A stretch of DNA of 64,000 bases. Origin: Antedon mediterranea. Its lineage: Eukaryota; Echinodermata; Crinoidea; Comatulida; Antedonidae. Numbering within the stretch: position 1 is the stretch's first letter; each line of letters begins with the position of its first letter. Position numbers and translations under genes: made by a program. The notes beneath the pieces were generated by a model. The model was not told the origin of the DNA. It did no database searches and saw only the letters and a program-made list of their open reading frames with translations. Location: positions 3,640,288 to 3,704,287 of the forward strand of contig NC_092676.1 of the NCBI RefSeq assembly GCF_964355755.1. The letters run 5' to 3'. Of this stretch, positions 1 to 64,000 are shown in pieces.

Positions 1-2
1 CG

Positions 3-1193
3 ATTGTCGTTGGTGTCGTAGCTCTTGCGATTTTTATAACAGCAATTATAATTTACTTTTTACACAGAAGGCGCAAGAGCAATCAGTACGCCAACAAAAC
101 AAAACCAATGAGCCTACAATTACAGCCAAATTGTGGTCACATGGAACAACAAATTACATTTTTTGACAACAGAATTATACAAACTTCAACAAACCTCGAC
201 AACATGCGTGAAACAGCTTTGACCCTAGATGGTCGAATGTTAGAGTCTAACACACAAGATACCAGTATGCATGAAAACCCTACCGTGTCAGCACAGGATA
301 CAATAAAAGAAAAGTATTATATGGGATCGGTAGACATTCACAACAATGGAATCACTACAACATGCAACAAAAATGAATGTGATAGTGTGGATTTAACAAC
401 AGACAAGCAGAGTACTAAAATGGCAGCTGAAAGAGACAGCCAAAATGACTGTGATTTTGTGGAGTCAGCAACAGACAATCACAACATTGAAACCATCACA
501 TCAGGTAGCGTAAATGAGTATGATTATGTGGAAACATCATGCAATGGCGCTAGAGTGAAGACTATCAGAAAAAACATTGAACTTGCCGATGACAACAGCA
601 ATTTTCCCAAGAGAAAGCCACTGAAAACAGAGAATAATAGGCCTACAACGACTAAGTACAATAATGATTCAATGTCACAAGCAGATGTTTCCAGAAATGC
701 CAGAGCTAATGATGAATTGGCCAAAAACTTGCATCACCTCAAAGATATCACAAGCATGGCAACATCTGACGACCAGAACATGTATGAAAATGTTAAAATG
801 CCGCGATTGAGGAAAGATAAAGTACTGCTTATAGTTACAGGCAGTAGAGAGGATGACGTCACCCCAGTACACGACGCGAATACAAAACCCGATACAAACG
901 TGTACGAAAATGCTTCGATGTCAAAAACATGTGTTTCCAGAAATAACAGAACCAACGATAAAGAGGCTGAGTATGAAAACAGTAAACTGCATCTTAAAGA
1001 TATCACAAGCATGACAACATCTGACGACCAGAACATGTACGAAAATGTGAAAAGTGTGTTACCGAGACTGAGAAAAGATGGAGTAACCGTTATGGACAAC
1101 CGCGAGGATGACGTCACCATAGTGCACGCGAATACACATGTGTACGAAAATGCACCAATACGAACAAAAGCAGTGAAGTCTGCTAAGAAATAA
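3..1193 (+). CDS. IgSF receptor, 3' part only (transmembrane and tail), family alpha
   Basis: The frame is open from base 3, so the gene starts outside the window. What remains is a transmembrane helix (about residues 1-20 of the visible part) and a basic stop-transfer stretch (HRRRKS), followed by a cytoplasmic tail of about 370 residues. The helix and juxtamembrane segment match genes A, B and C in this window (hydrophobic helix, H-[KR]-RR, KTKP), so this is an alpha-family member. The tail is entirely different: it has no ITIM and instead carries YENV twice, YENA twice, YENS once and YVET once. YxN is the known docking form for GRB2-type SH2 domains; use by this protein is inferred. There is no intron in the visible part and the stop is TAA at 1191-1193. 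Ectodomain unknown. Confidence 0.85.
   Translation: MVVGVVALAIFITAIIIYFLHRRRKSNQYANKTKPMSLQLQPNCGHMEQQITFFDNRIIQTSTNLDNMRETALTLDGRMLESNTQDTSMHENPTVSAQDTIKEKYYMGSVDIHNNGITTTCNKNECDSVDLTTDKQSTKMAAERDSQNDCDFVESATDNHNIETITSGSVNEYDYVETSCNGARVKTIRKNIELADDNSNFPKRKPLKTENNRPTTTKYNNDSMSQADVSRNARANDELAKNLHHLKDITSMATSDDQNMYENVKMPRLRKDKVLLIVTGSREDDVTPVHDANTKPDTNVYENASMSKTCVSRNNRTNDKEAEYENSKLHLKDITSMTTSDDQNMYENVKSVLPRLRKDGVTVMDNREDDVTIVHANTHVYENAPIRTKAVKSAKK
669..1154 (+). repeat. Tandem duplication inside the receptor tail (240-255 bp unit)
   Basis: The segment from about 669 to 908 is repeated from about 909 to 1154. Both copies encode MYENVK, then a basic RLRKD stretch, an EDDVT stretch and VYENA. The second copy has a 15-bp insertion that adds a further YEN tyrosine and has lost bases near its end. 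The duplication doubles the number of tyrosine motifs. Confidence 0.75.
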
Positions 1194-1348
1194 AAGAAGA
1201 AAAACAGAACCAAACGTACAAAATATTCATACAAATACAAACAATAAGGGGTGTGACTTATTGTCAAGTAGTAAGTATTGTAAGACTAGTACGGACCATG
1301 ACAGTTCCATGCTACGATAAATAGAAAAGTAGGCTAAATATATACGTT

Positions 1349-3699
1349 AACATCTTGAATTATTTTGCTGGAGAAAACATCAGGCTCATTGATGATCTCC
1401 TATACTATACTGTTGAAGAAGATGTGAGTAGAGAGTTCATGTTTAAGGTGTTGGAAAAATTTAACTTTGGAAAGTCCTTTTGTAAATGGGTAAAAACAAT
1501 TTATAAAAACACAGAATGTGTCATTGTTAACAATGGATGGGTATCTGAAAATTTTGAAATGAAATGTGGTATACGACAAGGCTGTCCCTTGCCAGCATTA
1601 CTATTTCTATTGGTTGTAGAAACAATGGCAAGTAACCTAAGAAATGATCAACATTATAATGGAATTTTGCTACCTGGTCCTACAAAAGAGGAAGAACGTA
1701 TAGCACAACTTGCAGATGATACAGTATTGTTTGCAAGAAACGAAAAAAGTATAAAAAGAGGTCTATTCATTGTTAATAATTTCTGTGAAGTATCTGGTTT
1801 AAGCTTAAACAAAAACAAAACTAGTGCCATGTGGATTGGTAAAAATAGATTTTAAAAAGATAAACCTTTTAATTTAAACTGGGTCACTGATCCTATAAAA
1901 ATCTTAGGAATATACTTAGGTATGATGCTGAATTATGTAAAGAATTAAACTGGGCTAAAAAATTAACAAACCTTGAAAAAGTATTAAACTCTTGGAAAGC
2001 AAGGAATCTTACAATTTTTGGAAAAGTCACAGTTTTAAAAAGTTTAGCTTTAGCCCCATTAATTTACAACGCATCCATAATTGATGTGCCTGAAAGTTTC
2101 GTTAAAAGGATAACACAATTGTCTTATGAATTTCTTTGGGATGGAAAAAATGAAAAGATAAAAAGAAAAACATTAATTGGTAATATAATTGAGGGTGGCA
2201 TTAATATGCCAGATTTTTCTACTCAAGTTAAAACACTTAAAATCACATGGGTAAAGAGAATTCTTTGTAGAAAACATGTAAAATGGAAAGTACTTCCACT
2301 GTATTATATAAACAAGATTGGAAGTGATTATATGGTGTTTAATATGTCAAACTAGAATATAAGAAAGGGCAGTTTTTTGTTAGCTAAGATGCCCTTATTT
2401 TATTCAAATGTAATAAAAAGTTGTGCAGAATTTAATACAAATATAAACAGTAAGGCAAAATCTTATAATAATGTTATACAAGAAAAACCTATGGGGTAAT
2501 AATGAAATTGTTTGTAAAAACACTACTTTGTTTTATAAAACGTGGAGTAATGTAGGTTTCAATCAGATCAATGATTTAGTAAGAATCAATAGACTAATGA
2601 ACCCACATGAAATGTTATCAAAATTAAATGTCAAAAGAAACTGGCTTAGTGAATATGCTACACTTATGCAAGCTATTCCTAAAGGTTGGCTGGATTTAAT
2701 AAAAAATTATAATGGAGATAGTGTTAAATTAAATTCAGATGATTATAAAATAAATAAGATATTTCAGATGAAAACAAAACAGATATATTCAAGTTTTATA
2801 GAAGGTATGTTTGTTGCTCCTATTACTATTCCCAAATGGGAAAAAGAAATTGATATTGAAATTACAAACTGGTTTGATATTTGGTCAAGAAAAGTAAAAA
2901 ATGAGAAAAACAAAAAATATGCACAACTTAATTACAAATTACTTCTTAGAATTTTACCAACACATTTACAATTATATAAATGGAATATTAAGAACACAAA
3001 AAAATGTGAGTTATGTGATGTAACTGAGGATGAAAAGCACATGTTTTTCAAATGTAAAAGCAATGTATTATTATGGAAAAAAATCAATTTTTAAAAAGTT
3101 AGATAATAGTAACTGTTCTTTTGAAGAACTTGTTTTTGGGTCTGAATGCAACATAAAAAAATAAGTTATACTCAATTGCTCTATATTCTATATATAAAAT
3201 AAAAATATTGTCAGAATTAAATAAGTCAGTATGTAAAAACTCATGGATAATGTTTAAAAATATACTTACACAAGAGTATACCATGAAAGTATTTTATTAA
3301 TTGTTTATTTTGAAGGTTACTGTAAATAAAGTAATTTGTACAAAAATGTAAATAGAGCAAATAAAACAGAAAAAAAGAGGAAAAAAGGAAAAAAACAATA
3401 AAAAGAAGTGTAAAAAAAATAGCATGGTAAATGCTATACTCTACAAGCAACTGGTTATTGAGGTGCTTTTGATTTTCCATATTTATTGATATTGTTTTCA
3501 GTTTATATGTAATGTAAATGTGTAAATGATATCTTGCAGAGTTTTTTTAAGATGAAAGGGGAAACTTTATGTCTATGAATGAAAATAGTATATATTTAAA
3601 AAGATAATATACAAACTTAATAAAATTGTTTATTTATGTTTTGAAATGAAATAAAGGTGAGTGAACCTCACAAAAGAGAAAAAAACATCTTGAATTATT
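1349..3699 (+). mobile_element. 5'-truncated LINE (reverse transcriptase remnant) with 16-bp TSD
   Basis: The element proper is 1365-3683. The word AACATCTTGAATTATT occurs at 1349-1364 and again, perfectly, at 3684-3699, which is a target-site duplication. Inside, 1355-1855 encodes reverse-transcriptase palm motifs (GIRQGCP, then QLADDT), 2086-2355 the connection region, and 2471-3094 the C-terminus with a Cys-x2-Cys...His...Cys knuckle. The three pieces lie in different frames, separated by small indels near 1853 and 1922 and by stops at 2353 and beyond, so the element is dead. The endonuclease and the first part of the RT are missing, as expected from incomplete target-primed reverse transcription. 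The 3' end is A-rich. The motifs fit the L1/Tx1 group best; clade assignment is tentative. Confidence 0.9.
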
Positions 3700-3804
3700 A
3701 TATCAGAAACAAATATTATAAAGTATATATAGCAACATAGGCCTAAGTGTCCTAATTTGACATCATTTGTTTAAATAGATAAAAAAAAAACACAAATATG
3801 AAAG

Positions 3805-4180
3805 TACGCGTAATCGTCAAAGTGGTCTGTGTTGGTTCTCTATAAAACATCGACTGTAGATTTTATATAAATATAATAATTATAGATAATAAACTTTAAG
3901 GAACAACTTAATTATTGACAAACCAGAAAAGAGAAGGTACGAAGTATTATAAAATAGTTAGCAAGAATTGAATAGTACAGGAAATAAAGTAAGCAAACAT
4001 AGGTTACCTAACACGTGATCGTCAAAATGGTGTCTATGACGGTTCTCTCTAAAACCTCGACTAATACGTCATTAGAAAATAATAAGCAAGAATTGAAATC
4101 GTTCAGGAAAAAAGTCAAGCCTTCTAACGTGACCGTCAAAATGGTCTATGACGGTTCTCTCTAAAACCTCGACTATACGT
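3805..4180 (+). repeat. Three spaced copies of a ~50-bp repeat
   Basis: Copies begin near 3811, 4018 and 4131. Each contains a GTCAAA-tGGT core, GGTTCTCTctaaaAC and a CTCGACT end, followed in two copies by ACGTCATTA. They are separated by 110-200 bp of AT-rich DNA. Function unknown; possibly remnants of a longer tandem duplication. Confidence 0.6.
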
Positions 4181-5264
4181 CATTATATTTGTATAGGCCT
4201 ATGCATTTAATAAATAAATTGTATCAGATATTACAAACGTTATAAAGAAAATCATCTTGTTCTTTATTATTTTTTTTACTAAAAGATAGCAAACAACTTA
4301 ACTTAATAAAGTTAATGAAGGGAAAACATTGAAAATGAAACGTTTTGATACTTTGTTACTATGTTATTTAAGGAAACATTAAATTATAACCGAGCAATTC
4401 TTTATATAATGTATCTATTATTTAACAAAATGGCGCCTTCAACTTCGTGAAACGAAACAAGTTAGGCGTACATTTTATTTTACGGTAATGTAAATATAGT
4501 AGGCCTACCTTATTCTACAATGAATAGCAAAAATAAATTTCATGGAATTTACAATTATTTGTTTAGAGTATGTAGGCCTAATTGATTGTTATTAGAGGAG
4601 AGGAAACAAATTTAATAAAGTGGATTTTTTCAAATATTTTTATACAAATTAAAGTATTTATTTATTAAGGTAACTGAGAGTAATAGTAATGACAAAAAAT
4701 GATAAAGATTTTGGGAACTAAGAAATTATAGATGGTGAAGGTTACAGCTTGGTTCCTTCAATCAAACACAATATGGGTTTTCTTATTACGAAAAAAAAAC
4801 AAAGAAAGTTCTAAATACTTTCTACACTGTGTAGGCCTACATTTAGAAAATTGCCAAAATTACTGTCTTCAAATGGACTTTGTTTAAAAGATATTTAGAA
4901 GAGTAAAGGATCAAATAATAAATAAATTATTGTTCTTATTAAATGATCAATAATCCAACATATATCTACAGTAATAGGCATTAGTATATAAGAAGTTTTA
5001 TAACTCGTTGACAGCATTGTCTAAATTCAAATAGACTAAAAATAAAGCCTTAAGAAAGAACGAATTTATAAAATATATAATTATAAAAACATGATTAACA
5101 ACCTAATGAACGGAAGAAAAAACAAACAACAAACTAACTAAACATAGCCTATATGGATGAAAAATAAATAAAAAGACATCCGTGGATTTTGTACTACAGA
5201 AAAGTATATTTCAAAAATACATTAAAATAGGAATATACCTCCTCAGCGTTTTAGTATAAAAAAA
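4181..5264. other. AT-rich intergenic stretch, no gene seen
   Basis: No long open frame or recognisable element. Several scattered TAGGCCTA words are present, a hallmark of this genome that recurs in most intergenic parts of the window. Confidence 0.6.
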
Positions 5265-5406
5265 TAACTCAAGGGGGCGGTATACAGTTATACAACTGGA
5301 GTTTTACTTATTTTACAATAATGGAATAAGATTTGTTTACAAAACCTTAGAGCGGATGCGCAGTTATTTCTGTGTATAGCATGTGACCAGGTTTGATGTA
5401 TCAATA
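5265..5406 (+). promoter_or_regulatory. Distal half of the gene A upstream duplicon, cut off by the foldback element
   Basis: The stretch starting GGGGGCGGTATACAGT resembles the region upstream of gene C (GGGGGCAGTATACAAT at about 11917). The C copy continues without a break into CCAATACAGTG, whereas here a 2-kb insertion starts at 5407. This is the outer part of a promoter-side duplication shared by A and C. Confidence 0.55.
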
Positions 5407-5701
5407 GGTTCTAGGACACCTACCCCCTAGACAGTTACCCCCCGGATATTTACCACCCGGACAACTACCCCCTTAGGACAACTACCCCCCGGACAACTAC
5501 CCCCCGGACAACTACCCCCTTAGGACAACTACCCCCTTAGGATAACAACCCCCCGGACAACTACCCCCCGGACAACTACCCCCTTAGGACAACTACCCCC
5601 TTAGGATAACTACCCCCCGGTCAACTACCCCCCGGTCAACTACCCCCCCCCCCCCCCAATCCAAAAGTAGACAAACGGTTTCTGTAAAAATGAAATCATA
5701 T

Positions 5702-6060
5702 GTTTTTAACGGGTGTTTCGAAACTAGAGACCCGAGACCAGAGACCTGACACGAGACCCAATACGAAAAGGGAGACCTATATTTGGGTCTCCCTTTTCGT
5801 ATATTAGGGTCTCCCTTTTCGTATAGTGTGGTCTCTCTTTTCGTATAGTGGGGTCTCCCTTTTCGTATAATTTGGGTCTCCCTTTTCGTATATTTAGGTC
5901 TCCCTTTTCGTATATTAGGGTCTCTCTTTTCGTATAGTAGGGTCTCCCTTTTCGTACGTGGGTCTCTCTTTTCGTATATTTAGGTCTCCCTTTTCGTATT
6001 GGGTCTCGGGTCTCTGGTCTCTGGTCTCGGGTCTCTAGTTTCGAAACACCCGTTTTTAAC
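5702..6060. mobile_element. Nested TIR element carrying its own 19-20-bp minisatellite
   Basis: Ends 5711-5746 and 6016-6051 are perfect 36-bp inverted repeats beginning GGGTGTTTCGAAAC. They are flanked by GTTTTTAAC at 5702-5710 and 6052-6060, a likely 9-bp TSD; because this word is nearly palindromic the exact boundary is ambiguous by about 3 bp. Between the ends lie about ten tandem copies of a GGGTCTCCCTTTTCGTAT unit, the first one inverted. There is no coding capacity, so it is a non-autonomous DNA transposon, superfamily unknown. Confidence 0.75.
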
Positions 6061-6690
6061 CGATTATTCTGTTTAACAGCACGCTAGACCCTAGATGTGC
6101 TAGATTTAAAGTACCGTATTTATTGACAAAACGGCCTGGGCTGTTTATTGTTTAGGTGGTTTTTAGGTGGACATTTATTGGAAGAAAGTTGTTTATTCAA
6201 TGGGAGGGGGTATAATCTAATGGAAATAGACGCCGATTATTAATTCCATATGATGTTTCATGGGAGTGACATGATCACCGTTTATTTGAGGGGAATTTAT
6301 TTAAAGATCGCCGTTTATTCGGTGAGTGAACATTGAGGTCAAATATCAAAAGTGATATTATTCTTCAAGTGTACAAAAATACATATATGACAAATTTGAG
6401 ACAAAAATTAATTCTTTTAAGACCAGTGGTTATCGAAGCATTGTCCTGACGCAAACATTATTATTATTATTAGCGAACCCAGTCTTTACAGTAAATACAG
6501 GGAGTACTATATAATACGTTCGACTATCCTATGATCATGTGTGACAATCTTCAGTTTAAACCAGGCTATATTTATGTTCAATCTTTTACTTTTGTTTACA
6601 ATAATGAATAGTAATTCGTCAAAGTAACGAATTAAAATATAGTTATTAATTCCTATTATACACTGTTGCAGAGTCAGGTTGTTGAATGGT
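6061..6690. other. Unique middle of the foldback element
   Basis: Non-coding. It has GTTTATT-rich imperfect repeats near 6130-6330 and a short ATT repeat near 6460. No transposase-like frame is visible. Confidence 0.5.
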
Positions 6691-7376
6691 CTGGGTGGTA
6701 GTTGTCCGTCCGGGGGGTAGTTGTTCTAAAGGGATAGTTTTCTGGGTGGTAGTTGTCCAGGGGTTAGTTGTCCTACGGAGGTAGTTGTCCTAAAATATTA
6801 TTTGCCCTCGGAGTATTGTCCAGGTCCAGGAGGTAGTTGTCCTACCCGGTATTGTGTCAGAGGTAGTTGTCCGCGGGGTAATTACCCGGGTGGGGGGGGG
6901 GGTTGTCAGGGCGTAATTGTTCCTAGGGGGTAATTGTCCGGGGGTAATTGTTCCTAGGGGGTAATTGTCCGGGGGGTAGTTGTCCAGGGGTTAGTTGTCC
7001 TACGGAGGTAGTTGTCCTAAAAGATTATTTTCCCTCGGAGTATTGTCCAGGAAGTAGTTGTCCTACGGGGAGTATTGTGTCAGAGGTAGTTGTCCGGGGG
7101 GTAATTGTCCGGGGGGTAATTGTCCGGGGGGTAAATGTCCGGGGGGTAATTGTTCCTAGGGGGTAAATGTCCGGGGGGTAGTTGTCCGGGGGGTAGTTGT
7201 CCTAAGGGGGTAGTTGTCCTAAGGGGGTAGTTGTCCGGGGGGTATTTGTCCGGGGGGTAGTTGTCCTAAAGGGGTAGTTGTCCTAAGGGGGTAGTGGTCC
7301 AGGTGGTGGTTGTCCGGGGGGTAGTTTTCCGGGTGGTAAATGTCCAGGGGGTGAATATCCGGATACGGTATCAATA

Positions 7377-7632
7377 CAGTGACTACCGGTACATAGTGTA
7401 TAGGAATCAGATCGAGTGAGTGTTTAAACTGAGTACGATTTCATAACAACGCGAGTATCGACTAACAATAAGGTTTACATTATAAACATTATTGTTTAAT
7501 CATCAGCATTTACCTACGTCTATTTGTGTACGTTTTTGTTTCATCAAAAATCTCTAGTTTGGAAGTTGATTTAAACTGAACCAAGGTAATATTGGAAGCT
7601 GAACTAGAAACTACCAAGTCGCAGTGTTTATA
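7377..7632 (+). promoter_or_regulatory. Proximal promoter and 5' UTR of gene A
   Basis: The block GGAATCAGATCGAGTGAGTG plus GTTTAAACT near 7402-7430 is almost identical to 12046-12075 upstream of gene C. Homology continues to the start codon (CTCTAGTTT/CTCTATTTT, AGTTGATTTA/AATTGATTTA, GCAATATTTGGAA-like segments). Conservation of the first block between diverged paralogues marks it as the best candidate core promoter. No TATA box is evident. Confidence 0.55.
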
Positions 7633-9345
7633 ATGGCTCATCATCATTGCTTGTTGTGCCTGATTATATTGTATAGTATATTTTACGACTGTTTTGCACA
7701 AATATATCGATTCACAAAACATCCACAACCGGTTCTTGTTGCTGAAGGAAACACAGCAAGGCTATCATGTGCATGGAGACCAGAATTGTATGAACTGCAT
7801 AACTTTGAATGGGCATTTTTCCCTCAGAATGGTGGTGAGCCTCAACCAATTAGAATGTCAAATTCAAAATACAATCTAACAAATGACGCAACATCTTCGA
7901 ATCTTTCCATGTCCAATGTTGATTCTAATTACGCGGGAAACTACAGGTGTGATATCAGAGGAATTAATGAATACAGTGATTCTAAAGATGTTGCTGTAGT
8001 GATAGGAGAAATAACGTGCAATCCAGAATATGATAATGGTGGAATAGGAACAAAGATGACATGTTCTTATAATTCTTCTTATCCTTCAAATTATATTTAT
8101 TTACGATGGCATAAAGACGGAAATATAGTACTATCAGACACACAAGACAAACACGTTATAGAATCAATAGTTTTGATTGCTGAAGACGATGGAGCTGTGT
8201 TTACTTGTAAAGCTATACTCGAAAACCAAGTGATAGGAACTTGTGAAACTACTCCGCTAGTATTGAACATAGATGCAGAAATTTTACAATCACCACCAGG
8301 TACACTTCAGGTTGGAGAAAGCTTAATTCTTACCTGCTCAGGGAAAGGTAATCCTGATTATTATAATTATACATGGATGTGGAATGACAACCCTGTAGGA
8401 TCGTCCCCAGATAAAAATAGATATGCAATAGAGAGTGTGCTTACTGTGAAGGATGTATCAAGCAGTGACAATGACAAAATAGTTACTTGTACCATTAGTC
8501 GTGATGGTCGTGACAGCAGTACAGCGAGCTATACAATAAATGTTGCAGAAAATACGCAAAGTACAACTGCACGTTCACGCACAACACAAGGTAGGTCTAC
8601 TGTTACAGACCTACTATCAGCAACAACATTATCATCAACCAAACTATCAGCAAACAATGTCACGTATGACGAGCCACAAACATTGATTATTGTCATTGGC
8701 GTAGTTGCAACCGTTATTGTGATTTTGATAACAGCAGTTGTAATTTACATTTTACATAAAAGGCGTCAGAAACAGGATGGCAAAAAAACAAAACCTGAAA
8801 ATGTACCATTGAAAGAACCAATGTATGGTAACACTGATCAAAATATTAACAGTTCTGAAAAATCACGCGTACAAAATGGCCCTCGGAGTGAAAAGTTGAC
8901 AACAGATTTTACAGTATATGATGAGCCTACAATTTCAAGTTCAAATACTCAGTTGGAGACTATGTACGCAGAACCTGATAGGTTAGTAACTGGTCACGAT
9001 GCTAGGTATGACACGCCACGGAACGCTATAAGTCTTGACAATATCGATACAGCGAATACTGATGAAGCGAGTGATACTAAGCAAAGAAAAACAAAAAGCA
9101 GAGAATGTATTGATGCAATGTATGCAAAACCGAACAAGTCTCGCAGTACAGAAAGTATTGATGATCTGTATGCTAAGCCCAACAAACAGACTGCAAGAAC
9201 GCCAGAGATTACCCGTGAAGATCCTACTAAGAAAAACGTAGAAGGCCTAACGTACGCAGATATAGAGTTTAAAAGCGGTACTTTTCCAAACCCAGAACCA
9301 CAGGACTACGGACTTGATTACGCAACCGTACAGATTAAGAAGTAA
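7633..9345 (+). CDS. IgSF inhibitory-type receptor A: three Ig domains, TM, YxxP ladder, two ITIMs
   Basis: Single-exon frame of 570 residues. The start at 7633 (MAHHH) is chosen over an in-frame ATG at 7624 because gene C has the homologous start. Signal peptide about 1-23. Ig domains have cysteine pairs near C46/C106 (with YAGNYRC), C144/C192 and C235/C286, then a Ser/Thr stalk, a transmembrane helix about 351-373 and basic HKRR. The tail shows YGNT, YDEP, YAEP, YDTP and YAKP twice, then LTYADI (Y541) and LDYATV (Y563). The last two fit the ITIM consensus [ILVS]xYxx[ILV], which in vertebrates recruits SHP phosphatases. YxxP is the known CRK/NCK SH2 docking form. Ligand unknown; inhibitory signalling is inferred from motifs only. 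Its promoter is interrupted by a foldback element. Confidence 0.92.
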   Translation: MAHHHCLLCLIILYSIFYDCFAQIYRFTKHPQPVLVAEGNTARLSCAWRPELYELHNFEWAFFPQNGGEPQPIRMSNSKYNLTNDATSSNLSMSNVDSNYAGNYRCDIRGINEYSDSKDVAVVIGEITCNPEYDNGGIGTKMTCSYNSSYPSNYIYLRWHKDGNIVLSDTQDKHVIESIVLIAEDDGAVFTCKAILENQVIGTCETTPLVLNIDAEILQSPPGTLQVGESLILTCSGKGNPDYYNYTWMWNDNPVGSSPDKNRYAIESVLTVKDVSSSDNDKIVTCTISRDGRDSSTASYTINVAENTQSTTARSRTTQGRSTVTDLLSATTLSSTKLSANNVTYDEPQTLIIVIGVVATVIVILITAVVIYILHKRRQKQDGKKTKPENVPLKEPMYGNTDQNINSSEKSRVQNGPRSEKLTTDFTVYDEPTISSSNTQLETMYAEPDRLVTGHDARYDTPRNAISLDNIDTANTDEASDTKQRKTKSRECIDAMYAKPNKSRSTESIDDLYAKPNKQTARTPEITREDPTKKNVEGLTYADIEFKSGTFPNPEPQDYGLDYATVQIKK

Positions 9346-11338
9346 ATATCTCCCGTAACTGTTACGGTGACCAATACCTTACATTTACAATGGTATAAAT
9401 CAGACGAACAAGTACTATCATACACACAAAACAAACACGTTATAGAATCAATAGTTTTGACTGCTGAAGACGATGGAGCTGTGTTTACTTGTAAAGCTAT
9501 ACTCGAAAACCAAGTTATAGGAACGTGTGAAACTACTCCGCTAATACTGACTATAGATGCAGAGATTGATCAATCACCACCAGGTGTACTTCAGGTTGGG
9601 GATAGCTTTAATCTTACCTGCTCAGGGAAAGGTAATCCTGATTATTATAATTATACATGGGTGTGGAAAAACAAACCAGTAGAATCGTCCCCAGGAAAAA
9701 ATAAATTTGCAAAAGATAATGTGCTTACTATGACGAGTGTATTAAGCAATGCCAATGGCAAAACAGTTACTTGTACTATTAGTCGTGATGGTCGTAACAG
9801 CAGTACAGCGAGGTATACAATACACGTCATAAGCCCCTTTCTCACAGAGTTGTGTGCCAGGAATATTGCGGGAATATACCATTACCATGCCGGTATGGTT
9901 TTCTGTGAGAACGGGTCGTCTTGGCATCATGCCGGCACCATGCCGGCATCGACATGACCTGCTTTAGACCTAGTAATATTCTAGGGATATTCCCCGCAAT
10001 GCCAGACGGGCATTCTGTGAGAACGTATTGCCGTTATATTCCGGGGTTCCCCGTCGAGGCTTTGACACCTTGCGCAGTCAAGTGTATCACTTTGGCGCCT
10101 ATTCAATTCAATTAACAATAATAATGTCGAACTGGAGGGATAATGAGATAAGAGAGCTGCTTAAAATAAGGGGACAAGAAGAAATTTGTAGCATAATCTA
10201 TATAGGCCGCTAGGCTAGGCCAGCCATTAGCTCGTTGTTTGTTGGTGCCTGACCTTTCGTCGCCTTGTAAATTGTAGGCCTACAGCCTTCTAAGGTGTTT
10301 TACAGATTGCCGATGACGGCAAATTAATTGCTATACCTGTATAATATATGCACAATATACTGTACATAGCATGTATTGCATAAATATGCTATAAAGGAAG
10401 ATAATAATCTGTAACTTAACATTCGCCGCCATATCATCGCTAGACAAAAATAATAACAATAAAGGACGCCCTCAATAATTATTTTGTCAGAGAGTTTTTA
10501 TTGGCCGAATATGCCCGACTCCTTTCTCACAGAAAGCCGGTATATACCGGTTATATTTCCGGCACGATAGTCCGATGAGAATGGGTATATGCCGGTAACG
10601 ATACCGGCACGACGCCAGCACTGTACCGGTATATTGCAGGCACATCTGTGAGAAAGGGGCTTTAGAGAATACGCCTACTGTTACAGACCCACTATCAGCA
10701 AACAATGTCACAGACGAGCCTCAAACATTGATTATTGTCATTGGCGTAGTTGCAACAGTTATTGTGATTTTGATAACAGCAATTGTAATTTACATTTTAC
10801 ATAAAAGACGTAAGAAACAGGATGACAAAAAGACAAAACCTGAAAGTGTACCATTGAAAGAACCAATGCATGGTAACACTGATCAAAATATTAACAGTTC
10901 TGAAAAATCACGCGTACAAAATGGCACTCGGAGTGAAAAGTTGACAACAGATTTTACAGTATATGATGAGCCTACGATTTCAAGTTCAAATACTCAGTTG
11001 GAGACTATGTACGCAGAACCTGATAGGTTAGTAACTGGTTACGATGCTAGGTATGACACGCCACGGAACGCTATAAGTCTTGACAACATCGATACAGCGA
11101 ATACTGATGAAGAGAGTGATGCTAAGCCAAGAAAAACAAAAAGCAGAGAAAGTATTGATGCAATGTATGCGAAACCGAACAAGTCGCGCAGTACAGAAAG
11201 TATTGATGATCTGTACGCTACGCCTAACAAACCGACTAGCGTAGAAGGCCTAACGTACGCAGATATAGAGTTTAAAAGCGGTACGTTTCCAAACCCCGAA
11301 CCACAGGACTACAGATTAAGAAGTAAATATCTCCCGTA
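9346..11338 (+). pseudogene. Broken tandem copy B of the alpha receptor
   Basis: The 3' UTR of A runs to about 9385 and then joins directly to the middle of Ig domain 2 of a second copy, so signal peptide, Ig1 and half of Ig2 are absent. This looks like an unequal-crossover or tandem-duplication joint at a short homology (TTTACaATGG). The copy continues through Ig3 to 9830, is interrupted by a TIR element (9831-10662), and resumes with the stalk, transmembrane helix and tail (open 10728-11339). The tail keeps the YxxP ladder and LTYADI, but a 22-bp deletion after CAGGACTAC removes the second ITIM and shifts the frame. After the stop the same 3' UTR word series as A is seen. It cannot make a membrane receptor as it stands. 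Confidence 0.88.
9831..10662. mobile_element. ~0.83-kb TIR element inserted in pseudogene B
   Basis: The left end AAGCCCCTTTCTCACAGA is matched in inverted form at the right end (CTGTGAGAAAGGGGCTT). Weaker inverted similarity extends about 80 bp, through CCGGTAT-rich segments. Removing 9831-10662 restores alignment of the flanks with gene A to within one base. The target duplication is therefore only 1-2 bp (probably TA) and cannot be fixed exactly. It encodes no transposase and is non-autonomous. Confidence 0.75.
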
Positions 11339-11904
11339 ACTGTTACGGTGACCAATACCTTACATTTATCATTACGAATCAACTTTTGACATGTGACGTA
11401 ACCGCATCGTTCAATATTGCTTGTACTGTACAAAGCTATTTTAATGCAATGTGTATTATAGGCCTAAAATATAACAGTCAAACGAATTTATATCGTAATG
11501 GTATACGTCATAGGCATCTCATAAACGATGAAGGAATTTGTTGATATCCATTAAAACAAAAACAAATTTCATAATATTTACTACCATGGGTTGCTGTAAT
11601 TTTATTTTATTAGAAACATTATAGGCCTAATTCTGAAGATTTTGTGAAATATCAGATTTTAGCCACATGGCAAGTGAAGCGTTTTGGCAAATCATGGACA
11701 CGTGTCCCGCAGAAAAATAAAATACAACTAATATTGGAAAACTCTCTCCATAATTTCAAGTTTAACTTTATCTACGGAGGCCTAGCTCAACACGGATGTT
11801 CTTTGCTGCAGCCGTCCTATAGAAAGGACAGCAGTTGTGTACGCAGTAGCAGTAAATAAACTTACAATAATAAAAAACAGGAAAGTCCCAAATTTTAAAT
11901 ACAA
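11339..11904. other. Intergenic stretch between B and C
   Basis: It begins with the shared alpha-family 3' UTR (to about 11370). The rest is AT-rich with TAGGCCTA words and no gene. Confidence 0.5.
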
Positions 11905-12363
11905 GTTACACTCTAGGGGGCAGTATACAATACTACCGGTATACCTGACAGTCGGTAATCTGTGACAATAACTTGAAACCGGAAATCCAGTTTTTTCTGT
12001 ATATACCATCGAGCCCGACGTTCCAATACAGTGATTTAGAATACAGGAATCAGATCGAGTGAGTGTTTAAACTAGTACCATTTCTATCAAAGTTGATTAT
12101 TTCTGTATTATATCGTAGCATTTTACAATACACAGTGATAAGAAGCAGTAAAATCATAATCGAAAGTGTTCTTAAACTGGATAAAACTTCTATCACAATG
12201 TATACAGTTTTACATTGTATTAAGTATCTTTAAATCATCGGAATCCAGTATTTCTCAACGTTTTTATTCCGTACCAACAATCTCTATTTTGATAAGGAAA
12301 TTGATTTACACCAATCTATAGCAATATTTGGAACTCAACCATCGGAAGGAACTACAAAGTGTA
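11905..12363 (+). promoter_or_regulatory. Upstream region of gene C, uninterrupted counterpart of the gene A promoter
   Basis: It contains GGGGGCAGTATAC near 11917, the empty counterpart of the foldback insertion site (CCAATACAGTG at 12023-12033), and the conserved block GGAATCAGATCGAGTGAGTG near 12046. It therefore documents the state of the A promoter before the insertion. Confidence 0.6.
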
Positions 12364-14124
12364 ATGGCTCATCCCCAACATTGGACATTGCTGTTTTACA
12401 AGAAGTGTCTGATTATATCTTATAGTATATTTTACTGCTGTTATGCACGATCTTATACTTTTACAAAACATCCACAATCAGTTCTCGTTGCAGAAGGACA
12501 AACAGCAACGTTGTCATGTGCATGGTCACCAGCATTGAATGGAAACCATGATTTTGCATGGTCTTATTATCGACCTGGTATTAACATTCAACGAATTGAT
12601 GGTTTAAATGCAAGATACAATATAATAAATGAAGCAACCTTTTCAAATCTTTCCATTTTCAATGTTGGCTCTTTTGAAGTAGGAAGATACAGGTGTGATA
12701 TCTTTGACGATGACGCTTCATACATTCTTTCTGAGCAGGCTCTTGTAGTGCTAGGAGAAATATCGTGCAATCCAGAATACGACAATGGTGAAACAGGAAC
12801 AACGATGGCATGTTCTTATATTTCCTCTTATAATGTTAATGCTATTGATTTATTATTTTATAAGAACGGAAAAATAATTACATCAGAAGTACAAGATAAT
12901 GTTTTAGAATCAAGGGCTTTGACTAGCGAAGACGATGGAGCTGTATTTACTTGTAAAGCCACCATAAAACCAAACAATCAAGTGATAGGAACGTGTGAAA
13001 CTACTCCGCTAGTACTGAATATCGATGCAGAGATTGAACAATCACCACCAGGTCCACTTCAAGTTGGTGATAGCTTTAACCTTACCTGCTCAGGGAAAGG
13101 TAATCCTGATTATTATGAATATGAATGGAAGTGGAATGACAACCCAGTAGATTCATTAAGAGGTAACAGTCGAAGTGCAATAGGCAATGTGTTTACTGTG
13201 ACAGGCGTTTCAAGCAGTGCCAAAGACAAAATAGTTACTTGTACTATTAGTCGTAGTGGTCGTAACAGCAGTACAGCGAGCTATACAATAAACGTTTCAG
13301 AAAACAGTTTAAGTACAACACCACAAGGCAGGCAACAATCCATTACAGATCAACTATCAACAACCAATGTCCCAGATGAAGATCCACAAACAGTGATTAT
13401 TGTCATTGGCGTAGTGGCAATAGCTATTGTGATTTTGATAACAGCAATTATAATTCACATTTTATATAAAAGGCGCAAAAGACAGTACGACAAAAAGACA
13501 AAACCCGAAAGTGTACCATTGAAAGAACCAATGTACGACAACATTGAACAAGACATTAACAGTTCTGAAAAAACTTACAATTCTGAAAAAACGCACGTAG
13601 AAAATGGCTCTCTACGTGAAACATTAAAAACAGATTTATCAATATATGATGCGCCTACGATTTCAAATTCAAATACTCAGTTGGAGACTATGTACGCCGA
13701 ACCTGATATGTTAGTAATTGGTCACAATGCTAGGTATGACACGCCACGGAACGCAGTAAGTCTGGACAATATCGATTCAGTGAATGAAGCAAGTGATGCT
13801 AACCCAAGAAAAACAAAAAGCAGAGAAAGTATTGATGAAATGTATGCGAAACCGAACAAGTCCCGCAGTAAAGAGAGTATTGATGATCTGTACTCTAAGC
13901 CTAACAAACGGAATACGAACACGCCGATCGAGGCCCACAGTAAAGAGAGTATTGATGATCTGTATGCTAAGCCTAACAAATCGACCACAAACACACCAGA
14001 CCCTACTAAGAAAAACGTAGAAGGCCTAACGTACGCAGATATAGAGTTTAAAAGTGGTACGTTTCCAACCCCCGAACCACAGGATTACGGACTTGATTAC
14101 GCAACTGTACAAACCATAAAATAA
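12364..14124 (+). CDS. IgSF inhibitory-type receptor C, paralogue of A
   Basis: Single-exon frame of 586 residues. The start at 12364 (MAHPQHW) is homologous to that of A; an in-frame ATG at 12328 would put a charged leader before the signal peptide. It has a signal peptide, three Ig domains (SCAW...VGRYRC; MACSY...FTCKA; LTCSG...VTCTI), a short stalk, a transmembrane helix about 344-366 and a tail of about 215 residues. Tail motifs in order: YDNI, YDAP, YAEP, YDTP, YAKP, YSKP, YAKP, LTYADI (Y557) and LDYATV (Y579). Relative to A, the unit ESIDDLY-x-KPNK is present one extra time, so the YxxP ladder has grown by an in-frame duplication. The ITIM pair is spaced 22 residues, exactly as in A. 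Confidence 0.92.
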   Translation: MAHPQHWTLLFYKKCLIISYSIFYCCYARSYTFTKHPQSVLVAEGQTATLSCAWSPALNGNHDFAWSYYRPGINIQRIDGLNARYNIINEATFSNLSIFNVGSFEVGRYRCDIFDDDASYILSEQALVVLGEISCNPEYDNGETGTTMACSYISSYNVNAIDLLFYKNGKIITSEVQDNVLESRALTSEDDGAVFTCKATIKPNNQVIGTCETTPLVLNIDAEIEQSPPGPLQVGDSFNLTCSGKGNPDYYEYEWKWNDNPVDSLRGNSRSAIGNVFTVTGVSSSAKDKIVTCTISRSGRNSSTASYTINVSENSLSTTPQGRQQSITDQLSTTNVPDEDPQTVIIVIGVVAIAIVILITAIIIHILYKRRKRQYDKKTKPESVPLKEPMYDNIEQDINSSEKTYNSEKTHVENGSLRETLKTDLSIYDAPTISNSNTQLETMYAEPDMLVIGHNARYDTPRNAVSLDNIDSVNEASDANPRKTKSRESIDEMYAKPNKSRSKESIDDLYSKPNKRNTNTPIEAHSKESIDDLYAKPNKSTTNTPDPTKKNVEGLTYADIEFKSGTFPTPEPQDYGLDYATVQTIK

Positions 14125-14399
14125 CGTAATAATTATTACGTAATCGTTACAATAATCACTAAGTTTATATTTACGTTTATTGTCACGTTAATGTTTAAAC
14201 AATTTAAAGATTCGCTTAATCGTTGATGCATATTACAATCATATAAATATATATGCTTTTATTCACCAGATCCATTATGCTTATTATAAGATAGCTTAAG
14301 ATTTTACAATGAAATAATTACACTTTTACGGTATATCATACATTATGTATTAAATAATAGGATACCAATTGTAGAGTCTTAGTTTCAATATTGTACCAC

Positions 14400-14590
14400 A
14401 AGATTGATCTCTTTTTTGACCGTTATAATTGTTTTTGTAATAAAATTAGTAAAATTGTATAAATTTGTATTGTTAGATTTTAAGATTTATATATATTTTT
14501 ATATGGTATAGTTTATTCCATTCTGTAAGGGGCGGGTTTCCCGCTGTTGAATGAGTTTGAATAAAATAAAATAAAATAAAATAAAAGACG
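14400..14590 (+). mobile_element. 3' end of a SINE/LINE with AAAAT tail
   Basis: The segment with TTCCATTCTGTAAGGGGCGG, GTTTcCCGCTGTTGaATGAGT and an (AAAAT)n tail is related to 32850-32925, which has the same ending followed by poly-A. Shared 3' ends with simple tails indicate one retroposon family. Confidence 0.55.
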
Positions 14591-14741
14591 CGAATTATAA
14601 TTTGCAGGCCTATGAGTTCCACCATTTTGTACATGGCTTGTGAATAGTTGCTATTACATTCCTTAAATATATTTGTACATAGACCAGCCAAGGACCAAAT
14701 AATGTGTTCCAAAATTCTCCATAAAATGAGCTATATAAGAG

Positions 14742-14911
14742 TAAAGCTCTGTCTACACTATCAAACTTAATGTGACAAAAAAAATGTGATGTGCCCATAC
14801 ATGGACACGGTGATGCCATATACCCTACCATATTTGGGAATATCACTACCATATATGGGCACATCACACTTTTTTTGTCACATAACGTTTGATAGTGTAG
14901 ACAGAGCTTAA
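14742..14911. mobile_element. MITE, family 1, copy a
   Basis: Palindromic element whose ends are TAAAGCTCTGTCTACACTAT and its inverse, followed by CAAAC. The inner part is GTGCCCA...TATGGGCACATCAC. Five further copies lie at 31666, 33209, 38987, 43720 and 46643. Ends next to TA suggest a TA target. Confidence 0.85.
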
Positions 14912-15034
14912 AACTTATTTTGATCTCGAACCTAACCCTTTACTTAAGACCTATGTTCCTACTAAAATGAACATGACGTATGTATCTTTTATAAATGTTG
15001 ATATAAAGTTTGCCGTACACCACGTGTATTAACT

Positions 15035-15095
15035 GTTGAGTTTCTCGACGTTTCGATCAATACGCTTTGATCGTCCTCAGGAGTGAGAAATCGTT
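15035..15095 (-). ncRNA. Hammerhead-ribozyme-like motif (candidate)
   Basis: On the minus strand, CTGAGGA (15080-15074) is followed by a C, the stem GATCAA (15072-15067) pairing with TTGATC (15060-15055), GAAAC (15054-15050), GTC (15049-15047) and GAG, which can pair with CTC just before CTGAGGA. This order matches hammerhead core elements (CUGANGA, helix II, GAAA, GUC). Two reservations: an extra C precedes helix II, and helix III would be only two base pairs. Short-helix-III hammerheads are known from Penelope-like retroelements. Confidence 0.35.
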
Positions 15096-15379
15096 TATAA
15101 ACATTGTATAATATTGCATATACTGTAAATTAAGATCAATGTATTTAATGTTCTTCCTGGTACTGTATACCATTTCTTAATTCTTTCCTGTTTGCAATTC
15201 TACCTGTTTCAGTAGGCAATAGAAGGATATTCGTCCCTTGAACCTATTTCCTCTAGACATCCTTAATAACAAAGTTCAAATGCAAAACAAATAATTACTG
15301 TCGTCCGGTTTCCTACATAAGCCTATGTAGAAGATACATTTTTTCATATGTGTTATATTACTACAGTAAAACCACTCCT

Positions 15380-15518
15380 TAAGCTTGGTTCCCACTAGGA
15401 CGTAACGTAAGCGCAACGCAAGCAAGCTGACCATAACAAGCGACAGTTTGTGTGTCATTGGTCAAATTACTTGCGTTGCTCCTACGTCCTTGCGTTACTA
15501 GTGGGAACCAAGCTTTAG
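15380..15518. mobile_element. Palindromic MITE, family 2
   Basis: Ends TAAGCTTGGTTCCCACTA and TAGTGGGAACCAAGCTTTA are inverted repeats, with inner inverted words around GGACGTAACG and CGTCCTTGCG. It is 139 bp and non-coding. A diverged relative may lie at about 19590-19745 (GGACGTACGCGCAAC, TGATTGGTCAAATTA). Confidence 0.7.
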
Positions 15519-16640
15519 GGTCACTCTAGTAATCTTGTTGATTTCCATTTTTTGTGTGGAAATAAATGTTTATCAGAGAGACACCCATAGTAAGGGGCCA
15601 CTTTGTTGGGTCCTGAAGGGTGTCACATTAATAGGCGTTCAACTGAAATTGTGTTCACTTTAAAATTTCAAAAAGCATGTGTATAACTCAGGGAAGAGTG
15701 AAATCCACCCTTCCATTGTGTATTATAGTATTTTAAGATGAATAAACAGGGTATTATACTAGTATTACAAGGCCTCTCCATATGTATCGTTCTTAGTCGA
15801 AATATTAATTGTTATTTTCTAAAAACTTTTAAAGAAGCTATAATATTTCTATATATGCTCCTCAATTTGTAATTTTTTATTTTTTTTTTCAAAATAACTT
15901 TATTTATTCCAATCGCTCTTTTGGGCGTTCTTGTGCCAAAGTTTACTATTGCAACTTCAGTTTACCAAATTTTCTTAAATTGTATTGTGATTATAATAAA
16001 AAGCTTTAAACGGAAAAATATCTATTTCTTTGTACTAATTTTTGTGGTACCACGGTCATATCCTTAATCACGCTATACACAGTACCGTCTCTTGTACAGT
16101 AGCTTAAGACTATAATCCACAAGTTATACGGTACGTACATAAAATCTCTGTTAGGTCAAAATGTATAAGCCTGTTTTGTGTTCGTTCAACTTGAATAGAA
16201 AATACAAATTGTATTCAGCGTACGTGTTCCGGGTCAAGAGTTATACAAATACAACACAAGCAAAATAACTAGAAAAGTCCCGTTGTAAAGGAACGGATAT
16301 TGTAGAAGGAAGAAAGAATATAACGAAATGCCGTTTAAAAATCTAAGAACTCGTTATGACGTAGCGTAGAAACGACCAAGGTTGTATTCACACACACAAC
16401 TTAATTTATTCACTACAACCCTCCCAACTCCCCCGCAAAAAAAAAACATCATACATAATTTTATCTCCGTTTTATTACATTGCGGACACTGGTGACATTT
16501 TTACCGAGGGACGGGAATGTTTCATTTGATTTATTTATTTGACATCAAAAATGTCGTAGTGATATATATTACTGTGAGAATTTTCAAATGCTCAATGAAT
16601 AAAATGAATCTCCTCCTATTTTCATACCTGTGATCAATCT
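15519..16640. other. Intergenic, no gene seen
   Basis: AT-rich, without a long open frame or recognised element. Confidence 0.5.
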
Positions 16641-16649
16641 AACCTTCTC

Positions 16650-17150
16650 AATATATCCCCCACACCAATCGCGTCTTAAACAAATCTAACTTCGGACGAA
16701 TCACACATCAGCTTAATTCTGAATGTTCTGAGAGGTGTGAAGGGCGGTTAATACATTGGAAGGCAAAGACCAATACATTTTTAAATTCATCGTTTGTTAT
16801 TTTCCCTAGATTATGGGAGCAACTTCCCAATGAAATTAAAAAATGTGCTACAATTTCAGACTTTAAAGCCCAACTCATCAAACATTTGATCTCAAAATAT
16901 TAAGTTGTAATTGTTTATATTGTTTATTCAATGCAGCTTATTTTTAATTGGTGTATCTCATTATAACTTTGTTTTGTTTTATTTTGACTTAATTTGTGCT
17001 ACTTAGTTTTGTTATTTTTGTATTTTATAAGTAATGATGGAGTAAGAGCAGTTTTCTGTTTGGGCTCATGCCTATTACTTGCTCCTGGCAAGATGAATTG
17101 TAAAATGTACTTTATGAACTTTTGCCCAATAAATATTATTATTATAACAA
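16650..17150 (+). mobile_element. 3' end of a CR1/L2-type LINE
   Basis: A frame ending at the TAA of 16901-16903 encodes the typical LINE C-terminal signature: an NTFLNSSF stretch, then FPRLWEQLPNEIKKC and a DFKAQLIKHL helix. The 3' UTR follows and ends in ATAAATATTATTATTAT. The same 3' UTR lies inverted at 33505-33665, confirming an interspersed family. Everything upstream of the last ~80 codons is missing. Confidence 0.75.
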
Positions 17151-17390
17151 CAAAAGTAAACAACCAATGAGACCCCTTAATTTTCCTTTATTGACAATTT
17201 CAGCAACGAAAAAAAGAAATCATTGGGGACGGGGGTAAATCCAGACACAGTTCACAGAACAACGATAGACACCACGGCACATTTTCTGGATATTTTATTA
17301 AGAAATATTAACGATTCATAAAAAATGTATTAAACGACGTGATTATCTTCAATTATAACTTATATCTTACTTGATAACATATTAAATGAG

Positions 17391-17435
17391 TTTGTGTCGA
17401 GTGCAAGTGTTGTTACATATAACACTCGACACAAA
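17391..17435. repeat. Perfect 13-bp stem hairpin downstream of the Kirrel-like gene
   Basis: TTTGTGTCGAGTG (17391-17403) is the exact inverse of 17423-17435, with a second inner pair AGTGTT/AACACT. It lies about 300 bp beyond the stop codon of the minus-strand gene, whose only nearby poly-A signal (AATAAA, minus, 17543-17538) is closer. Role unknown. Confidence 0.6.
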
Positions 17436-17537
17436 CACGTTTAGTTTGTTTTTAGTGTTAACAAAGTTTTAACGATGATTAATCATATTCAAGGTGGTTT
17501 AGTGACGTAATTTTGAAATTAGTAATATCTTACTAAT

Positions 17538-17543
17538 TTATTT
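17538..17543 (-). terminator. Poly-A signal of the Kirrel-like gene
   Basis: AATAAA on the minus strand about 190 bp after the stop codon. Confidence 0.45.
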
Positions 17544-17734
17544 AAATATTATATGATAAAAGAGTATATAAAATTACCTATACCCTAAAAAATGACATAA
17601 TATAAATACAATAATTAGTCCAAATGTTTTAAAAATAGTATTTCAGATAGTTTAACGCTACTCAGATTATTCTAATTACAGTAATTATTAATGTTGTTAT
17701 TAATATTAGAAAACAATTCAAAGCAATAATGTAT

Positions 17735-20153
17735 TTAAGATTGAAAACCCTTATTGTCCATAGCAGGACCGGATACAAACGATGCCATTGATTTTTGCGT
17801 GTGCTCATGGACAGGGAAAAACCAGGATCGCAGAACGCCGACATATCGACTGCGCATCGTAAAATTCTCGCCATTGGCGGCGTCTTGTTCTTTCATTTTT
17901 AAAGCAGCTCGTCGGATTACGACAATACCCACTATAATGAGTACAATAAGAACTAGTGCGATAATACCCATTGTTACCCCAATAATGGTACTATTCGACA
18001 CCTCGGATTTGTTCGAGTCTAAGGCTTCGTTTTCGATATCGTCAAGGTTATTCAAAGGCGTTGTAGCCGGTGTTAATGTCGTGGTTGGTAGTGGTTGAAC
18101 GTTTAGTATCAATATGTCTGACGGCAGAGTTCCAGCAAAGTAGTTCACCCTACATTGGACACTTGCACCGGCATCAGCTAATGTTACGTCACGGATGTCC
18201 ATAGTGGCGGAGGAACCAAAATTCCGGTATGTAATGCGTTCGTCATTCGGGTTGATAACGGCACCATCGATGTACCAGGTGTAATCTGGATTTGAAATGT
18301 GAAAGGCTTGGCAAACGAACACAGCGGTGGAGCCAACATCAACGTCGTTTACTCCGCTTATCTCGACTGCTGGATCACCGGTGATGAGCTTGAACGGTCC
18401 GACTGAACAGGTACGAGGAAGGCTCCATAGCTGATGGCTACCTTCGCAGATAAAGACCGCGTCAGCATCTTCCTCTGTGACTTTCCATGTGTGTGTATTG
18501 GTGGTTTCGCTAGGCTCGGTCAAATCTTCACCTCGAAGCCATTTCAGGATAGTTGCTGGAGAACCACCGTTTGACTCGCACGAAAATGTGATTTCTTCAC
18601 CGATGTTGACATGAAGGTTGTCTATGTCGGTCTTGCATTCTGGGTAGTCTCCTGCTGGCGCGGCTAACACCTGCAGGGCTGCTTTTTGAGATTGCAGACC
18701 AGTTTCGCCGCCAAGTACGATGCATTGGTACACTCCGGCATCCTGAGCTTGGACATTACTGATGCGGAGACTGTAGCCATAGTAACCATCTATATTTGTT
18801 GGCACCACAGAATATCTGATTAAAATAAGAAACGGTATAATTAAATTAAAGACATGAAAATTAATAATAAATAAACAATTATACGTAAAATAAACAATAA
18901 TAAAACGAAATCATGGCCTATTGTGGTGTATCTACGCTGTATTGAAACAAACAAAAACATTGCCCGGGCCGTGTATACTGTAATCATGGAGGAAAAAAAA
19001 TAATTATAATGTTATTATTTTTCCTCCATTGTATAATATATATACACGATAATGACACTGATATTTCATATTCTATAATGTTGACAAATGTCAATCCAAT
19101 CACGCAGAAATGTATAATTAAATTAAACAATTAGAGAGGTTATTTTTATCTTGAGCAGCAACGATATTTATAATAACTCTCTTTGAATTGTGTTAACGGT
19201 GTTGACAATTGTAATGAATGAACTTGATGTCAATTGAAACTACGAACCATATGGTATTGATTGTCACCATGGCAATATTAATTAAATACAGTAATAACGC
19301 TAAAACTCTACCATCAACGAATAATCACCCTCATGGTTTAAATAAATATTAATATGTATTATGAATATATTATGTTGCCAGTCATATTATATTTGGTATA
19401 AATGAATCTTTAATTACTCACAGTACAGTATATATATACACATATGTAGGTTCATAATACAATTTATACCATAAGATAAGATAATATAGTCTAGTAGTCG
19501 AAATATATACTGATATTGTACCAGGTTGTATTCTTAAGTGCTAAAGTACAGTAAGTTTCCATTAAGTTGGTGCTAAATCTACTAAAGTTTGGGACTTGTA
19601 TCCACTCAAGGACGTACGCGCAACACAATTTGGCCAATCACATGCGACGGAGCATTCGAATTGTCCCTTGTGATTGGTCAAATTAAAATATGGCGCTGGA
19701 CGTAGATCAGCCTGACGTAGATTTTTGCGTTATTAGTTGGTACCAAAATGTAAAGATATTATAATGATTTTGAGACAAGCCTGGTATAGGCCCTTCCTCG
19801 TATAAATAGTACTAGTAGCCTACTGGTCGGGATCTGTTAGGCCGATACTATAATTAATGGTCTTAAAAACTGTAAAATAATGATAAATACAGTTATATAA
19901 AGTAAAATAGATACCTTTTGTATTGAGTGGAATCGCCATCTTCACCCATAACATGGGAAAGTATACTGTGCTCCTGGGTAATGAGAATCGAGTCTTTAAC
20001 CCACAAATGGCTGCCATGATCCGAATTCAAAACGCAACTCAATGTCACATCTTGGCCCACATACGCGGTGGTGTCAGTTGGTTGCGAGATAAAATCTTGC
20101 GCAAAAGACACAGACACAGTCAGGAGAAACAATCCAAGGTTCCGAAAGCCCAT
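17735..20153 (-). CDS. Kirrel/nephrin-like three-Ig membrane protein (two exons)
   Basis: Exon 1 is 20153-19915 and exon 2 is 18815-17735. The donor AAAAG|GTATCT and the acceptor TTTTAATCAG join in phase 2 to give QYKR-YSVVP, and the product has 439 residues. The start (MGFRN) gives a clean signal peptide (LGLFLLTVSVSFAQ). Ig1 is V-like (QPTDTTAYVGQDVTLSC, WVKD, QDAGVYQC), with the intron in its middle. Ig2 (TFSC...FIC) and Ig3 (FVC...DAGASVQC) follow, then a Thr/Pro stalk, a transmembrane helix (IIGVTMGIIALVLIVLII) and a short ~60-residue tail without ITIM. Ig1 resembles the first domain of Kirrel/nephrin adhesion proteins, but with three domains it is shorter than they are. It is unlike the intronless receptor clusters and probably an independent adhesion gene. 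Confidence 0.85.
18830..19900 (-). other. Intron of the Kirrel-like gene
   Basis: AT-rich 1.1-kb intron. A GGAGGAAAAATAAT...TTATTTTTCCTCC hairpin lies near 18987-19029, and a possible MITE family 2 relative at about 19590-19745. Confidence 0.6.
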
Positions 20154-20480
20154 CTTTGACGCAGAAATTCCTCCTGTTTTCACCAAACGATTTTCCGACT
20201 GTAGCTTTTTCCAGTCTATGTCAACTGTTGCGCTTGGGCGTTGGTAATTTGCATTTGTGACTAAGAAAAGGTATATTGTGTTTCCCAAACGATCGATTGT
20301 CGACATTGAATGGGGTAAGCCATGCGTTCAGTGGCTGTAAGCTTCATATTTGCAAGAGAAACGACACAGCTAACCCTCATTGGACGGCATTGATCAGGCG
20401 TGAAACATTCTTCGGATCAGAATCGACCCCTCTCAGGGCGAATTCCATGTACCATCAAGTACCATGCCTCGAAGTGAGCT

Positions 20481-20489
20481 CTTTATATA
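20481..20489 (-). promoter_or_regulatory. TATA box of the Kirrel-like gene
   Basis: TATATAAAG on the minus strand, followed by GAGCTC. It would place transcription start near 20455 and give a 5' UTR of about 300 nt before the ATG at 20153. Confidence 0.5.
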
Positions 20490-20539
20490 TTACGGAGCGC
20501 CGGAATTGTAAACCTCCAAACAAATTTAAACAATTGATA

Positions 20540-22490
20540 TAAAATTCAAGTGTGGTTTGGATTCAATGCCAAATAGTACGACAACAAAAGAGGAATTTCT
20601 TTACACCTTTTGTGCTCACAAAGGAATTTTTGTGTAGAAACATATTAAACTAAGCACATATTGAATTATATACAAACACTTGTAGGTAGTATTCTAGCAT
20701 GTCATTGTTGTAAACACAATTTGAAGTCCTCGTCGTAAACCGCATAATTGCAACTGTTATAGCAAAAACATCTGGGAATCGATTTTTATTGAAAATTAAA
20801 CTAATTTTGTGGTTAAATTATTGTCCAATAAGGGTCAAGTATTGTGTCTACCACTTCCAGTAGTTAAAAATACTTTTCTTGTTTATAATACTGTACAATA
20901 CTTTTATTTTTATTTTTTTATAGTAAAAATATGCAATTTTAGTGTAGGCCTAACTATACACATATCATCATTTTAGCTTTTCAGCAGAGTAACAAATCTG
21001 ACGTTTTGTTGCTACTTTGAAAATTTAGTTTCTATCCACAACTAATCACGTCACAACTTTCTCTTCAAATATCTACACATACAAATTTACATAATCATTT
21101 AACATTTGAATTCGACCTTACAGAGAAACGGATTATAAACGACTATGAGACTGAAACTAGAAATAAAACAGAAGAGGCAGAATTAAATTACATTTTCTCC
21201 ATTATATTTAATAAATAAAATATGTTTATGATAAAGTGTTCTTTGTGTAATTAATTTCCAATAGCAACTTGATCGTTAATACGGTAAAATGTATTTAAAA
21301 AATGTAGTTCTTGTAAAACATATTCACGCAATATTAACATTTTAAATATTTAATAGTCAAGTTATAAGCCAAAATATGTTTTAAAATAGCGGCCATCTTG
21401 GATTTCAACATGGTGGCTGAAATAGAATATTTACAACTTTAATAACAATATTATATTTGGAATCTTCAGTATCACAAACATGGGTATAGAAACCATTTTT
21501 AACTTGCTATGTCACTTAAAAGTCAAGTTATAAGCCAAAATAAGTCTGAAATGGCGGCCATTTTGTTTTTCACATTTTAAGGGTGAAGATCTAAAAATTG
21601 AGCCGGGTAAACAGCACATTTAAATTCAGCACCCCGAAATTACCCTAAAACACATGTTTTTCGCTTTTAACACGAAATGCCTACAGCATTTCATTTTTCT
21701 CAGATCTGGACTAGTCTAACATAGAGATATTATAGTTCACTATAGGCCTAATAAATATCTCTGTAGTTAACTTGCTATGTACTATTGTGTTTAGACAATG
21801 CAGTAAAGTTGCTTATAACTTTTGTGGTGAAAATATCTAACAAATAAAGCATTCTCTTGGTCAAATTAAGATATTTGTCAACATGAGATTTGGAACTTTG
21901 AACTGTTCAAACCTCGTATGTGGTATTATATCATAGCATAATGTTACCGTAGTGTAGTCCATGTACATTTTATTTTTTCGTAGGCCTATTTAATTATGTT
22001 TGTTTGTTTGTTTTATTAGTTTCTCCACACATTTTAAAATAAAAGATAAAAATTGCAAAAAGAAAATTACAATAAACAAGAAAAACATCAAAAATGTGCG
22101 GATGGAGGTCAAAATAAGTTGCGGACAACTTGAAGTCGTGACCACCAGTTAAAAAAAAAATAATGAAGGTGTACAATAGCAGTCCGGCTGCGATCGCAGT
22201 CCGGCTTACATTGAAAATTTAGTATTAAAATTATAGTATTGTTACTTTGTATTATACAGTATAATACCTTTCAGTTCTCAACCATTTCTACTTCGTTAAT
22301 TTATAGGAGCCTGGCGTCAAGTTTTCTTCCTAAAACTTACAAACATACAAATTACAATGATGCTTTCGAACTTGTTCAATAATAATAATAGTAATAATGT
22401 ATTTTCAATAAACGGAATTAAACGTACTTTATATACTGCACATAGCATACAGAATAATGTGTCAACTACTGGTATCTCTATTCATATCAA
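20540..22490. other. Intergenic, with a diverged direct repeat
   Basis: No gene seen. TCAAGTTATAAGCCAAAATA followed by a GCGGCCAT segment occurs near 21357 and again near 21523, a diverged direct duplication. Confidence 0.5.
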
Positions 22491-22494
22491 CATT

Positions 22495-22985
22495 TCAGCA
22501 AGGGGTATTGAGGAAGGGTGGGGGTGGTGTCTTGGAAGTGGTGTCGGGGAAGAGAGAGGGGAAGGGGTGCCAAGAAAGGGGGATGTCCAGGAAGTGATGT
22601 GGGGGAAAAGAGAAGGGGGAGGGGTGCCGAGCAAGTGGGTGTCGAGGAAGTGGTGTCGGGTAAGATAGAGGGGAGGGGTTGATTGATTGATTTTATTCGA
22701 TATTCATAAAAATAGTTAAAATATACAATGTAGATATTAAAAAAGAATACCAGGATAACCCATTAAGTCTACAAATAAAAAGTAAACTTATTTCCAATGG
22801 GTCTAATCCGTATTAACGGGAAAAGTGAGTGGTTGGGTCTAGTACAATATGATTAAGTTAGGTGCCGAGAAAGGGGATGTCGAGGAAGTGATGTCGGGGA
22901 AAAGGGAAGGGGGTGTCAAGAAAGTGGTGTCTGGGAAGAGGGAACGGGTGTCGAGGAAGTGGTGTCAAGGAAGAGGGTATCTAGG
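22495..22985 (+). repeat. G-rich minisatellite interrupted by a retroposon tail
   Basis: Imperfect ~45-bp units of the type GGAAGTGGTGTCGGGGAAG...GGGGTGCCGAG run from 22495 to 22675 and again from 22862 to 22985. The gap 22676-22858 begins with TTGATTGATTGATTTTATTC, the inverse of a LINE 3' tail, so a retroposon end landed in the array. Confidence 0.65.
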
Positions 22986-23565
22986 GTTCGAAATAAAGTA
23001 ATTTCCTCCTGAAAACCACAAATAAGCCCAAACTATAAATTCCAGAAGCGGAAGCGAAAATTCCTTTAATATTCTTAGCTCTTGACAAGTCTATGCCTAG
23101 AAAATACACCGTTTGTAATCTTTGCCCTAGCAAAGTGTGTGTTGCATTAGTAAAAAATTCACAATACTATCGTACGTACTAATCCGTGTCTAATGGAGAA
23201 AAACAAAGTACGTCTGTTCTGGAGTGTTGAACTCAATATGGCCTCAACTAACAAAGGATTTCCAAAAGGTCATTAAACTAATTCATTCACGGTACTACTA
23301 CAGTATTAAGTATTGACCAATTGGTCAACTTTAAAAGGTACTCAAATGCTCAAAACAACGGAGGAAACTAAATACCGTAACGGTATAACGAATTTCGTAA
23401 AGTAAAGAACGTCAAGGAAAACGAACTAATATCACAGACGAAATGCTTTCACATGCAAACGAGAAATCTCAACTTATATCTCCATGGACAACAAACTGAT
23501 TATTATTATTATTTTTAATATTCTTATTAATACCACAATCCGAATTCATGAACGGACACCCATCT

Positions 23566-23850
23566 CGTTTGAACGAATTACTAATTCGTTTGAACGAATT
23601 ACTAATTCGTTTGAACGCATCACTAATTATTCGGTTGAAAGAAATACTAATTAGTTCGAACGAATGTGTCGTTTAGTTGAACGAATTACTAGGCCTAATT
23701 CGTTTGAACGAAGTATGAACTCGTTTGAACGAATTAGCAATTCGTTTGAACGGATTAGTAATCCGTTTAAATGAAGTCCGAATTCGTTTGAACGAAGTAT
23801 GAATTCGTTTGAACGAATCACTAATTCGTTTGAACGAAGTACGAATTCGT
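23566..23850. repeat. Minisatellite of near-palindromic TTCGTTTGAACGAA units
   Basis: About ten units of roughly 22-25 bp. Each centres on TTCGTTTGAACGAA, which is palindromic except for its two middle bases, linked by TACTAA- or GTATGA-type spacers. The frame read on the minus strand is a repeat artefact. Confidence 0.75.
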
Positions 23851-23859
23851 TTCAACCAA

Positions 23860-24735
23860 CACCGGTAACAAATACAAATATACATTACGAATTCTTTTGA
23901 CCGTAGCTAGATCTATGAACAATAATTTTGAATCGATTCCTGATCTTTAAAACGGATTATTAAGTCATTGTTTTAAAACGAATTTATCATTACCGCTTAC
24001 GTGTAAACGGAAGCTATTGAGACCATCCCAGTCAGCTACCTTCCGTTCACATTGCTTACGGATCATTTATCACATTTTTACAATTTACTTCCTTATAAAT
24101 ATATATATATATATATAATATTATTTTTATGTATCGCTCTATTTTACTGCATCATGTGTTAGTAAAACACAAAATCTAGCCAATAAAATTCTTTCAGTAT
24201 CGGTTTTATATAAACAACGTCGTCAATTTAAATAATTGATGTGACAAAAGAAACTGCAACAAATATTTAAAAAAAAACTATTTAAAAAAAAACAAGGCCT
24301 ACATATAAACAACGCCCAATGACTGATTCTAATTTCAAACCAAACCCTAGCAAGTATAGTGTTGCTGTTATAGGCCTATTTTGGTCTACGTTAATTCAAT
24401 GACATATTGATATGTGTAGGCTATCCTTCATGAGGAAAGGAACGCCGGAGGAATAAAAAAGGACCATTATACCATAGAGATATTATATACTATAATATCT
24501 CTATTATACCAATAGCCTCCGAGATCTGCGCCAATAGAAAACAAGTTCTTCAGAATTCAAATTTATGGCGTTTTGGAAGAGAAAAGGGGAAAACCCATAT
24601 TAACAGCTATAACCTTAGACTAGAAACCGGGCGGTGGTCAAGCACTTCAATCAATGATAAATGCGGCGATGTGCAGACGGAGCTTTACGCATTATGTGAT
24701 TAAAAAAAAAGTTTTACCATATTTAATGAGGGTGA
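23860..24735. other. Intergenic, no gene seen
   Basis: Contains an (AT)n run near 24100 and a short perfect hairpin TAGAGATATTATA / TATAATATCTCTA near 24475-24505. Confidence 0.5.
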
Positions 24736-24739
24736 TCCA

Positions 24740-24960
24740 TCCAGCAATTGCTGATCATTAGGGACCCTCATAGGTTCACAAGACAAACATATACACAAGA
24801 TGCTCTACATAAACAAAGTCTTATTACAAGTCTTTTGGAGTGGAGTTGTAATTTTGTCCGATTAGAAAAAATCCTGACATGTGACGGGGACTTGAACCCA
24901 GGACCCAGGAGTGGTAGCCAAGCATCATAACCACCAATGCCCATTTACTGCACACACACG
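24740..24960 (-). mobile_element. tRNA-derived SINE
   Basis: On the minus strand a tRNA-like head (A-box-like TGGTGGTTATGATGCTTGG, B box GGGTTCAAGTCCC) is followed by a body whose segment AAGTCTTTGTTTATGTAG-AGCATCTTGTG recurs at about 32796 on the plus strand. This head-plus-shared-body layout is that of a pol III SINE. Confidence 0.65.
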
Positions 24961-25424
24961 CCAAAATTAATTAATTCATAATTGCCACAGCCTTGTGATT
25001 TTATTTTCTATTGAACCTTCATTAACTGTCAAAATTTGTCTTCAAAGTTCTTTTAGTTAGTGAAAAAATTATCTAAGTTTGTTATTGCTATTTTCATGCT
25101 TGTACCGTACTATTTGTGTGTTGGACACTGTTATCCCCAATTGTCTTTAAAGAAATAATAATGACAGGATATATACTGAAGTTCGGAATTTGTGAACTTA
25201 AGTACTGGTACAAGAAGATAGTGAAAAAAAACGTAATAACGAAAACAAAAATCAACAAAACAATATTGCCGAATATGGAATATCAGACCATGACAGGACA
25301 TTGACGAAACATTACCACTTCACATGGCATTTGACGAATAAGGAAATACATTATTTATTGTAAACCACAGAAGGAAATGATAGGCCTCTTAAGTAGTGGT
25401 TTAAGAATACGGAAGTACAGGAAA

Positions 25425-25800
25425 TGATTGGGTTCATCATTATCTTTAAAGGGGAACACAATCAAAGTTTTGTTCTATGATTCAACGAAAAACTATTTTT
25501 TTTAAATGTTATTATATCTTTTAGGCACATGTGGTCAAGGATTACAAATAGTATCTTTAAAGGGGAAAACAATCAAAGTTTTGTTTGATACTTCAACGAA
25601 AAACAAATTTTAGATAATTTTTTTATTTTATTTTAAATCTTTTAAGTACATGTGGCTAAGAATTACCAATAGTAAATCAATCACTGTCCTATCAGATATG
25701 TGGTAATTAATGGGTTCATCATTATCTTTATAAAAAATATATATATTTTTGTTATTGTTCTTTTTTATATCTTTTAGGCAAGGATTACCAGGGAAGAGTG
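25425..25800 (+). repeat. Three imperfect tandem copies of a ~125-bp unit
   Basis: GTATCTTTAAAGGGGAA-ACAATCAAAG, TTCAACGAAAAAC and ATCTTTTAgGCACATGTGG recur near 25440, 25553 and, shortened, 25715. AATCAATCACTsTCCTATCAGAT also appears twice (25676, 25848). Confidence 0.6.
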
Positions 25801-25859
25801 AAATTACACCATGGAGTAATACTGTATAATTATTACTACCAATAGCAAATCAATCACTC

Positions 25860-26570
25860 TCCTATCAGATGTAGGTGGTAATCCCCCTGATACACAGGAT
25901 ATTTAGTGTACCTGTTTACCGGGGTAACCCCTACTCGTCTCGAATGATGAACTGTGTTCTTTGAACATAACGTTCGGGGATTTCAAGAAAATGTTGAGAT
26001 AAATTCCATAATAATTGTAAAATAAAACTGTATACCGTTCTATTTACAGAGAGAACGCCAAGACTTTATCAATTTTGAAATCATTTATTTTACTTTATTC
26101 ATTTATATATTCTTGTACTTTTTATAAATTATTTCAATAACAAAAATAATAGAGTGAAAGAGTGCAACATCAATACTATTTCCTTTCCATAAAATAATTC
26201 GTTATTTTATTGCAATAAAAATATTGTTTATGAGCTATAAGTTATTTTGGTAATTTCAGTTTCGTTTCCTGCAACAACACAACAAAGACTACATTCAATG
26301 ATTAGCTAGCTCTCAGAATTCTATTTATATATATATTAATATGTTGTGTTTAGTTTTTTTTTCTGATTAAACCTCAACATTGATTAACATTACTCAGAAG
26401 TAACAATGGGTACAGTCATAAGATTGGTTTTAAATATAGAGTCGAAAAGATTTTATTATTATTTTTATAAACATTTACAGAAATTCTAAACCACCAGGTG
26501 ATATACTAAATATTAAGTAATTAATTTGAAACAATAAAGAAAAAAGATAAGGAAATCTGTGAGAATGAGA
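25860..26570. other. Intergenic, no gene seen
   Basis: AT-rich, with no recognisable element. Confidence 0.45.
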
Positions 26571-26574
26571 AAAA

Positions 26575-26652
26575 TCCACCACAACCAAGATTCGAACTCG
26601 GAACCTTCTTCTTGATATATGTTCTTAACCATTCGACCACTGAGGCATAGTA
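26575..26652 (-). mobile_element. tRNA-like SINE head or tRNA pseudogene
   Basis: The minus strand reads a D-arm-like CCTCAGTGGTCGAATGGTTA and a T-arm-like GAGTTCGAATCTTGG, giving Leu/Ser-type A and B boxes. The acceptor arms do not pair, so this is not a functional tRNA. Confidence 0.5.
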
Positions 26653-27181
26653 GTGCCATCAGAAAACATTTCGATTATTTTTCAAAAACCAGATTCAAGA
26701 TCAAATATAGGTATGACACGCTATGTGTGCCAAAATAAGAATATTAGTTTCACCCACCGTTAAAAGAATATTCTACCACCAGTATTTAATTAAAAACCTC
26801 CACAACCAATGTTGAGGGAAAGGGGGAATTGTTTTCTAATAAGACTGTATGAGTTGCTAATAAAAATATGTAATTAGCACTGTGAACAGGGATGGGGTCA
26901 GCCTGCTGAGCATGCCCACTAAACCCATTCTGTAGCCTCACAGCGTAAAAAAAGGAGGAATGTTTGTTGATACTATTGATGCCTTGTTACTATCATTTTG
27001 AGAGAGAAAAAACAATTGCTATTGTACAGCACAGCTGTGTTTAAAGATAGTCCATAAATCATCACTCATATCAATATATTGTTGTTTAGTATATCAAAAT
27101 CTACTACCGCCCTCTATATCTGTTAGCACCATTTAGCACACTTATATTCAACTACTCATGCATTGATACTACAACCTGAAC

Positions 27182-28882
27182 CTATGAATCCAGCGGTACC
27201 GCATCCGGTTGCTTAGGCAACGGAAATGTTATTTTCGGAATATTATTGCATCCTTTAATAATGTCCAACTTTTCCTCCATCGACTTAAGATCATTCGAAA
27301 AAATCCGAAGTGTATGACACGCATCCTAAAAAAAATCAATCGATTTCGGTATGTTTACGAAATAAAAAAAACAACAGTAGTCGTACGTCGTATGATTTAT
27401 CGGTTGGTTTAAGTGAGTCAAGTGGCCGAGTGGTTTAGACAGGGGCGCTGAAAACCATAGTCATAATGTCGATAGAGGTTCAAGACTCTATTTGACAATA
27501 GTTCTGGTTGTAAAACAAGTCTGCTCGGATAAGGACTTAAAACTGTATGTTCAGTGTACATATCTGGTTCGTGTGGATTTTAAAGAACCTAGTACATCTT
27601 TTGGAAAGAGTAGACCAGTGTTCTGGTCCATTTTCAGGCCTTGTAGTTTATCACTGTGTTGGGCTAGCACCACAAACAATTGAATATACTTTATTACAAA
27701 AACCTTAAGAATGTACGTTCCAATGTGAAAATGAACTAATTACAGTATAGACATACTTTATGTATAAGTCCACAGTCAAAATGTTAAAGGTGTATACAGT
27801 ACTTATATACGATACGTTAGTATGGTAAATTTAAATGTTTTCACCTACCTGAATAACAGCTTGTGTTCGAGAGAGTTGCTGACTTGAATGAGAAAGATCC
27901 TTACGAGCATTTTGAAACGCCTGCGAGATGACTTCATTCATATCTCGATGCAATGCAATGTTTCGTTCGCGTAGTTTTCTGTGTAACAGCGTATCATACT
28001 TTGGGAGATCTCTTTCTAGGTTTTTAACTTGTTTTTGTAAATTTTCAAGCTTTTCATCTGTTTCTGACGAGTTCAATTTAGGACCGGGTTCAACTGTGAG
28101 AAGAAAAAAAAATGATATTACTTAATTCAGTGTTTTGTTCAAGTTAATTTGAATGACCTTTCTAGCCAAAAATTAATGCCTTTTTTAGCCTGAAACAGTG
28201 ATTTTACAACCTGCTTTTTCATGAAACTCCAACAGTATGACATGGCATGTTAATATGAACTGCAATCCAATTTTCAGGCTGAAAAATATTGTTGTAAGAT
28301 CCCATGATTTTCCAGGTTTTCAATGACCCAATGAACTTGAACTCTATATATTGATCTATAGAATGCACTTGGAAATACCTTGTTTAGTAGCAGGTGGTTG
28401 CGTGTGATAACAGGTGGTTGAGTGTGGTGTAGCGGCTGCTGGTACACGATAAACTAATTATAGGTGGTGGAGCTTGGTTGAGCATAAATGTGGGTTGCAT
28501 GCTGTATGTGTGTGGTGTAGTTGGTGCGTGTGTGTAGTAAACTAACAGGTGTTTGCGTATGCTTGTGTGTGGTAGTAGGTGGTACGTGAACGTGGTGTTT
28601 AGTACAATAGGACCCAGATCAAGTACTGTATGTCAGAAAGAACAACTAGAACGCTTTTTAACCTTTAAGTACTGGGAAAGCATTAAGTTGCAGTTTTGTC
28701 TCTTCATGTTCCCAACTTAAATTTGACAATCTATCTTCCTCGTCATCCGTTTCTGGTGCTTCTCCAGGAACGCAAGTGTCATCAATGGACGCAGCGGTCA
28801 GATCTTCTGTAGGACGACGGACATCATCATCCGAGTCCGACTCTAAAGCTTCTCCCTCCACTGCTGTTCTAATTGTAGTCAT
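27182..28882 (-). CDS. BLOC1S3: BLOC-1 complex subunit 3 (three exons)
   Basis: Exons are 28882-28663, 28093-27849 and 27325-27182. Junctions: AAAG|GTTAAA to TTCTCACAG in phase 1, and CAG|GTAGGT to TTTTTTTAG in phase 0. The spliced product is 202 residues, the same length as human BLOC1S3. The N-terminus carries two copies of the family's acidic signature (VEGEALESDSD and VPGEAPETDDE). The middle is a coiled coil (KLENLQKQVKNLERDL; LRERNIALHRDMNEVI). The C-terminus, DLKSMEEKLDIIKGC, matches the family's conserved end. BLOC-1 acts in the cytosol in making lysosome-related organelles and in endosomal sorting. The gene is divergent from SNIP1, with about 880 bp between the start codons. Confidence 0.94.
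27417..27496 (+). tRNA. tRNA-Ser/Leu-like pseudogene in BLOC1S3 intron 2
   Basis: Starts GTCAAGT and ends ATTTGAC, which pair over 7 bp (one wobble). It has a good class-II D arm (GGCCGAGTGGTTTAGAC) and a GGTTCAAGA T-arm. The anticodon stem does not pair and the T-arm lacks one base, so it is probably a dead tRNA copy. Confidence 0.4.
28395..28600. repeat. GT-rich imperfect repeat in BLOC1S3 intron 1
   Basis: Runs of variants of AGGTGGTtGcGTGTG separated by 20-40 bp. No coding potential. Confidence 0.5.
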
Positions 28883-29557
28883 ACTTATACTAAAAGAAAA
28901 ACAGTAAAAAAAATTAACGTGGCAAAAAATTTAATAAGCAAGTGTATACTACTGCACTAAGTAGGCACTGTAGATTCATGGGTCATACAAAATAGACAGA
29001 CCTGGTCTCTAGGATATACAATATTATATATTATCATAGATAGCCTATATAGTATGTGGTTCAATCATACATGATGATGGTTCAATAATTGCTAAAGCAG
29101 CACTTCCAGTGTGTCCAGGCATCAATCCCCATCATCATTCAATCACAATAAATAGGCCTAATTACATATATCCGAACTCATTATTATAATAAAACAAAGA
29201 TCATACATCCTTATTGAGCTTAATTTGTTAATTTTAACTCACTGAGCTTAGTCTACAATTTATAATAGTAACTTTATGTACCAAGTGAAGTACTATACAT
29301 ACAAATGTAGGCCTACCTAATAGTTGTTATGATTACCCCTAGAAAAGATCACCTAAGTTACTACATTTTTATTGTAAATGTACCTAAACCATTTTAAAAC
29401 AACAAATAAAATATATTTATGATAAAAAATACGTTTACTATAGAGAAAATCGTTGATTTACAAACAAATGTTTATAAAACTTAGCAAATTAACTGAATAC
29501 AGAAATTTGTTTTATTATATTTAAAAGTAGCTTAGGTGGTTACATACAAAGATACTA

Positions 29558-29578
29558 TAGCGCCACGAAGTGGCGCTA
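29558..29578. promoter_or_regulatory. GC-rich palindrome upstream of SNIP1
   Basis: TAGCGCCAC-GAA-GTGGCGCTA is a perfect 9-bp-arm inverted repeat, followed at once by GTGGCGGCGCTA. It lies about 190 bp before the SNIP1 start in otherwise AT-rich DNA between two divergent genes. It may be a bidirectional promoter element or a MITE-derived end (a GGCGCTGCGTGG word occurs in the MITE at 34943). Confidence 0.4.
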
Positions 29579-29762
29579 CGTGGCGGCGCTATACGATCTT
29601 TGGTGGTGCCTGCTTCAATCCCATCATGCAATTTGCAAAATGGAGTTAAAAGCGAACAACCGAGTCGTTCCCTCGTTTGTATGCAGATAATTCCGTTTTC
29701 TGATAACTCTAAACGTGTCTGAAATAGTAACGTTCATATATAACATATTTAAGTATTTAAAG

Positions 29763-31009
29763 ATGTCCAGTAAAAGTCACCACCGTGATTCTTCACCTCA
29801 TCATAGGCATAAACACCACAAAAAACACAAGAAGCGGAGCTCGCCATCCCGCCACCGGCGTTCACGCTCTCAAAGCCCAGAAGAGAGTCATGACCACCAT
29901 CGGCCTAGAAAACACAAGGCATGGCATTTGTTTTCTTGACTTAATTTCAAACATCTCTAAATCTTTTTGATTATGTACTGTATATTTATGTAGGCCTAGA
30001 CCCTCGTTATGTTTTAAAATTATTTGTTTAATACTAGAGACTACTAGCTAGGCCCTAGCTAGCTAGCCTAGCCTAAATATTAAAATGTACAGTACAGTAG
30101 GTAAAATTATTAAATTTATTTAGTATTATTAGTTTAGGCCTAGCCTAGTCCAGGTAGTACAAACTTTAAATTCATTTATTGCATATTACTAATGCTTGAC
30201 ACACCTTTGTATTCCAGATGCGGCACCATGATGAAGAGAGGCATGGAAGACATCGAGAGTATAGTACGTCTCCAAGGAGAAGGGAAAGAGAACACCATGA
30301 CAACAGAAATACACAAACGGAAAATAGAAGAGGTCACAGACATGAAGAAAGGAGTCATCAACCTCCTGTGAGAATAAAACAAGAAAGAGAAGAAAATGAT
30401 GACAGGAGGCGAAGAGATCATAAAAACAAACCAACAAATCCATTCCAAACGTCCGAGAATAATGAGTATGGCCAACCAAACGATGCTAATCAAATGGAAG
30501 AACCCGCTCAACCAAAGCAAGGCCCAGATTTTGGGCTGTCTGGGAAACTTGCGGAAGAAACGAACACATTTAGGGGAATTGTTATCAAATACAATGAGCC
30601 CCCTGAAGCTCGAAAACCTAAGAAAAAATGGCGTTTGTACGTGTTCAAAGGTGCGGAACAAATGCCCGTCCTTCAAGTGCATAGACAAAGTGCGTATTTA
30701 CTGGGTAGGGATAGAATGGTCGCGGACATTCCTATAGATCATCCGTCGTGCTCGAAGCAACATGCAGCATTGCAATTTAGACTCGTAAACTACCAACGAG
30801 ACGACGGCACTACGGGGAGAAGAGTCAAACCGTTTGTCATCGATCTAAACTCCTCAAATGGCACAGTCGTAAATAACGTTAAGGTCGAACCGCAACGATA
30901 TGTAGAACTTTTCGAAAAAGACGTTGTCAAGTTTGGATATAGTTCTAGGGAATATGTTTTGCTTCATGAAAAGACGTCTGTTGATGAGTCGGACGAAGAG
31001 GACGTCTAA
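29763..31009 (+). CDS. SNIP1: SNIP1, FHA-domain nuclear protein (two exons)
   Basis: Exon 1 is 29763-29918 and exon 2 is 30218-31009. The acceptor is TTGTATTCCAG. No GT donor keeps the frame, but a GC donor (CACAAG|GCATGG) joins in phase 0. The product is 315 residues: a basic His/Arg/Ser-rich N-terminus, a conserved block (NTFRGIVIKYNEPPEAR), then an FHA domain with HRQSAYLLGRD, DHPSCSKQHAALQ, DLNSSNGTVVNN and FGYSSREYVLLHE. These are the most conserved stretches of animal SNIP1. The FHA domain binds phosphothreonine; SNIP1 acts in the nucleus in spliceosome and microRNA-processing complexes and in Smad signalling. The N-terminus is shorter than in vertebrates. A poly-A signal is at 31341. 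Confidence 0.95.
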
Positions 31010-31340
31010 AATTATTAAACCAAAGGTGTTGACCAATGACAGATCCTATCCTAGCGAAATATCCCAAAACTGAATACTGGAATTAGCCTTAAAATAAGAA
31101 TCTTGTCATATGTTCCTATTACTGTTGGAAGAGTCTACTATTACTAAGTAATTGTTATTACAATACATAAGTACCATCGAGAAATTACACAATATAGAAG
31201 TGGTTTTCCAATCACACATTACCAAAAAACATTAAATCTATGTTCAGTTCGATATTTTTCAGTAATATAGAATCATCAACATAGAATTTAAACAAATTGA
31301 CACTTAGAAAGTGACAGTATTATCATTACTTATCGACTGA

Positions 31341-31346
31341 AATAAA
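31341..31346 (+). terminator. Poly-A signal of SNIP1
   Basis: AATAAA about 330 bp after the stop; a second AATAAA lies at 32168-32173. Confidence 0.45.
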
Positions 31347-31665
31347 TTATTTTGAATACCACTAAAATATGTGATTCGCCTGTAGAGTAACCAACTATAG
31401 TTATAATTCTGTTATTTTACTGGTGCACTATAACAATAATGTGCACTATTTTAACAGTCAGTCAAACATTGATTCCAGACTAAATTAATTTTATAATATA
31501 TGTATATTTAGTATGCTACTGTATACAGTATTTAGTAAGAAATATACAAAATTAAGTGAGAAATGAATTAACTTATCTCAATTGTGTGTATAATTTTGGA
31601 AGTGTTGGTGGCCTTAAGTAACTCTAAACCATTATTTTGAAACGTATAACTGCTGATGCATTGTG

Positions 31666-31820
31666 TAAAGCTCTGTCTACACTATCAGAATGGTTTGGAA
31701 AAAAAAGTTGAGATGATGTGCCTAAATATGGTAGTGATATGACATCATCATGTCCATATAATAATGGGCACATCACAATTTGTTTGTCCCATAAAGTTTG
31801 ATAGTGTGGACAGAGCTTTA
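31666..31820. mobile_element. MITE, family 1, copy b
   Basis: TAAAGCTCTGTCTACACTAT at the left, ATAGTGTGGACAGAGCTTTA at the right, and TATGGGCACATCAC-type words inside. Confidence 0.85.
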
Positions 31821-32795
31821 TGTCATACAGTAGATGTACAGCCTCACAGAGATTAATTATATTATTGTGGCGTGTATTTGTATTATTTATGTTTTGGAAC
31901 TCTGGGTATTTTGTGGGAGTATCTCCAGCACCTCCTTGTATTGTATACATCGTTTTTACCAACTCTCGTATAAGCCCATAGGCTTATATCTGAAGAATAC
32001 CAACATGGTTTGTGGACAATTACTTAAGATTTGGAAATGGGTTTATACTAAAGTGTCGTAAATGGTATCAAATGTGTTGAAATAATGAAAATATATTACT
32101 CTTTTTTTTTTCTGTGCGCTTTTATAATTGGTTTATACTTGTGTCGTCGTGGTATGAAATGCTTTGTAATAAAGACACTGTTGAAATAATAATGTAATAT
32201 TATTCTTCATTCATTTTTTTCTGTGCACTTTTATAATTGGTAATTAAATATTCGTGTTCATTATGTTTTCGCTGAAGATCACAATCTAATATAAAAATAA
32301 TTCATTCTTGCGGTTTTTTAGAGGAATAAATAATTTGCGGTGTGGTTTTTTATGAAAAATATTTATGTTTTTCTGGCGGTAAAACAGATCACACTATTAT
32401 GATAATTTGTTTTTATTCTTATAAATCTTGATGAACATCCTGTTATTTTAAAAAACGTTTCCTTATATAGTATTTCTTTTTCTCAAAATTCTACAAGCAC
32501 GCCATTTCCTATACCGATGATTATTCTAAATTTTAGACAAATCAGGAATCATAACAAAAATATTTTACTGTACTGTTACTGCAGTAACATATGAATTTGT
32601 AGATGTTTATGAAGCCATCACTGCAATGATGAGTAAATGTAATAATAATTACTGTACCTTGAAAAAAATTGTAAAGTAAAAGAGTAAACAAAATATAATT
32701 ACTGCAGTAGAATAATTTTGAAATGGTCCCTAATGTTTCTACAAAAACTGTATCATAATAAACACTCATTTTTCCCTTTACTTCAAGTCTTCTAA
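31821..32795. other. Intergenic / distal 3' UTR, no gene seen
   Basis: TTTTTTTCTGTGC-CTTTTATAATTGG occurs twice (about 32106 and 32215), a ~100-bp direct duplication. Confidence 0.45.
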
Positions 32796-32899
32796 GTCTT
32801 TGTTTATGTAGAGCATCTTGTGTATATGTTTGTCTTGTGAAATTTTAAATAGTTTATCCATCCTGTAATTGGCGGGTTACTCGCTGTTGGATGAGTATG

Positions 32900-32928
<29 letters not shown>
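32796..32928 (+). mobile_element. SINE 3' part with poly-A
   Basis: The first half is the body of the SINE at 24740-24960 in the opposite orientation. The second half (TTGGCGGGTTACTCGCTGTT and on) matches 14510-14560. It ends in about 25 A residues. Confidence 0.65.
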
Positions 32929-32930
<2 letters not shown>

Positions 32931-33208
32931 TTTCCCTTTACTACACATAAGAATACTATGAACAACTGTATAGAAAAAAAATAGTTTTATTTTATTAAAA
33001 ATTATAAGACAGTAAATCCAGAATTACTTTAAAAATTGAAATGTGCTAAATGTTGTTAATTTCAATAATCAAATACCCGATACAAATTATTAAAATAACT
33101 TTAGCTTATAGATTCCAATCATAAAGTGAGGTATTGATACCAAGATATGTTAGTGTTAGTAAGGTGAATTTCTTCAATTATAAAAAACATAGTTCTTATT
33201 CTGAGGTG

Positions 33209-33343
33209 TAAAGATCTCTACACTATCAAACTAGTTTGACAAAAGTGATGCGCCCAAATATGGTAGTGATATAACATCATCATGTTCATATATGGGCACA
33301 TTTTTTTGTCACATAAAGTTAAAGATAGTGTAGAAAGAGCTCA
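33209..33343. mobile_element. MITE, family 1, copy c
   Basis: Degenerate ends (TAAAGATCTCTACACTATCA; GATAGTGTAGAAAGAGCTC) around the family's inner ATATGGGCACA palindrome. Confidence 0.8.
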
Positions 33344-33504
33344 AGTTAAAGGCACCCTGGGATTACATCTGAACAACTTGGAGGAACGTACATGCAACCC
33401 AACACACTTAATTCAACAATGGGTGGCTAACAATATGTTAACATTATTTTTAGCTTACTTGGGGCAATAAATAATTTGTTCTTAAGACTCGTTCCAAGCG
33501 AAAA

Positions 33505-33665
33505 AGAGCGGGTTCTTTGTCTTAATAATAATAATAATAATATTTATTCGGTCATCAATGTAAAAATAACCAGGAATGAGAATAGGCTAAAGCCCAAACA
33601 GATTCTGCACTCACTCCATAATGAGTGACGGTTAATTTTAGATCTGATTTTTCAGCCTGCCTAAA
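33505..33665 (-). mobile_element. 3' UTR end of the CR1/L2-type LINE
   Basis: On the minus strand it matches 17030-17150: ATGGAGTGAGTGCAG, CTGTTTGGGCT, CCTATTCTCATTCCTGG, and ends AATAAATATTATTATTATT. Confidence 0.7.
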
Positions 33666-33845
33666 GAAAAACTATCGGTACCCATTTAAGGTATCTGTCC
33701 TCAGGGTAAAGAAGTAGTAAAATATTTTACAGAAGATAAGATAACTTTGCTACTAAATTTGTATTAATTAAAAATGTAATGAAAGACTAGTGTATTAACT
33801 AGTAAGGCCTATATACAAATATTTAGCAGACTTTCCGACCCCTGG

Positions 33846-34080
33846 GTCATAAAATAACCACTGTGTCAAAAAATGACCTCTGTGTCATAAAATTACCTCT
33901 AGTTCATTAAAAGACCTCTAGTTCATAAAATGACCTCTAGTTCATTAAATGACCTCTAATTCATAAAATGACCTCTAGTTCATTAAATTACCTATGGTTC
34001 ATTTGTGTCATAAAATGACCCCTGGTTCATTAAACGACCTCTGGTTCATAAAATTACCCCTAGGTCATAAAATTAAATCA
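33846..34080 (+). repeat. Minisatellite, ~20-bp unit
   Basis: About eleven copies of GTTCATAAAATGACCTCTA, with alternation of CATAAAATGA and CATTAAATGA units. Confidence 0.75.
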
Positions 34081-34197
34081 AATTTGTCATGTATAACGCC
34101 TACTATTGCACCAATTTATTTGCCATTCACCATCTTATTTTGTGCATTATCCATACGTCGTTTTCTTCCTTAATTTTGATGCAATTTAAAAGAAATT

Positions 34198-37100
34198 TCA
34201 CCACAAAGCATCTTTGCTTTTTGTTGCCTTTGCCATTTCTAACAGTGCCTGCGAAGAATTGAAGAAGAATATTATTATTAAATTACATTATTCAACAAAT
34301 TCAGATTATATTCAATTTAATTTAAGTAAAGAAAGCCCTCTATAGATTAAGCAAGTAAGTACTCGTTGGACTGGTCTAATACGTTTGGTTTTCTAAAAAT
34401 GTTGGACCTTAAACCTCAAGAAAGGTTTTAGGAGGGTTTACAGTTTTGATTTTTTTTTAAAGTTTTTTCTATAAAACACCCAGTTAAAATACAAAAATGT
34501 TTATGGTAAAGATGTACACAAACCACCAGTTATCTAGTGGCATGTCTACCATCAAGCAGAAGATTCTAGGTTCAAATCTAAGTTGAGGCAGATTTCATCC
34601 CTTTACAAGCATATTATAAGAACAAATTATCATTTTTCATTTTATTTGTTCCTATTATTATTTTATCAAAATATATATCACAAAATGCAGATTATAGTAC
34701 GAAATTGTGGTTACATTGTTGTTCACAATGGGTTGTGGTAATTAAAAAACAAAAACAATTGAAATATTAAAAACGAAGCGAATCATAACTGGTGTGTGGT
34801 GCACTATCATTAAAGTGTAAAACAATACCACAAACAAACAAAAAACAAAAAATGAATAAAAAGAAAATTTGAAAAAAAAACAACCAATCATAAAATGGTT
34901 GTATATTGTTTGTTTAAAAAAAAAATTCAAGGAATTTATCAATTATAGAGTTCTGTGGTGCTGACGTCACGACGGTAGGTGGCGCTGCGTGGTTGCTAGC
35001 TAACCAAAAAATGCATTCAAACTGCCTGCGTGACTCCAAATAATTTGATAGAAATACAGATCTACTGTATATGGTTTATCAACACAATAGCGTTGAACGC
35101 ATTTTTTGGTTGGCTAGCAACCACGCAGCGCCATCTATATGACGTCACACTGCAGAACTCTATAAACACATTTTAATAACTGTTCCTGGTTCAATAATAT
35201 ATTTTTAAATGTATATGATTTAATATATAAGTGACATAAACTTTGCCATGATTTAGTTATCCATGTTTTGTGTCTGCCCAAAATCATTTGTCGTGTTTCA
35301 GTTTTGCATAATTGTTATGTTTGGCAATAAAAAGAAAAAAACAAAAGTAAACATTTGAATCAGTCACTTTCATATAAACTTTAATATTCACGATATTGGA
35401 ACTTGATTTTAGTTTACTCATTTTCTTATTTTTTCAGGTAAATAAATTTTGTTTAGATCCAGTTTTTGGTCAAACTGGATAACAATTATGTGACAATAAA
35501 ATGGCATGGCATCTTCATGGGTAACAAAAGACACAAAACCATGTAAGCATGGTCTCTAAAAGAAACAGAACTGTAAATGTTCCTCTCCACCCAACTCTAA
35601 CAATAGAAGAGTACATTATAGTGTGGGTGGTTATTTTTCCAGGTCATTAGTGCTTTACATTGTCTACGTGTGAAGTTGTGTTTTTAGTTTTTTAAAAGCA
35701 CCAGTTTAAAGATAAAAATTAATATTTTTATGTCATTAAAAACTTCCAAAATGATTAGTTTTGGTTAAGTTTTGGTTAAAGATGTATTGTTCCCCAAAAA
35801 CCTGAAAAATAAAGAATAATAAAATCAGACTTTGAATAGGTAATTTTGCAGTTTTAATAATGTTATTCACTTCTGTAGAAAAAAAAAATTTATTTCACTT
35901 ATAAAAAGAACAAATTAATTTTAACCAAAACCATTGTCTGACAGGCATATTTTTTGCTTTAGATTATATTTTTTCAGAATTTTTTTTTTTTTTTTTTCTG
36001 ATCCAGTTTTTGGTCAAAGTGATAACTATTAATGTGACATTAAAATGGCATATTCAACAAAACAATTATTTAGGGAGAAAATACATCCTCAAAAAACATA
36101 CTTTCATCTTTGCATCCTCCTTCTCTTTATAATCTTTCACTTTTTGTTTCGCTATCAACATTTTCTTTTCTTCGTGAGCCTCTCTATTCCGCCGCCTGGC
36201 AGCCATCCTTGCCTGAAAATTATCACTGCAAAATAATGAATTGATGAACTATGATAAATCCAAATAAAATAAACTACGATACGTGAAATGAATTGAAATG
36301 AAAACCATATTATATTACCATATTTTTGACAACATGGACCTAGTGTTCAATATTTTTTGTTCAAGTATTTCTGTAGAATTAAGATAATGTATTCTGTATA
36401 TTATTTTATATAGAAGTTTCACAATTAAATTTTGTATTATTATATCGTGTGTTATAAAAATTTGTTTTAATAGTTTTTTTTTCATTTTTCATTTATTTGT
36501 TTGTTTTGCTAAATTTTCCACACACATCAAATAACAGAACATGTACATTCTAATAAAACATAGATTAATTAATCAGAATTTTTAACTTTTATACAATCAG
36601 AATGTTCAGATAGCAATTGCATTTTATAACACTTTTGTTAACATCTTATTACTGTATTGCATATTTTTCTAAATTTGTTTATGTCGGTTTTATTGTATCG
36701 TCCTAGTTGACAGGGGCTGGTCAAGCACATCACAAGATGACAGTTTTATTACTTTTGCTTTTCCGCTACTCCCCTGTTATACTTTTTTTTTTTTTTTATG
36801 TAGAAAGATTGAAAATAAATAAATAAATAAATAATTATAAATTAGATTAAGAGAAACATGAGTGTCGATGGAGGTCAAATAAGTTCAAAGAACTTTAAGG
36901 CTGACCCCCATTTGAAACATTACAAACATTATAATTATAAATATGTGATAAAAAAGATAATAAAAAAGTAGAAAAAACATGAATTAAAAAAATAATAAAT
37001 AAATAAACAGAGTAGTTATCGGATATGGGATAAAAAGCAAATATGCATATGGAAATATTTAAAATCATGGCACATATTATAATAATAATAACAATATAAT

Positions 37101-39905
37101 GGAAAAAAACGACATATCAGATTGTGTATGTCAGACAATTACTCACTATATGTACAGACAGAAAAGAGATTTCTTGAGGGTATATTTAAAATTAGCAATG
37201 GACGGTTTTTTTTTAAAATTCAATCGAGAGAGAATTCCAAACATTAAACAAATTTCAGGCAAAAACTAGAAAAAAAAAAGAATTTTAAAAATATAGAATT
37301 ACAACCCAAAAAGCAATCAATACAGTAAAGGTCAGGCAACCTGAATTATTTCCTGAAAGATTTTCAGAATGGTTAATTAAAGAAAAAGAAAGAATTTCGA
37401 ACTGCTATATACTTTTAAGAAAAATAAAACTCTGGTTTTGGGAGTGTTTGTGGTTTTTTTATGCTGTCCAGTTTTAATTGTTCTAAAATATACAATTTAA
37501 AAAATGGCTAATTAATAATTTGATGTTATACCTGCTTGTTCCCATGACTATTGAATCGTGAAGGTCGGGGCTCTGCTGTCGTTGTCGTTTACTCTCCGCT
37601 CTTCCTATACGCTTCTCAATCTTCGCATCATGGCCTGTACCTCGTGGTGCTAATTCTTCCAACACCTAAATAAAGAGACCATTTGTTATTTATTTGTCTA
37701 CCAAGTGCTCTCACTTGCACTGATGGAGAGCTACTGTTGCCTGAAAGCTCTAATTTTTCTGGCTGTTTTACTTTATCGTTTTGATTTAGCTTTTTGCTTA
37801 TTTTATTTTCATTGAGATCCCACCACTGATAGTCACGGCATTGTCATTATTTTTAAAACACATATTTTTAATTTAGACTTTGATTAAAACATTTGATTGA
37901 TTTTGTACACAATTTTTAACATACATTTTTACATTTTATTGTTATTATTATTATTATTTTAAATTGAAGAAATACTGTTCCAAATGAGCAGTATAACTTG
38001 CATGTTTGTTTGTGTTTTTTTACTCACCATATTGTTGTGCTTTTTGAATTGCTTCCTTTCATATTTTAATCGTTTTCTTTCTTCTTCTCTATTTTCTTCT
38101 TCTTGAGCTTTTAAAAATGTTGGCTAAATCGAAAATAAATTATAGATTAATAAAGAAAAAAAAAGAATACAGAGATTCACTTCATGCAAGTCAAAACTTG
38201 AATCATAAACATTATATCATATTTTGTATTATAGAAATTGAATATTCATATAGAGAATTAAAAACATTTTATTGCTAATAAAAATAGTAGCGGCAGGGTA
38301 GAACTAAATTACATACAGGTAAAGTAGGGCCTTGTACAGGCCTTGCCAATCCTCCAGAAGGCATAGTAGGGCCTAACACAGGCCTAAATGTGTCGCCTGT
38401 GGGCATGGTTGGGCCCATCACCGGCCTAAATGTATCGCCTGTGGGCATGGTTGGACCCAACACCGGCCTAGAAGAATGTCCCGAAGATTCCCCTTGTAGC
38501 TCTTTTGTACCGTACATCGCATCAGAGGCAGCTTTTAATTGGCTACCAGCCTTTTTACCAAACGTCGAAAATGTTCTTTCTCCGGGACTTGTCATCGAAC
38601 TCCATTTTCCAATATTACTTCGAACCGTCTCCATATTTTTGTTATTGACAGTTGTAGCAAACTAAAGAATACAAAAACAAAGATACATTTTCAAAAATTA
38701 AAAAGAGTCCATGACTCATGGATTGAAATTTAGTGATTACTACAACTTAATATTTTTTTAAGACAAAGAATATCTCTTCTTTCTCATCATAGTGCCATTC
38801 AATACAACAATTCCTTATGTAAAGTTTCAATGAAAATAAAAACTAATTACAAAATAAATAAAACATTTATTTATGATTCATACAAACAAAAAATAAGAAA
38901 CTAGATAAAATCCGACGTCATTTGTCTTGGTAACCTTTTGTGCTTAACATACTGTAAGTACAACATGGTAAAAAACAGGGATTTTTTAAAGCTCTGTCTA
39001 CACTATCAAACTAGTTTGACAAAAAAAGTGTGATATATGTAGTAATATCATCATGTCCATTTATGGGCACATCACATTTTTTTGTCACATAAAGTTTTAA
39101 GTGTAGACAAAGCTTAATAGCAATCTTTATTATTAATAAAACCAATACCTTAATAAATATATTATATAAATATTATATTTTATATTGATAACAGCATTTC
39201 AAACTATTTTTATTTATTGCTTTATTTGTTTGTGAAATATCATATATATATCACTTTTAAAATCTTTTCTCAATGAATTAATTATTTAGTCAATACAGGT
39301 ATATAACCTTTAATCAATGTTTCTAAATCGTTAATTTTTCAGTAAGATTATTCCATAAAAAATAAACCATGATATTTTATTGATTTCATACCAAGGTTCA
39401 TTTTGAACTTTATTATTGCATACATGAAAACAGTCTTATTTGTGTAGCCACTCCAAAATCAAAGTAATTGTTTATTTCTTTGAAAAGAATATTTAATTTT
39501 TCAGGAAGATTATTCAATAATATGAACAATAAACATTGAAATTTTATTGATTTTATACAACGGTCCGTTTTGAACTTTATTATTGCAAACAATCCTATTT
39601 GTGTGGCCACTCCCAATAGTAGTAAATCAAAGTAAATACATGGTAAAAATTTTTTTTATTTCTTTGAATCTTTAATTTTTCAGGAAAATTATTCCACAAT
39701 ATGATTAATAAACATTGAAATTTTATTGATTCCATACCAAGGTCGTTTTGAACTTTACAGGACGTATCATTGCGTACGTGCAAACCGTCCTGTTTGTGTT
39801 GCCACTCCCAAAAGTAGCAAGTTAATGTATCAAACTTACCTTCCACTTATATTTAGTTTTTGACGAAGCCGACACGTCTGTTGTATCAATGCCATCATAG
39901 AATTT
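34198..39905 (-). CDS. Conserved nuclear-type Arg/Glu-rich protein (six coding exons found; 5' end not found)
   Basis: Exons: 39905-39840, 38661-38317, 38123-38028, 37665-37532, 36225-36102 and 34248-34198, all with GT-AG junctions and compatible phases (0,0,0,2,0). The joined 271 residues run YDGIDTTDV...; three RPV-x-GPTMP-type repeats; a charged helix (EEENREEERKRLKYERKQFKKH); VLEELAPRGTGHDAKIEKR; SPDLHDSIVMG; ARMAARRRNREAHEEKK; a YKEKEDAKMKALLEMAK helix; and the end SKDALW. The order GPTLP, EELxP, E-K-R, LMG, AARRR, AKE-Mx-L matches an eukaryote-wide family of small uncharacterised nuclear proteins that I recognise by pattern but cannot name with certainty. A minus-strand AATAAA lies at 34120-34115. 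The initiating exon must be upstream of 39905 or non-standard; I did not find it. Confidence 0.8.
34505..34612 (+). mobile_element. tRNA-like SINE fragment in the last intron
   Basis: A-box-like TTATCTAGTGGCATGTCT and B box AGGTTCAAATCTAAG, spaced as in tRNA-derived SINEs. Confidence 0.45.
34943..35165. mobile_element. MITE with ~75-bp TIRs (family 3)
   Basis: TTATAGAGTTCTG-, GACGTCA-, GGCGCTGCGTGGTTGCTAGC and AACCAAAAAATGC occur in order at the left and inverted at the right, ending CAGAACTCTATAA. It is intronic in the minus-strand gene 34198-39905. Confidence 0.8.
35700..36060 (+). repeat. Dispersed repeat R, copy 1
   Basis: It contains AAAGATGTATTGT-CCCCAAAAA (near 35771; again at 60420) and GATCCAGTTTTTGGTCAAA...GACATTAAAATGGCATATTC (36000; again near 46301 and, in part, 35457). 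An interspersed family of unknown type. Confidence 0.5.
36690..36832 (+). mobile_element. LINE 3' end with AAAT tail
   Basis: TTGTATCGTCCTAGTTGACAGGGGCTGG..., CCGCTACTCCCCTG and a terminal (AAAT)n run. This looks like another CR1-type 3' UTR; no coding part is left. Confidence 0.45.
38987..39116. mobile_element. MITE, family 1, copy d
   Basis: TAAAGCTCTGTCTACACTAT to GTGTAGACAAAGCTTA, inside an intron of the minus-strand gene. Confidence 0.85.
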
Positions 39906-41602
39906 CTATAAAGACAAATACATTTGCAAAACAATATTAATTATTTATTTTCTTTATTAAATTTAAACAGTATAAATATAAGTTTACTACTTCACAGGCT
40001 CCTGTCAAAGTCAATGATAAAACTAAACGGATATTTTTTCCTTGCATTTGATCAATTTGCTGTACTGTATAAACTTTCATCATACTCAGATCAAGTACAA
40101 ATTTACATACATACATGTATGTATGTAAATTTGATCCGAGCCCCGCACAACCTCCAACCTACAACCGGAGGCGTACGACGTCATCAACAGATGACGTCAA
40201 GAATGACCAAGCTGCATTAACACTCCGCAGTCAGTTGAGAAGGATCTCTGATAGAGATCGAAACGTTCGAGTAAGTACTCAGTTAACTTGTGCTTTTACA
40301 AAAACGAAATTTGTCATCTATACAAAATCAAAGCTAAATGAAATTCTTTCATGAATTTAACCTGTTTTTATGCAATCATTTAGCAAGCCTTGTTTAGGAA
40401 ACACACTTATAATAATAATAATTCAACAATTATTAGTTTCTATCAATGGTATAACAATACAATAAAAAGAGTGGTAATGTATAATGAGAAAATACAAAAA
40501 ATACCATTAATAGAGGATCTTGCAAGAAGAGATTTCTTGTCACGCAAGACCAATAAACAAAAAGAAAAAAATACTTTGTATATAATTATATATATAAAAC
40601 AAAAAAGTCATGACAACAAACAGTTTGAAGGTCTAGTTTGAGTACAATGATAATAAATGATTTTTACGAAAAGTTGGGAGAGATTACAGTGATTGCCTCA
40701 TGAGCGTTCGCATGTTATTTAAAAAATGCAGTACCTCCAAAAGAAAACAATTTAACAAAATCCCTAACATTTTCAAATTAAATATTCTATTAATAATTAT
40801 TATTCTATTGTTAACGTTTTCCATCTTCCGACATTACGCTTTCCACAATTTGTTTCCATTTTTTTTCTGTTTATGGCAGGATGGTTTGTTATTGTGTTAG
40901 TGTTTACTAGTCCTTGTAAGTCTTTCTTTATTTGATTCATCCAGTTATTTCTTGGTCTTCCTACGGGTCGTTTTAATTAATTATTAATATTTCTATTAAT
41001 AATAAAATTAATAATTGTGTTAGCTAAAAGTGTACATGTGTTTTCTAAAAAATAAACCTCTTTCAAAGAATTACAGTATCACTTTAAATAACAATAAATT
41101 GTGTACAAGTTATATATACAAATCCACATAATCCGTTTCTCTGATTGACTGAAAGTCGTTACTGCTTTAACAATAGAAAAGAATTGAAATCAAAATCTGG
41201 CAATTACATGACATTGACAGGTAATCATCTTAAGTCTGTATTTCCCTTTGATCTTTACAGCCTCATACCATACTTAAATTGCCATTAGGAAACAAGGAAT
41301 AATAATAGTGACGTAGTTACACTGAGATAATGCTCACTTGACATTCTTATCAGTGTATTTTGGTGGGAAAAGAAGGTCGTACCTTCCGGCCAGGACGTCT
41401 GAACAACATGTTCACATTGTCTTTTGTTCACCATTTTATCGCTGCGAACCTTGTCATGAACTTGTTTGTTGTCGCTTTTCACTGAAGACAATTAAATCAA
41501 ATTTCTACAGGAATGGTTCACTAGTATTTGTATGCCAGTTTGATTGTTGATGGGTTTGCTAAACTAAAAATTGCATCAAGTGAAAATTGATTTAGACACA
41601 AG
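39906..41602. other. Intergenic, with a degenerate hammerhead-like hairpin
   Basis: No gene seen. At 40235-40270 TTGAGAAG, a GATCTC/GAGATC stem and GAAACGTTCGAG repeat in degraded form the layout of the motif at 15035-15095. GACGTCA words occur near 40172-40200. Confidence 0.45.
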
Positions 41603-43117
41603 TTGATTTTGATGAGGAAGATGGCATTTTCAACCATATATGTTCTTGTTAGTTTGTTAAGCATTTATGCAGAACAAGTGGTCGGACAGCTGACACTAGG
41701 CCAGTGGCCTCAAACAATAACAACTGCAAGTCCAGGAGAAGATGTTACTTTGCCCTGTCAGATAATAGGGATCGATCATAAGAATTACGCAGTGATGTGG
41801 CTAGCTAATAGACAACCAATTGTTAGTAGCCAACCGTCATTAATTAATAAAAATCTTAATAGAGTTATAGTTGAAGATTTTAAAATGTCAATTAATGATG
41901 ACAGATTTGACTTAATTATCTCTATCAGTGATTACGTAGCTTCTAAATTCAACCTGTCTTTGTTTGTCTGCACGGTAGTAAAAAGTGACAACCCAAGCCA
42001 TTATCGAATACAAACATCAAATTCAACATTGCTTATAAAAAACTGGAGTTTTGAAGCGCCAACATGTTCCAATCAGCCGGACGATGACGGACGTGTACAG
42101 TGTCAGTATTCAATCAACCATTTAACGAACGGAAAATTAAGCTTTCTTGGGAATTTCGTACAAATTCAAACCACAACAAGAATGGTAAACAACTACACAA
42201 TTTTGGAATATGCAACAAATTTACAAGACGTAGACAAAATTGTTCTTTGCGAGGTACTGAATGAAATCTTAGACGAAACAAGAGGTTGTACGACAGGTTT
42301 GTTAAAAATAAATTTAAGGTCACCGTTAAACCCTACACAACCTACGCAAAATTCAGAGACAACTTCTACATCAGATGCAAGTACAACTTTGTTGCCGACG
42401 ATACCACCTTCAAGTACCTCAATAATTTGGATACTATTACCGGTAGTTGTTACGCTGATTATGCTCATATCTTTACTTTGTACCGTATGGTTTATTAAAG
42501 TAAATTGTCTTAAAAAGAAAATAGCTTCTAGAGAAAGTGTTAATAATTCTAGTAAAAGAGATAGCACATCGCAAAAACTACGACATGACTACGAAGATAT
42601 ACCAAATGACCATAACCAGTTAAACACAAACATTATGTACGTACACAATAACGAAGGAACACATGAATTACCATCAAAGAAAATGTCATTACCGCATGAA
42701 TATGAAGAGATCAAACCTGATCAAGCACAATTTGTTGAGAATTCAGGACGAAATTCCATAATTGAGAATTTAAACGATCAAATTCATGAGTACGCTGTGT
42801 TGAATAGAGAGAACGACGAACATTTTCAAGGTACTGTAAACATGACTGAAAATAAAGAACGCTGCAATGTGCAAATTATTAACGACTATGAAAGTTTGTG
42901 TATGGAAAACAAAACGCAAGAGAGTGATCTAGGTTACATAAACGAAGGAAGGCATGAATATGCAGTTTTGAATGCAGAAATTGAAAACAAAGAAGAAAGT
43001 CTAACCAGTGAATACAACAAACCAAATGTTCAAGAAATGAAGGAAGAATACTTATGGTGTAAGAATGAAGTTTACGAGTCATGTGAGGACCTTCAGATTA
43101 CCAACAATAAAACTTAA
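41603..43117 (+). CDS. IgSF receptor H: two Ig domains, TM, multi-tyrosine tail (family beta)
   Basis: Single-exon frame of 504 residues; an alternative start at 41621 (MAFST) leaves the signal peptide intact. Ig1 is V-like (DVTLPC...LSLFVC). Ig2 (EAPTC...IVLCEV...RGC) aligns with domain 2 of genes J-M; domain 3 of those genes is absent. A Thr/Pro-rich stalk and a transmembrane helix about 273-298 follow. The ~200-residue tail has YEDI, YVHN, YEEI, YAVL, YESL, YINE, YAVL, YNKP and YESC. YEEI is the known optimum for SRC-family SH2 domains. YxxL pairs are too far apart for a canonical ITAM, and position -2 lacks the ITIM hydrophobic residue. It could be activating or adaptor-recruiting; polarity cannot be read from sequence. 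Poly-A signal 43443-43448. Confidence 0.9.
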   Translation: MILMRKMAFSTIYVLVSLLSIYAEQVVGQLTLGQWPQTITTASPGEDVTLPCQIIGIDHKNYAVMWLANRQPIVSSQPSLINKNLNRVIVEDFKMSINDDRFDLIISISDYVASKFNLSLFVCTVVKSDNPSHYRIQTSNSTLLIKNWSFEAPTCSNQPDDDGRVQCQYSINHLTNGKLSFLGNFVQIQTTTRMVNNYTILEYATNLQDVDKIVLCEVLNEILDETRGCTTGLLKINLRSPLNPTQPTQNSETTSTSDASTTLLPTIPPSSTSIIWILLPVVVTLIMLISLLCTVWFIKVNCLKKKIASRESVNNSSKRDSTSQKLRHDYEDIPNDHNQLNTNIMYVHNNEGTHELPSKKMSLPHEYEEIKPDQAQFVENSGRNSIIENLNDQIHEYAVLNRENDEHFQGTVNMTENKERCNVQIINDYESLCMENKTQESDLGYINEGRHEYAVLNAEIENKEESLTSEYNKPNVQEMKEEYLWCKNEVYESCEDLQITNNKT

Positions 43118-43442
43118 ATACTTAATATACTGAGAGGTTGAGGGTTAGGGGTTGGGGGTTGGGATTGAAGGTGGTTAATTACAAGTTTTTACATTCAGCC
43201 AACATTTTAACCAATCTCAACCAAAGTATTGGAATACTTTATTTTATATATTAAATACAACTCTTGCTTTAAATAATCTTTTAGATATTGCTTATACTAT
43301 ATTATATGCTATACTATCTAGATTATTAATTTCATTATGTAAAATATTTTACTGTATGACATATGGATTATGTAACTTATTAAAATTCACACAGTATTTG
43401 TTCAACTCAACGGACTGATATTTTTAATCTTGTACTAAATTG

Positions 43443-43448
43443 AATAAA
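43443..43448 (+). terminator. Poly-A signal of gene H
   Basis: AATAAA about 325 bp after the stop. Confidence 0.45.
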
Positions 43449-43719
43449 GAATAATATACAACTTCAAATCTCTGTCATTTTCATTTTCCAGAAAAAGTTG
43501 TTATAATTGAATGCATGATGATGAAATCATGCATAGCAATTAATTACTAAATTTGTGTAACAATGAGTGCACACATTTTCAACATGGGCTTCTTTTCAAG
43601 GATTAATGCAGTAACTACATTTTATTCATGCTTGTTTATACAATAGTTTATGTAATAATTCAGCAAGCTTTCTTTGGTAATTATGCAATAAAGACTGTTT
43701 ATTGCATGACCTTCTACCT

Positions 43720-43879
43720 TAAGCTTTGTCTACACTATCAAACTAGTTTGACCAAAACAAATTGGATATGCCCAAATATGGTAGTGATAACCCCAAATAT
43801 GATAGTAATATGACATCATCATGTCTATATTTGGGCACATCATCACATTTTTTGGTTTGATAATGTAGACAGAGCTTTA
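43720..43879. mobile_element. MITE, family 1, copy e
   Basis: TTAAGCTTTGTCTACACTAT to ATAATGTAGACAGAGCTTTA. The inner CCAAATATG-gTAGT segment is duplicated in this copy. Confidence 0.85.
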
Positions 43880-45649
43880 CATAAAACTAAAAATCATGTA
43901 AATATGCAGTTACTGAAGTAGAATAATATTGACACGATCCTTTTACGAGACTGTAATTGTCACATACTGACCAATGAGATATAATAAAATGTTTTGAAAT
44001 GATCAATATGTAATACTTTACGTTTCAGTATTAGAAATAGTACAAAAGGTCATTTATAATACATTTTCAATGTAGTGGTATATTCCTCACACAGTAGACT
44101 CAGACACTGGCTTGAAAATTATTAATTTTTACTAGAATTTTTGTTTTGATCAAGATTTTTGTTCAAGATACAACACAAGATGGATTGTGTTATTGGTTAT
44201 TGGCAAAGTAGGTTTGAAGCTGCAGAGATTATTTCAAATGATAGAAATATTTTGGTAAACCAGTATTGATAACATTGCTGAAAGTTTCTCAATTCTAGGT
44301 GATGAAATGAATTTCACACTTTTTATCAAAATATCATGTTTAATAGATTTTGAACCATCTTCTACTAGTATTAAAACAAAGTATATATGTTCCGTGTTTG
44401 AACCAAGCGATAAAGGTGTCCCTGTTGAAACAGCAATTTCATTGTTATTATACAGAAACATACATTTAGTTCTCCTTTGTGTGGAGACATCAAGACAACA
44501 GTTATCATTGGAGAAACATTATCATTAGGATGTTTCCCACCAGTAGTCCAGTCCCTAAGGGGAAATGATGTTACCATAGTGGATACAAGTGTGCCCTTTG
44601 GCATGTTGATAGAACATGATATGGAGATACCAAAACAAAGTTACTGGAAATCTGATTTGACCTCTGTGACCTCTGACCTCAATTTTTATATTTCTATCTT
44701 AAACAGCCATATCTCCGCAACGGGTTTGACAATTGAAATGATATTGGTGTCAAATAGATCAGAGGGTACATATTTATATTCGCTCTAATAGAACTTTTTT
44801 CCAAAAAACGACCGGAAATGTAATTTCTCAATGTTTTGACCTTTGACCTCGGCTTACTATATCTCAATAACTACTGGTCAAATTTTCTTGAAATTTGTTT
44901 CAAATTGTTAAGAGCATACATATTTATATATACTCTAATTAAACATGTTCTTCCAAATCCACAGGAAATGTCATTTACTGACCTTTGACCTTTAATGTTT
45001 AAATATGTCTGTATCTCTGTAACCAAATGTCATAAAAAGTTCAACTTGGTGTCAAAATGTTCAAAATGTAAACATTTATATTAGCTCTAATAGAAGATGT
45101 TATCATATTTTTACTGGAAATGCCAGTTTGAGGTATGACCAGGATATACTGTTAAGCGTGCGTGTGTCATAGCCTACTTATAATAATATACCTAAAATAT
45201 AGATTTAATGGACCAGAACTACATTCAATATCCTATCTAGCCTTTTACAATTTTTTTAAAACTTAATGTTTAATTTAATTTCAATATATAATTCCATCGC
45301 ATGGTAGGCCTACACCGTAAGAGCAACATTTAATATCAACAAAAAATTAAATAAACTTAAAAGTTAAATAACATTAAAAAAAAAGAAAGAAAATCAGGAT
45401 CTTAAAGAAAGAAAAGAAGAATTAACCAATGCGATTTGATACTCATAAAACATATGACCTAATTATCAATTAATTGCTTGAAGTATGCTGACAAAATAAA
45501 ATGCTTGAAACAGTGAGGAAAAAGCGAAGAAAAGAAAAACATATGTTTAAAATATTAGAAATCTGAAAAGGATCAAAGACAAATTAATTACAAAGCTGAT
45601 TTCTTTTCAAGAACATACTGTAGTGGAATATAAAAGGAAAACAAACCAG

Positions 45650-46200
45650 TGAGCAGTCAAAATTACCATCTTGGCTTGATGAGGCAATAACACATCCAGC
45701 TCATAACACTCTACAACAAAATCTTTGAAACCAGAAGAAATCAAGAGAAGCAATGATAATTATACTTTAATCCACAAAAACATGACAAAACTGACATCAA
45801 CCATTACCGACCAAACGAACATTATCACATGTACACAAATAATTTACAAAAGTAATCAAAAAACAAAATCAGAGACCGACTAGAAGTAAATAAACCAATA
45901 TATAAGGCTTTATACAGTAGGACCATCTTATACAGTTGGTCAATCAACTAAAATAAAAAGGAAATGAATATCACCAAATCTTTGATTTAGAGATTATCAG
46001 AAAGCATTTGACTCAATAAAACAGGCATTACCATATTAGAGGGAAATATTATACCTCAACAAATATTGATTACGATTGTTCAAAGAGAAGTTAAGGAAGA
46101 TTAGTAAGACAAGGTGACACTTAAGATCTTCACTGCATTGGAAGAGGTGTTTAATCAAAGAGCTAATCTAAAAAATAGAGTAAATATCACTTTAAAGACA
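45650..46200 (+). mobile_element. Decayed RTE-type LINE reverse transcriptase fragment
   Basis: Frameshifted remnants of the RT core can be followed: HKN-DKTDIN-NHYR-type start, EIR-DRLE, a TVGQ stretch, DYQKAFDSIK (about 45995-46020), then RLVRQGDTL and FTALEEVFN (about 46100-46155). The pair QGDT-SP-FT-LEEVF is typical of RTE-clade elements. It is nested in the 3-kb TIR transposon. Confidence 0.6.
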
Positions 46201-46642
46201 AAATAAACAGTTAATTTAACCAAAATCACAATTGACTTCCAGCCTATTTTTTGCTTTAAATTACAGTTTTTTTGGGTATGCACTATATCATTTTTTTTTC
46301 AATCCAATTTTTGGTGAAACTATTATGTGTGACATTAAAATTGCATATTCAACAAAAATATTTGTCAAAATTACTTTTGTCAGGGGGAAAATAAGTATAT
46401 CTTTATTAGCATGTGATATTATTAGCAAATATTTCAAATGTAGTTTTAAAACTTTCCCATTACAAACAATTGCCATAATTCTGATAACATTACAATACAC
46501 CCATCCTCTGGGACTTATTTTCAAATGTAGCTAAAACTTTCCAGTACAATTCCGGTCATTTTGATGTGTATAGATGCATGCAGTAGCATTGGAAAGGCGA
46601 GAGAGGGGGAGGTGGTTGGGGTGATGGAGAGACATATTTTTT

Positions 46643-46789
46643 ACATGTTTGTCTACACTATAAACTAGTTTAACAAAAAAGGTGTGATGTGCCCAAATAT
46701 GGTAGTGATATGTCATTCATCGTGTCCATATATGGGCACATCACATTTTTTTGTCGCATAAAAATGTTATAGTGTAGACAGAGTTTAAT
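46643..46789. mobile_element. MITE, family 1, copy f
   Basis: Nested in the 3-kb TIR transposon; GTTTGTCTACACTAT to ATAGTGTAGACAGAGTTTAA around ATATGGGCACATCAC. Confidence 0.85.
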
Positions 46790-48528
46790 ATTTGTGTAAC
46801 ATGTAACAAAAATATGTGTCTCTCCATCCACCCCAACCCCCTCTCCTCTCTCGATCTTTTTTTTTAGATTATTAATTGCTAAATATGTGCAAAACGATGG
46901 GTCATAGCTCAAAATGACATTTCCAATTGAATTCTGACAAAATATTTTGTTAGAGCAAATATAAATGTGTATATTCTAAACAATTTGACACCAAACTGAA
47001 CTTTTTAGGACAAATAGTTACCGAGATATTGACATATTCAAACATTAGAGGTCAAGGGTCAAAAAAGCTTAATTTATGGTAATTTTTTGAAAAAAGTTTC
47101 TATTAGACTAAATATTAGATTTATGTTCTTAACATTTTGAGCCCATTCTCAAATCTCTGAGATTGCGTGTTATTGAGATATTAGGCAATCAAGGTCAAAG
47201 GTCAAACTGAAAAATAAAGCCTTTGCGGCCATTTTTGTACAATTATTTTCATTATAGCGAATATAAATATATATCTTCCAAGCATTTTTTAAAAAAAATA
47301 AATGTAAAATGTCCCTGCGTTTCCAAGATATGGCGATTTTTAGTTATATAATAGAAAAATATAAAAATTGAGGTCAGAGGTCACAGAGGTCAAATCAGAT
47401 TTCCAGTAACTTTGTTTTGGCATCTCCACACTATACTCTACCAAACTGCTATACTGAAAAATTTGTATCCAGTTTGGTAACATCCCACCCCTTTTTCTCC
47501 CCTTAGGGACTGGACTACAGTAACAGATTATGATGTAACAACAACTTTAACAGTGAACAAACAAGTGTTACCTATTTATAATTGGTTAACCAATGCTTAC
47601 AACTTGACTGTAACAAAAGAGTACCATGATGCAGTGTTTGTATGTGAATCAAGAAGAAACGAAACAAATGAAATCAGAAATTGCTCTGTTGGTCCAATCA
47701 CTGTCAACTACAAACCAGAGATTAATATCACAAAAATATCACCACTGGAATACATCTGTACAGCAGAGGCTAGACCACCTGTTAATGAAACAAACTGGAT
47801 TGTGGAGCCTAAAATTTCTCAGGAAAATTTTGAAATATTAATAAATAACACATTAATATTTACTGAGCAATTAAAAGCTAACTCTGTTATAGAATGCTGG
47901 GCAGAAAATTCTGTTGGAAAAACAACAGAAATATTTAAAATAGTCAACTTGAATGATGAAAATAAGGACATTGAAGAAAATAGCAACAGCATCTTCATTA
48001 CTATTGTTATTATCAGTGCTGTTGTTTTTATTGTTGTAACTATGCTTTGTATTATCCGCAAGTCCAAAATAAAAAAATCAGCAACTACAATTGATGCTAG
48101 CGATGTTGCTAGCCAGTCAAGCACAGAAGTGAATGACTATGCAGCATGTGAAACTATACAATTAAACAACATAGGTCAGAGTTCAGGGGTCATGACAGAT
48201 AATTTGACACATACCGTATTGATCAAAGAGATGCAGCTTACAGAACTATTCATAGCTTAGGTCACAGTTCAAGGGTGACAATTGATGATGCATGCAAAAC
48301 ACCAATGGAAAAAGTATGTGGTGAAGCTAATGATGAAGATGACACAAAGTACATTTCTGAACAGTTTCACATAGGTCAAAGGTCAGATATGACTGACAGC
48401 ATAGCGTAATAACGTTGACAGTGAAACAAGTAAAACACAGGAAGCCGTATATGACCAACCTTATGCTAAAGTTGTGAAGAACAAAATCGATAAATATGAT
48501 ATTCCTGAGTTGGTTGCACCTACTAGAG

Positions 48529-48957
48529 TTTACGCTAACAATTATTGTGTTAGAAAACAGCATGCTAGACAATCTTCTTCTGTGAGTCTTCAAAGCAAAG
48601 GTCAGAGTTTAAAGATCATACCTGATAACATAGCTTACATAAATTCCAATTTGATGAGAAATTCTATACCTAACAGAGTTTATGTTAACAATCCTTTGTG
48701 ATAGAAAACAACGCTTTAAACAACCTTCTTCTGAAAATAGCCAAAGCAAAGGTCAGAGTTTAAAGGTCATACCAGATAATGTAGCTTATATAAATTCCAA
48801 TTTGATGAGAAATTCTACACCTAACAGAGTTTATGTTAACAATCCTTGTGATAGAAAACAACACTTTAAACAACCTTCTTCTGAAAATAGCCAAAGCAAA
48901 GGTCAGAGTTTAGAGGTCATACCAGATAACATACCACACATGAACACAAGACATTGA
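48529..48957 (+). repeat. Decayed YVNN tail repeats of pseudogene I
   Basis: Three tandem copies of a ~150-bp unit (GTTTAtGtTAACAATccTTG, then AGCAAAGGTCAGAGTTTA and CCAGATAAC-TAGCTTA). They correspond to the YVNN repeats of K and L, with stops and a 1-base insertion. Confidence 0.75.
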
Positions 48958-49383
48958 CAAATACAGGAAACTTTATATGACGAACCTTATGTTGAAGTTA
49001 ATAAAGACAAAGAAAATTGCAATAGACACCAAACAGAAAGTATGGGAAACACGTCACCTTCAGACAGAGCTTTAGGTCAACCATAGGTCAAAATTGAAGA
49101 AAAGTGATAGACAAACAAATGCAGTTTGAGGATTTGCAGTTGCTACCATGTTTGTTATAGCAATTTACTATATATATTCTCATAATTATTGCTATTAATC
49201 AAACTAATAGAGAAAACAACAACAATTAAATGTATCTTTTTAGAATTTATTTTATATTATTTTATAAAATTATCAGTGGACTCTTTATTTTATTTACAAG
49301 ATTAAATAAATTATATTTATTCACAAACGAATAAACTGTAAACCAACAAAAAATGGTTTAAAAATTTGATCACCTGATGGTAA

Positions 49384-49424
49384 CCAATCAGTTCATGATA
49401 CATAATTAGCAAATGAATATTCAT
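49384..49424 (+). promoter_or_regulatory. Conserved upstream element of gene J (CCAAT plus palindromic POU-like site)
   Basis: CCAATCAGT, ATGATACATAATTA and ATGAATATTCAT in fixed order and spacing, 120-160 bp before the ATG. The same series occurs before gene K (52303-52343) and at 62112-62163. ATGAATATTCAT is a perfect palindrome of the MORE type bound by POU dimers (known motif; binding here is inferred). Confidence 0.6.
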
Positions 49425-49543
49425 TTATTTTAGTACTTATTAAAGATTAAACAAAACATCATTTTCCAATAGAACATCACTTCCTACGGTGGTTTAAACT
49501 CGGAATTTTCTGTAGAATTGTTTGAGAGATGAAGATTAACAAC

Positions 49544-50914
49544 ATGGATCGTACTGTTTACTTCCTGATAGTATTTGCTTTAACATCTTTTTTTGCTGAG
49601 CTAATTGCTGCTGTGACATCATCAACAACACTGTTGGTCTCTCCAGGCCAGAGTGTGGCACTGCCATGCATTTGTAATAATCTAGATGATGACAACAAAG
49701 TTACATGGAATTATTATCGAAGTGCTGAGGAGAAAATCACTATTTCAAAAGACAGAAATGTCTTGTCAACAAGTATTGATAAACTGGTTGAAAGTTACTC
49801 AATTACAGTTGGTGAAAGCTGTGCAATTGTAGGTGATGGAAAGAATTTCACGCTTTGTTTCAAAATACCAAGTTTAATAGATTTTAGGGGTTTATCTATT
49901 AGTATCAAAATAGATTATACATGTTCTGTATCTAAATCAAGCAACACAACTGCAGAAGAAACAACTTTCAGTGTAACCATACAGAAACCAACATATATTC
50001 CTTCAATGTGTTCGGAAAAGACTTCAACGGTTGTTATTGGGGAAACATTATCATTAGGCTGTTTACCCCCAGCGACAAATTATGTTACAACAAATTTAAC
50101 ATTGAACAAACACGTTTTACCAACCACAAATTCTCAAGCTTACAACTTGACTGTAACAAAAGAACATCATGATGCAGAGTTTGTATGTGAATCAAGAAAT
50201 AAAGGAAAAATTGAGATAATATGTACTGTAGGCCCGCTCATTGTCAACTACAAACCAGAGATTAACATCACACAAGTGAATCCACTAGCATTCCACTGTA
50301 CTGCAGAGGCTAGACCAACCGTTAATCAGACAAACTGGATTGTGGAGCCTGAAATTCTTCAAGAAAATGTTAAGATATTAAATGATATATTATTCTTCCC
50401 TGAAGAATTAGACAATGATGCTTTTTTAGAATGCTGGGCAGAAAATACAGTTGGAAAAACAACAGAAAAGTTTTACGTTTCAAAGTTAAACAATGATCCA
50501 GATTTTTACATTGTCATTATCATTATTATAATCATTGTCATTGTTTTTGGCATTATTATCATTGTAATCTACTACCGCAAGTGTAAGAGAAACCAAACAC
50601 AGAAAATTGACAATGATGATACCGGGAATGATACCCGTGTTGTGGAGAGGATAGGCAGACAGGAAAATGGATACCAAGTACCAGAAGAACATGTCACTGT
50701 CAGGCAAAATTATCAACAGTTACAAAAAACGAATATTAAACATGATGAAATGGCTGCAGGTTATGAAAAAATTACGCCGATTGACAAAGGTCAGAGTTCA
50801 AGGGTCATGTCAGATACTTTGGCATACATGACCACTTTTGATGGTAGAGTCACATGGCAACAGGAATCTGTATGTGATGAAACTTACATTGAAATTATTG
50901 ATGATACAAAATAG
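49544..50914 (+). CDS. IgSF receptor J: three Ig domains, poly-isoleucine TM (family beta)
   Basis: Single-exon frame, 456 residues from MDRTVYF. This start is preferred over the in-frame ATG at 49529 because K and L start at the homologous residue in similar contexts. After the signal peptide come Ig1 (VALPCICNN...DYTCSV), Ig2 (LSLGCLPP...EFVCES) and Ig3 (YKPEINIT, AFHCTAEARPTVNQTNW...LECWAENTVG). The transmembrane helix, about 321-344, is almost entirely Ile and Val. The tail of about 110 residues shows YQVP, YQQL, YEKI, YMTT and a terminal YIEI. It lacks the YVNN repeats of K, L and I and ends DDTK, which corresponds to the end of the L tail, so the repeats are absent rather than cut off. 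Neighbours I and K share promoter and 3' flanks. Confidence 0.9.
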   Translation: MDRTVYFLIVFALTSFFAELIAAVTSSTTLLVSPGQSVALPCICNNLDDDNKVTWNYYRSAEEKITISKDRNVLSTSIDKLVESYSITVGESCAIVGDGKNFTLCFKIPSLIDFRGLSISIKIDYTCSVSKSSNTTAEETTFSVTIQKPTYIPSMCSEKTSTVVIGETLSLGCLPPATNYVTTNLTLNKHVLPTTNSQAYNLTVTKEHHDAEFVCESRNKGKIEIICTVGPLIVNYKPEINITQVNPLAFHCTAEARPTVNQTNWIVEPEILQENVKILNDILFFPEELDNDAFLECWAENTVGKTTEKFYVSKLNNDPDFYIVIIIIIIIVIVFGIIIIVIYYRKCKRNQTQKIDNDDTGNDTRVVERIGRQENGYQVPEEHVTVRQNYQQLQKTNIKHDEMAAGYEKITPIDKGQSSRVMSDTLAYMTTFDGRVTWQQESVCDETYIEIIDDTK

Positions 50915-52260
50915 GAAACGTTTTTGGCAAATGTGTAAAAGGAAATCCTAGTAACAATAAAAAATGTTGACACAAAACTGGTTATAACAAAATTTCAAAA
51001 TAATTGAACCGTGTTTCCAGTATCAATAAGTTCCACGACATTCAACCTTCAGAACAAAGGAATTAGAAATCCTGAACTTCATACATTCCTGACATACAAA
51101 CAATTAATTCTGACATCAAACCCTAAAATATCACTAATATTTTGTAAATATAAGCATGTTAATTCTTTGCAGTTTATTGTTATTCTAAAATAAATGCTTC
51201 AACTTGATATATAATAATTAAAAATAAAAATAATAAATAATAATAATATAGTATACAAAATACTAACATTTTGTAAATTGTAAATAATTCTAGTATACTT
51301 GTCTTTTAGATTAAAATTTTGTCAATTTGCAAAATATAACACTTTTTTTTCAAAAATGTATGTGTTATTGCATACGGTATTACCTTCAGCACACACAATA
51401 AATAAAACATTAAATTGTAAATAATTTTATACTTTTGTCTTTTTTATATTAACGTTTTATACTATACGTTTTTCTAAACAAATTGTTATATTGGATATTC
51501 TTACAGCACACCTATTTCCGCATCATCATGTATAGTATCATTTTTATATTCTAACACTTCCAGGAAATCTGACCATAAAAAATCATGATTTTCTTAACTT
51601 TTTTTTATAATATATTCACCTTTGTATAGACTGAATAAACCAGTTTAGTTTTATTTCATGAAAATATTCTTAACAGCATTTCAAATACAACATGGAATTT
51701 TGAGTTTATATGACGCAGTAAGTTACTGCAGTAAACTGCAGTAGAATAATTATGACATGGTCTCTAAATTCTGACATGGCATGTAACTAAATAATTTTAT
51801 ACTTTTGTTTAACATTTTGTAATATTTTAGATATTTAATATTAACGATCTTTTCCAAAAAATAAAAACACACCTATTTCGGCATCATCATGTATTGTATC
51901 CTATTCTACAGCATATCAACCCTTCCCATTTAAAATAACAGGAAATCATTAACGAACTGATATGAACGAAATCATGATTTTCTTATTTTTTATGATATAT
52001 TTACCTTTCTATGGAATGCATTTAAACCAGTTTAGGTTCATTTCATGAAAATATTCTTTACATTATTTCAAATACAGCATGGAATTTTGAAATTTATTTG
52101 AGTTTATATGATGTGTACTACTGTACCACAGAATATGAATTATAACACGCAAAAAAAAGAGAGAAATAAAACATATACTTTGCAAATACTTTGCTTTTGT
52201 TTGATTTTTTATTATCGTTTTGTCAAAAAATAGACAAGTACTGTAGTCCGGCAGTAAGCT
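50915..52260 (+). repeat. 3' flank of J with two copies of a segmental duplication
   Basis: A ~300-bp segment (CACACCTATTTCcGCATCATC, ATCATGATTTTCTTA, AACCAGTTTAGtTTtATTTC, AATATTCTTaaCAGcATTTC) occurs at about 51480-51720, 51860-52120 and again downstream of gene L at 60650-60900. These mark the duplicated blocks in which the receptor genes travel. Confidence 0.7.
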
Positions 52261-52302
52261 GATCATTATGGTTGTGAGTTCAATTGTCAGATACTGTACC
52301 AG

Positions 52303-52343
52303 CCAATCAGTGCATGATACATAATTATCAAATGAATATTCAA
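52303..52343 (+). promoter_or_regulatory. Conserved upstream element of gene K
   Basis: CCAATCAGTGCATGATACAT, ATTATCA and ATGAATATTCAA about 150-190 bp before the start codon; same order as at gene J. Confidence 0.6.
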
Positions 52344-52492
52344 TAGTTTTAGTAAGGAACTTGTTGAAAATTCAACACAGTATCGTTTTGTCCAAGCCTA
52401 AGCTTCCTTGTACACTGTACACACTGGTTAAAAAAATATTTATATTTTTCATTTACTTGGATTTTTGTAAACTGAATATAGTCTCTTTCAAG

Positions 52493-53971
52493 ATGGATTG
52501 TGATAATGTTTTCTTCTTGGTTGTATTGACTTTATTGTCTTCATCTTCATTTGCTGTTGAGTTTGTCACTAGGCCACCTTTAACAGTCACTGTCTATCAC
52601 GGTCAGAATGTATCACTGCCTTGTGCTTTTGAGAATTTGATTCTAAATCACCACATAGTAGAATGGACTTATTTGCCAAGTTATGACATCCAGTACAATA
52701 TTTCAAAGGACAGAAATATTTTGTTAACAAGTATTGACAACATTGCTGAAAGTTACTTAATTGTAGGTGATAAAGAGAATTTCACACTTTTTATCAAAAT
52801 ACCAAGAATAATAGATTTTGAATCATCTTCTAGTATTAGCACTTATTATAGATGTTCTGTGTTTGAACCAAGCAAAGATGTCCCTGTTGCAACAGCAAAT
52901 TCAACTGTTATTATACAACCAATATTTAGAGATCCAGTTTGTTTAAAAATCAACAAACCTGTTGTCATTGGAGAAACATTATCATTAGGATGTTACTCAA
53001 CAGAGACATATTATGACATTAAAACAATTTTAAAAGTGAACAAACAAGTTTTACATACTAATTATTATGTTGGGCCCTTCAATGTTTACAACTTGACTGT
53101 AACAAAAGAACACCATAATGCAGTGTTTGTATGTGAATCAAGAAGAAAGGAAACAAATGAGACCAGAAGTTGCTATATTGGTCCAATCACTGTCAACTAC
53201 AAACCAGAGATTAACATCACAAAAATATCACCACTCGAATACCACTGTACTGCAGAGGCTAGACCTCCTGTTAATGAAAAAGTCTGGATTGTGGAATCTA
53301 GTGTTCCTGAAGATCACTTTACTATTTTGAATGGGATTTTGAAATTTACTGAATTGCCAAAGTTTGGTTCTGAAATAACATGTGAAGCGGGAAATCTTTT
53401 GGGAGAAGATTCCAAGTCAATGATCATTCCATTGTTGAAAAATATTGATGGAGAAAAAATCAGAAATGATGAAGAAATAATAAGAAATAATGAAGAAATG
53501 ATAAACAATGATAGTGCTAGAATTTACATGATCTTATTATTTGTTGTTATAACTATTAACATCCTTTTTGCAATTGGCATTTGCTACCATAAATATAAAA
53601 AGAAACAAAATAATAACATTACTGATGATGACTATGATGATACCACTAAAAGGCAGGAGAGACAAGATGAAGATGAATATCAAATACCTGACAAAAGTAC
53701 CAGTCAACATTACCAATCATTAAAATTAGAAAAAGTTGCTACTAATAATGATACTACTTATGAAACTACTTTCACAATTGACAAAGGTCAGAGTGCAAGT
53801 GTCATGCCAGATATATACATGAGCTCTATTGATGGTGGACAAAAGATAGAAACTGTGTATGATACAGCTTATGCTGAATGTGCTGTTAACGAAAATGATG
53901 GCACAAAATATGAAGTCATTCCTGATATTAAAGAATGTAGAAAAGACATCGGGCGAAGTTTATGTGAATAA
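52493..53971 (+). CDS. IgSF receptor K: three Ig domains, TM, tail cut by a frameshift (family beta)
   Basis: Single-exon frame of 492 residues. MDCDNVF is the start shared with L and I; the frame is open further upstream (52361) but without a better leader. Signal peptide, Ig1 (SLPCAFEN...YRCSVF), Ig2 (LSLGCYSTE...VFVCESRRKETNETRSC), Ig3 (YKPEINIT...YHCTAEARPPV...ITCEAG), a spacer with three RNDEE-like repeats not found in L, and a transmembrane helix about 344-366. The tail has YQIP, YQSL, YETT, YMSS, YDTA, YAEC and YEVI. At about 53930 it has 4 bases more than L, so the frame ends at 53971, while four YVNN repeats stay open in the next frame to 54428. Truncation, recent allele-specific lesion or assembly error are all possible. 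Confidence 0.88.
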   Translation: MDCDNVFFLVVLTLLSSSSFAVEFVTRPPLTVTVYHGQNVSLPCAFENLILNHHIVEWTYLPSYDIQYNISKDRNILLTSIDNIAESYLIVGDKENFTLFIKIPRIIDFESSSSISTYYRCSVFEPSKDVPVATANSTVIIQPIFRDPVCLKINKPVVIGETLSLGCYSTETYYDIKTILKVNKQVLHTNYYVGPFNVYNLTVTKEHHNAVFVCESRRKETNETRSCYIGPITVNYKPEINITKISPLEYHCTAEARPPVNEKVWIVESSVPEDHFTILNGILKFTELPKFGSEITCEAGNLLGEDSKSMIIPLLKNIDGEKIRNDEEIIRNNEEMINNDSARIYMILLFVVITINILFAIGICYHKYKKKQNNNITDDDYDDTTKRQERQDEDEYQIPDKSTSQHYQSLKLEKVATNNDTTYETTFTIDKGQSASVMPDIYMSSIDGGQKIETVYDTAYAECAVNENDGTKYEVIPDIKECRKDIGRSLCE

Positions 53972-54428
53972 TCCACGTGAAAGGAAGCAACAACCTAAAG
54001 GACCTGAATGTAATGAACCACATATAGAAATTGTTGTTGACAAACAAGACATTACAAAACATGCTGATGTTGAAAACACATCCACACCTAGTGCAGTTTA
54101 TGTGAATAATCCACATGTCAGGAAACGACAACCTAAAGGACCTGTATGTGATGAACCACACAAAGAAATTGTTGATGACAAACAAGACATTACAAAACAT
54201 GCTGATGTTGAAAACACATCCACACCTAGTGCAGTTTATGTGAATAATCCACATGTCAGGAAACAACAACCTAAAGGACCTGAATGTGATGAACCACACA
54301 TAGAAATTGTTGCTGACAAACAAGACATCACAAAATATGTCGATGTTGAAAACACTTCCACATCCAGTTCTATTTATGTCAATAATCCGCATGTTAGAAT
54401 ACAGCCATCTACAAACATTCAGAAATAG
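53937..54428 (+). repeat. Out-of-frame tail of K: four 138-bp units with YVNN
   Basis: The tyrosine codons of VYVNNP lie at 53961, 54099, 54237 and 54375, exactly 138 bp apart. Each unit reads YVNNPxxRK..PKGP.C.EPH.EI..DKQDITK. The frame is open for about 490 bp with no stop until 54426, although it is one base out of step with the receptor frame. Confidence 0.85.
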
Positions 54429-55340
54429 TGAAAATGGTCATTATTGGACACCCCACGCCATTGATAGCTGTTTATTGAGACAGCTCCTACACAGGGATGT
54501 TATAATTGCTTTTATACTGGCATTAGTTAATGGATAATATCAATTTTGCGCAGAAAACATTTACGCTCTAAAAAAAAACTGTTGTTACTTGGTATAATTA
54601 ATAGCTTGTTTAAACTACATTTTGTAAAGAAAGAATCTTACTGCTGCTGTTAATACTTTCCACACTAGTATAGTAAATCAGTATAAATTATAATAGAAAG
54701 TATAAAATTTAAATAAAAATAATCAAGTAATAACATGCTGTAAATATGCATATTAATATTCTCAGATGTATTTTGATTTTCATTATTAATTTACTATTCT
54801 TTGATTATTATCCTATTTAACGTTTTTAACCCTTATAACAGTAATCATGTGACGCCATTTGGACCAATCATGTTCTTGTATTTAATAGGCTATGTAATAT
54901 AATTACTATGTATCACTAGAATTATAAACCTGGAGGAAATAAAGACGACTCGGAAATTTGTCGGACCATTATTACCATTTTAGGATGCTGATTCCAAATG
55001 TTATATGGGCGGTTTAGGGTGGTGTTTTTCTATTTAATATGTAAACTGTAATTCTCAATTTCCACTTTATGAGGCAGTTACTACAATAAACAGGTTAAAG
55101 AGCAAACAAAATGCTTACAGTTACAACTGCATTAGGACAATTTAGACATCCTACATGCTATATATTTACTACAATACAATAAAGTAAAAACGAGTCATAA
55201 AATCATTCCATCAATTTTTTAACTTTTCTAACTTTCTTACAAAACAATGACATAAAGAAGGATTTTTTAATACAAAAAGTATCAACTATTATGAATCACT
55301 GTGTTGACATTAAAAGGTCTGAAAAAGACACATTCTTCCT
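54429..55340. other. Intergenic, 3' flank of K
   Basis: Poly-A signal candidate AATAAA at 54938-54943. No gene seen. Confidence 0.45.
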
Positions 55341-55654
55341 GAAAGTGAGTCAGAACTTTGAAATACAGAGGGCGCTGTTTTATATAAAACCACAAGACCA
55401 TGACTATTCAATAACTGACAGTATTACACTTGTTCACCACTTTCTTTCTAAAAGAAAATATTGCTATTAGAATTTCTGTCTACAAAAGTCAATGTACTAT
55501 CATGGAGGTACAGTATGATATGACAATACTATTATTATATTATTATACCTCCATGCTATTTAAACTCTTCAGACAAAAATGGCAAAGGATGAAAAAAAAG
55601 TGCAATTTCACTTTTCTTGCTGCTTTATTATGTTGACTGAACCTGATCAGCTTT

Positions 55655-55785
55655 CAGCCAATGAGTGAACAGCAGAGGATTATCAATACCACTCAAACCT
55701 TTCACTACTGCAATCACGGGATCTCATGGTTGACCGAGTTTGATCAACTCTAAGCCAATGAGTGAACAGCATAGGATTATCAATT
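55655..55785 (+). promoter_or_regulatory. Two CCAAT-type repeats upstream of gene M
   Basis: CAGCCAATGAGTGAACAGCA followed by GAGGATTATCAAT occurs at 55655-55687 and as a variant at 55753-55785. Three more copies lie at 62530, 62644 and 62835 before fragment N, and a degenerate one at 58143-58190 before gene L. The constant parts are an AGCCAAT box and GGATTATCAAT. Confidence 0.6.
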
Positions 55786-55939
55786 AATATGCATTACTTC
55801 CATTATTTTTACAATGAATTTCCGCTAGTACTCATATAGTATTTCCTATAATACATTCATGTTGGTTTGAAATCAATACATGTTACTTCCTTAAATTTAA
55901 ATTGTTTATACAATCAACAACTTTCTCGAAGAAACAAAC

Positions 55940-57850
55940 ATGATGCACTCTGGTAATGTTTACTTACTGATTGTATTGACTTTAATATCTTTGTTTTCAT
56001 CATATGAGTCAAAGTTTGTTACTAGGCCATCATCCCCATTAACTGTTTTTCCAGGTCAGATTCTTTCTCTGCCATGTGTTTTAAAGAATGTCTTACCAAA
56101 TAACTCTGTAGTTCGATGGACTTATCGGAAATTATATTCAGAAAAATTACAAGTTATTTCAGAGAACAGAATACTAACCAATGATTCTGAAAACAGATTT
56201 GCCGAACATTTATTAATCCTTGGTGAAGGACTAAACTATACTCTACATTTGAAAATACTGAATCAAAGTTCATTACATTTTGGAACATCAACTAGTATCA
56301 GTGTAGATTATTTGTGTTCCATTTTTAAACCAAACATAGGAAATACTGATTCAGTAATTTCAAATATTATTATAAAGAAGTGGACATTTGATGCTCCTAC
56401 ATGCAAAGAAATAAATACAACTGTTGCCAATGGAGATACAATATCATTAGAATGCTTGCCACAATCAACAGATCCAGATGTTACAACAACTTTAACAGTG
56501 AACAAAGGAGCTTTACCTATTAATGGAATCCTCACTGTTTACTACGTAACTGTAACAAAAGAAAATGATACAGTGTTTATATGTGAATCAAGAAGAAAAG
56601 AAACAAATGAGAGAAGAAGTTGCTCTGTAGGTCCAATCACTGTCAACTATAAACCAGAGATTAACATCACACAAATATCACCACTGGAATACCACTGTAC
56701 TGCAGAGGCTAGACCATCTGTTAATAAAACAGTCTGGATTTTGGAAAACGGCAATACCTTAAATTACAGTATCAACATTTCAAATAATGTATTAACATTC
56801 AATGAACCACCTGAAGTTGATCAGCTGACAAATGTAACATGCAAAGGACAAATTGTTGTCGGGACGGCAATAAAAACATTAAGTGTACAAAAGAAATGTC
56901 AATTTGTTGAACCGGATTGTAACTCTCAATATGTTATAAATGTAAATACGACAACATTGGAATGTACTACTAATTGTAAACCTACAATCATCATAACAAC
57001 GCCAGAAATAAAACAAATCATAACTACTAAAGACGGATTATACATTGGACACAATATTAATGTAACAAAAGGTGAACACAATGCAACGTTTATTTGTAGT
57101 TCAAAGAAGAACATTTGTAGAACGATTCCAATACGTGAGATAACGACAACCGTTCCTGTAACACGCAACAGCGCAGATATCGATCAATACACTCAGTCTA
57201 GTATACAAGAACTAATAACCACGGTAAATAACATGTTAATCAAAAACGAGGATGAAACACAAGATAATAATGGTAACTGGATGAATATAATAATTTTGGT
57301 TATTGCAGTAAGTTTAGTATGCTTTTTTGTCATTATTCTTATAATACTTGTTTGTTTATATACACAAAAACAAAAGAAAGTTAAATCAAAAAATGAAACT
57401 ACGACAAAACCTTCACAACAGGAAGACAAGAAGGAGGATTCAATGGTTTTAAACTACGCAATGGGAAACATGGACAAGTATCAGGAAACAGAAAATGAAA
57501 TATACGTAGATGGAAATGAGGTTGATATTAATCAGCCAATCAGAGCGAACGAATTTGAAGATTTGGATGGATATATAGAAAATGAGAATGAAATATACGT
57601 AGATGGAAATGAGGTCTATATTAATCAGCCAATCAGAACGAACGAATTTGACGATTTGGATGGATATATAGAAAATGAGAATGAAATATACGTAGATGGA
57701 AATGAGGTCAATATTAATCAGCAAAGCAGAGTGAACAAATTTGAAAATTTGGATGGATATATAGAAAATGAGAATGAAATATATGTAGATGGAAATAAGG
57801 CTTATGTTAATCAGCCAATCAGAGAAAATGAATTTGAACATTTTGATTAA
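55940..57850 (+). CDS. IgSF receptor M: four Ig domains, TM, 31-residue tail repeats (family beta)
   Basis: Single-exon frame of 636 residues. Signal peptide; Ig1 (SLPCVLKN...DYLCSIF); Ig2 (ISLECLPQ...VFICESRRKETNERRSC); Ig3 (YKPEINIT...YHCTAEARPSV...VTCKG); and an extra Ig4 (PDCNSQ...LECTTNC...NVTKGEHNATFIC), which resembles Ig2 and looks like an internal domain duplication. A Thr-rich stalk and a transmembrane helix about 450-475 follow. The tail carries YAMG, YQET and then four tandem repeats, each with EIYVDGNE and LDGYIENEN. YVDG and YIEN are tyrosine motifs of YxxG/YxxN type, different from the YVNN of K and L. The stop codon lies inside the repeat array. Confidence 0.92.
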   Translation: MMHSGNVYLLIVLTLISLFSSYESKFVTRPSSPLTVFPGQILSLPCVLKNVLPNNSVVRWTYRKLYSEKLQVISENRILTNDSENRFAEHLLILGEGLNYTLHLKILNQSSLHFGTSTSISVDYLCSIFKPNIGNTDSVISNIIIKKWTFDAPTCKEINTTVANGDTISLECLPQSTDPDVTTTLTVNKGALPINGILTVYYVTVTKENDTVFICESRRKETNERRSCSVGPITVNYKPEINITQISPLEYHCTAEARPSVNKTVWILENGNTLNYSINISNNVLTFNEPPEVDQLTNVTCKGQIVVGTAIKTLSVQKKCQFVEPDCNSQYVINVNTTTLECTTNCKPTIIITTPEIKQIITTKDGLYIGHNINVTKGEHNATFICSSKKNICRTIPIREITTTVPVTRNSADIDQYTQSSIQELITTVNNMLIKNEDETQDNNGNWMNIIILVIAVSLVCFFVIILIILVCLYTQKQKKVKSKNETTTKPSQQEDKKEDSMVLNYAMGNMDKYQETENEIYVDGNEVDINQPIRANEFEDLDGYIENENEIYVDGNEVYINQPIRTNEFDDLDGYIENENEIYVDGNEVNINQQSRVNKFENLDGYIENENEIYVDGNKAYVNQPIRENEFEHFD

Positions 57851-57945
57851 TATATAGAAAATGAGAATGAAATATACATAGATGGAAATGAGGTCGATAT
57901 ATTAATCAGCCAATCAGAGCGAACATTTTTTAACATTTAACGTTT
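57497..57945 (+). repeat. 93-bp coding repeat array, four units plus one after the stop
   Basis: Units start at 57497, 57590, 57683, 57776 and 57869, exactly 93 bp apart. The stop TAA at 57848-57850 replaces the GGA (Gly) that precedes YIEN in other units. The fifth unit continues in frame for about 30 bp and then degrades. Confidence 0.9.
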
Positions 57946-58343
57946 AATATTCAAAACTTTAAAAAGTTCCTTATTAAATTTACACGCTTACATTGGTTTT
58001 ATTAATTACACAGTATGTCATGAAAACAATGCAATTGGTTAAAATGTTTACACTATGGGGTTACTACAAAATTTTATACACTAGCTACTGTATATCTATG
58101 CCATACAAATATCGAAAATACAAGAAAAACAAAACTGTGTTATGGTTGATCGAGTTTGATTAGCTACCAGATAATGAGTAAAAACTACAGAGTTTTGAAT
58201 GTAAATTGTAAAACTTTCGTTGTATGAGGAACAAGATGCATACTGTAGATGCTACAGTGTATTCTGCACATTCTACTATCGCTGGCTTCAACTACTTTTC
58301 TCTACTCTACCTTTCTACATGATCAAACAACTTTGAAATCAAC

Positions 58344-59972
58344 ATGACTGGAGATTGTGATGTTTTCTTCCTGGTTGTATTGACTTTATTGTCTTCATCT
58401 TCACTTGCTAATGTTGAGTTTGTTACTAAGCCACCATCAAATGTGACTGTCTATCCAGGTCAGAATGTTTCACTGCCTTGTGTTTTTGAGAATTTAATTC
58501 TAAATCACCACATAGTAGAATGGAGTTATTGGCCAAGTTACGAGTATAAGGAGATTATTTCACATGACAGAAATATTTTGTTACCAAGTATTAATAACAT
58601 TGCTGAAAGTTACTCAATTCTAGGTGATGAAATGAATTTCACACTTTTTATCAAAATACCAAGTTCAATAGACTTTAAATCATCTTCTAGTATAAAAACT
58701 GATTATAGATGCTCTGTGTATGAGCTAATCAAAGATGTCCCTATTGAAATAGCAATTTCAACTGTCGTCATACCGAAATATACATTTCATTCTCCAGTGT
58801 GTGGAGCAATCATCAAAACTGTTGTCATGGGAGAAACATTATTATTAGGATGTTGGCCACCAGAGACAGATTATAATGTTACAACAATTTTAACTGTAAA
58901 CAAACAAGTTCTACCTACTACTTATTATAATGGGGGCATTGCTTACAACTTGACTGTAACAAAAGAGTACCATAATGCAGTGTTTGTATGTGAATCGAGA
59001 AGAAAAGAAACAAATGAGACCAGAAGTTGCTCTGTAGGCCCACTCACTGTCAACTACAAACCAGAGATTAACATCACACAGATATCACCACTGGAATACA
59101 TCTGTACTGCAGAGGCTAGACCACCTGTTGATACAACAGTCTGGATTGTGGAATCTAGTGTTCCAGAAGATCACTTTACTATTTCAAATAAGACTTTGAA
59201 ATTTATTAAATTGCCAAAAGTTGGTTCTGAAATAACATGTGAAGCAGGAAATCTTTTGGGAAAAGAATCCAAGTCAATGATCATTCCATTGTTGAACAAT
59301 AATGATGAAGAAAAAATCAAAATTTACATGATCATATTATGCGTTGTAATAACTATTAACATCATTGTTGCAATTGGCGTTTGCTACCTTAAATATAAAA
59401 AGAAACAAAATAATAACAATACTGATGATGACTATGATGATACCACTGAAAGGCAGGAGAGACAAGATGAAGATGAATATCAAATACCTGACAAAAGTAC
59501 CAGTCAACATTACCAATCATTAACATCAGAAACAATGGCTACTAAAAATGATACCACTTATGAAACTGCTTTCACAATTGACAAAGGTCAGAGTGCAAAG
59601 GTCATACAAGATACTTTACCATTCTTGACCTCTATTGATGTACAAAAGATAGAAACTGTATATGATACAACTTATGCTGAATGTGCTGTTAACAAAGAAG
59701 ATGGCACAAAATATGAAGTCATTCCTGATCAGAAGGTAGAAAAGACATCTGGTAAAGTTGATGTGAATAATCCACATGTAAGGAAACGACCTAAAGGACC
59801 TGAATGTGATGAACTTTATATTGAAATCATTGATGACAAAGAAGATATCACAAAACATGAAAGCTGTGAAAACACATCCACAACTAGTGCAGTTTATGTC
59901 AACAATCCATGTGTCAGGAAACAACAGCCTACAGGAACTATATGTGATGAACCTTTATATAGAAATCATTGA
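58344..59972 (+). CDS. IgSF receptor L: three Ig domains, TM, tail with YVNN unit (family beta)
   Basis: Single-exon frame of 542 residues, the closest relative of K. Signal peptide (VFFLVVLTLLSSSSLA); Ig1 (SLPCVFEN...YRCSVY); Ig2 (LLLGCWPPE...VFVCESRRKETNETRSC); Ig3 (YKPEINIT...YICTAEARPPV...ITCEAG); transmembrane helix about 327-349. Tail motifs: YQIP, YQSL, YETA, YDTT, YAEC, YEVI, YIEI and YVNN. One tail unit has lost its tyrosine (DVNN at 59760) and one keeps it (59895). Near 59950 an extra C shifts the last residues, so the frame ends EPLYRNH rather than in another YIEI motif. A further YVNN remnant follows the stop at 60002. About 490 bp separate it from the stop of gene M. Confidence 0.92.
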   Translation: MTGDCDVFFLVVLTLLSSSSLANVEFVTKPPSNVTVYPGQNVSLPCVFENLILNHHIVEWSYWPSYEYKEIISHDRNILLPSINNIAESYSILGDEMNFTLFIKIPSSIDFKSSSSIKTDYRCSVYELIKDVPIEIAISTVVIPKYTFHSPVCGAIIKTVVMGETLLLGCWPPETDYNVTTILTVNKQVLPTTYYNGGIAYNLTVTKEYHNAVFVCESRRKETNETRSCSVGPLTVNYKPEINITQISPLEYICTAEARPPVDTTVWIVESSVPEDHFTISNKTLKFIKLPKVGSEITCEAGNLLGKESKSMIIPLLNNNDEEKIKIYMIILCVVITINIIVAIGVCYLKYKKKQNNNNTDDDYDDTTERQERQDEDEYQIPDKSTSQHYQSLTSETMATKNDTTYETAFTIDKGQSAKVIQDTLPFLTSIDVQKIETVYDTTYAECAVNKEDGTKYEVIPDQKVEKTSGKVDVNNPHVRKRPKGPECDELYIEIIDDKEDITKHESCENTSTTSAVYVNNPCVRKQQPTGTICDEPLYRNH

Positions 59973-59999
59973 TGACAAAGAGGATGGCACAAAATAGAG

Positions 60000-61084
60000 T
60001 TTATGTCAATAATTCTTAGAAATATTATTATACTACTTAATGAAGAATATCTTAAATTTGAATAGAAAATAATTAAACTTTCAGAAAAAATTGCTCTTTT
60101 TAAAAATTAAATTATTAATTATTTTTGTTAAATTGTATGTCATTAATAATTAATATTGTAAATATTTTTATCTTTTATAGTGTTAATGTACTGTACCAAT
60201 CGTTTTTTACTATAATTATATAGTAAAAGCTTTTAAAATCACAATTTCTAAAAACTAAATCATACTTTTGCTGTAATTTTCACACACATTAAATGAAAAT
60301 ATTAGAAATAAATTTAATACTAACATAAGTCACTAGAATATTAGTTCAGTATTGATGATATTTTTTATAAATGCTTTTTGTAACATACTAATACAAATAT
60401 ACTACTTGTATAAAATACTTAAAGATGTATTGTCCCCAAAAAACATGAAAAATGAAGATTAATTAAATCAGACATTGAATTAGAATTTTGTAGTTTTTAC
60501 AAAGTTAATCACTTCCATAGAAGGGGGGACAATATATATTTGAAGTGCATAAATTTCAAATAATTCTGTATTTTTTTATTTTTTATATTACAATTTTGTA
60601 ATACTTAGAATTAAATATTAACAATTTTTCTTACAAAGTATTATATTGAATAGTCTTATAGCACACCTAATTCCGCATCATCATGTATTGTATCCTATAC
60701 ATTTACCATATATTCCAACCCTTCCTATTAAACAGGAAATCTTTATAAAATTCAACCAAAAATAATCATGATTTTCTTATTTTTTTATAATAATATTCAC
60801 CGTTATATAGATTTCATAAACCAGTTTAGTTTTATTTCATAAAAATATTCTTAACAGTATTTCAAATACAGCATGGGATTTTGACATACAATAATTAAAT
60901 TTATCAGAGTTTATATGATGTGTACTGCCACAGAATATGAAATATAACATGCAAAAAAAAAAAAAAGAAATAAACTTTATATTTTAAAAATATTTTGCAT
61001 TTGTTTGGTTTCTATCATTGTTTTGTAAAAAACAGACAATAAGTTTGTTTACCTTTACAGAAAACTTAACCCTAGGGTCTACAC
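60000..61084. repeat. 3' flank of L: dispersed repeat R and third copy of the segmental duplication
   Basis: 60420-60550 matches repeat R at 35771 (AAAGATGTATTGTCCCCAAA). 60650-60900 matches the two blocks downstream of J. Confidence 0.6.
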
Positions 61085-61395
61085 TAATATAATATAATAA
61101 TATCCAGGATTTATATAACACCTAATGTAATGAAACCTCTAAGCGCTGAACATTATTACCCAAGTCATTTTTGGATCAAACATGTATGGAAACATACTTC
61201 CATAATGCAGCTAGTAATCAGCGCAAAGTTGTGTCTTGATCTAACCGGGTACCCATTTATACACCTGGGTGGAGAGAGGCAAACATAAGTAAAGTATCTT
61301 GCCTACAGATACAAGCAATGCGGAGCAACCTCGGTCTCACGATCAGTAGTCCAACGTCCAACAAACTGTGCCACACGCCCTCACAAAAAATTCTT
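61085..61395 (-). mobile_element. tRNA-derived SINE of a widespread marine type
   Basis: On the minus strand a tRNA-like head (GGCACAGTTTGTTGGACGTT, GACCGAGGTTGCTCC) is followed by a body with AGGTGTATAAATGGGTACCC and an end AGCGCTTAGAGG...TATATAAATCC plus an ATTATTAT tail. The body and the shared tail pattern are typical of SINEs common in marine invertebrates. Confidence 0.7.
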
Positions 61396-62105
61396 CATCG
61401 TCTTAGACACTAGCAAACTTGCGCAAACTCTGGGTTTTCAAAGTATATTCACAATATCATAAAACCAAGGCAATTTAACAACAGGATGCTGAGCTCCGGA
61501 GATCAAAAGATTTATCTGTGGCTTCGACACGATCAGTTCCACCCTCCATTAGCGGACACCGCGCTCCCCAGCAAATATGAACAGTACTGTTAGTATTTGT
61601 TGCAGCCAGACATAAGATCAAAGCACTGAACATGAGTTCCTATCTTGGCAAGGTGAGCTCAGTGTTTTGCATGTGTATTGATATGGGTTTGTTAGTAGTC
61701 AAAGCTTGTGGTTGGACAATATTTTTTTTTTCATACTTCTTCAACATCTTTATTGATAGACTTTATCCAAGTCTTTAATTAAATTGTCTTTTTATGTTGG
61801 CGCTTGTAAAAATGTTCTCAATTGAATGATTCCAGCTAAAATATAGTTATGACACGCCATACATGCCAAAATGTTTTTCTTTCAAATCGACATCTAAACC
61901 CTGTATACCCTGTAGACTACTTTATTGTGTACATGGGTTTGGCCGGCTTTATTCACTCACCAACGTATTTACTCGCCGTTGGCTAGAGATTGTTTTTAGT
62001 GGAAAACCGGCAGTAGGCGGTCTTGTGATTTTTATGGTTGTGAGTACCAATCACAATTAGGTTGAAGTCTGTTCTCTAAGCTGAAGTTTAAACTTGTATG
62101 TGATC
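61396..62105. other. Intergenic, no gene seen
   Basis: The end (about 61995-62050) resembles the stretch just before the gene K promoter (ACCGGCAGTA, TATGGTTGTGAGT). Confidence 0.45.
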
Positions 62106-62111
62106 TGCAGA

Positions 62112-62163
62112 TACTGTACCAACTAATCAGTACATGATACATAATTATCATATGAATATTCAA
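62112..62163 (+). promoter_or_regulatory. Orphan copy of the J/K promoter element
   Basis: CTAATCAGTACATGATACAT, ATTATCAT and ATGAATATTCAA, matching the K upstream element, but no receptor coding sequence follows directly. The CCAAT box is altered to CTAAT. Confidence 0.6.
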
Positions 62164-62224
62164 TAGTTTGAAGTTGAAAATCAATATAAGATTATTGTGT
62201 TCAATAGTGTACACTTCTTTGTAC

Positions 62225-62959
62225 ATACTTTGAAATACAGAGGATGCTGTTTTACATAAAAGACCATGACTAGTCTTTACAAACTTTCTTTGTAAAAGAA
62301 AATATTGCTACTGTATATTAGAAATAACTATTTCAGCCTACCATGGAGTAATATGATAATAGTTAGTATACCTCCATGCTATTAAAACTCTTCAGACAAT
62401 AATAATGGAATAGAATGGCAGAGGATGAAAAAAAAAACATATTGCAGAGTGCAAGAGTGTAATTTCACTTTTCCTGCTCCAGTGCACAAAGAAATGTTAA
62501 TGCTATGGTTTCTGAACCTGATCAGCTCTCAGCCAATGAGTGAACAGCAGAGTATTACCAATACCAAAAAAAAAACCACAGGTACTTTTATTACTCAAAA
62601 CCTATCACAATAATCTCATGGTTAACTGAGTCTGATCAACTCTCAGCCAATGAGTAAACAGCAGAGGATTATCAATACTAAAAGAATTTTTTGTGTGTGT
62701 GTGTGTGTTATTTTTCACTGTAAACTTGTTGCACATCTCATTGAGACTGTGCCTTTGATTTAAAAGAGATACAATAAAAGTTCAGTTCAGGTACGAACTT
62801 ATCACAATGACCTCATGGTTGACTGAACAACTCTCAGCCAATGAGTGAACAGCAGAAAATTATCAATGTATTAGTTATTACTTCCATTATTTGTTTTCAC
62901 TAGTAGTACTCAATATAGTATTTGTTGGTTTGAAATCAATTATTTCCTTAACTTTCTAT
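62225..62959 (+). repeat. Duplicate of the region upstream of gene M
   Basis: Matches about 55345-55930: AACTTTGAAATACAGAGG, AAAGAAAATATTGC, TACCTCCATGCTATT, ATGAACAGCAGAG-type CCAAT repeats (three copies here against two) and TTGGTTTGAAATCAAT. A GT microsatellite lies near 62690-62710. Confidence 0.75.
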
Positions 62960-63400
62960 ACAACAACTTTAAACCACCTGTTTATGAAACAGTCTGGATT
63001 GTGAAAAACAACAATACTCTAAAGTATTAACATTCAGTGAACCATCTGAGGTTGATCACCTGACAAGTGTAACATGCAAAGGGCAAAATGTTATTGGGAC
63101 GGCAATAAAAACATTAAGTATTCAAAAGAAATGTTAATATGTTATAAATGTAAAGATGACAACATTGGAATGCTCTACTAATTGTAAACCTACAATCATT
63201 ATAACAACGTCAGAAAAAAACAAATTATAACTACTAATTATGACGGATTATACATTGGACACAATATTAATGTAACAAAAGGTAAACACAATGCAATGTT
63301 TATTTGTAGTTCAAAGAAGAACATTTCTAAAATTTGTATGACGATTCCAAATCGCAAGATAACGACAACCGTTCCTGTAACACGTAATCAAAATTATATT
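62960..63400 (+). pseudogene. Fragment N, decayed copy of gene M
   Basis: Starts abruptly after promoter-like CAACAACTTT with AAACCACCTGTT, i.e. inside Ig3 of M (56710 region), so signal peptide, Ig1 and Ig2 are deleted. It continues through Ig3 (TNVTCKG-like) and Ig4 (ECSTNCKPTIIITT, YIGHNINVTKG, MFICSSKKN) to TTTVPVTRN, with several stops and small indels. No transmembrane part. Confidence 0.85.
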
Positions 63401-63689
63401 ATTTTATATATGCTCAATACTATTAAAAAAAAACCTTTATAAATTTTCTTTGAAAATATTTTTAATATCCTGTTCTATGTTGGGTGTAGTTTTGTATTAA
63501 TGTGTATAGAGCTACAGTATTCTACTGGCAGATGCTTTTACTTATATATCGAAGTTTTAATCTCAATTTGAAATTTAGTATTATTTAGAAAAGTATCTTG
63601 CAGTAAAACGTGTATAATATTCAAATTTTTTTTTAAAAAGTTCCTCGAAATTACACGTACATTGATTTTCCTATGATTCAGGTGAACAG

Positions 63690-63960
63690 TATGGGGAAGA
63701 TGGTATGAGGTTTTAAGAGAAAACAGAATATGTAAATTATGTCATAGGAATGAGATAGAAAATGAATATCACTTTCTGTTAATTTGTCCGTTCTATAATG
63801 AGTTACGTCACTTTATTTATTACCAGTTTTGTTTATAATTACTCTTCTGAAAGTAAGTTCATTAATTTAATGGCTTCCAGAAATATTACTTTAATTGGAA
63901 ATATGTCTAAATTTTGTGCATTTAAAAAAAGAAATAATTCATTTTGCATCTAATTTTTGT
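63690..63960 (+). mobile_element. LINE C-terminal fragment
   Basis: A frame around 63723-63830 encodes RICKLCHRNEIENEYHFLL followed by ICPFYNELR, the Cys-x2-Cys...His...Cys terminal knuckle common to several LINE families. About 80 codons are visible, with small frameshifts near 63810-63830. Confidence 0.65.
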
Positions 63961-64000
63961 AAATAAAATGTACTTTGTGCTGTGTAAAAAAATGCCCTAC

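Follow-up and report, generated by a model that had tools for sequence, protein, structure and literature searches.

What does a crinoid gain from a tandem series of intron-free immunoglobulin (Ig) receptors whose outer domains are closely related and whose cytoplasmic tails differ? The question arises from the window, by which we mean the whole stretch of 64,000 nucleotides of Antedon mediterranea DNA that was analysed, and we approach it through the genes themselves, the families to which they belong, the motifs of their tails and the way in which ectodomains and tails have been combined. An ambulacrarian Hox cluster, whose genes were named by eye from 12 homeodomain translations, and a vasopressin/oxytocin peptide of crinoid type mark the genome as most likely that of a crinoid and speak against a spiralian or cnidarian; of two further stretches compared with the homeodomains, L025 showed none and L038 was just 21 bases long. 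Neither mitochondrial COX1 nor the crinoid peptide PCNP15 of PMC9793003 had a match in the assembly, the latter result carrying no weight.

Results

Receptor genes in the window

Seven genes of the window (A, C, H, J, I, M and L; Table 1) contain a signal-like start, an ectodomain and one transmembrane (TM) segment in a single open frame, the signal and TM calls having been made by script for A, C, J, I and L and by eye for H and M. A sequence-only reading of this DNA had counted at least six complete or nearly complete and three broken receptors, each with a single coding exon. The single exon is borne out, as ectodomain, TM and tail share one open frame. B and K are broken copies, and at 3-1193 the window contains just the final part of a broken gene. 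The YENV series described there stands as a set of tail motifs, but the ectodomain lies outside the window, the parent gene starting to its left (match from C7:3639417) with one in-frame TAA before Ig3. The tails of A, C, H, J and M are as first described; the 138-bp YVNN repeats assigned to I, K and L needed revision, being out of frame in I, built of a 151-bp unit with stops in K and present in few copies in L, whose tail ends early. In L014 and L022 the receptor's own frame includes YVNN motifs. The 93-bp repeat array of gene M extends to 57924.

Table 1. Receptor genes and associated features of the window
Feature	Position	Strand	Description
Frame 3-1193	3-1193	+	TM segment of an alpha gene and long Tyr-rich tail (YENV, YENA, YENS, EYDYV)
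Upstream box, presumably of gene A	5271-5286	+	TAGGGGGCGGTATRCA, one mismatch; 2.36 kb from ATG
Gene A	7633-9345	+	Complete alpha receptor (L001); three Ig domains, TM, tail A (YDEP, YAEP, YDTP, YAKP x2, ITIM LTYADI, ITIM LDYATV)
Gene B	9346-11339	+	Broken alpha copy; Ig2-Ig3 piece 9346-9957, TM and tail-A piece 10599-11339
Upstream box of gene C	11914-11929	+	One mismatch
Gene C	12364-14124	+	Complete alpha receptor (L006), tail A; Ig1-Ig2 twin with a different tail is L081, C7:3.580 Mb
Gene H	41612-43117	+	Divergent single-exon receptor; weak Ig similarity, TM; tail YEDI, YEEI, YAVL x2, YESL
Gene K	47481-48933	+	Broken beta copy; YVNN-type repeats
Gene J	49529-50914	+	Complete beta receptor (L023); shorter tail (YQVP, YQQL, YEKI, YIEI)
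Gene I	52493-53971	+	Beta receptor (L016); own frame stops at 53971, ahead of most YVNN repeats
138-bp tandem repeat	53957-54394	+	3.2 copies; YVNN units in a frame different from that of gene I
Gene M	55940-57850	+	Complete beta receptor; additional extracellular region; tail of 93-bp repeats (EIYVDG, GYIEN)
Gene L	58344-59972	+	Beta receptor (L013); tail YQIP, YQSL, YETA, YAEC, YEVI, YVNN

Pfam Ig domains are strong in genes A (best E 2.6e-19) and C (2.5e-13) and weak in H, J, M and L (E 1.8e-5 to 0.007), and Pfam recognises no Ig domain in gene I. The best PDB matches of the ectodomain searched, contactin-1, LRIG1 and CD22 d6-d7 (E 1e-6 to 1e-5), are generic Ig. The model of the beta ectodomain has an all-beta fold, and its matches to nectin-type Ig proteins reach E about 1e-12, although their TM-scores are no higher than 0.4-0.5; the alpha model, with a mean pLDDT of 54.7, is too uncertain for placing variable sites.

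Three intron-free Ig families

Both of the clusters proposed from the window are real and larger than it: alpha, at C7:3.268-3.654 Mb, reaches into the window with its right end, and beta, at 3.685-3.753 Mb, with its left. Gene H is absent from the beta-query matches at E 0.001. Counting paralogues beyond the window, as had been suggested, excludes a low copy number. Alpha comprises 65 loci on one strand (C7:3267607-3654402, 0.39 Mb; median spacing 5.2 kb), beta about 30 loci by manual grouping of the beta-query match list, and a third intron-free family, gamma, 95 matched places, of which 93 are on C3 and one has a stop; the beta query matches gamma at 24-32% identity. In alpha and beta the whole protein lies in one frame and a single exon.

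Of the 61 alpha loci examined, 41 passed a script that asks for a signal, a TM segment and a stop codon within the same frame, or 40 without L005, which passes through an internal Met as start; "complete" here is this hydropathy-script criterion, and the count depends on that choice. L005 was kept in the tail-kind, Ig pN/pS and tree sets and dropped from the tail pN/pS test and the neighbour count. The 20 failures include four two-domain secreted forms, possibly real genes, and three long frames (L051, L055 and L070) that fail only for want of a recognised start. A charged TM residue, the Arg of L009, occurs in one of 57 scored segments (41 alpha, 16 beta), and a search among these for activating receptors that would use a charged TM to engage an adaptor yielded none.

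Tail motifs

Alpha tails are of five main kinds, one of which has an ITIM pair and a YxxP ladder. By our own motif rules, the 41 alpha receptors divide into A (10), C (10), B (8), D (5), E (2), short (5) and other (1). Motifs were counted in 34 distinct alpha tails and 15 beta tails, each against shuffled tails, and the counts are not independent because the tails are paralogues. The alpha tails are enriched in YxxP (68 against 19.6 ± 4.3 in shuffles), Yxx[ILV] (130 against 60.5 ± 7.3) and strict ITIMs (24 against 9.3 ± 2.9) and weakly so in YxN (46 against 31.9, largest shuffle 48); ITSMs are not enriched there (4 against 4.2). Beta tails are enriched in Yxx[ILV] (52 against 24.7) and YxxP (16 against 5.2), and show no enrichment over shuffles in ITIM (5 against 5.0) or YxN (12 against 14.3); they hold six ITSMs where 1.2 are expected (largest shuffle 7) and five ITAM-like pairs where 0.5 are expected, the two halves of a pair lying 7 to 12 residues apart. 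The ITIM tyrosines are 22 residues apart in nine of ten tails measured and 16 apart in L059. A tail of the A kind gave no PDB match below E 1. The case for an activating arm in alpha is made from motifs, because no canonical ITAM was found in alpha tails, 1.4 being expected.

Exchange of ectodomains and tails

Gene C (L006, tail A) and L081 (tail C) are identical at 0.967 of DNA positions in Ig1, 0.951 in Ig2 and 0.862 in Ig3, while their tails differ. Ig1 is likewise shared at 0.947 DNA identity between L066 (A) and L076 (B) and at 0.934 between L065 (C) and L066. The converse is seen in L072 (B) and L078 (A), with only 0.761 identity in Ig1 yet 0.975 in Ig3. Identity drops between Ig3 and TM in L006/L081 and past the TM region in L072/L078. 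Adjacent alpha loci carry different tail labels at 30 of 39 steps, and on a tree of Ig1-Ig2 the kind of tail switches at least 20 times with all seven labels, or 11 times with A, B and C alone, numbers that are possibly inflated, as the tree was searched quickly, 16 of its 38 inner branches are weak and the count has no shuffled-label control. Comparison of the sequences supports exchange between Ig3 and tail in alpha receptors.

A gradient of selection

Pooled over 20 disjoint alpha pairs, pN/pS is 1.06 in Ig1 (0.93-1.27), 0.83 in Ig2 and 0.71 in Ig3, and over 15 pairs it is 0.52 in the tails, ratios of a type that gene conversion distorts. As far as these comparisons go, Ig1 is the fastest domain and the tails are constrained; because the Ig1 interval includes 1, relaxed constraint may also account for the rate of this domain. 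Tyr columns are more conserved than the remaining tail in classes A, B and C and no more so in class D (0.96 against 0.98). One pair of gamma genes, used as a control, gave 0.58 in Ig1, 0.56 in Ig2, 0.99 in Ig3 (from 13 changes only) and 0.07 in TM and tail.

SH2 readers and an upstream box

The genome encodes SHP-2 (E 1e-41), a SYK/ZAP-70-type SH2 domain (E 1.5e-27) and a RasGAP SH2 domain (E 6e-24). An exon first taken for SHIP (L121) is a better match to SHP-2, and SHIP was dropped.

A conserved box lies upstream of genes A and C (Table 1), separated from the ATG of gene A by minisatellites at 5412-7352. Of 65 alpha loci, 21 have it in the 700 bp upstream when at most one mismatch is allowed; it is missing at 11 of 12 beta loci, the other, L024, having a two-mismatch match only. 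It loosely resembles a CTCF core. By one consensus, no NF-kB-like site was found in the 700 bp upstream of ten alpha genes.

Discussion

Our data are best explained if alpha and beta form a germline-encoded set of single-pass Ig receptors in which related recognition domains are linked to several phosphotyrosine outputs, a reading to which we give a probability of roughly 0.6. The likeness to paired-receptor logic proposed from the window alone is strengthened by near-identical ectodomains on differing tails, by the exchange between Ig3 and tail, by the fast Ig1 and by the constrained tails, and the system is probably one of the paired-receptor type and immune in role, as judged from its sequences. 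Pairs of activating and inhibitory receptors are regarded as a solution that recurs in response to mimicry of self by pathogens.

In such a system, the outer Ig1 would bind a variable ligand, microbial or cellular, and a Src-type kinase would phosphorylate the tail tyrosines. The ITIM pair of tail A, whose LTYADI and LDYATV presumably correspond in kind to the motifs of SIRP-alpha, could recruit SHP-2 and its YxxP ladder RasGAP, Crk or Abl-type SH2 domains, with an output that would be inhibitory. The YENx, YDYV, YIEV and YVNN motifs and the few ITAM-like pairs that occur among tails B to E and in some beta tails may instead recruit adaptors or a SYK-type kinase and give a different, probably activating, output. 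Conversion and unequal crossing-over could shift an ectodomain from one tail to another in a single event, which is possible because the receptors are one exon each in a same-strand tandem array, and since ectodomains would move between tails, one specificity could be wired to different effects. The four two-domain secreted alpha copies may serve as decoys.

Vertebrate LILR, KIR, SIRP and SIGLEC receptors are likewise clustered Ig receptors with ITIM tails, in which common ectodomains occur with different tails. The hallmark of similar ectodomains on different tails is present here in L006/L081 and L065/L066/L076, and that of canonical ITIMs with an SHP phosphatase is present at the level of sequence, in the strict ITIMs of the alpha tails and the SHP-2 gene; a charged TM or an ITAM of the receptor's own is lacking, being approached at most loosely in beta. 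The organisation is different, as the sequence-only reading had it: in LILR, KIR and SIGLEC the Ig domains, TM and tail are on separate exons, whereas the echinoderm genes are intron-free, 56 of 57 scored TM segments are uncharged and each member has a docking tail of its own. The vertebrate-like paired build has probably evolved independently in the feather star. Mammalian CEACAM genes, as described in PMC2832619, are similar in having very similar outer domains, kept so by conversion and recombination, on opposite tails, along with secreted relatives and ITIM tails; they are multi-exon, whereas here we find one exon, far more members, at least five kinds of tail and, in alpha, no canonical ITAM. 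Sea urchin TM receptors with IgV-IgC1 ectodomains are mentioned in PMC3308324. Among the titles and abstracts listed by a literature search, with most subscription journals outside its scope and hence weak as evidence of absence, none described echinoderm Ig receptors that are arrayed and either paired or equipped with ITIMs.

Other functions have to be weighed against this reading. YxxP and YxN motifs are also found in adhesion scaffolds, and it is conceivable, if unlikely, that alpha and beta are expanded intron-free relatives of the KirrelL kind that help to build tissue or form the skeleton, their tails arranging the cytoskeleton instead of passing on immune signals. A single-exon Ig-TM gene in an echinoderm is what we find here, and KirrelL is, according to PMC8903837, an Ig-domain TM protein whose gene is intron-free in all echinoderms examined, crinoid included, and which the skeleton-forming cells of sea urchins require in order to fuse; its likeness to alpha and beta is by description only. 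Gamma, a family of 95 matched places that the beta query also picks up and whose tail is strongly conserved between the two genes set side by side, fits such a function as well. However, neither the swapping of tails on near-identical ectodomains nor an ITIM pair is expected of a tissue-building protein, nor is it expected that up to a third of alpha loci would be script-incomplete and that Ig1 would evolve faster than the tail.

The fast Ig1 would also suit a receptor by which individuals or gametes are recognised, in the manner of Hydractinia Alr or Botryllus fuhc, which we regard as quite unlikely. Crinoids are not known to be colonial or to form fusing colonies, and fusion-type allorecognition is weakened for this reason. 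The candidate genes of Hydractinia and Botryllus belong to multigene families that are clustered and include putatively activating as well as putatively inhibitory members (PMC12065747; clusters also PMC11067881). Botryllus FcoR, with 53 clustered loci of type I Ig receptors bearing ITIM or hemITAM tails, is in the account of PMC12065747 a large invertebrate family of similar build; its ectodomains are V-sushi-C2-C2 and it is paired with fester genes, whereas alpha has three Ig domains in one exon and a scan of ten window frames gave no sushi match at E 0.1. Alr genes, as PMC11067881 describes them, are also clustered Ig-superfamily TM genes, many of them likely pseudogenes in one region, with proteins low in overall identity, in contrast to the many recent tandem copies and shuffled tails found here. 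An identity code like that of clustered protocadherins or olfactory receptors, each cell choosing one or few genes, seems highly improbable: the genes are same-strand, tandem and one-exon, many with the CTCF-like box, but the box may simply be a duplicated promoter, the loose CTCF form (up to three mismatches) occurs 19 times in the window, and the box itself is present at a minority of alpha loci and missing at nearly all beta loci scored.

A bolder version of the receptor-repertoire reading is that one outer specificity is wired to at least three phosphotyrosine outputs by one-exon shuffling, the CTCF-like box letting a cell choose one or a few receptors, which would amount to an independently evolved natural-killer-like or combinatorial system outside vertebrates; we consider this doubtful. 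If the repertoire reading is true, the shuffling of tails and ectodomains in a feather star would be a deep, probably independent case of paired receptors outside chordates. The alpha array is unusually legible in this respect, as recombination is untied to introns, identity drops between outer domains and tail, and the kinds of tail are few. It opens two ideas to testing: that linking one specificity with several outputs is a design of general use, and that the ITIM/SHP-2 logic of deuterostomes is older than the vertebrates.

Results

The assembly comprises 354 Mb in 18 contigs and contains a Hox cluster of 12 genes, the posterior ones ambulacrarian-type, with gene names assigned by eye. Its single neurophysin match lies about 8 kb downstream, on the same strand, of a frame with a signal-like start followed by CFWRTCPVG-GKR; according to PMC9793003, Trp-Arg at positions 3 and 4 of the vasopressin/oxytocin-type peptide sets three studied crinoids apart from other echinoderms. 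These features make a crinoid the most likely source of the DNA; a hemichordate, a group on which that account is silent, is a less probable alternative.

Our data bear out the claim of the sequence-only reading that several IgSF receptors in the window have a single coding exon: seven receptors occupy one open frame each, accompanied by broken copies. Introns are common elsewhere in the genome, where SH2 and phosphatase domains are divided among short exons. Pfam finds clear Ig domains in the alpha frames of the window and weak or absent ones in beta. Modelling the beta ectodomain on four sequences of the window gave a mean pLDDT of 75.3 and a pTM of 0.47; the model matched Ig proteins, nectins among them, at E of about 1e-12 with TM-scores of 0.4-0.5. 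A poor alpha model (mean pLDDT 54.7) matched mostly Ig proteins with low TM-score. Between the two clusters, a further Ig-TM frame probably belongs to an intron-containing gene, since it begins inside a V-set domain, which suggests an upstream exon.

The paralogue count that the earlier reading proposed now stands at 65 alpha loci on the C7 plus strand and about 30 beta loci, beta loci being our own grouping of query matches and all genome-wide match counts lower bounds. Gene A, a complete alpha gene (L001), gave at least 92 matches, at least 89 of them on the C7 plus strand, with a median locus spacing of 5.2 kb. Signal, TM and stop were found in one frame by script in 41 of 61 alpha stretches (40 without L005) and in 16 of the 19 beta loci examined, and single beta loci also lie on C2 and C5. 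A third intron-free family, gamma, has at least 104 matches; the 95 with E <= 2.1e-23 (93 on C3, two on C10) include one with a stop, and the four places read (L097-L100) each encode a signal, a TM segment and a 79-89-residue tail in a single frame. Gamma seems to be a large and well-preserved family for adhesion or recognition.

Variants also occur. Four alpha-type frames of 216-220 aa with a signal peptide, no TM, C-terminal LSIHQCRN and two Ig-like domains by eye (Pfam was run on L046 alone) are likely secreted forms. In receptor L068, Thr-rich repeats (TTRLQSTRTQ...) lengthen the stalk between Ig3 and TM, which would set the receptor's height above the cell.

Location of the features discussed
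Feature	Location	Strand	Remark
Window	C7:3640288-3704287
Alpha cluster	C7:3267607-3654402	plus	65 loci
Remaining gene A matches	C7:8.90-8.91 Mb	minus	three
Beta loci	C7:3.685-3.753 Mb		about 15
Beta loci	C7:2.408-2.467 Mb	opposite to preceding	about 16
Gamma family, intron-free Ig-TM	C3:18.57-18.91, 11.73-11.90, 12.63-12.76, 15.04-15.82, 3.28-3.32 Mb		short tail conserved in pair compared
Upstream box	window 5271 and 11914; 32 sites in C7:3.278-3.652 Mb	alpha strand	pattern match
Short alpha-type frames L043, L044, L046, L047	C7:3.278-3.321 Mb
Beta receptor L095	C7:2.4392-2.4415 Mb		337-aa tail, many YKEC-YEGG-YSEE-YSQM repeats
SH2, SH2, phosphatase exons	C3:14.0976-14.1045 Mb	one strand	in succession
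Dense tyrosine-phosphatase exon groups	C5:7.65-8.08 and C6:26.29-26.39 Mb		among the matches listed
Broken non-LTR retrotransposon pieces	window 1325-3094		between two alpha genes; RVT_1 E 1.8e-15, zf-RVT 3.9e-7
Minisatellites (15-bp, 22-bp units)	window 5412-7352		separate gene A from its presumed upstream box
Ig-TM frame	window 17735-18910	minus	starts mid V-set
SNIP1 homologue, one frame	window 30218-31009		E 1.7e-79 to Smad nuclear-interacting protein 1 (PDB); synteny marker

Alpha tails were sorted by motif rules of our own into kinds A (YxxP ladder and ITIMs), B, C, D and E, with mean identity of 64-96% within a kind. Different kinds are partly related to one another, because they match at 32-51% identity, mostly over shorter stretches (B and E over about 240 residues), and tail A matched only B among the other kinds. 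That related ectodomains carry sharply differing tails, as first read from the window, is shown by cross-tail pairs: gene C (L006, tail A) and L081 (tail C) are 96.7% identical in DNA over Ig1, the outermost domain, and 95.1% over Ig2. Their identity then declines from about 92 to 82% along Ig3 and is 58% just ahead of the membrane, 72% across the membrane and at most 44% in the tail. Cross-tail pairs among L065 (C), L066 (A) and L071, L072 and L076 (B) are 90.8-94.7% identical in Ig1, and the reverse occurs in L072 (B) and L078 (A), mostly 84-99% identical across Ig3, stalk and juxtamembrane region and just 76.1% in Ig1. An Ig1-Ig2 tree of 41 genes needs at least 20 tail-label changes with seven labels, or 11 if restricted to A, B and C, in a quick search with 16 of 38 inner branches weak and neither bootstrap nor shuffled-label control; labels differ at 30 of 39 steps between neighbouring complete genes. 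Unequal exchange or conversion among tandem one-exon genes explains this crossing. A misassembly could lie behind an individual case and is unlikely given so many.

Pooled pN/pS over 20 disjoint alpha pairs fell from 1.06 in Ig1 (bootstrap 0.93-1.27) to 0.83 in Ig2 (0.73-0.97) and 0.71 in Ig3 (0.61-0.84), and was 0.52 in the tails (15 pairs). At dS 0.05-0.25 the medians were 1.32, 1.10 and 0.81, with Ig1 above 1 in 88% of 73 non-independent pairs. Tyrosine columns were better conserved than the rest in kinds A, B and C (0.91-0.96 vs 0.79-0.86) and not in D (0.96 vs 0.98). This gradient agrees with an outer domain that diversifies above a constrained tail, and the Ig1 figures alone would also allow relaxed constraint. 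Four beta pairs with one member in common gave 0.77-1.09 in Ig1, 0.57-0.91 in Ig2 and an erratic 0.52-2.03 in Ig3; one gamma control pair gave 0.58, 0.56, 0.99 (few changes) and, for TM plus tail, 0.07.

ITIMs prefer SHP-2, YxxP motifs RasGAP, Crk or Abl, and YxN motifs GRB2. The genome has the SH2-SH2-phosphatase set on C3, with an N-SH2 exon similar to SHP-2 (match at about 1e-41), as well as a SYK/ZAP-70-type N-SH2 exon and a RasGAP SH2 exon. Our SH2 survey by eye took in 40 stretches, covering part of 53 SH2 matches. The scanned alpha tails contain no ITAM; 15 beta tails contain five ITAM-like pairs against 0.5 expected. The phosphatases on C5 and C6 are perhaps expanded.

Among 12 alpha loci whose upstream sequence was examined, nine have a box near TAGGGGGCGGTATRCA (at most one mismatch) 300-600 bp ahead of the frame, two others have a weaker box and gene A has none nearby; by eye the box stands out from more variable surroundings. 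The genome holds 51 such matches, against one for the reversed pattern, and the alpha cluster contains 32 of them, including 18 of the 19 exact ones, all on the alpha strand. For 21 of the 32 in the cluster, an alpha match follows at most 700 bp downstream (random placement: mean 3.7, maximum 10), and these boxes serve 21 of 65 loci. The box bears a loose likeness to the CTCF core, with two mismatches in 15 to a CTCF consensus in several genes. Common descent of alpha promoters is the simple explanation, and a role in gene choice would be the bold one.

Discussion

We read the array as a multi-output, probably immune receptor system, with a probability of roughly 0.6. That these proteins instead form an adhesion family is unlikely, self or gamete recognition is a still more doubtful account, and an identity code is quite improbable.

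The suggestion of paired-receptor logic in a different organisation has held up: the same outer part carries different tails, the ITIM occurs with its phosphatase, and the genes have one exon. By sequence, the receptors have the anatomy of paired receptors and appear to lie outside the vertebrate families, because their exon structure differs and 56 of 57 scored TM segments lack a charged residue. Among the systems compared, the nearest invertebrate parallel is Botryllus FcoR, for which PMC12065747 gives 53 loci with ITIM and hemITAM tails and, unlike the window frames scanned, a sushi domain; for tail exchange through recombination the nearest is the CEACAMs (PMC2832619). KirrelL, described in PMC8903837, demonstrates that echinoderms have long had Ig-TM genes without introns, and it suggests a possible source of such families.
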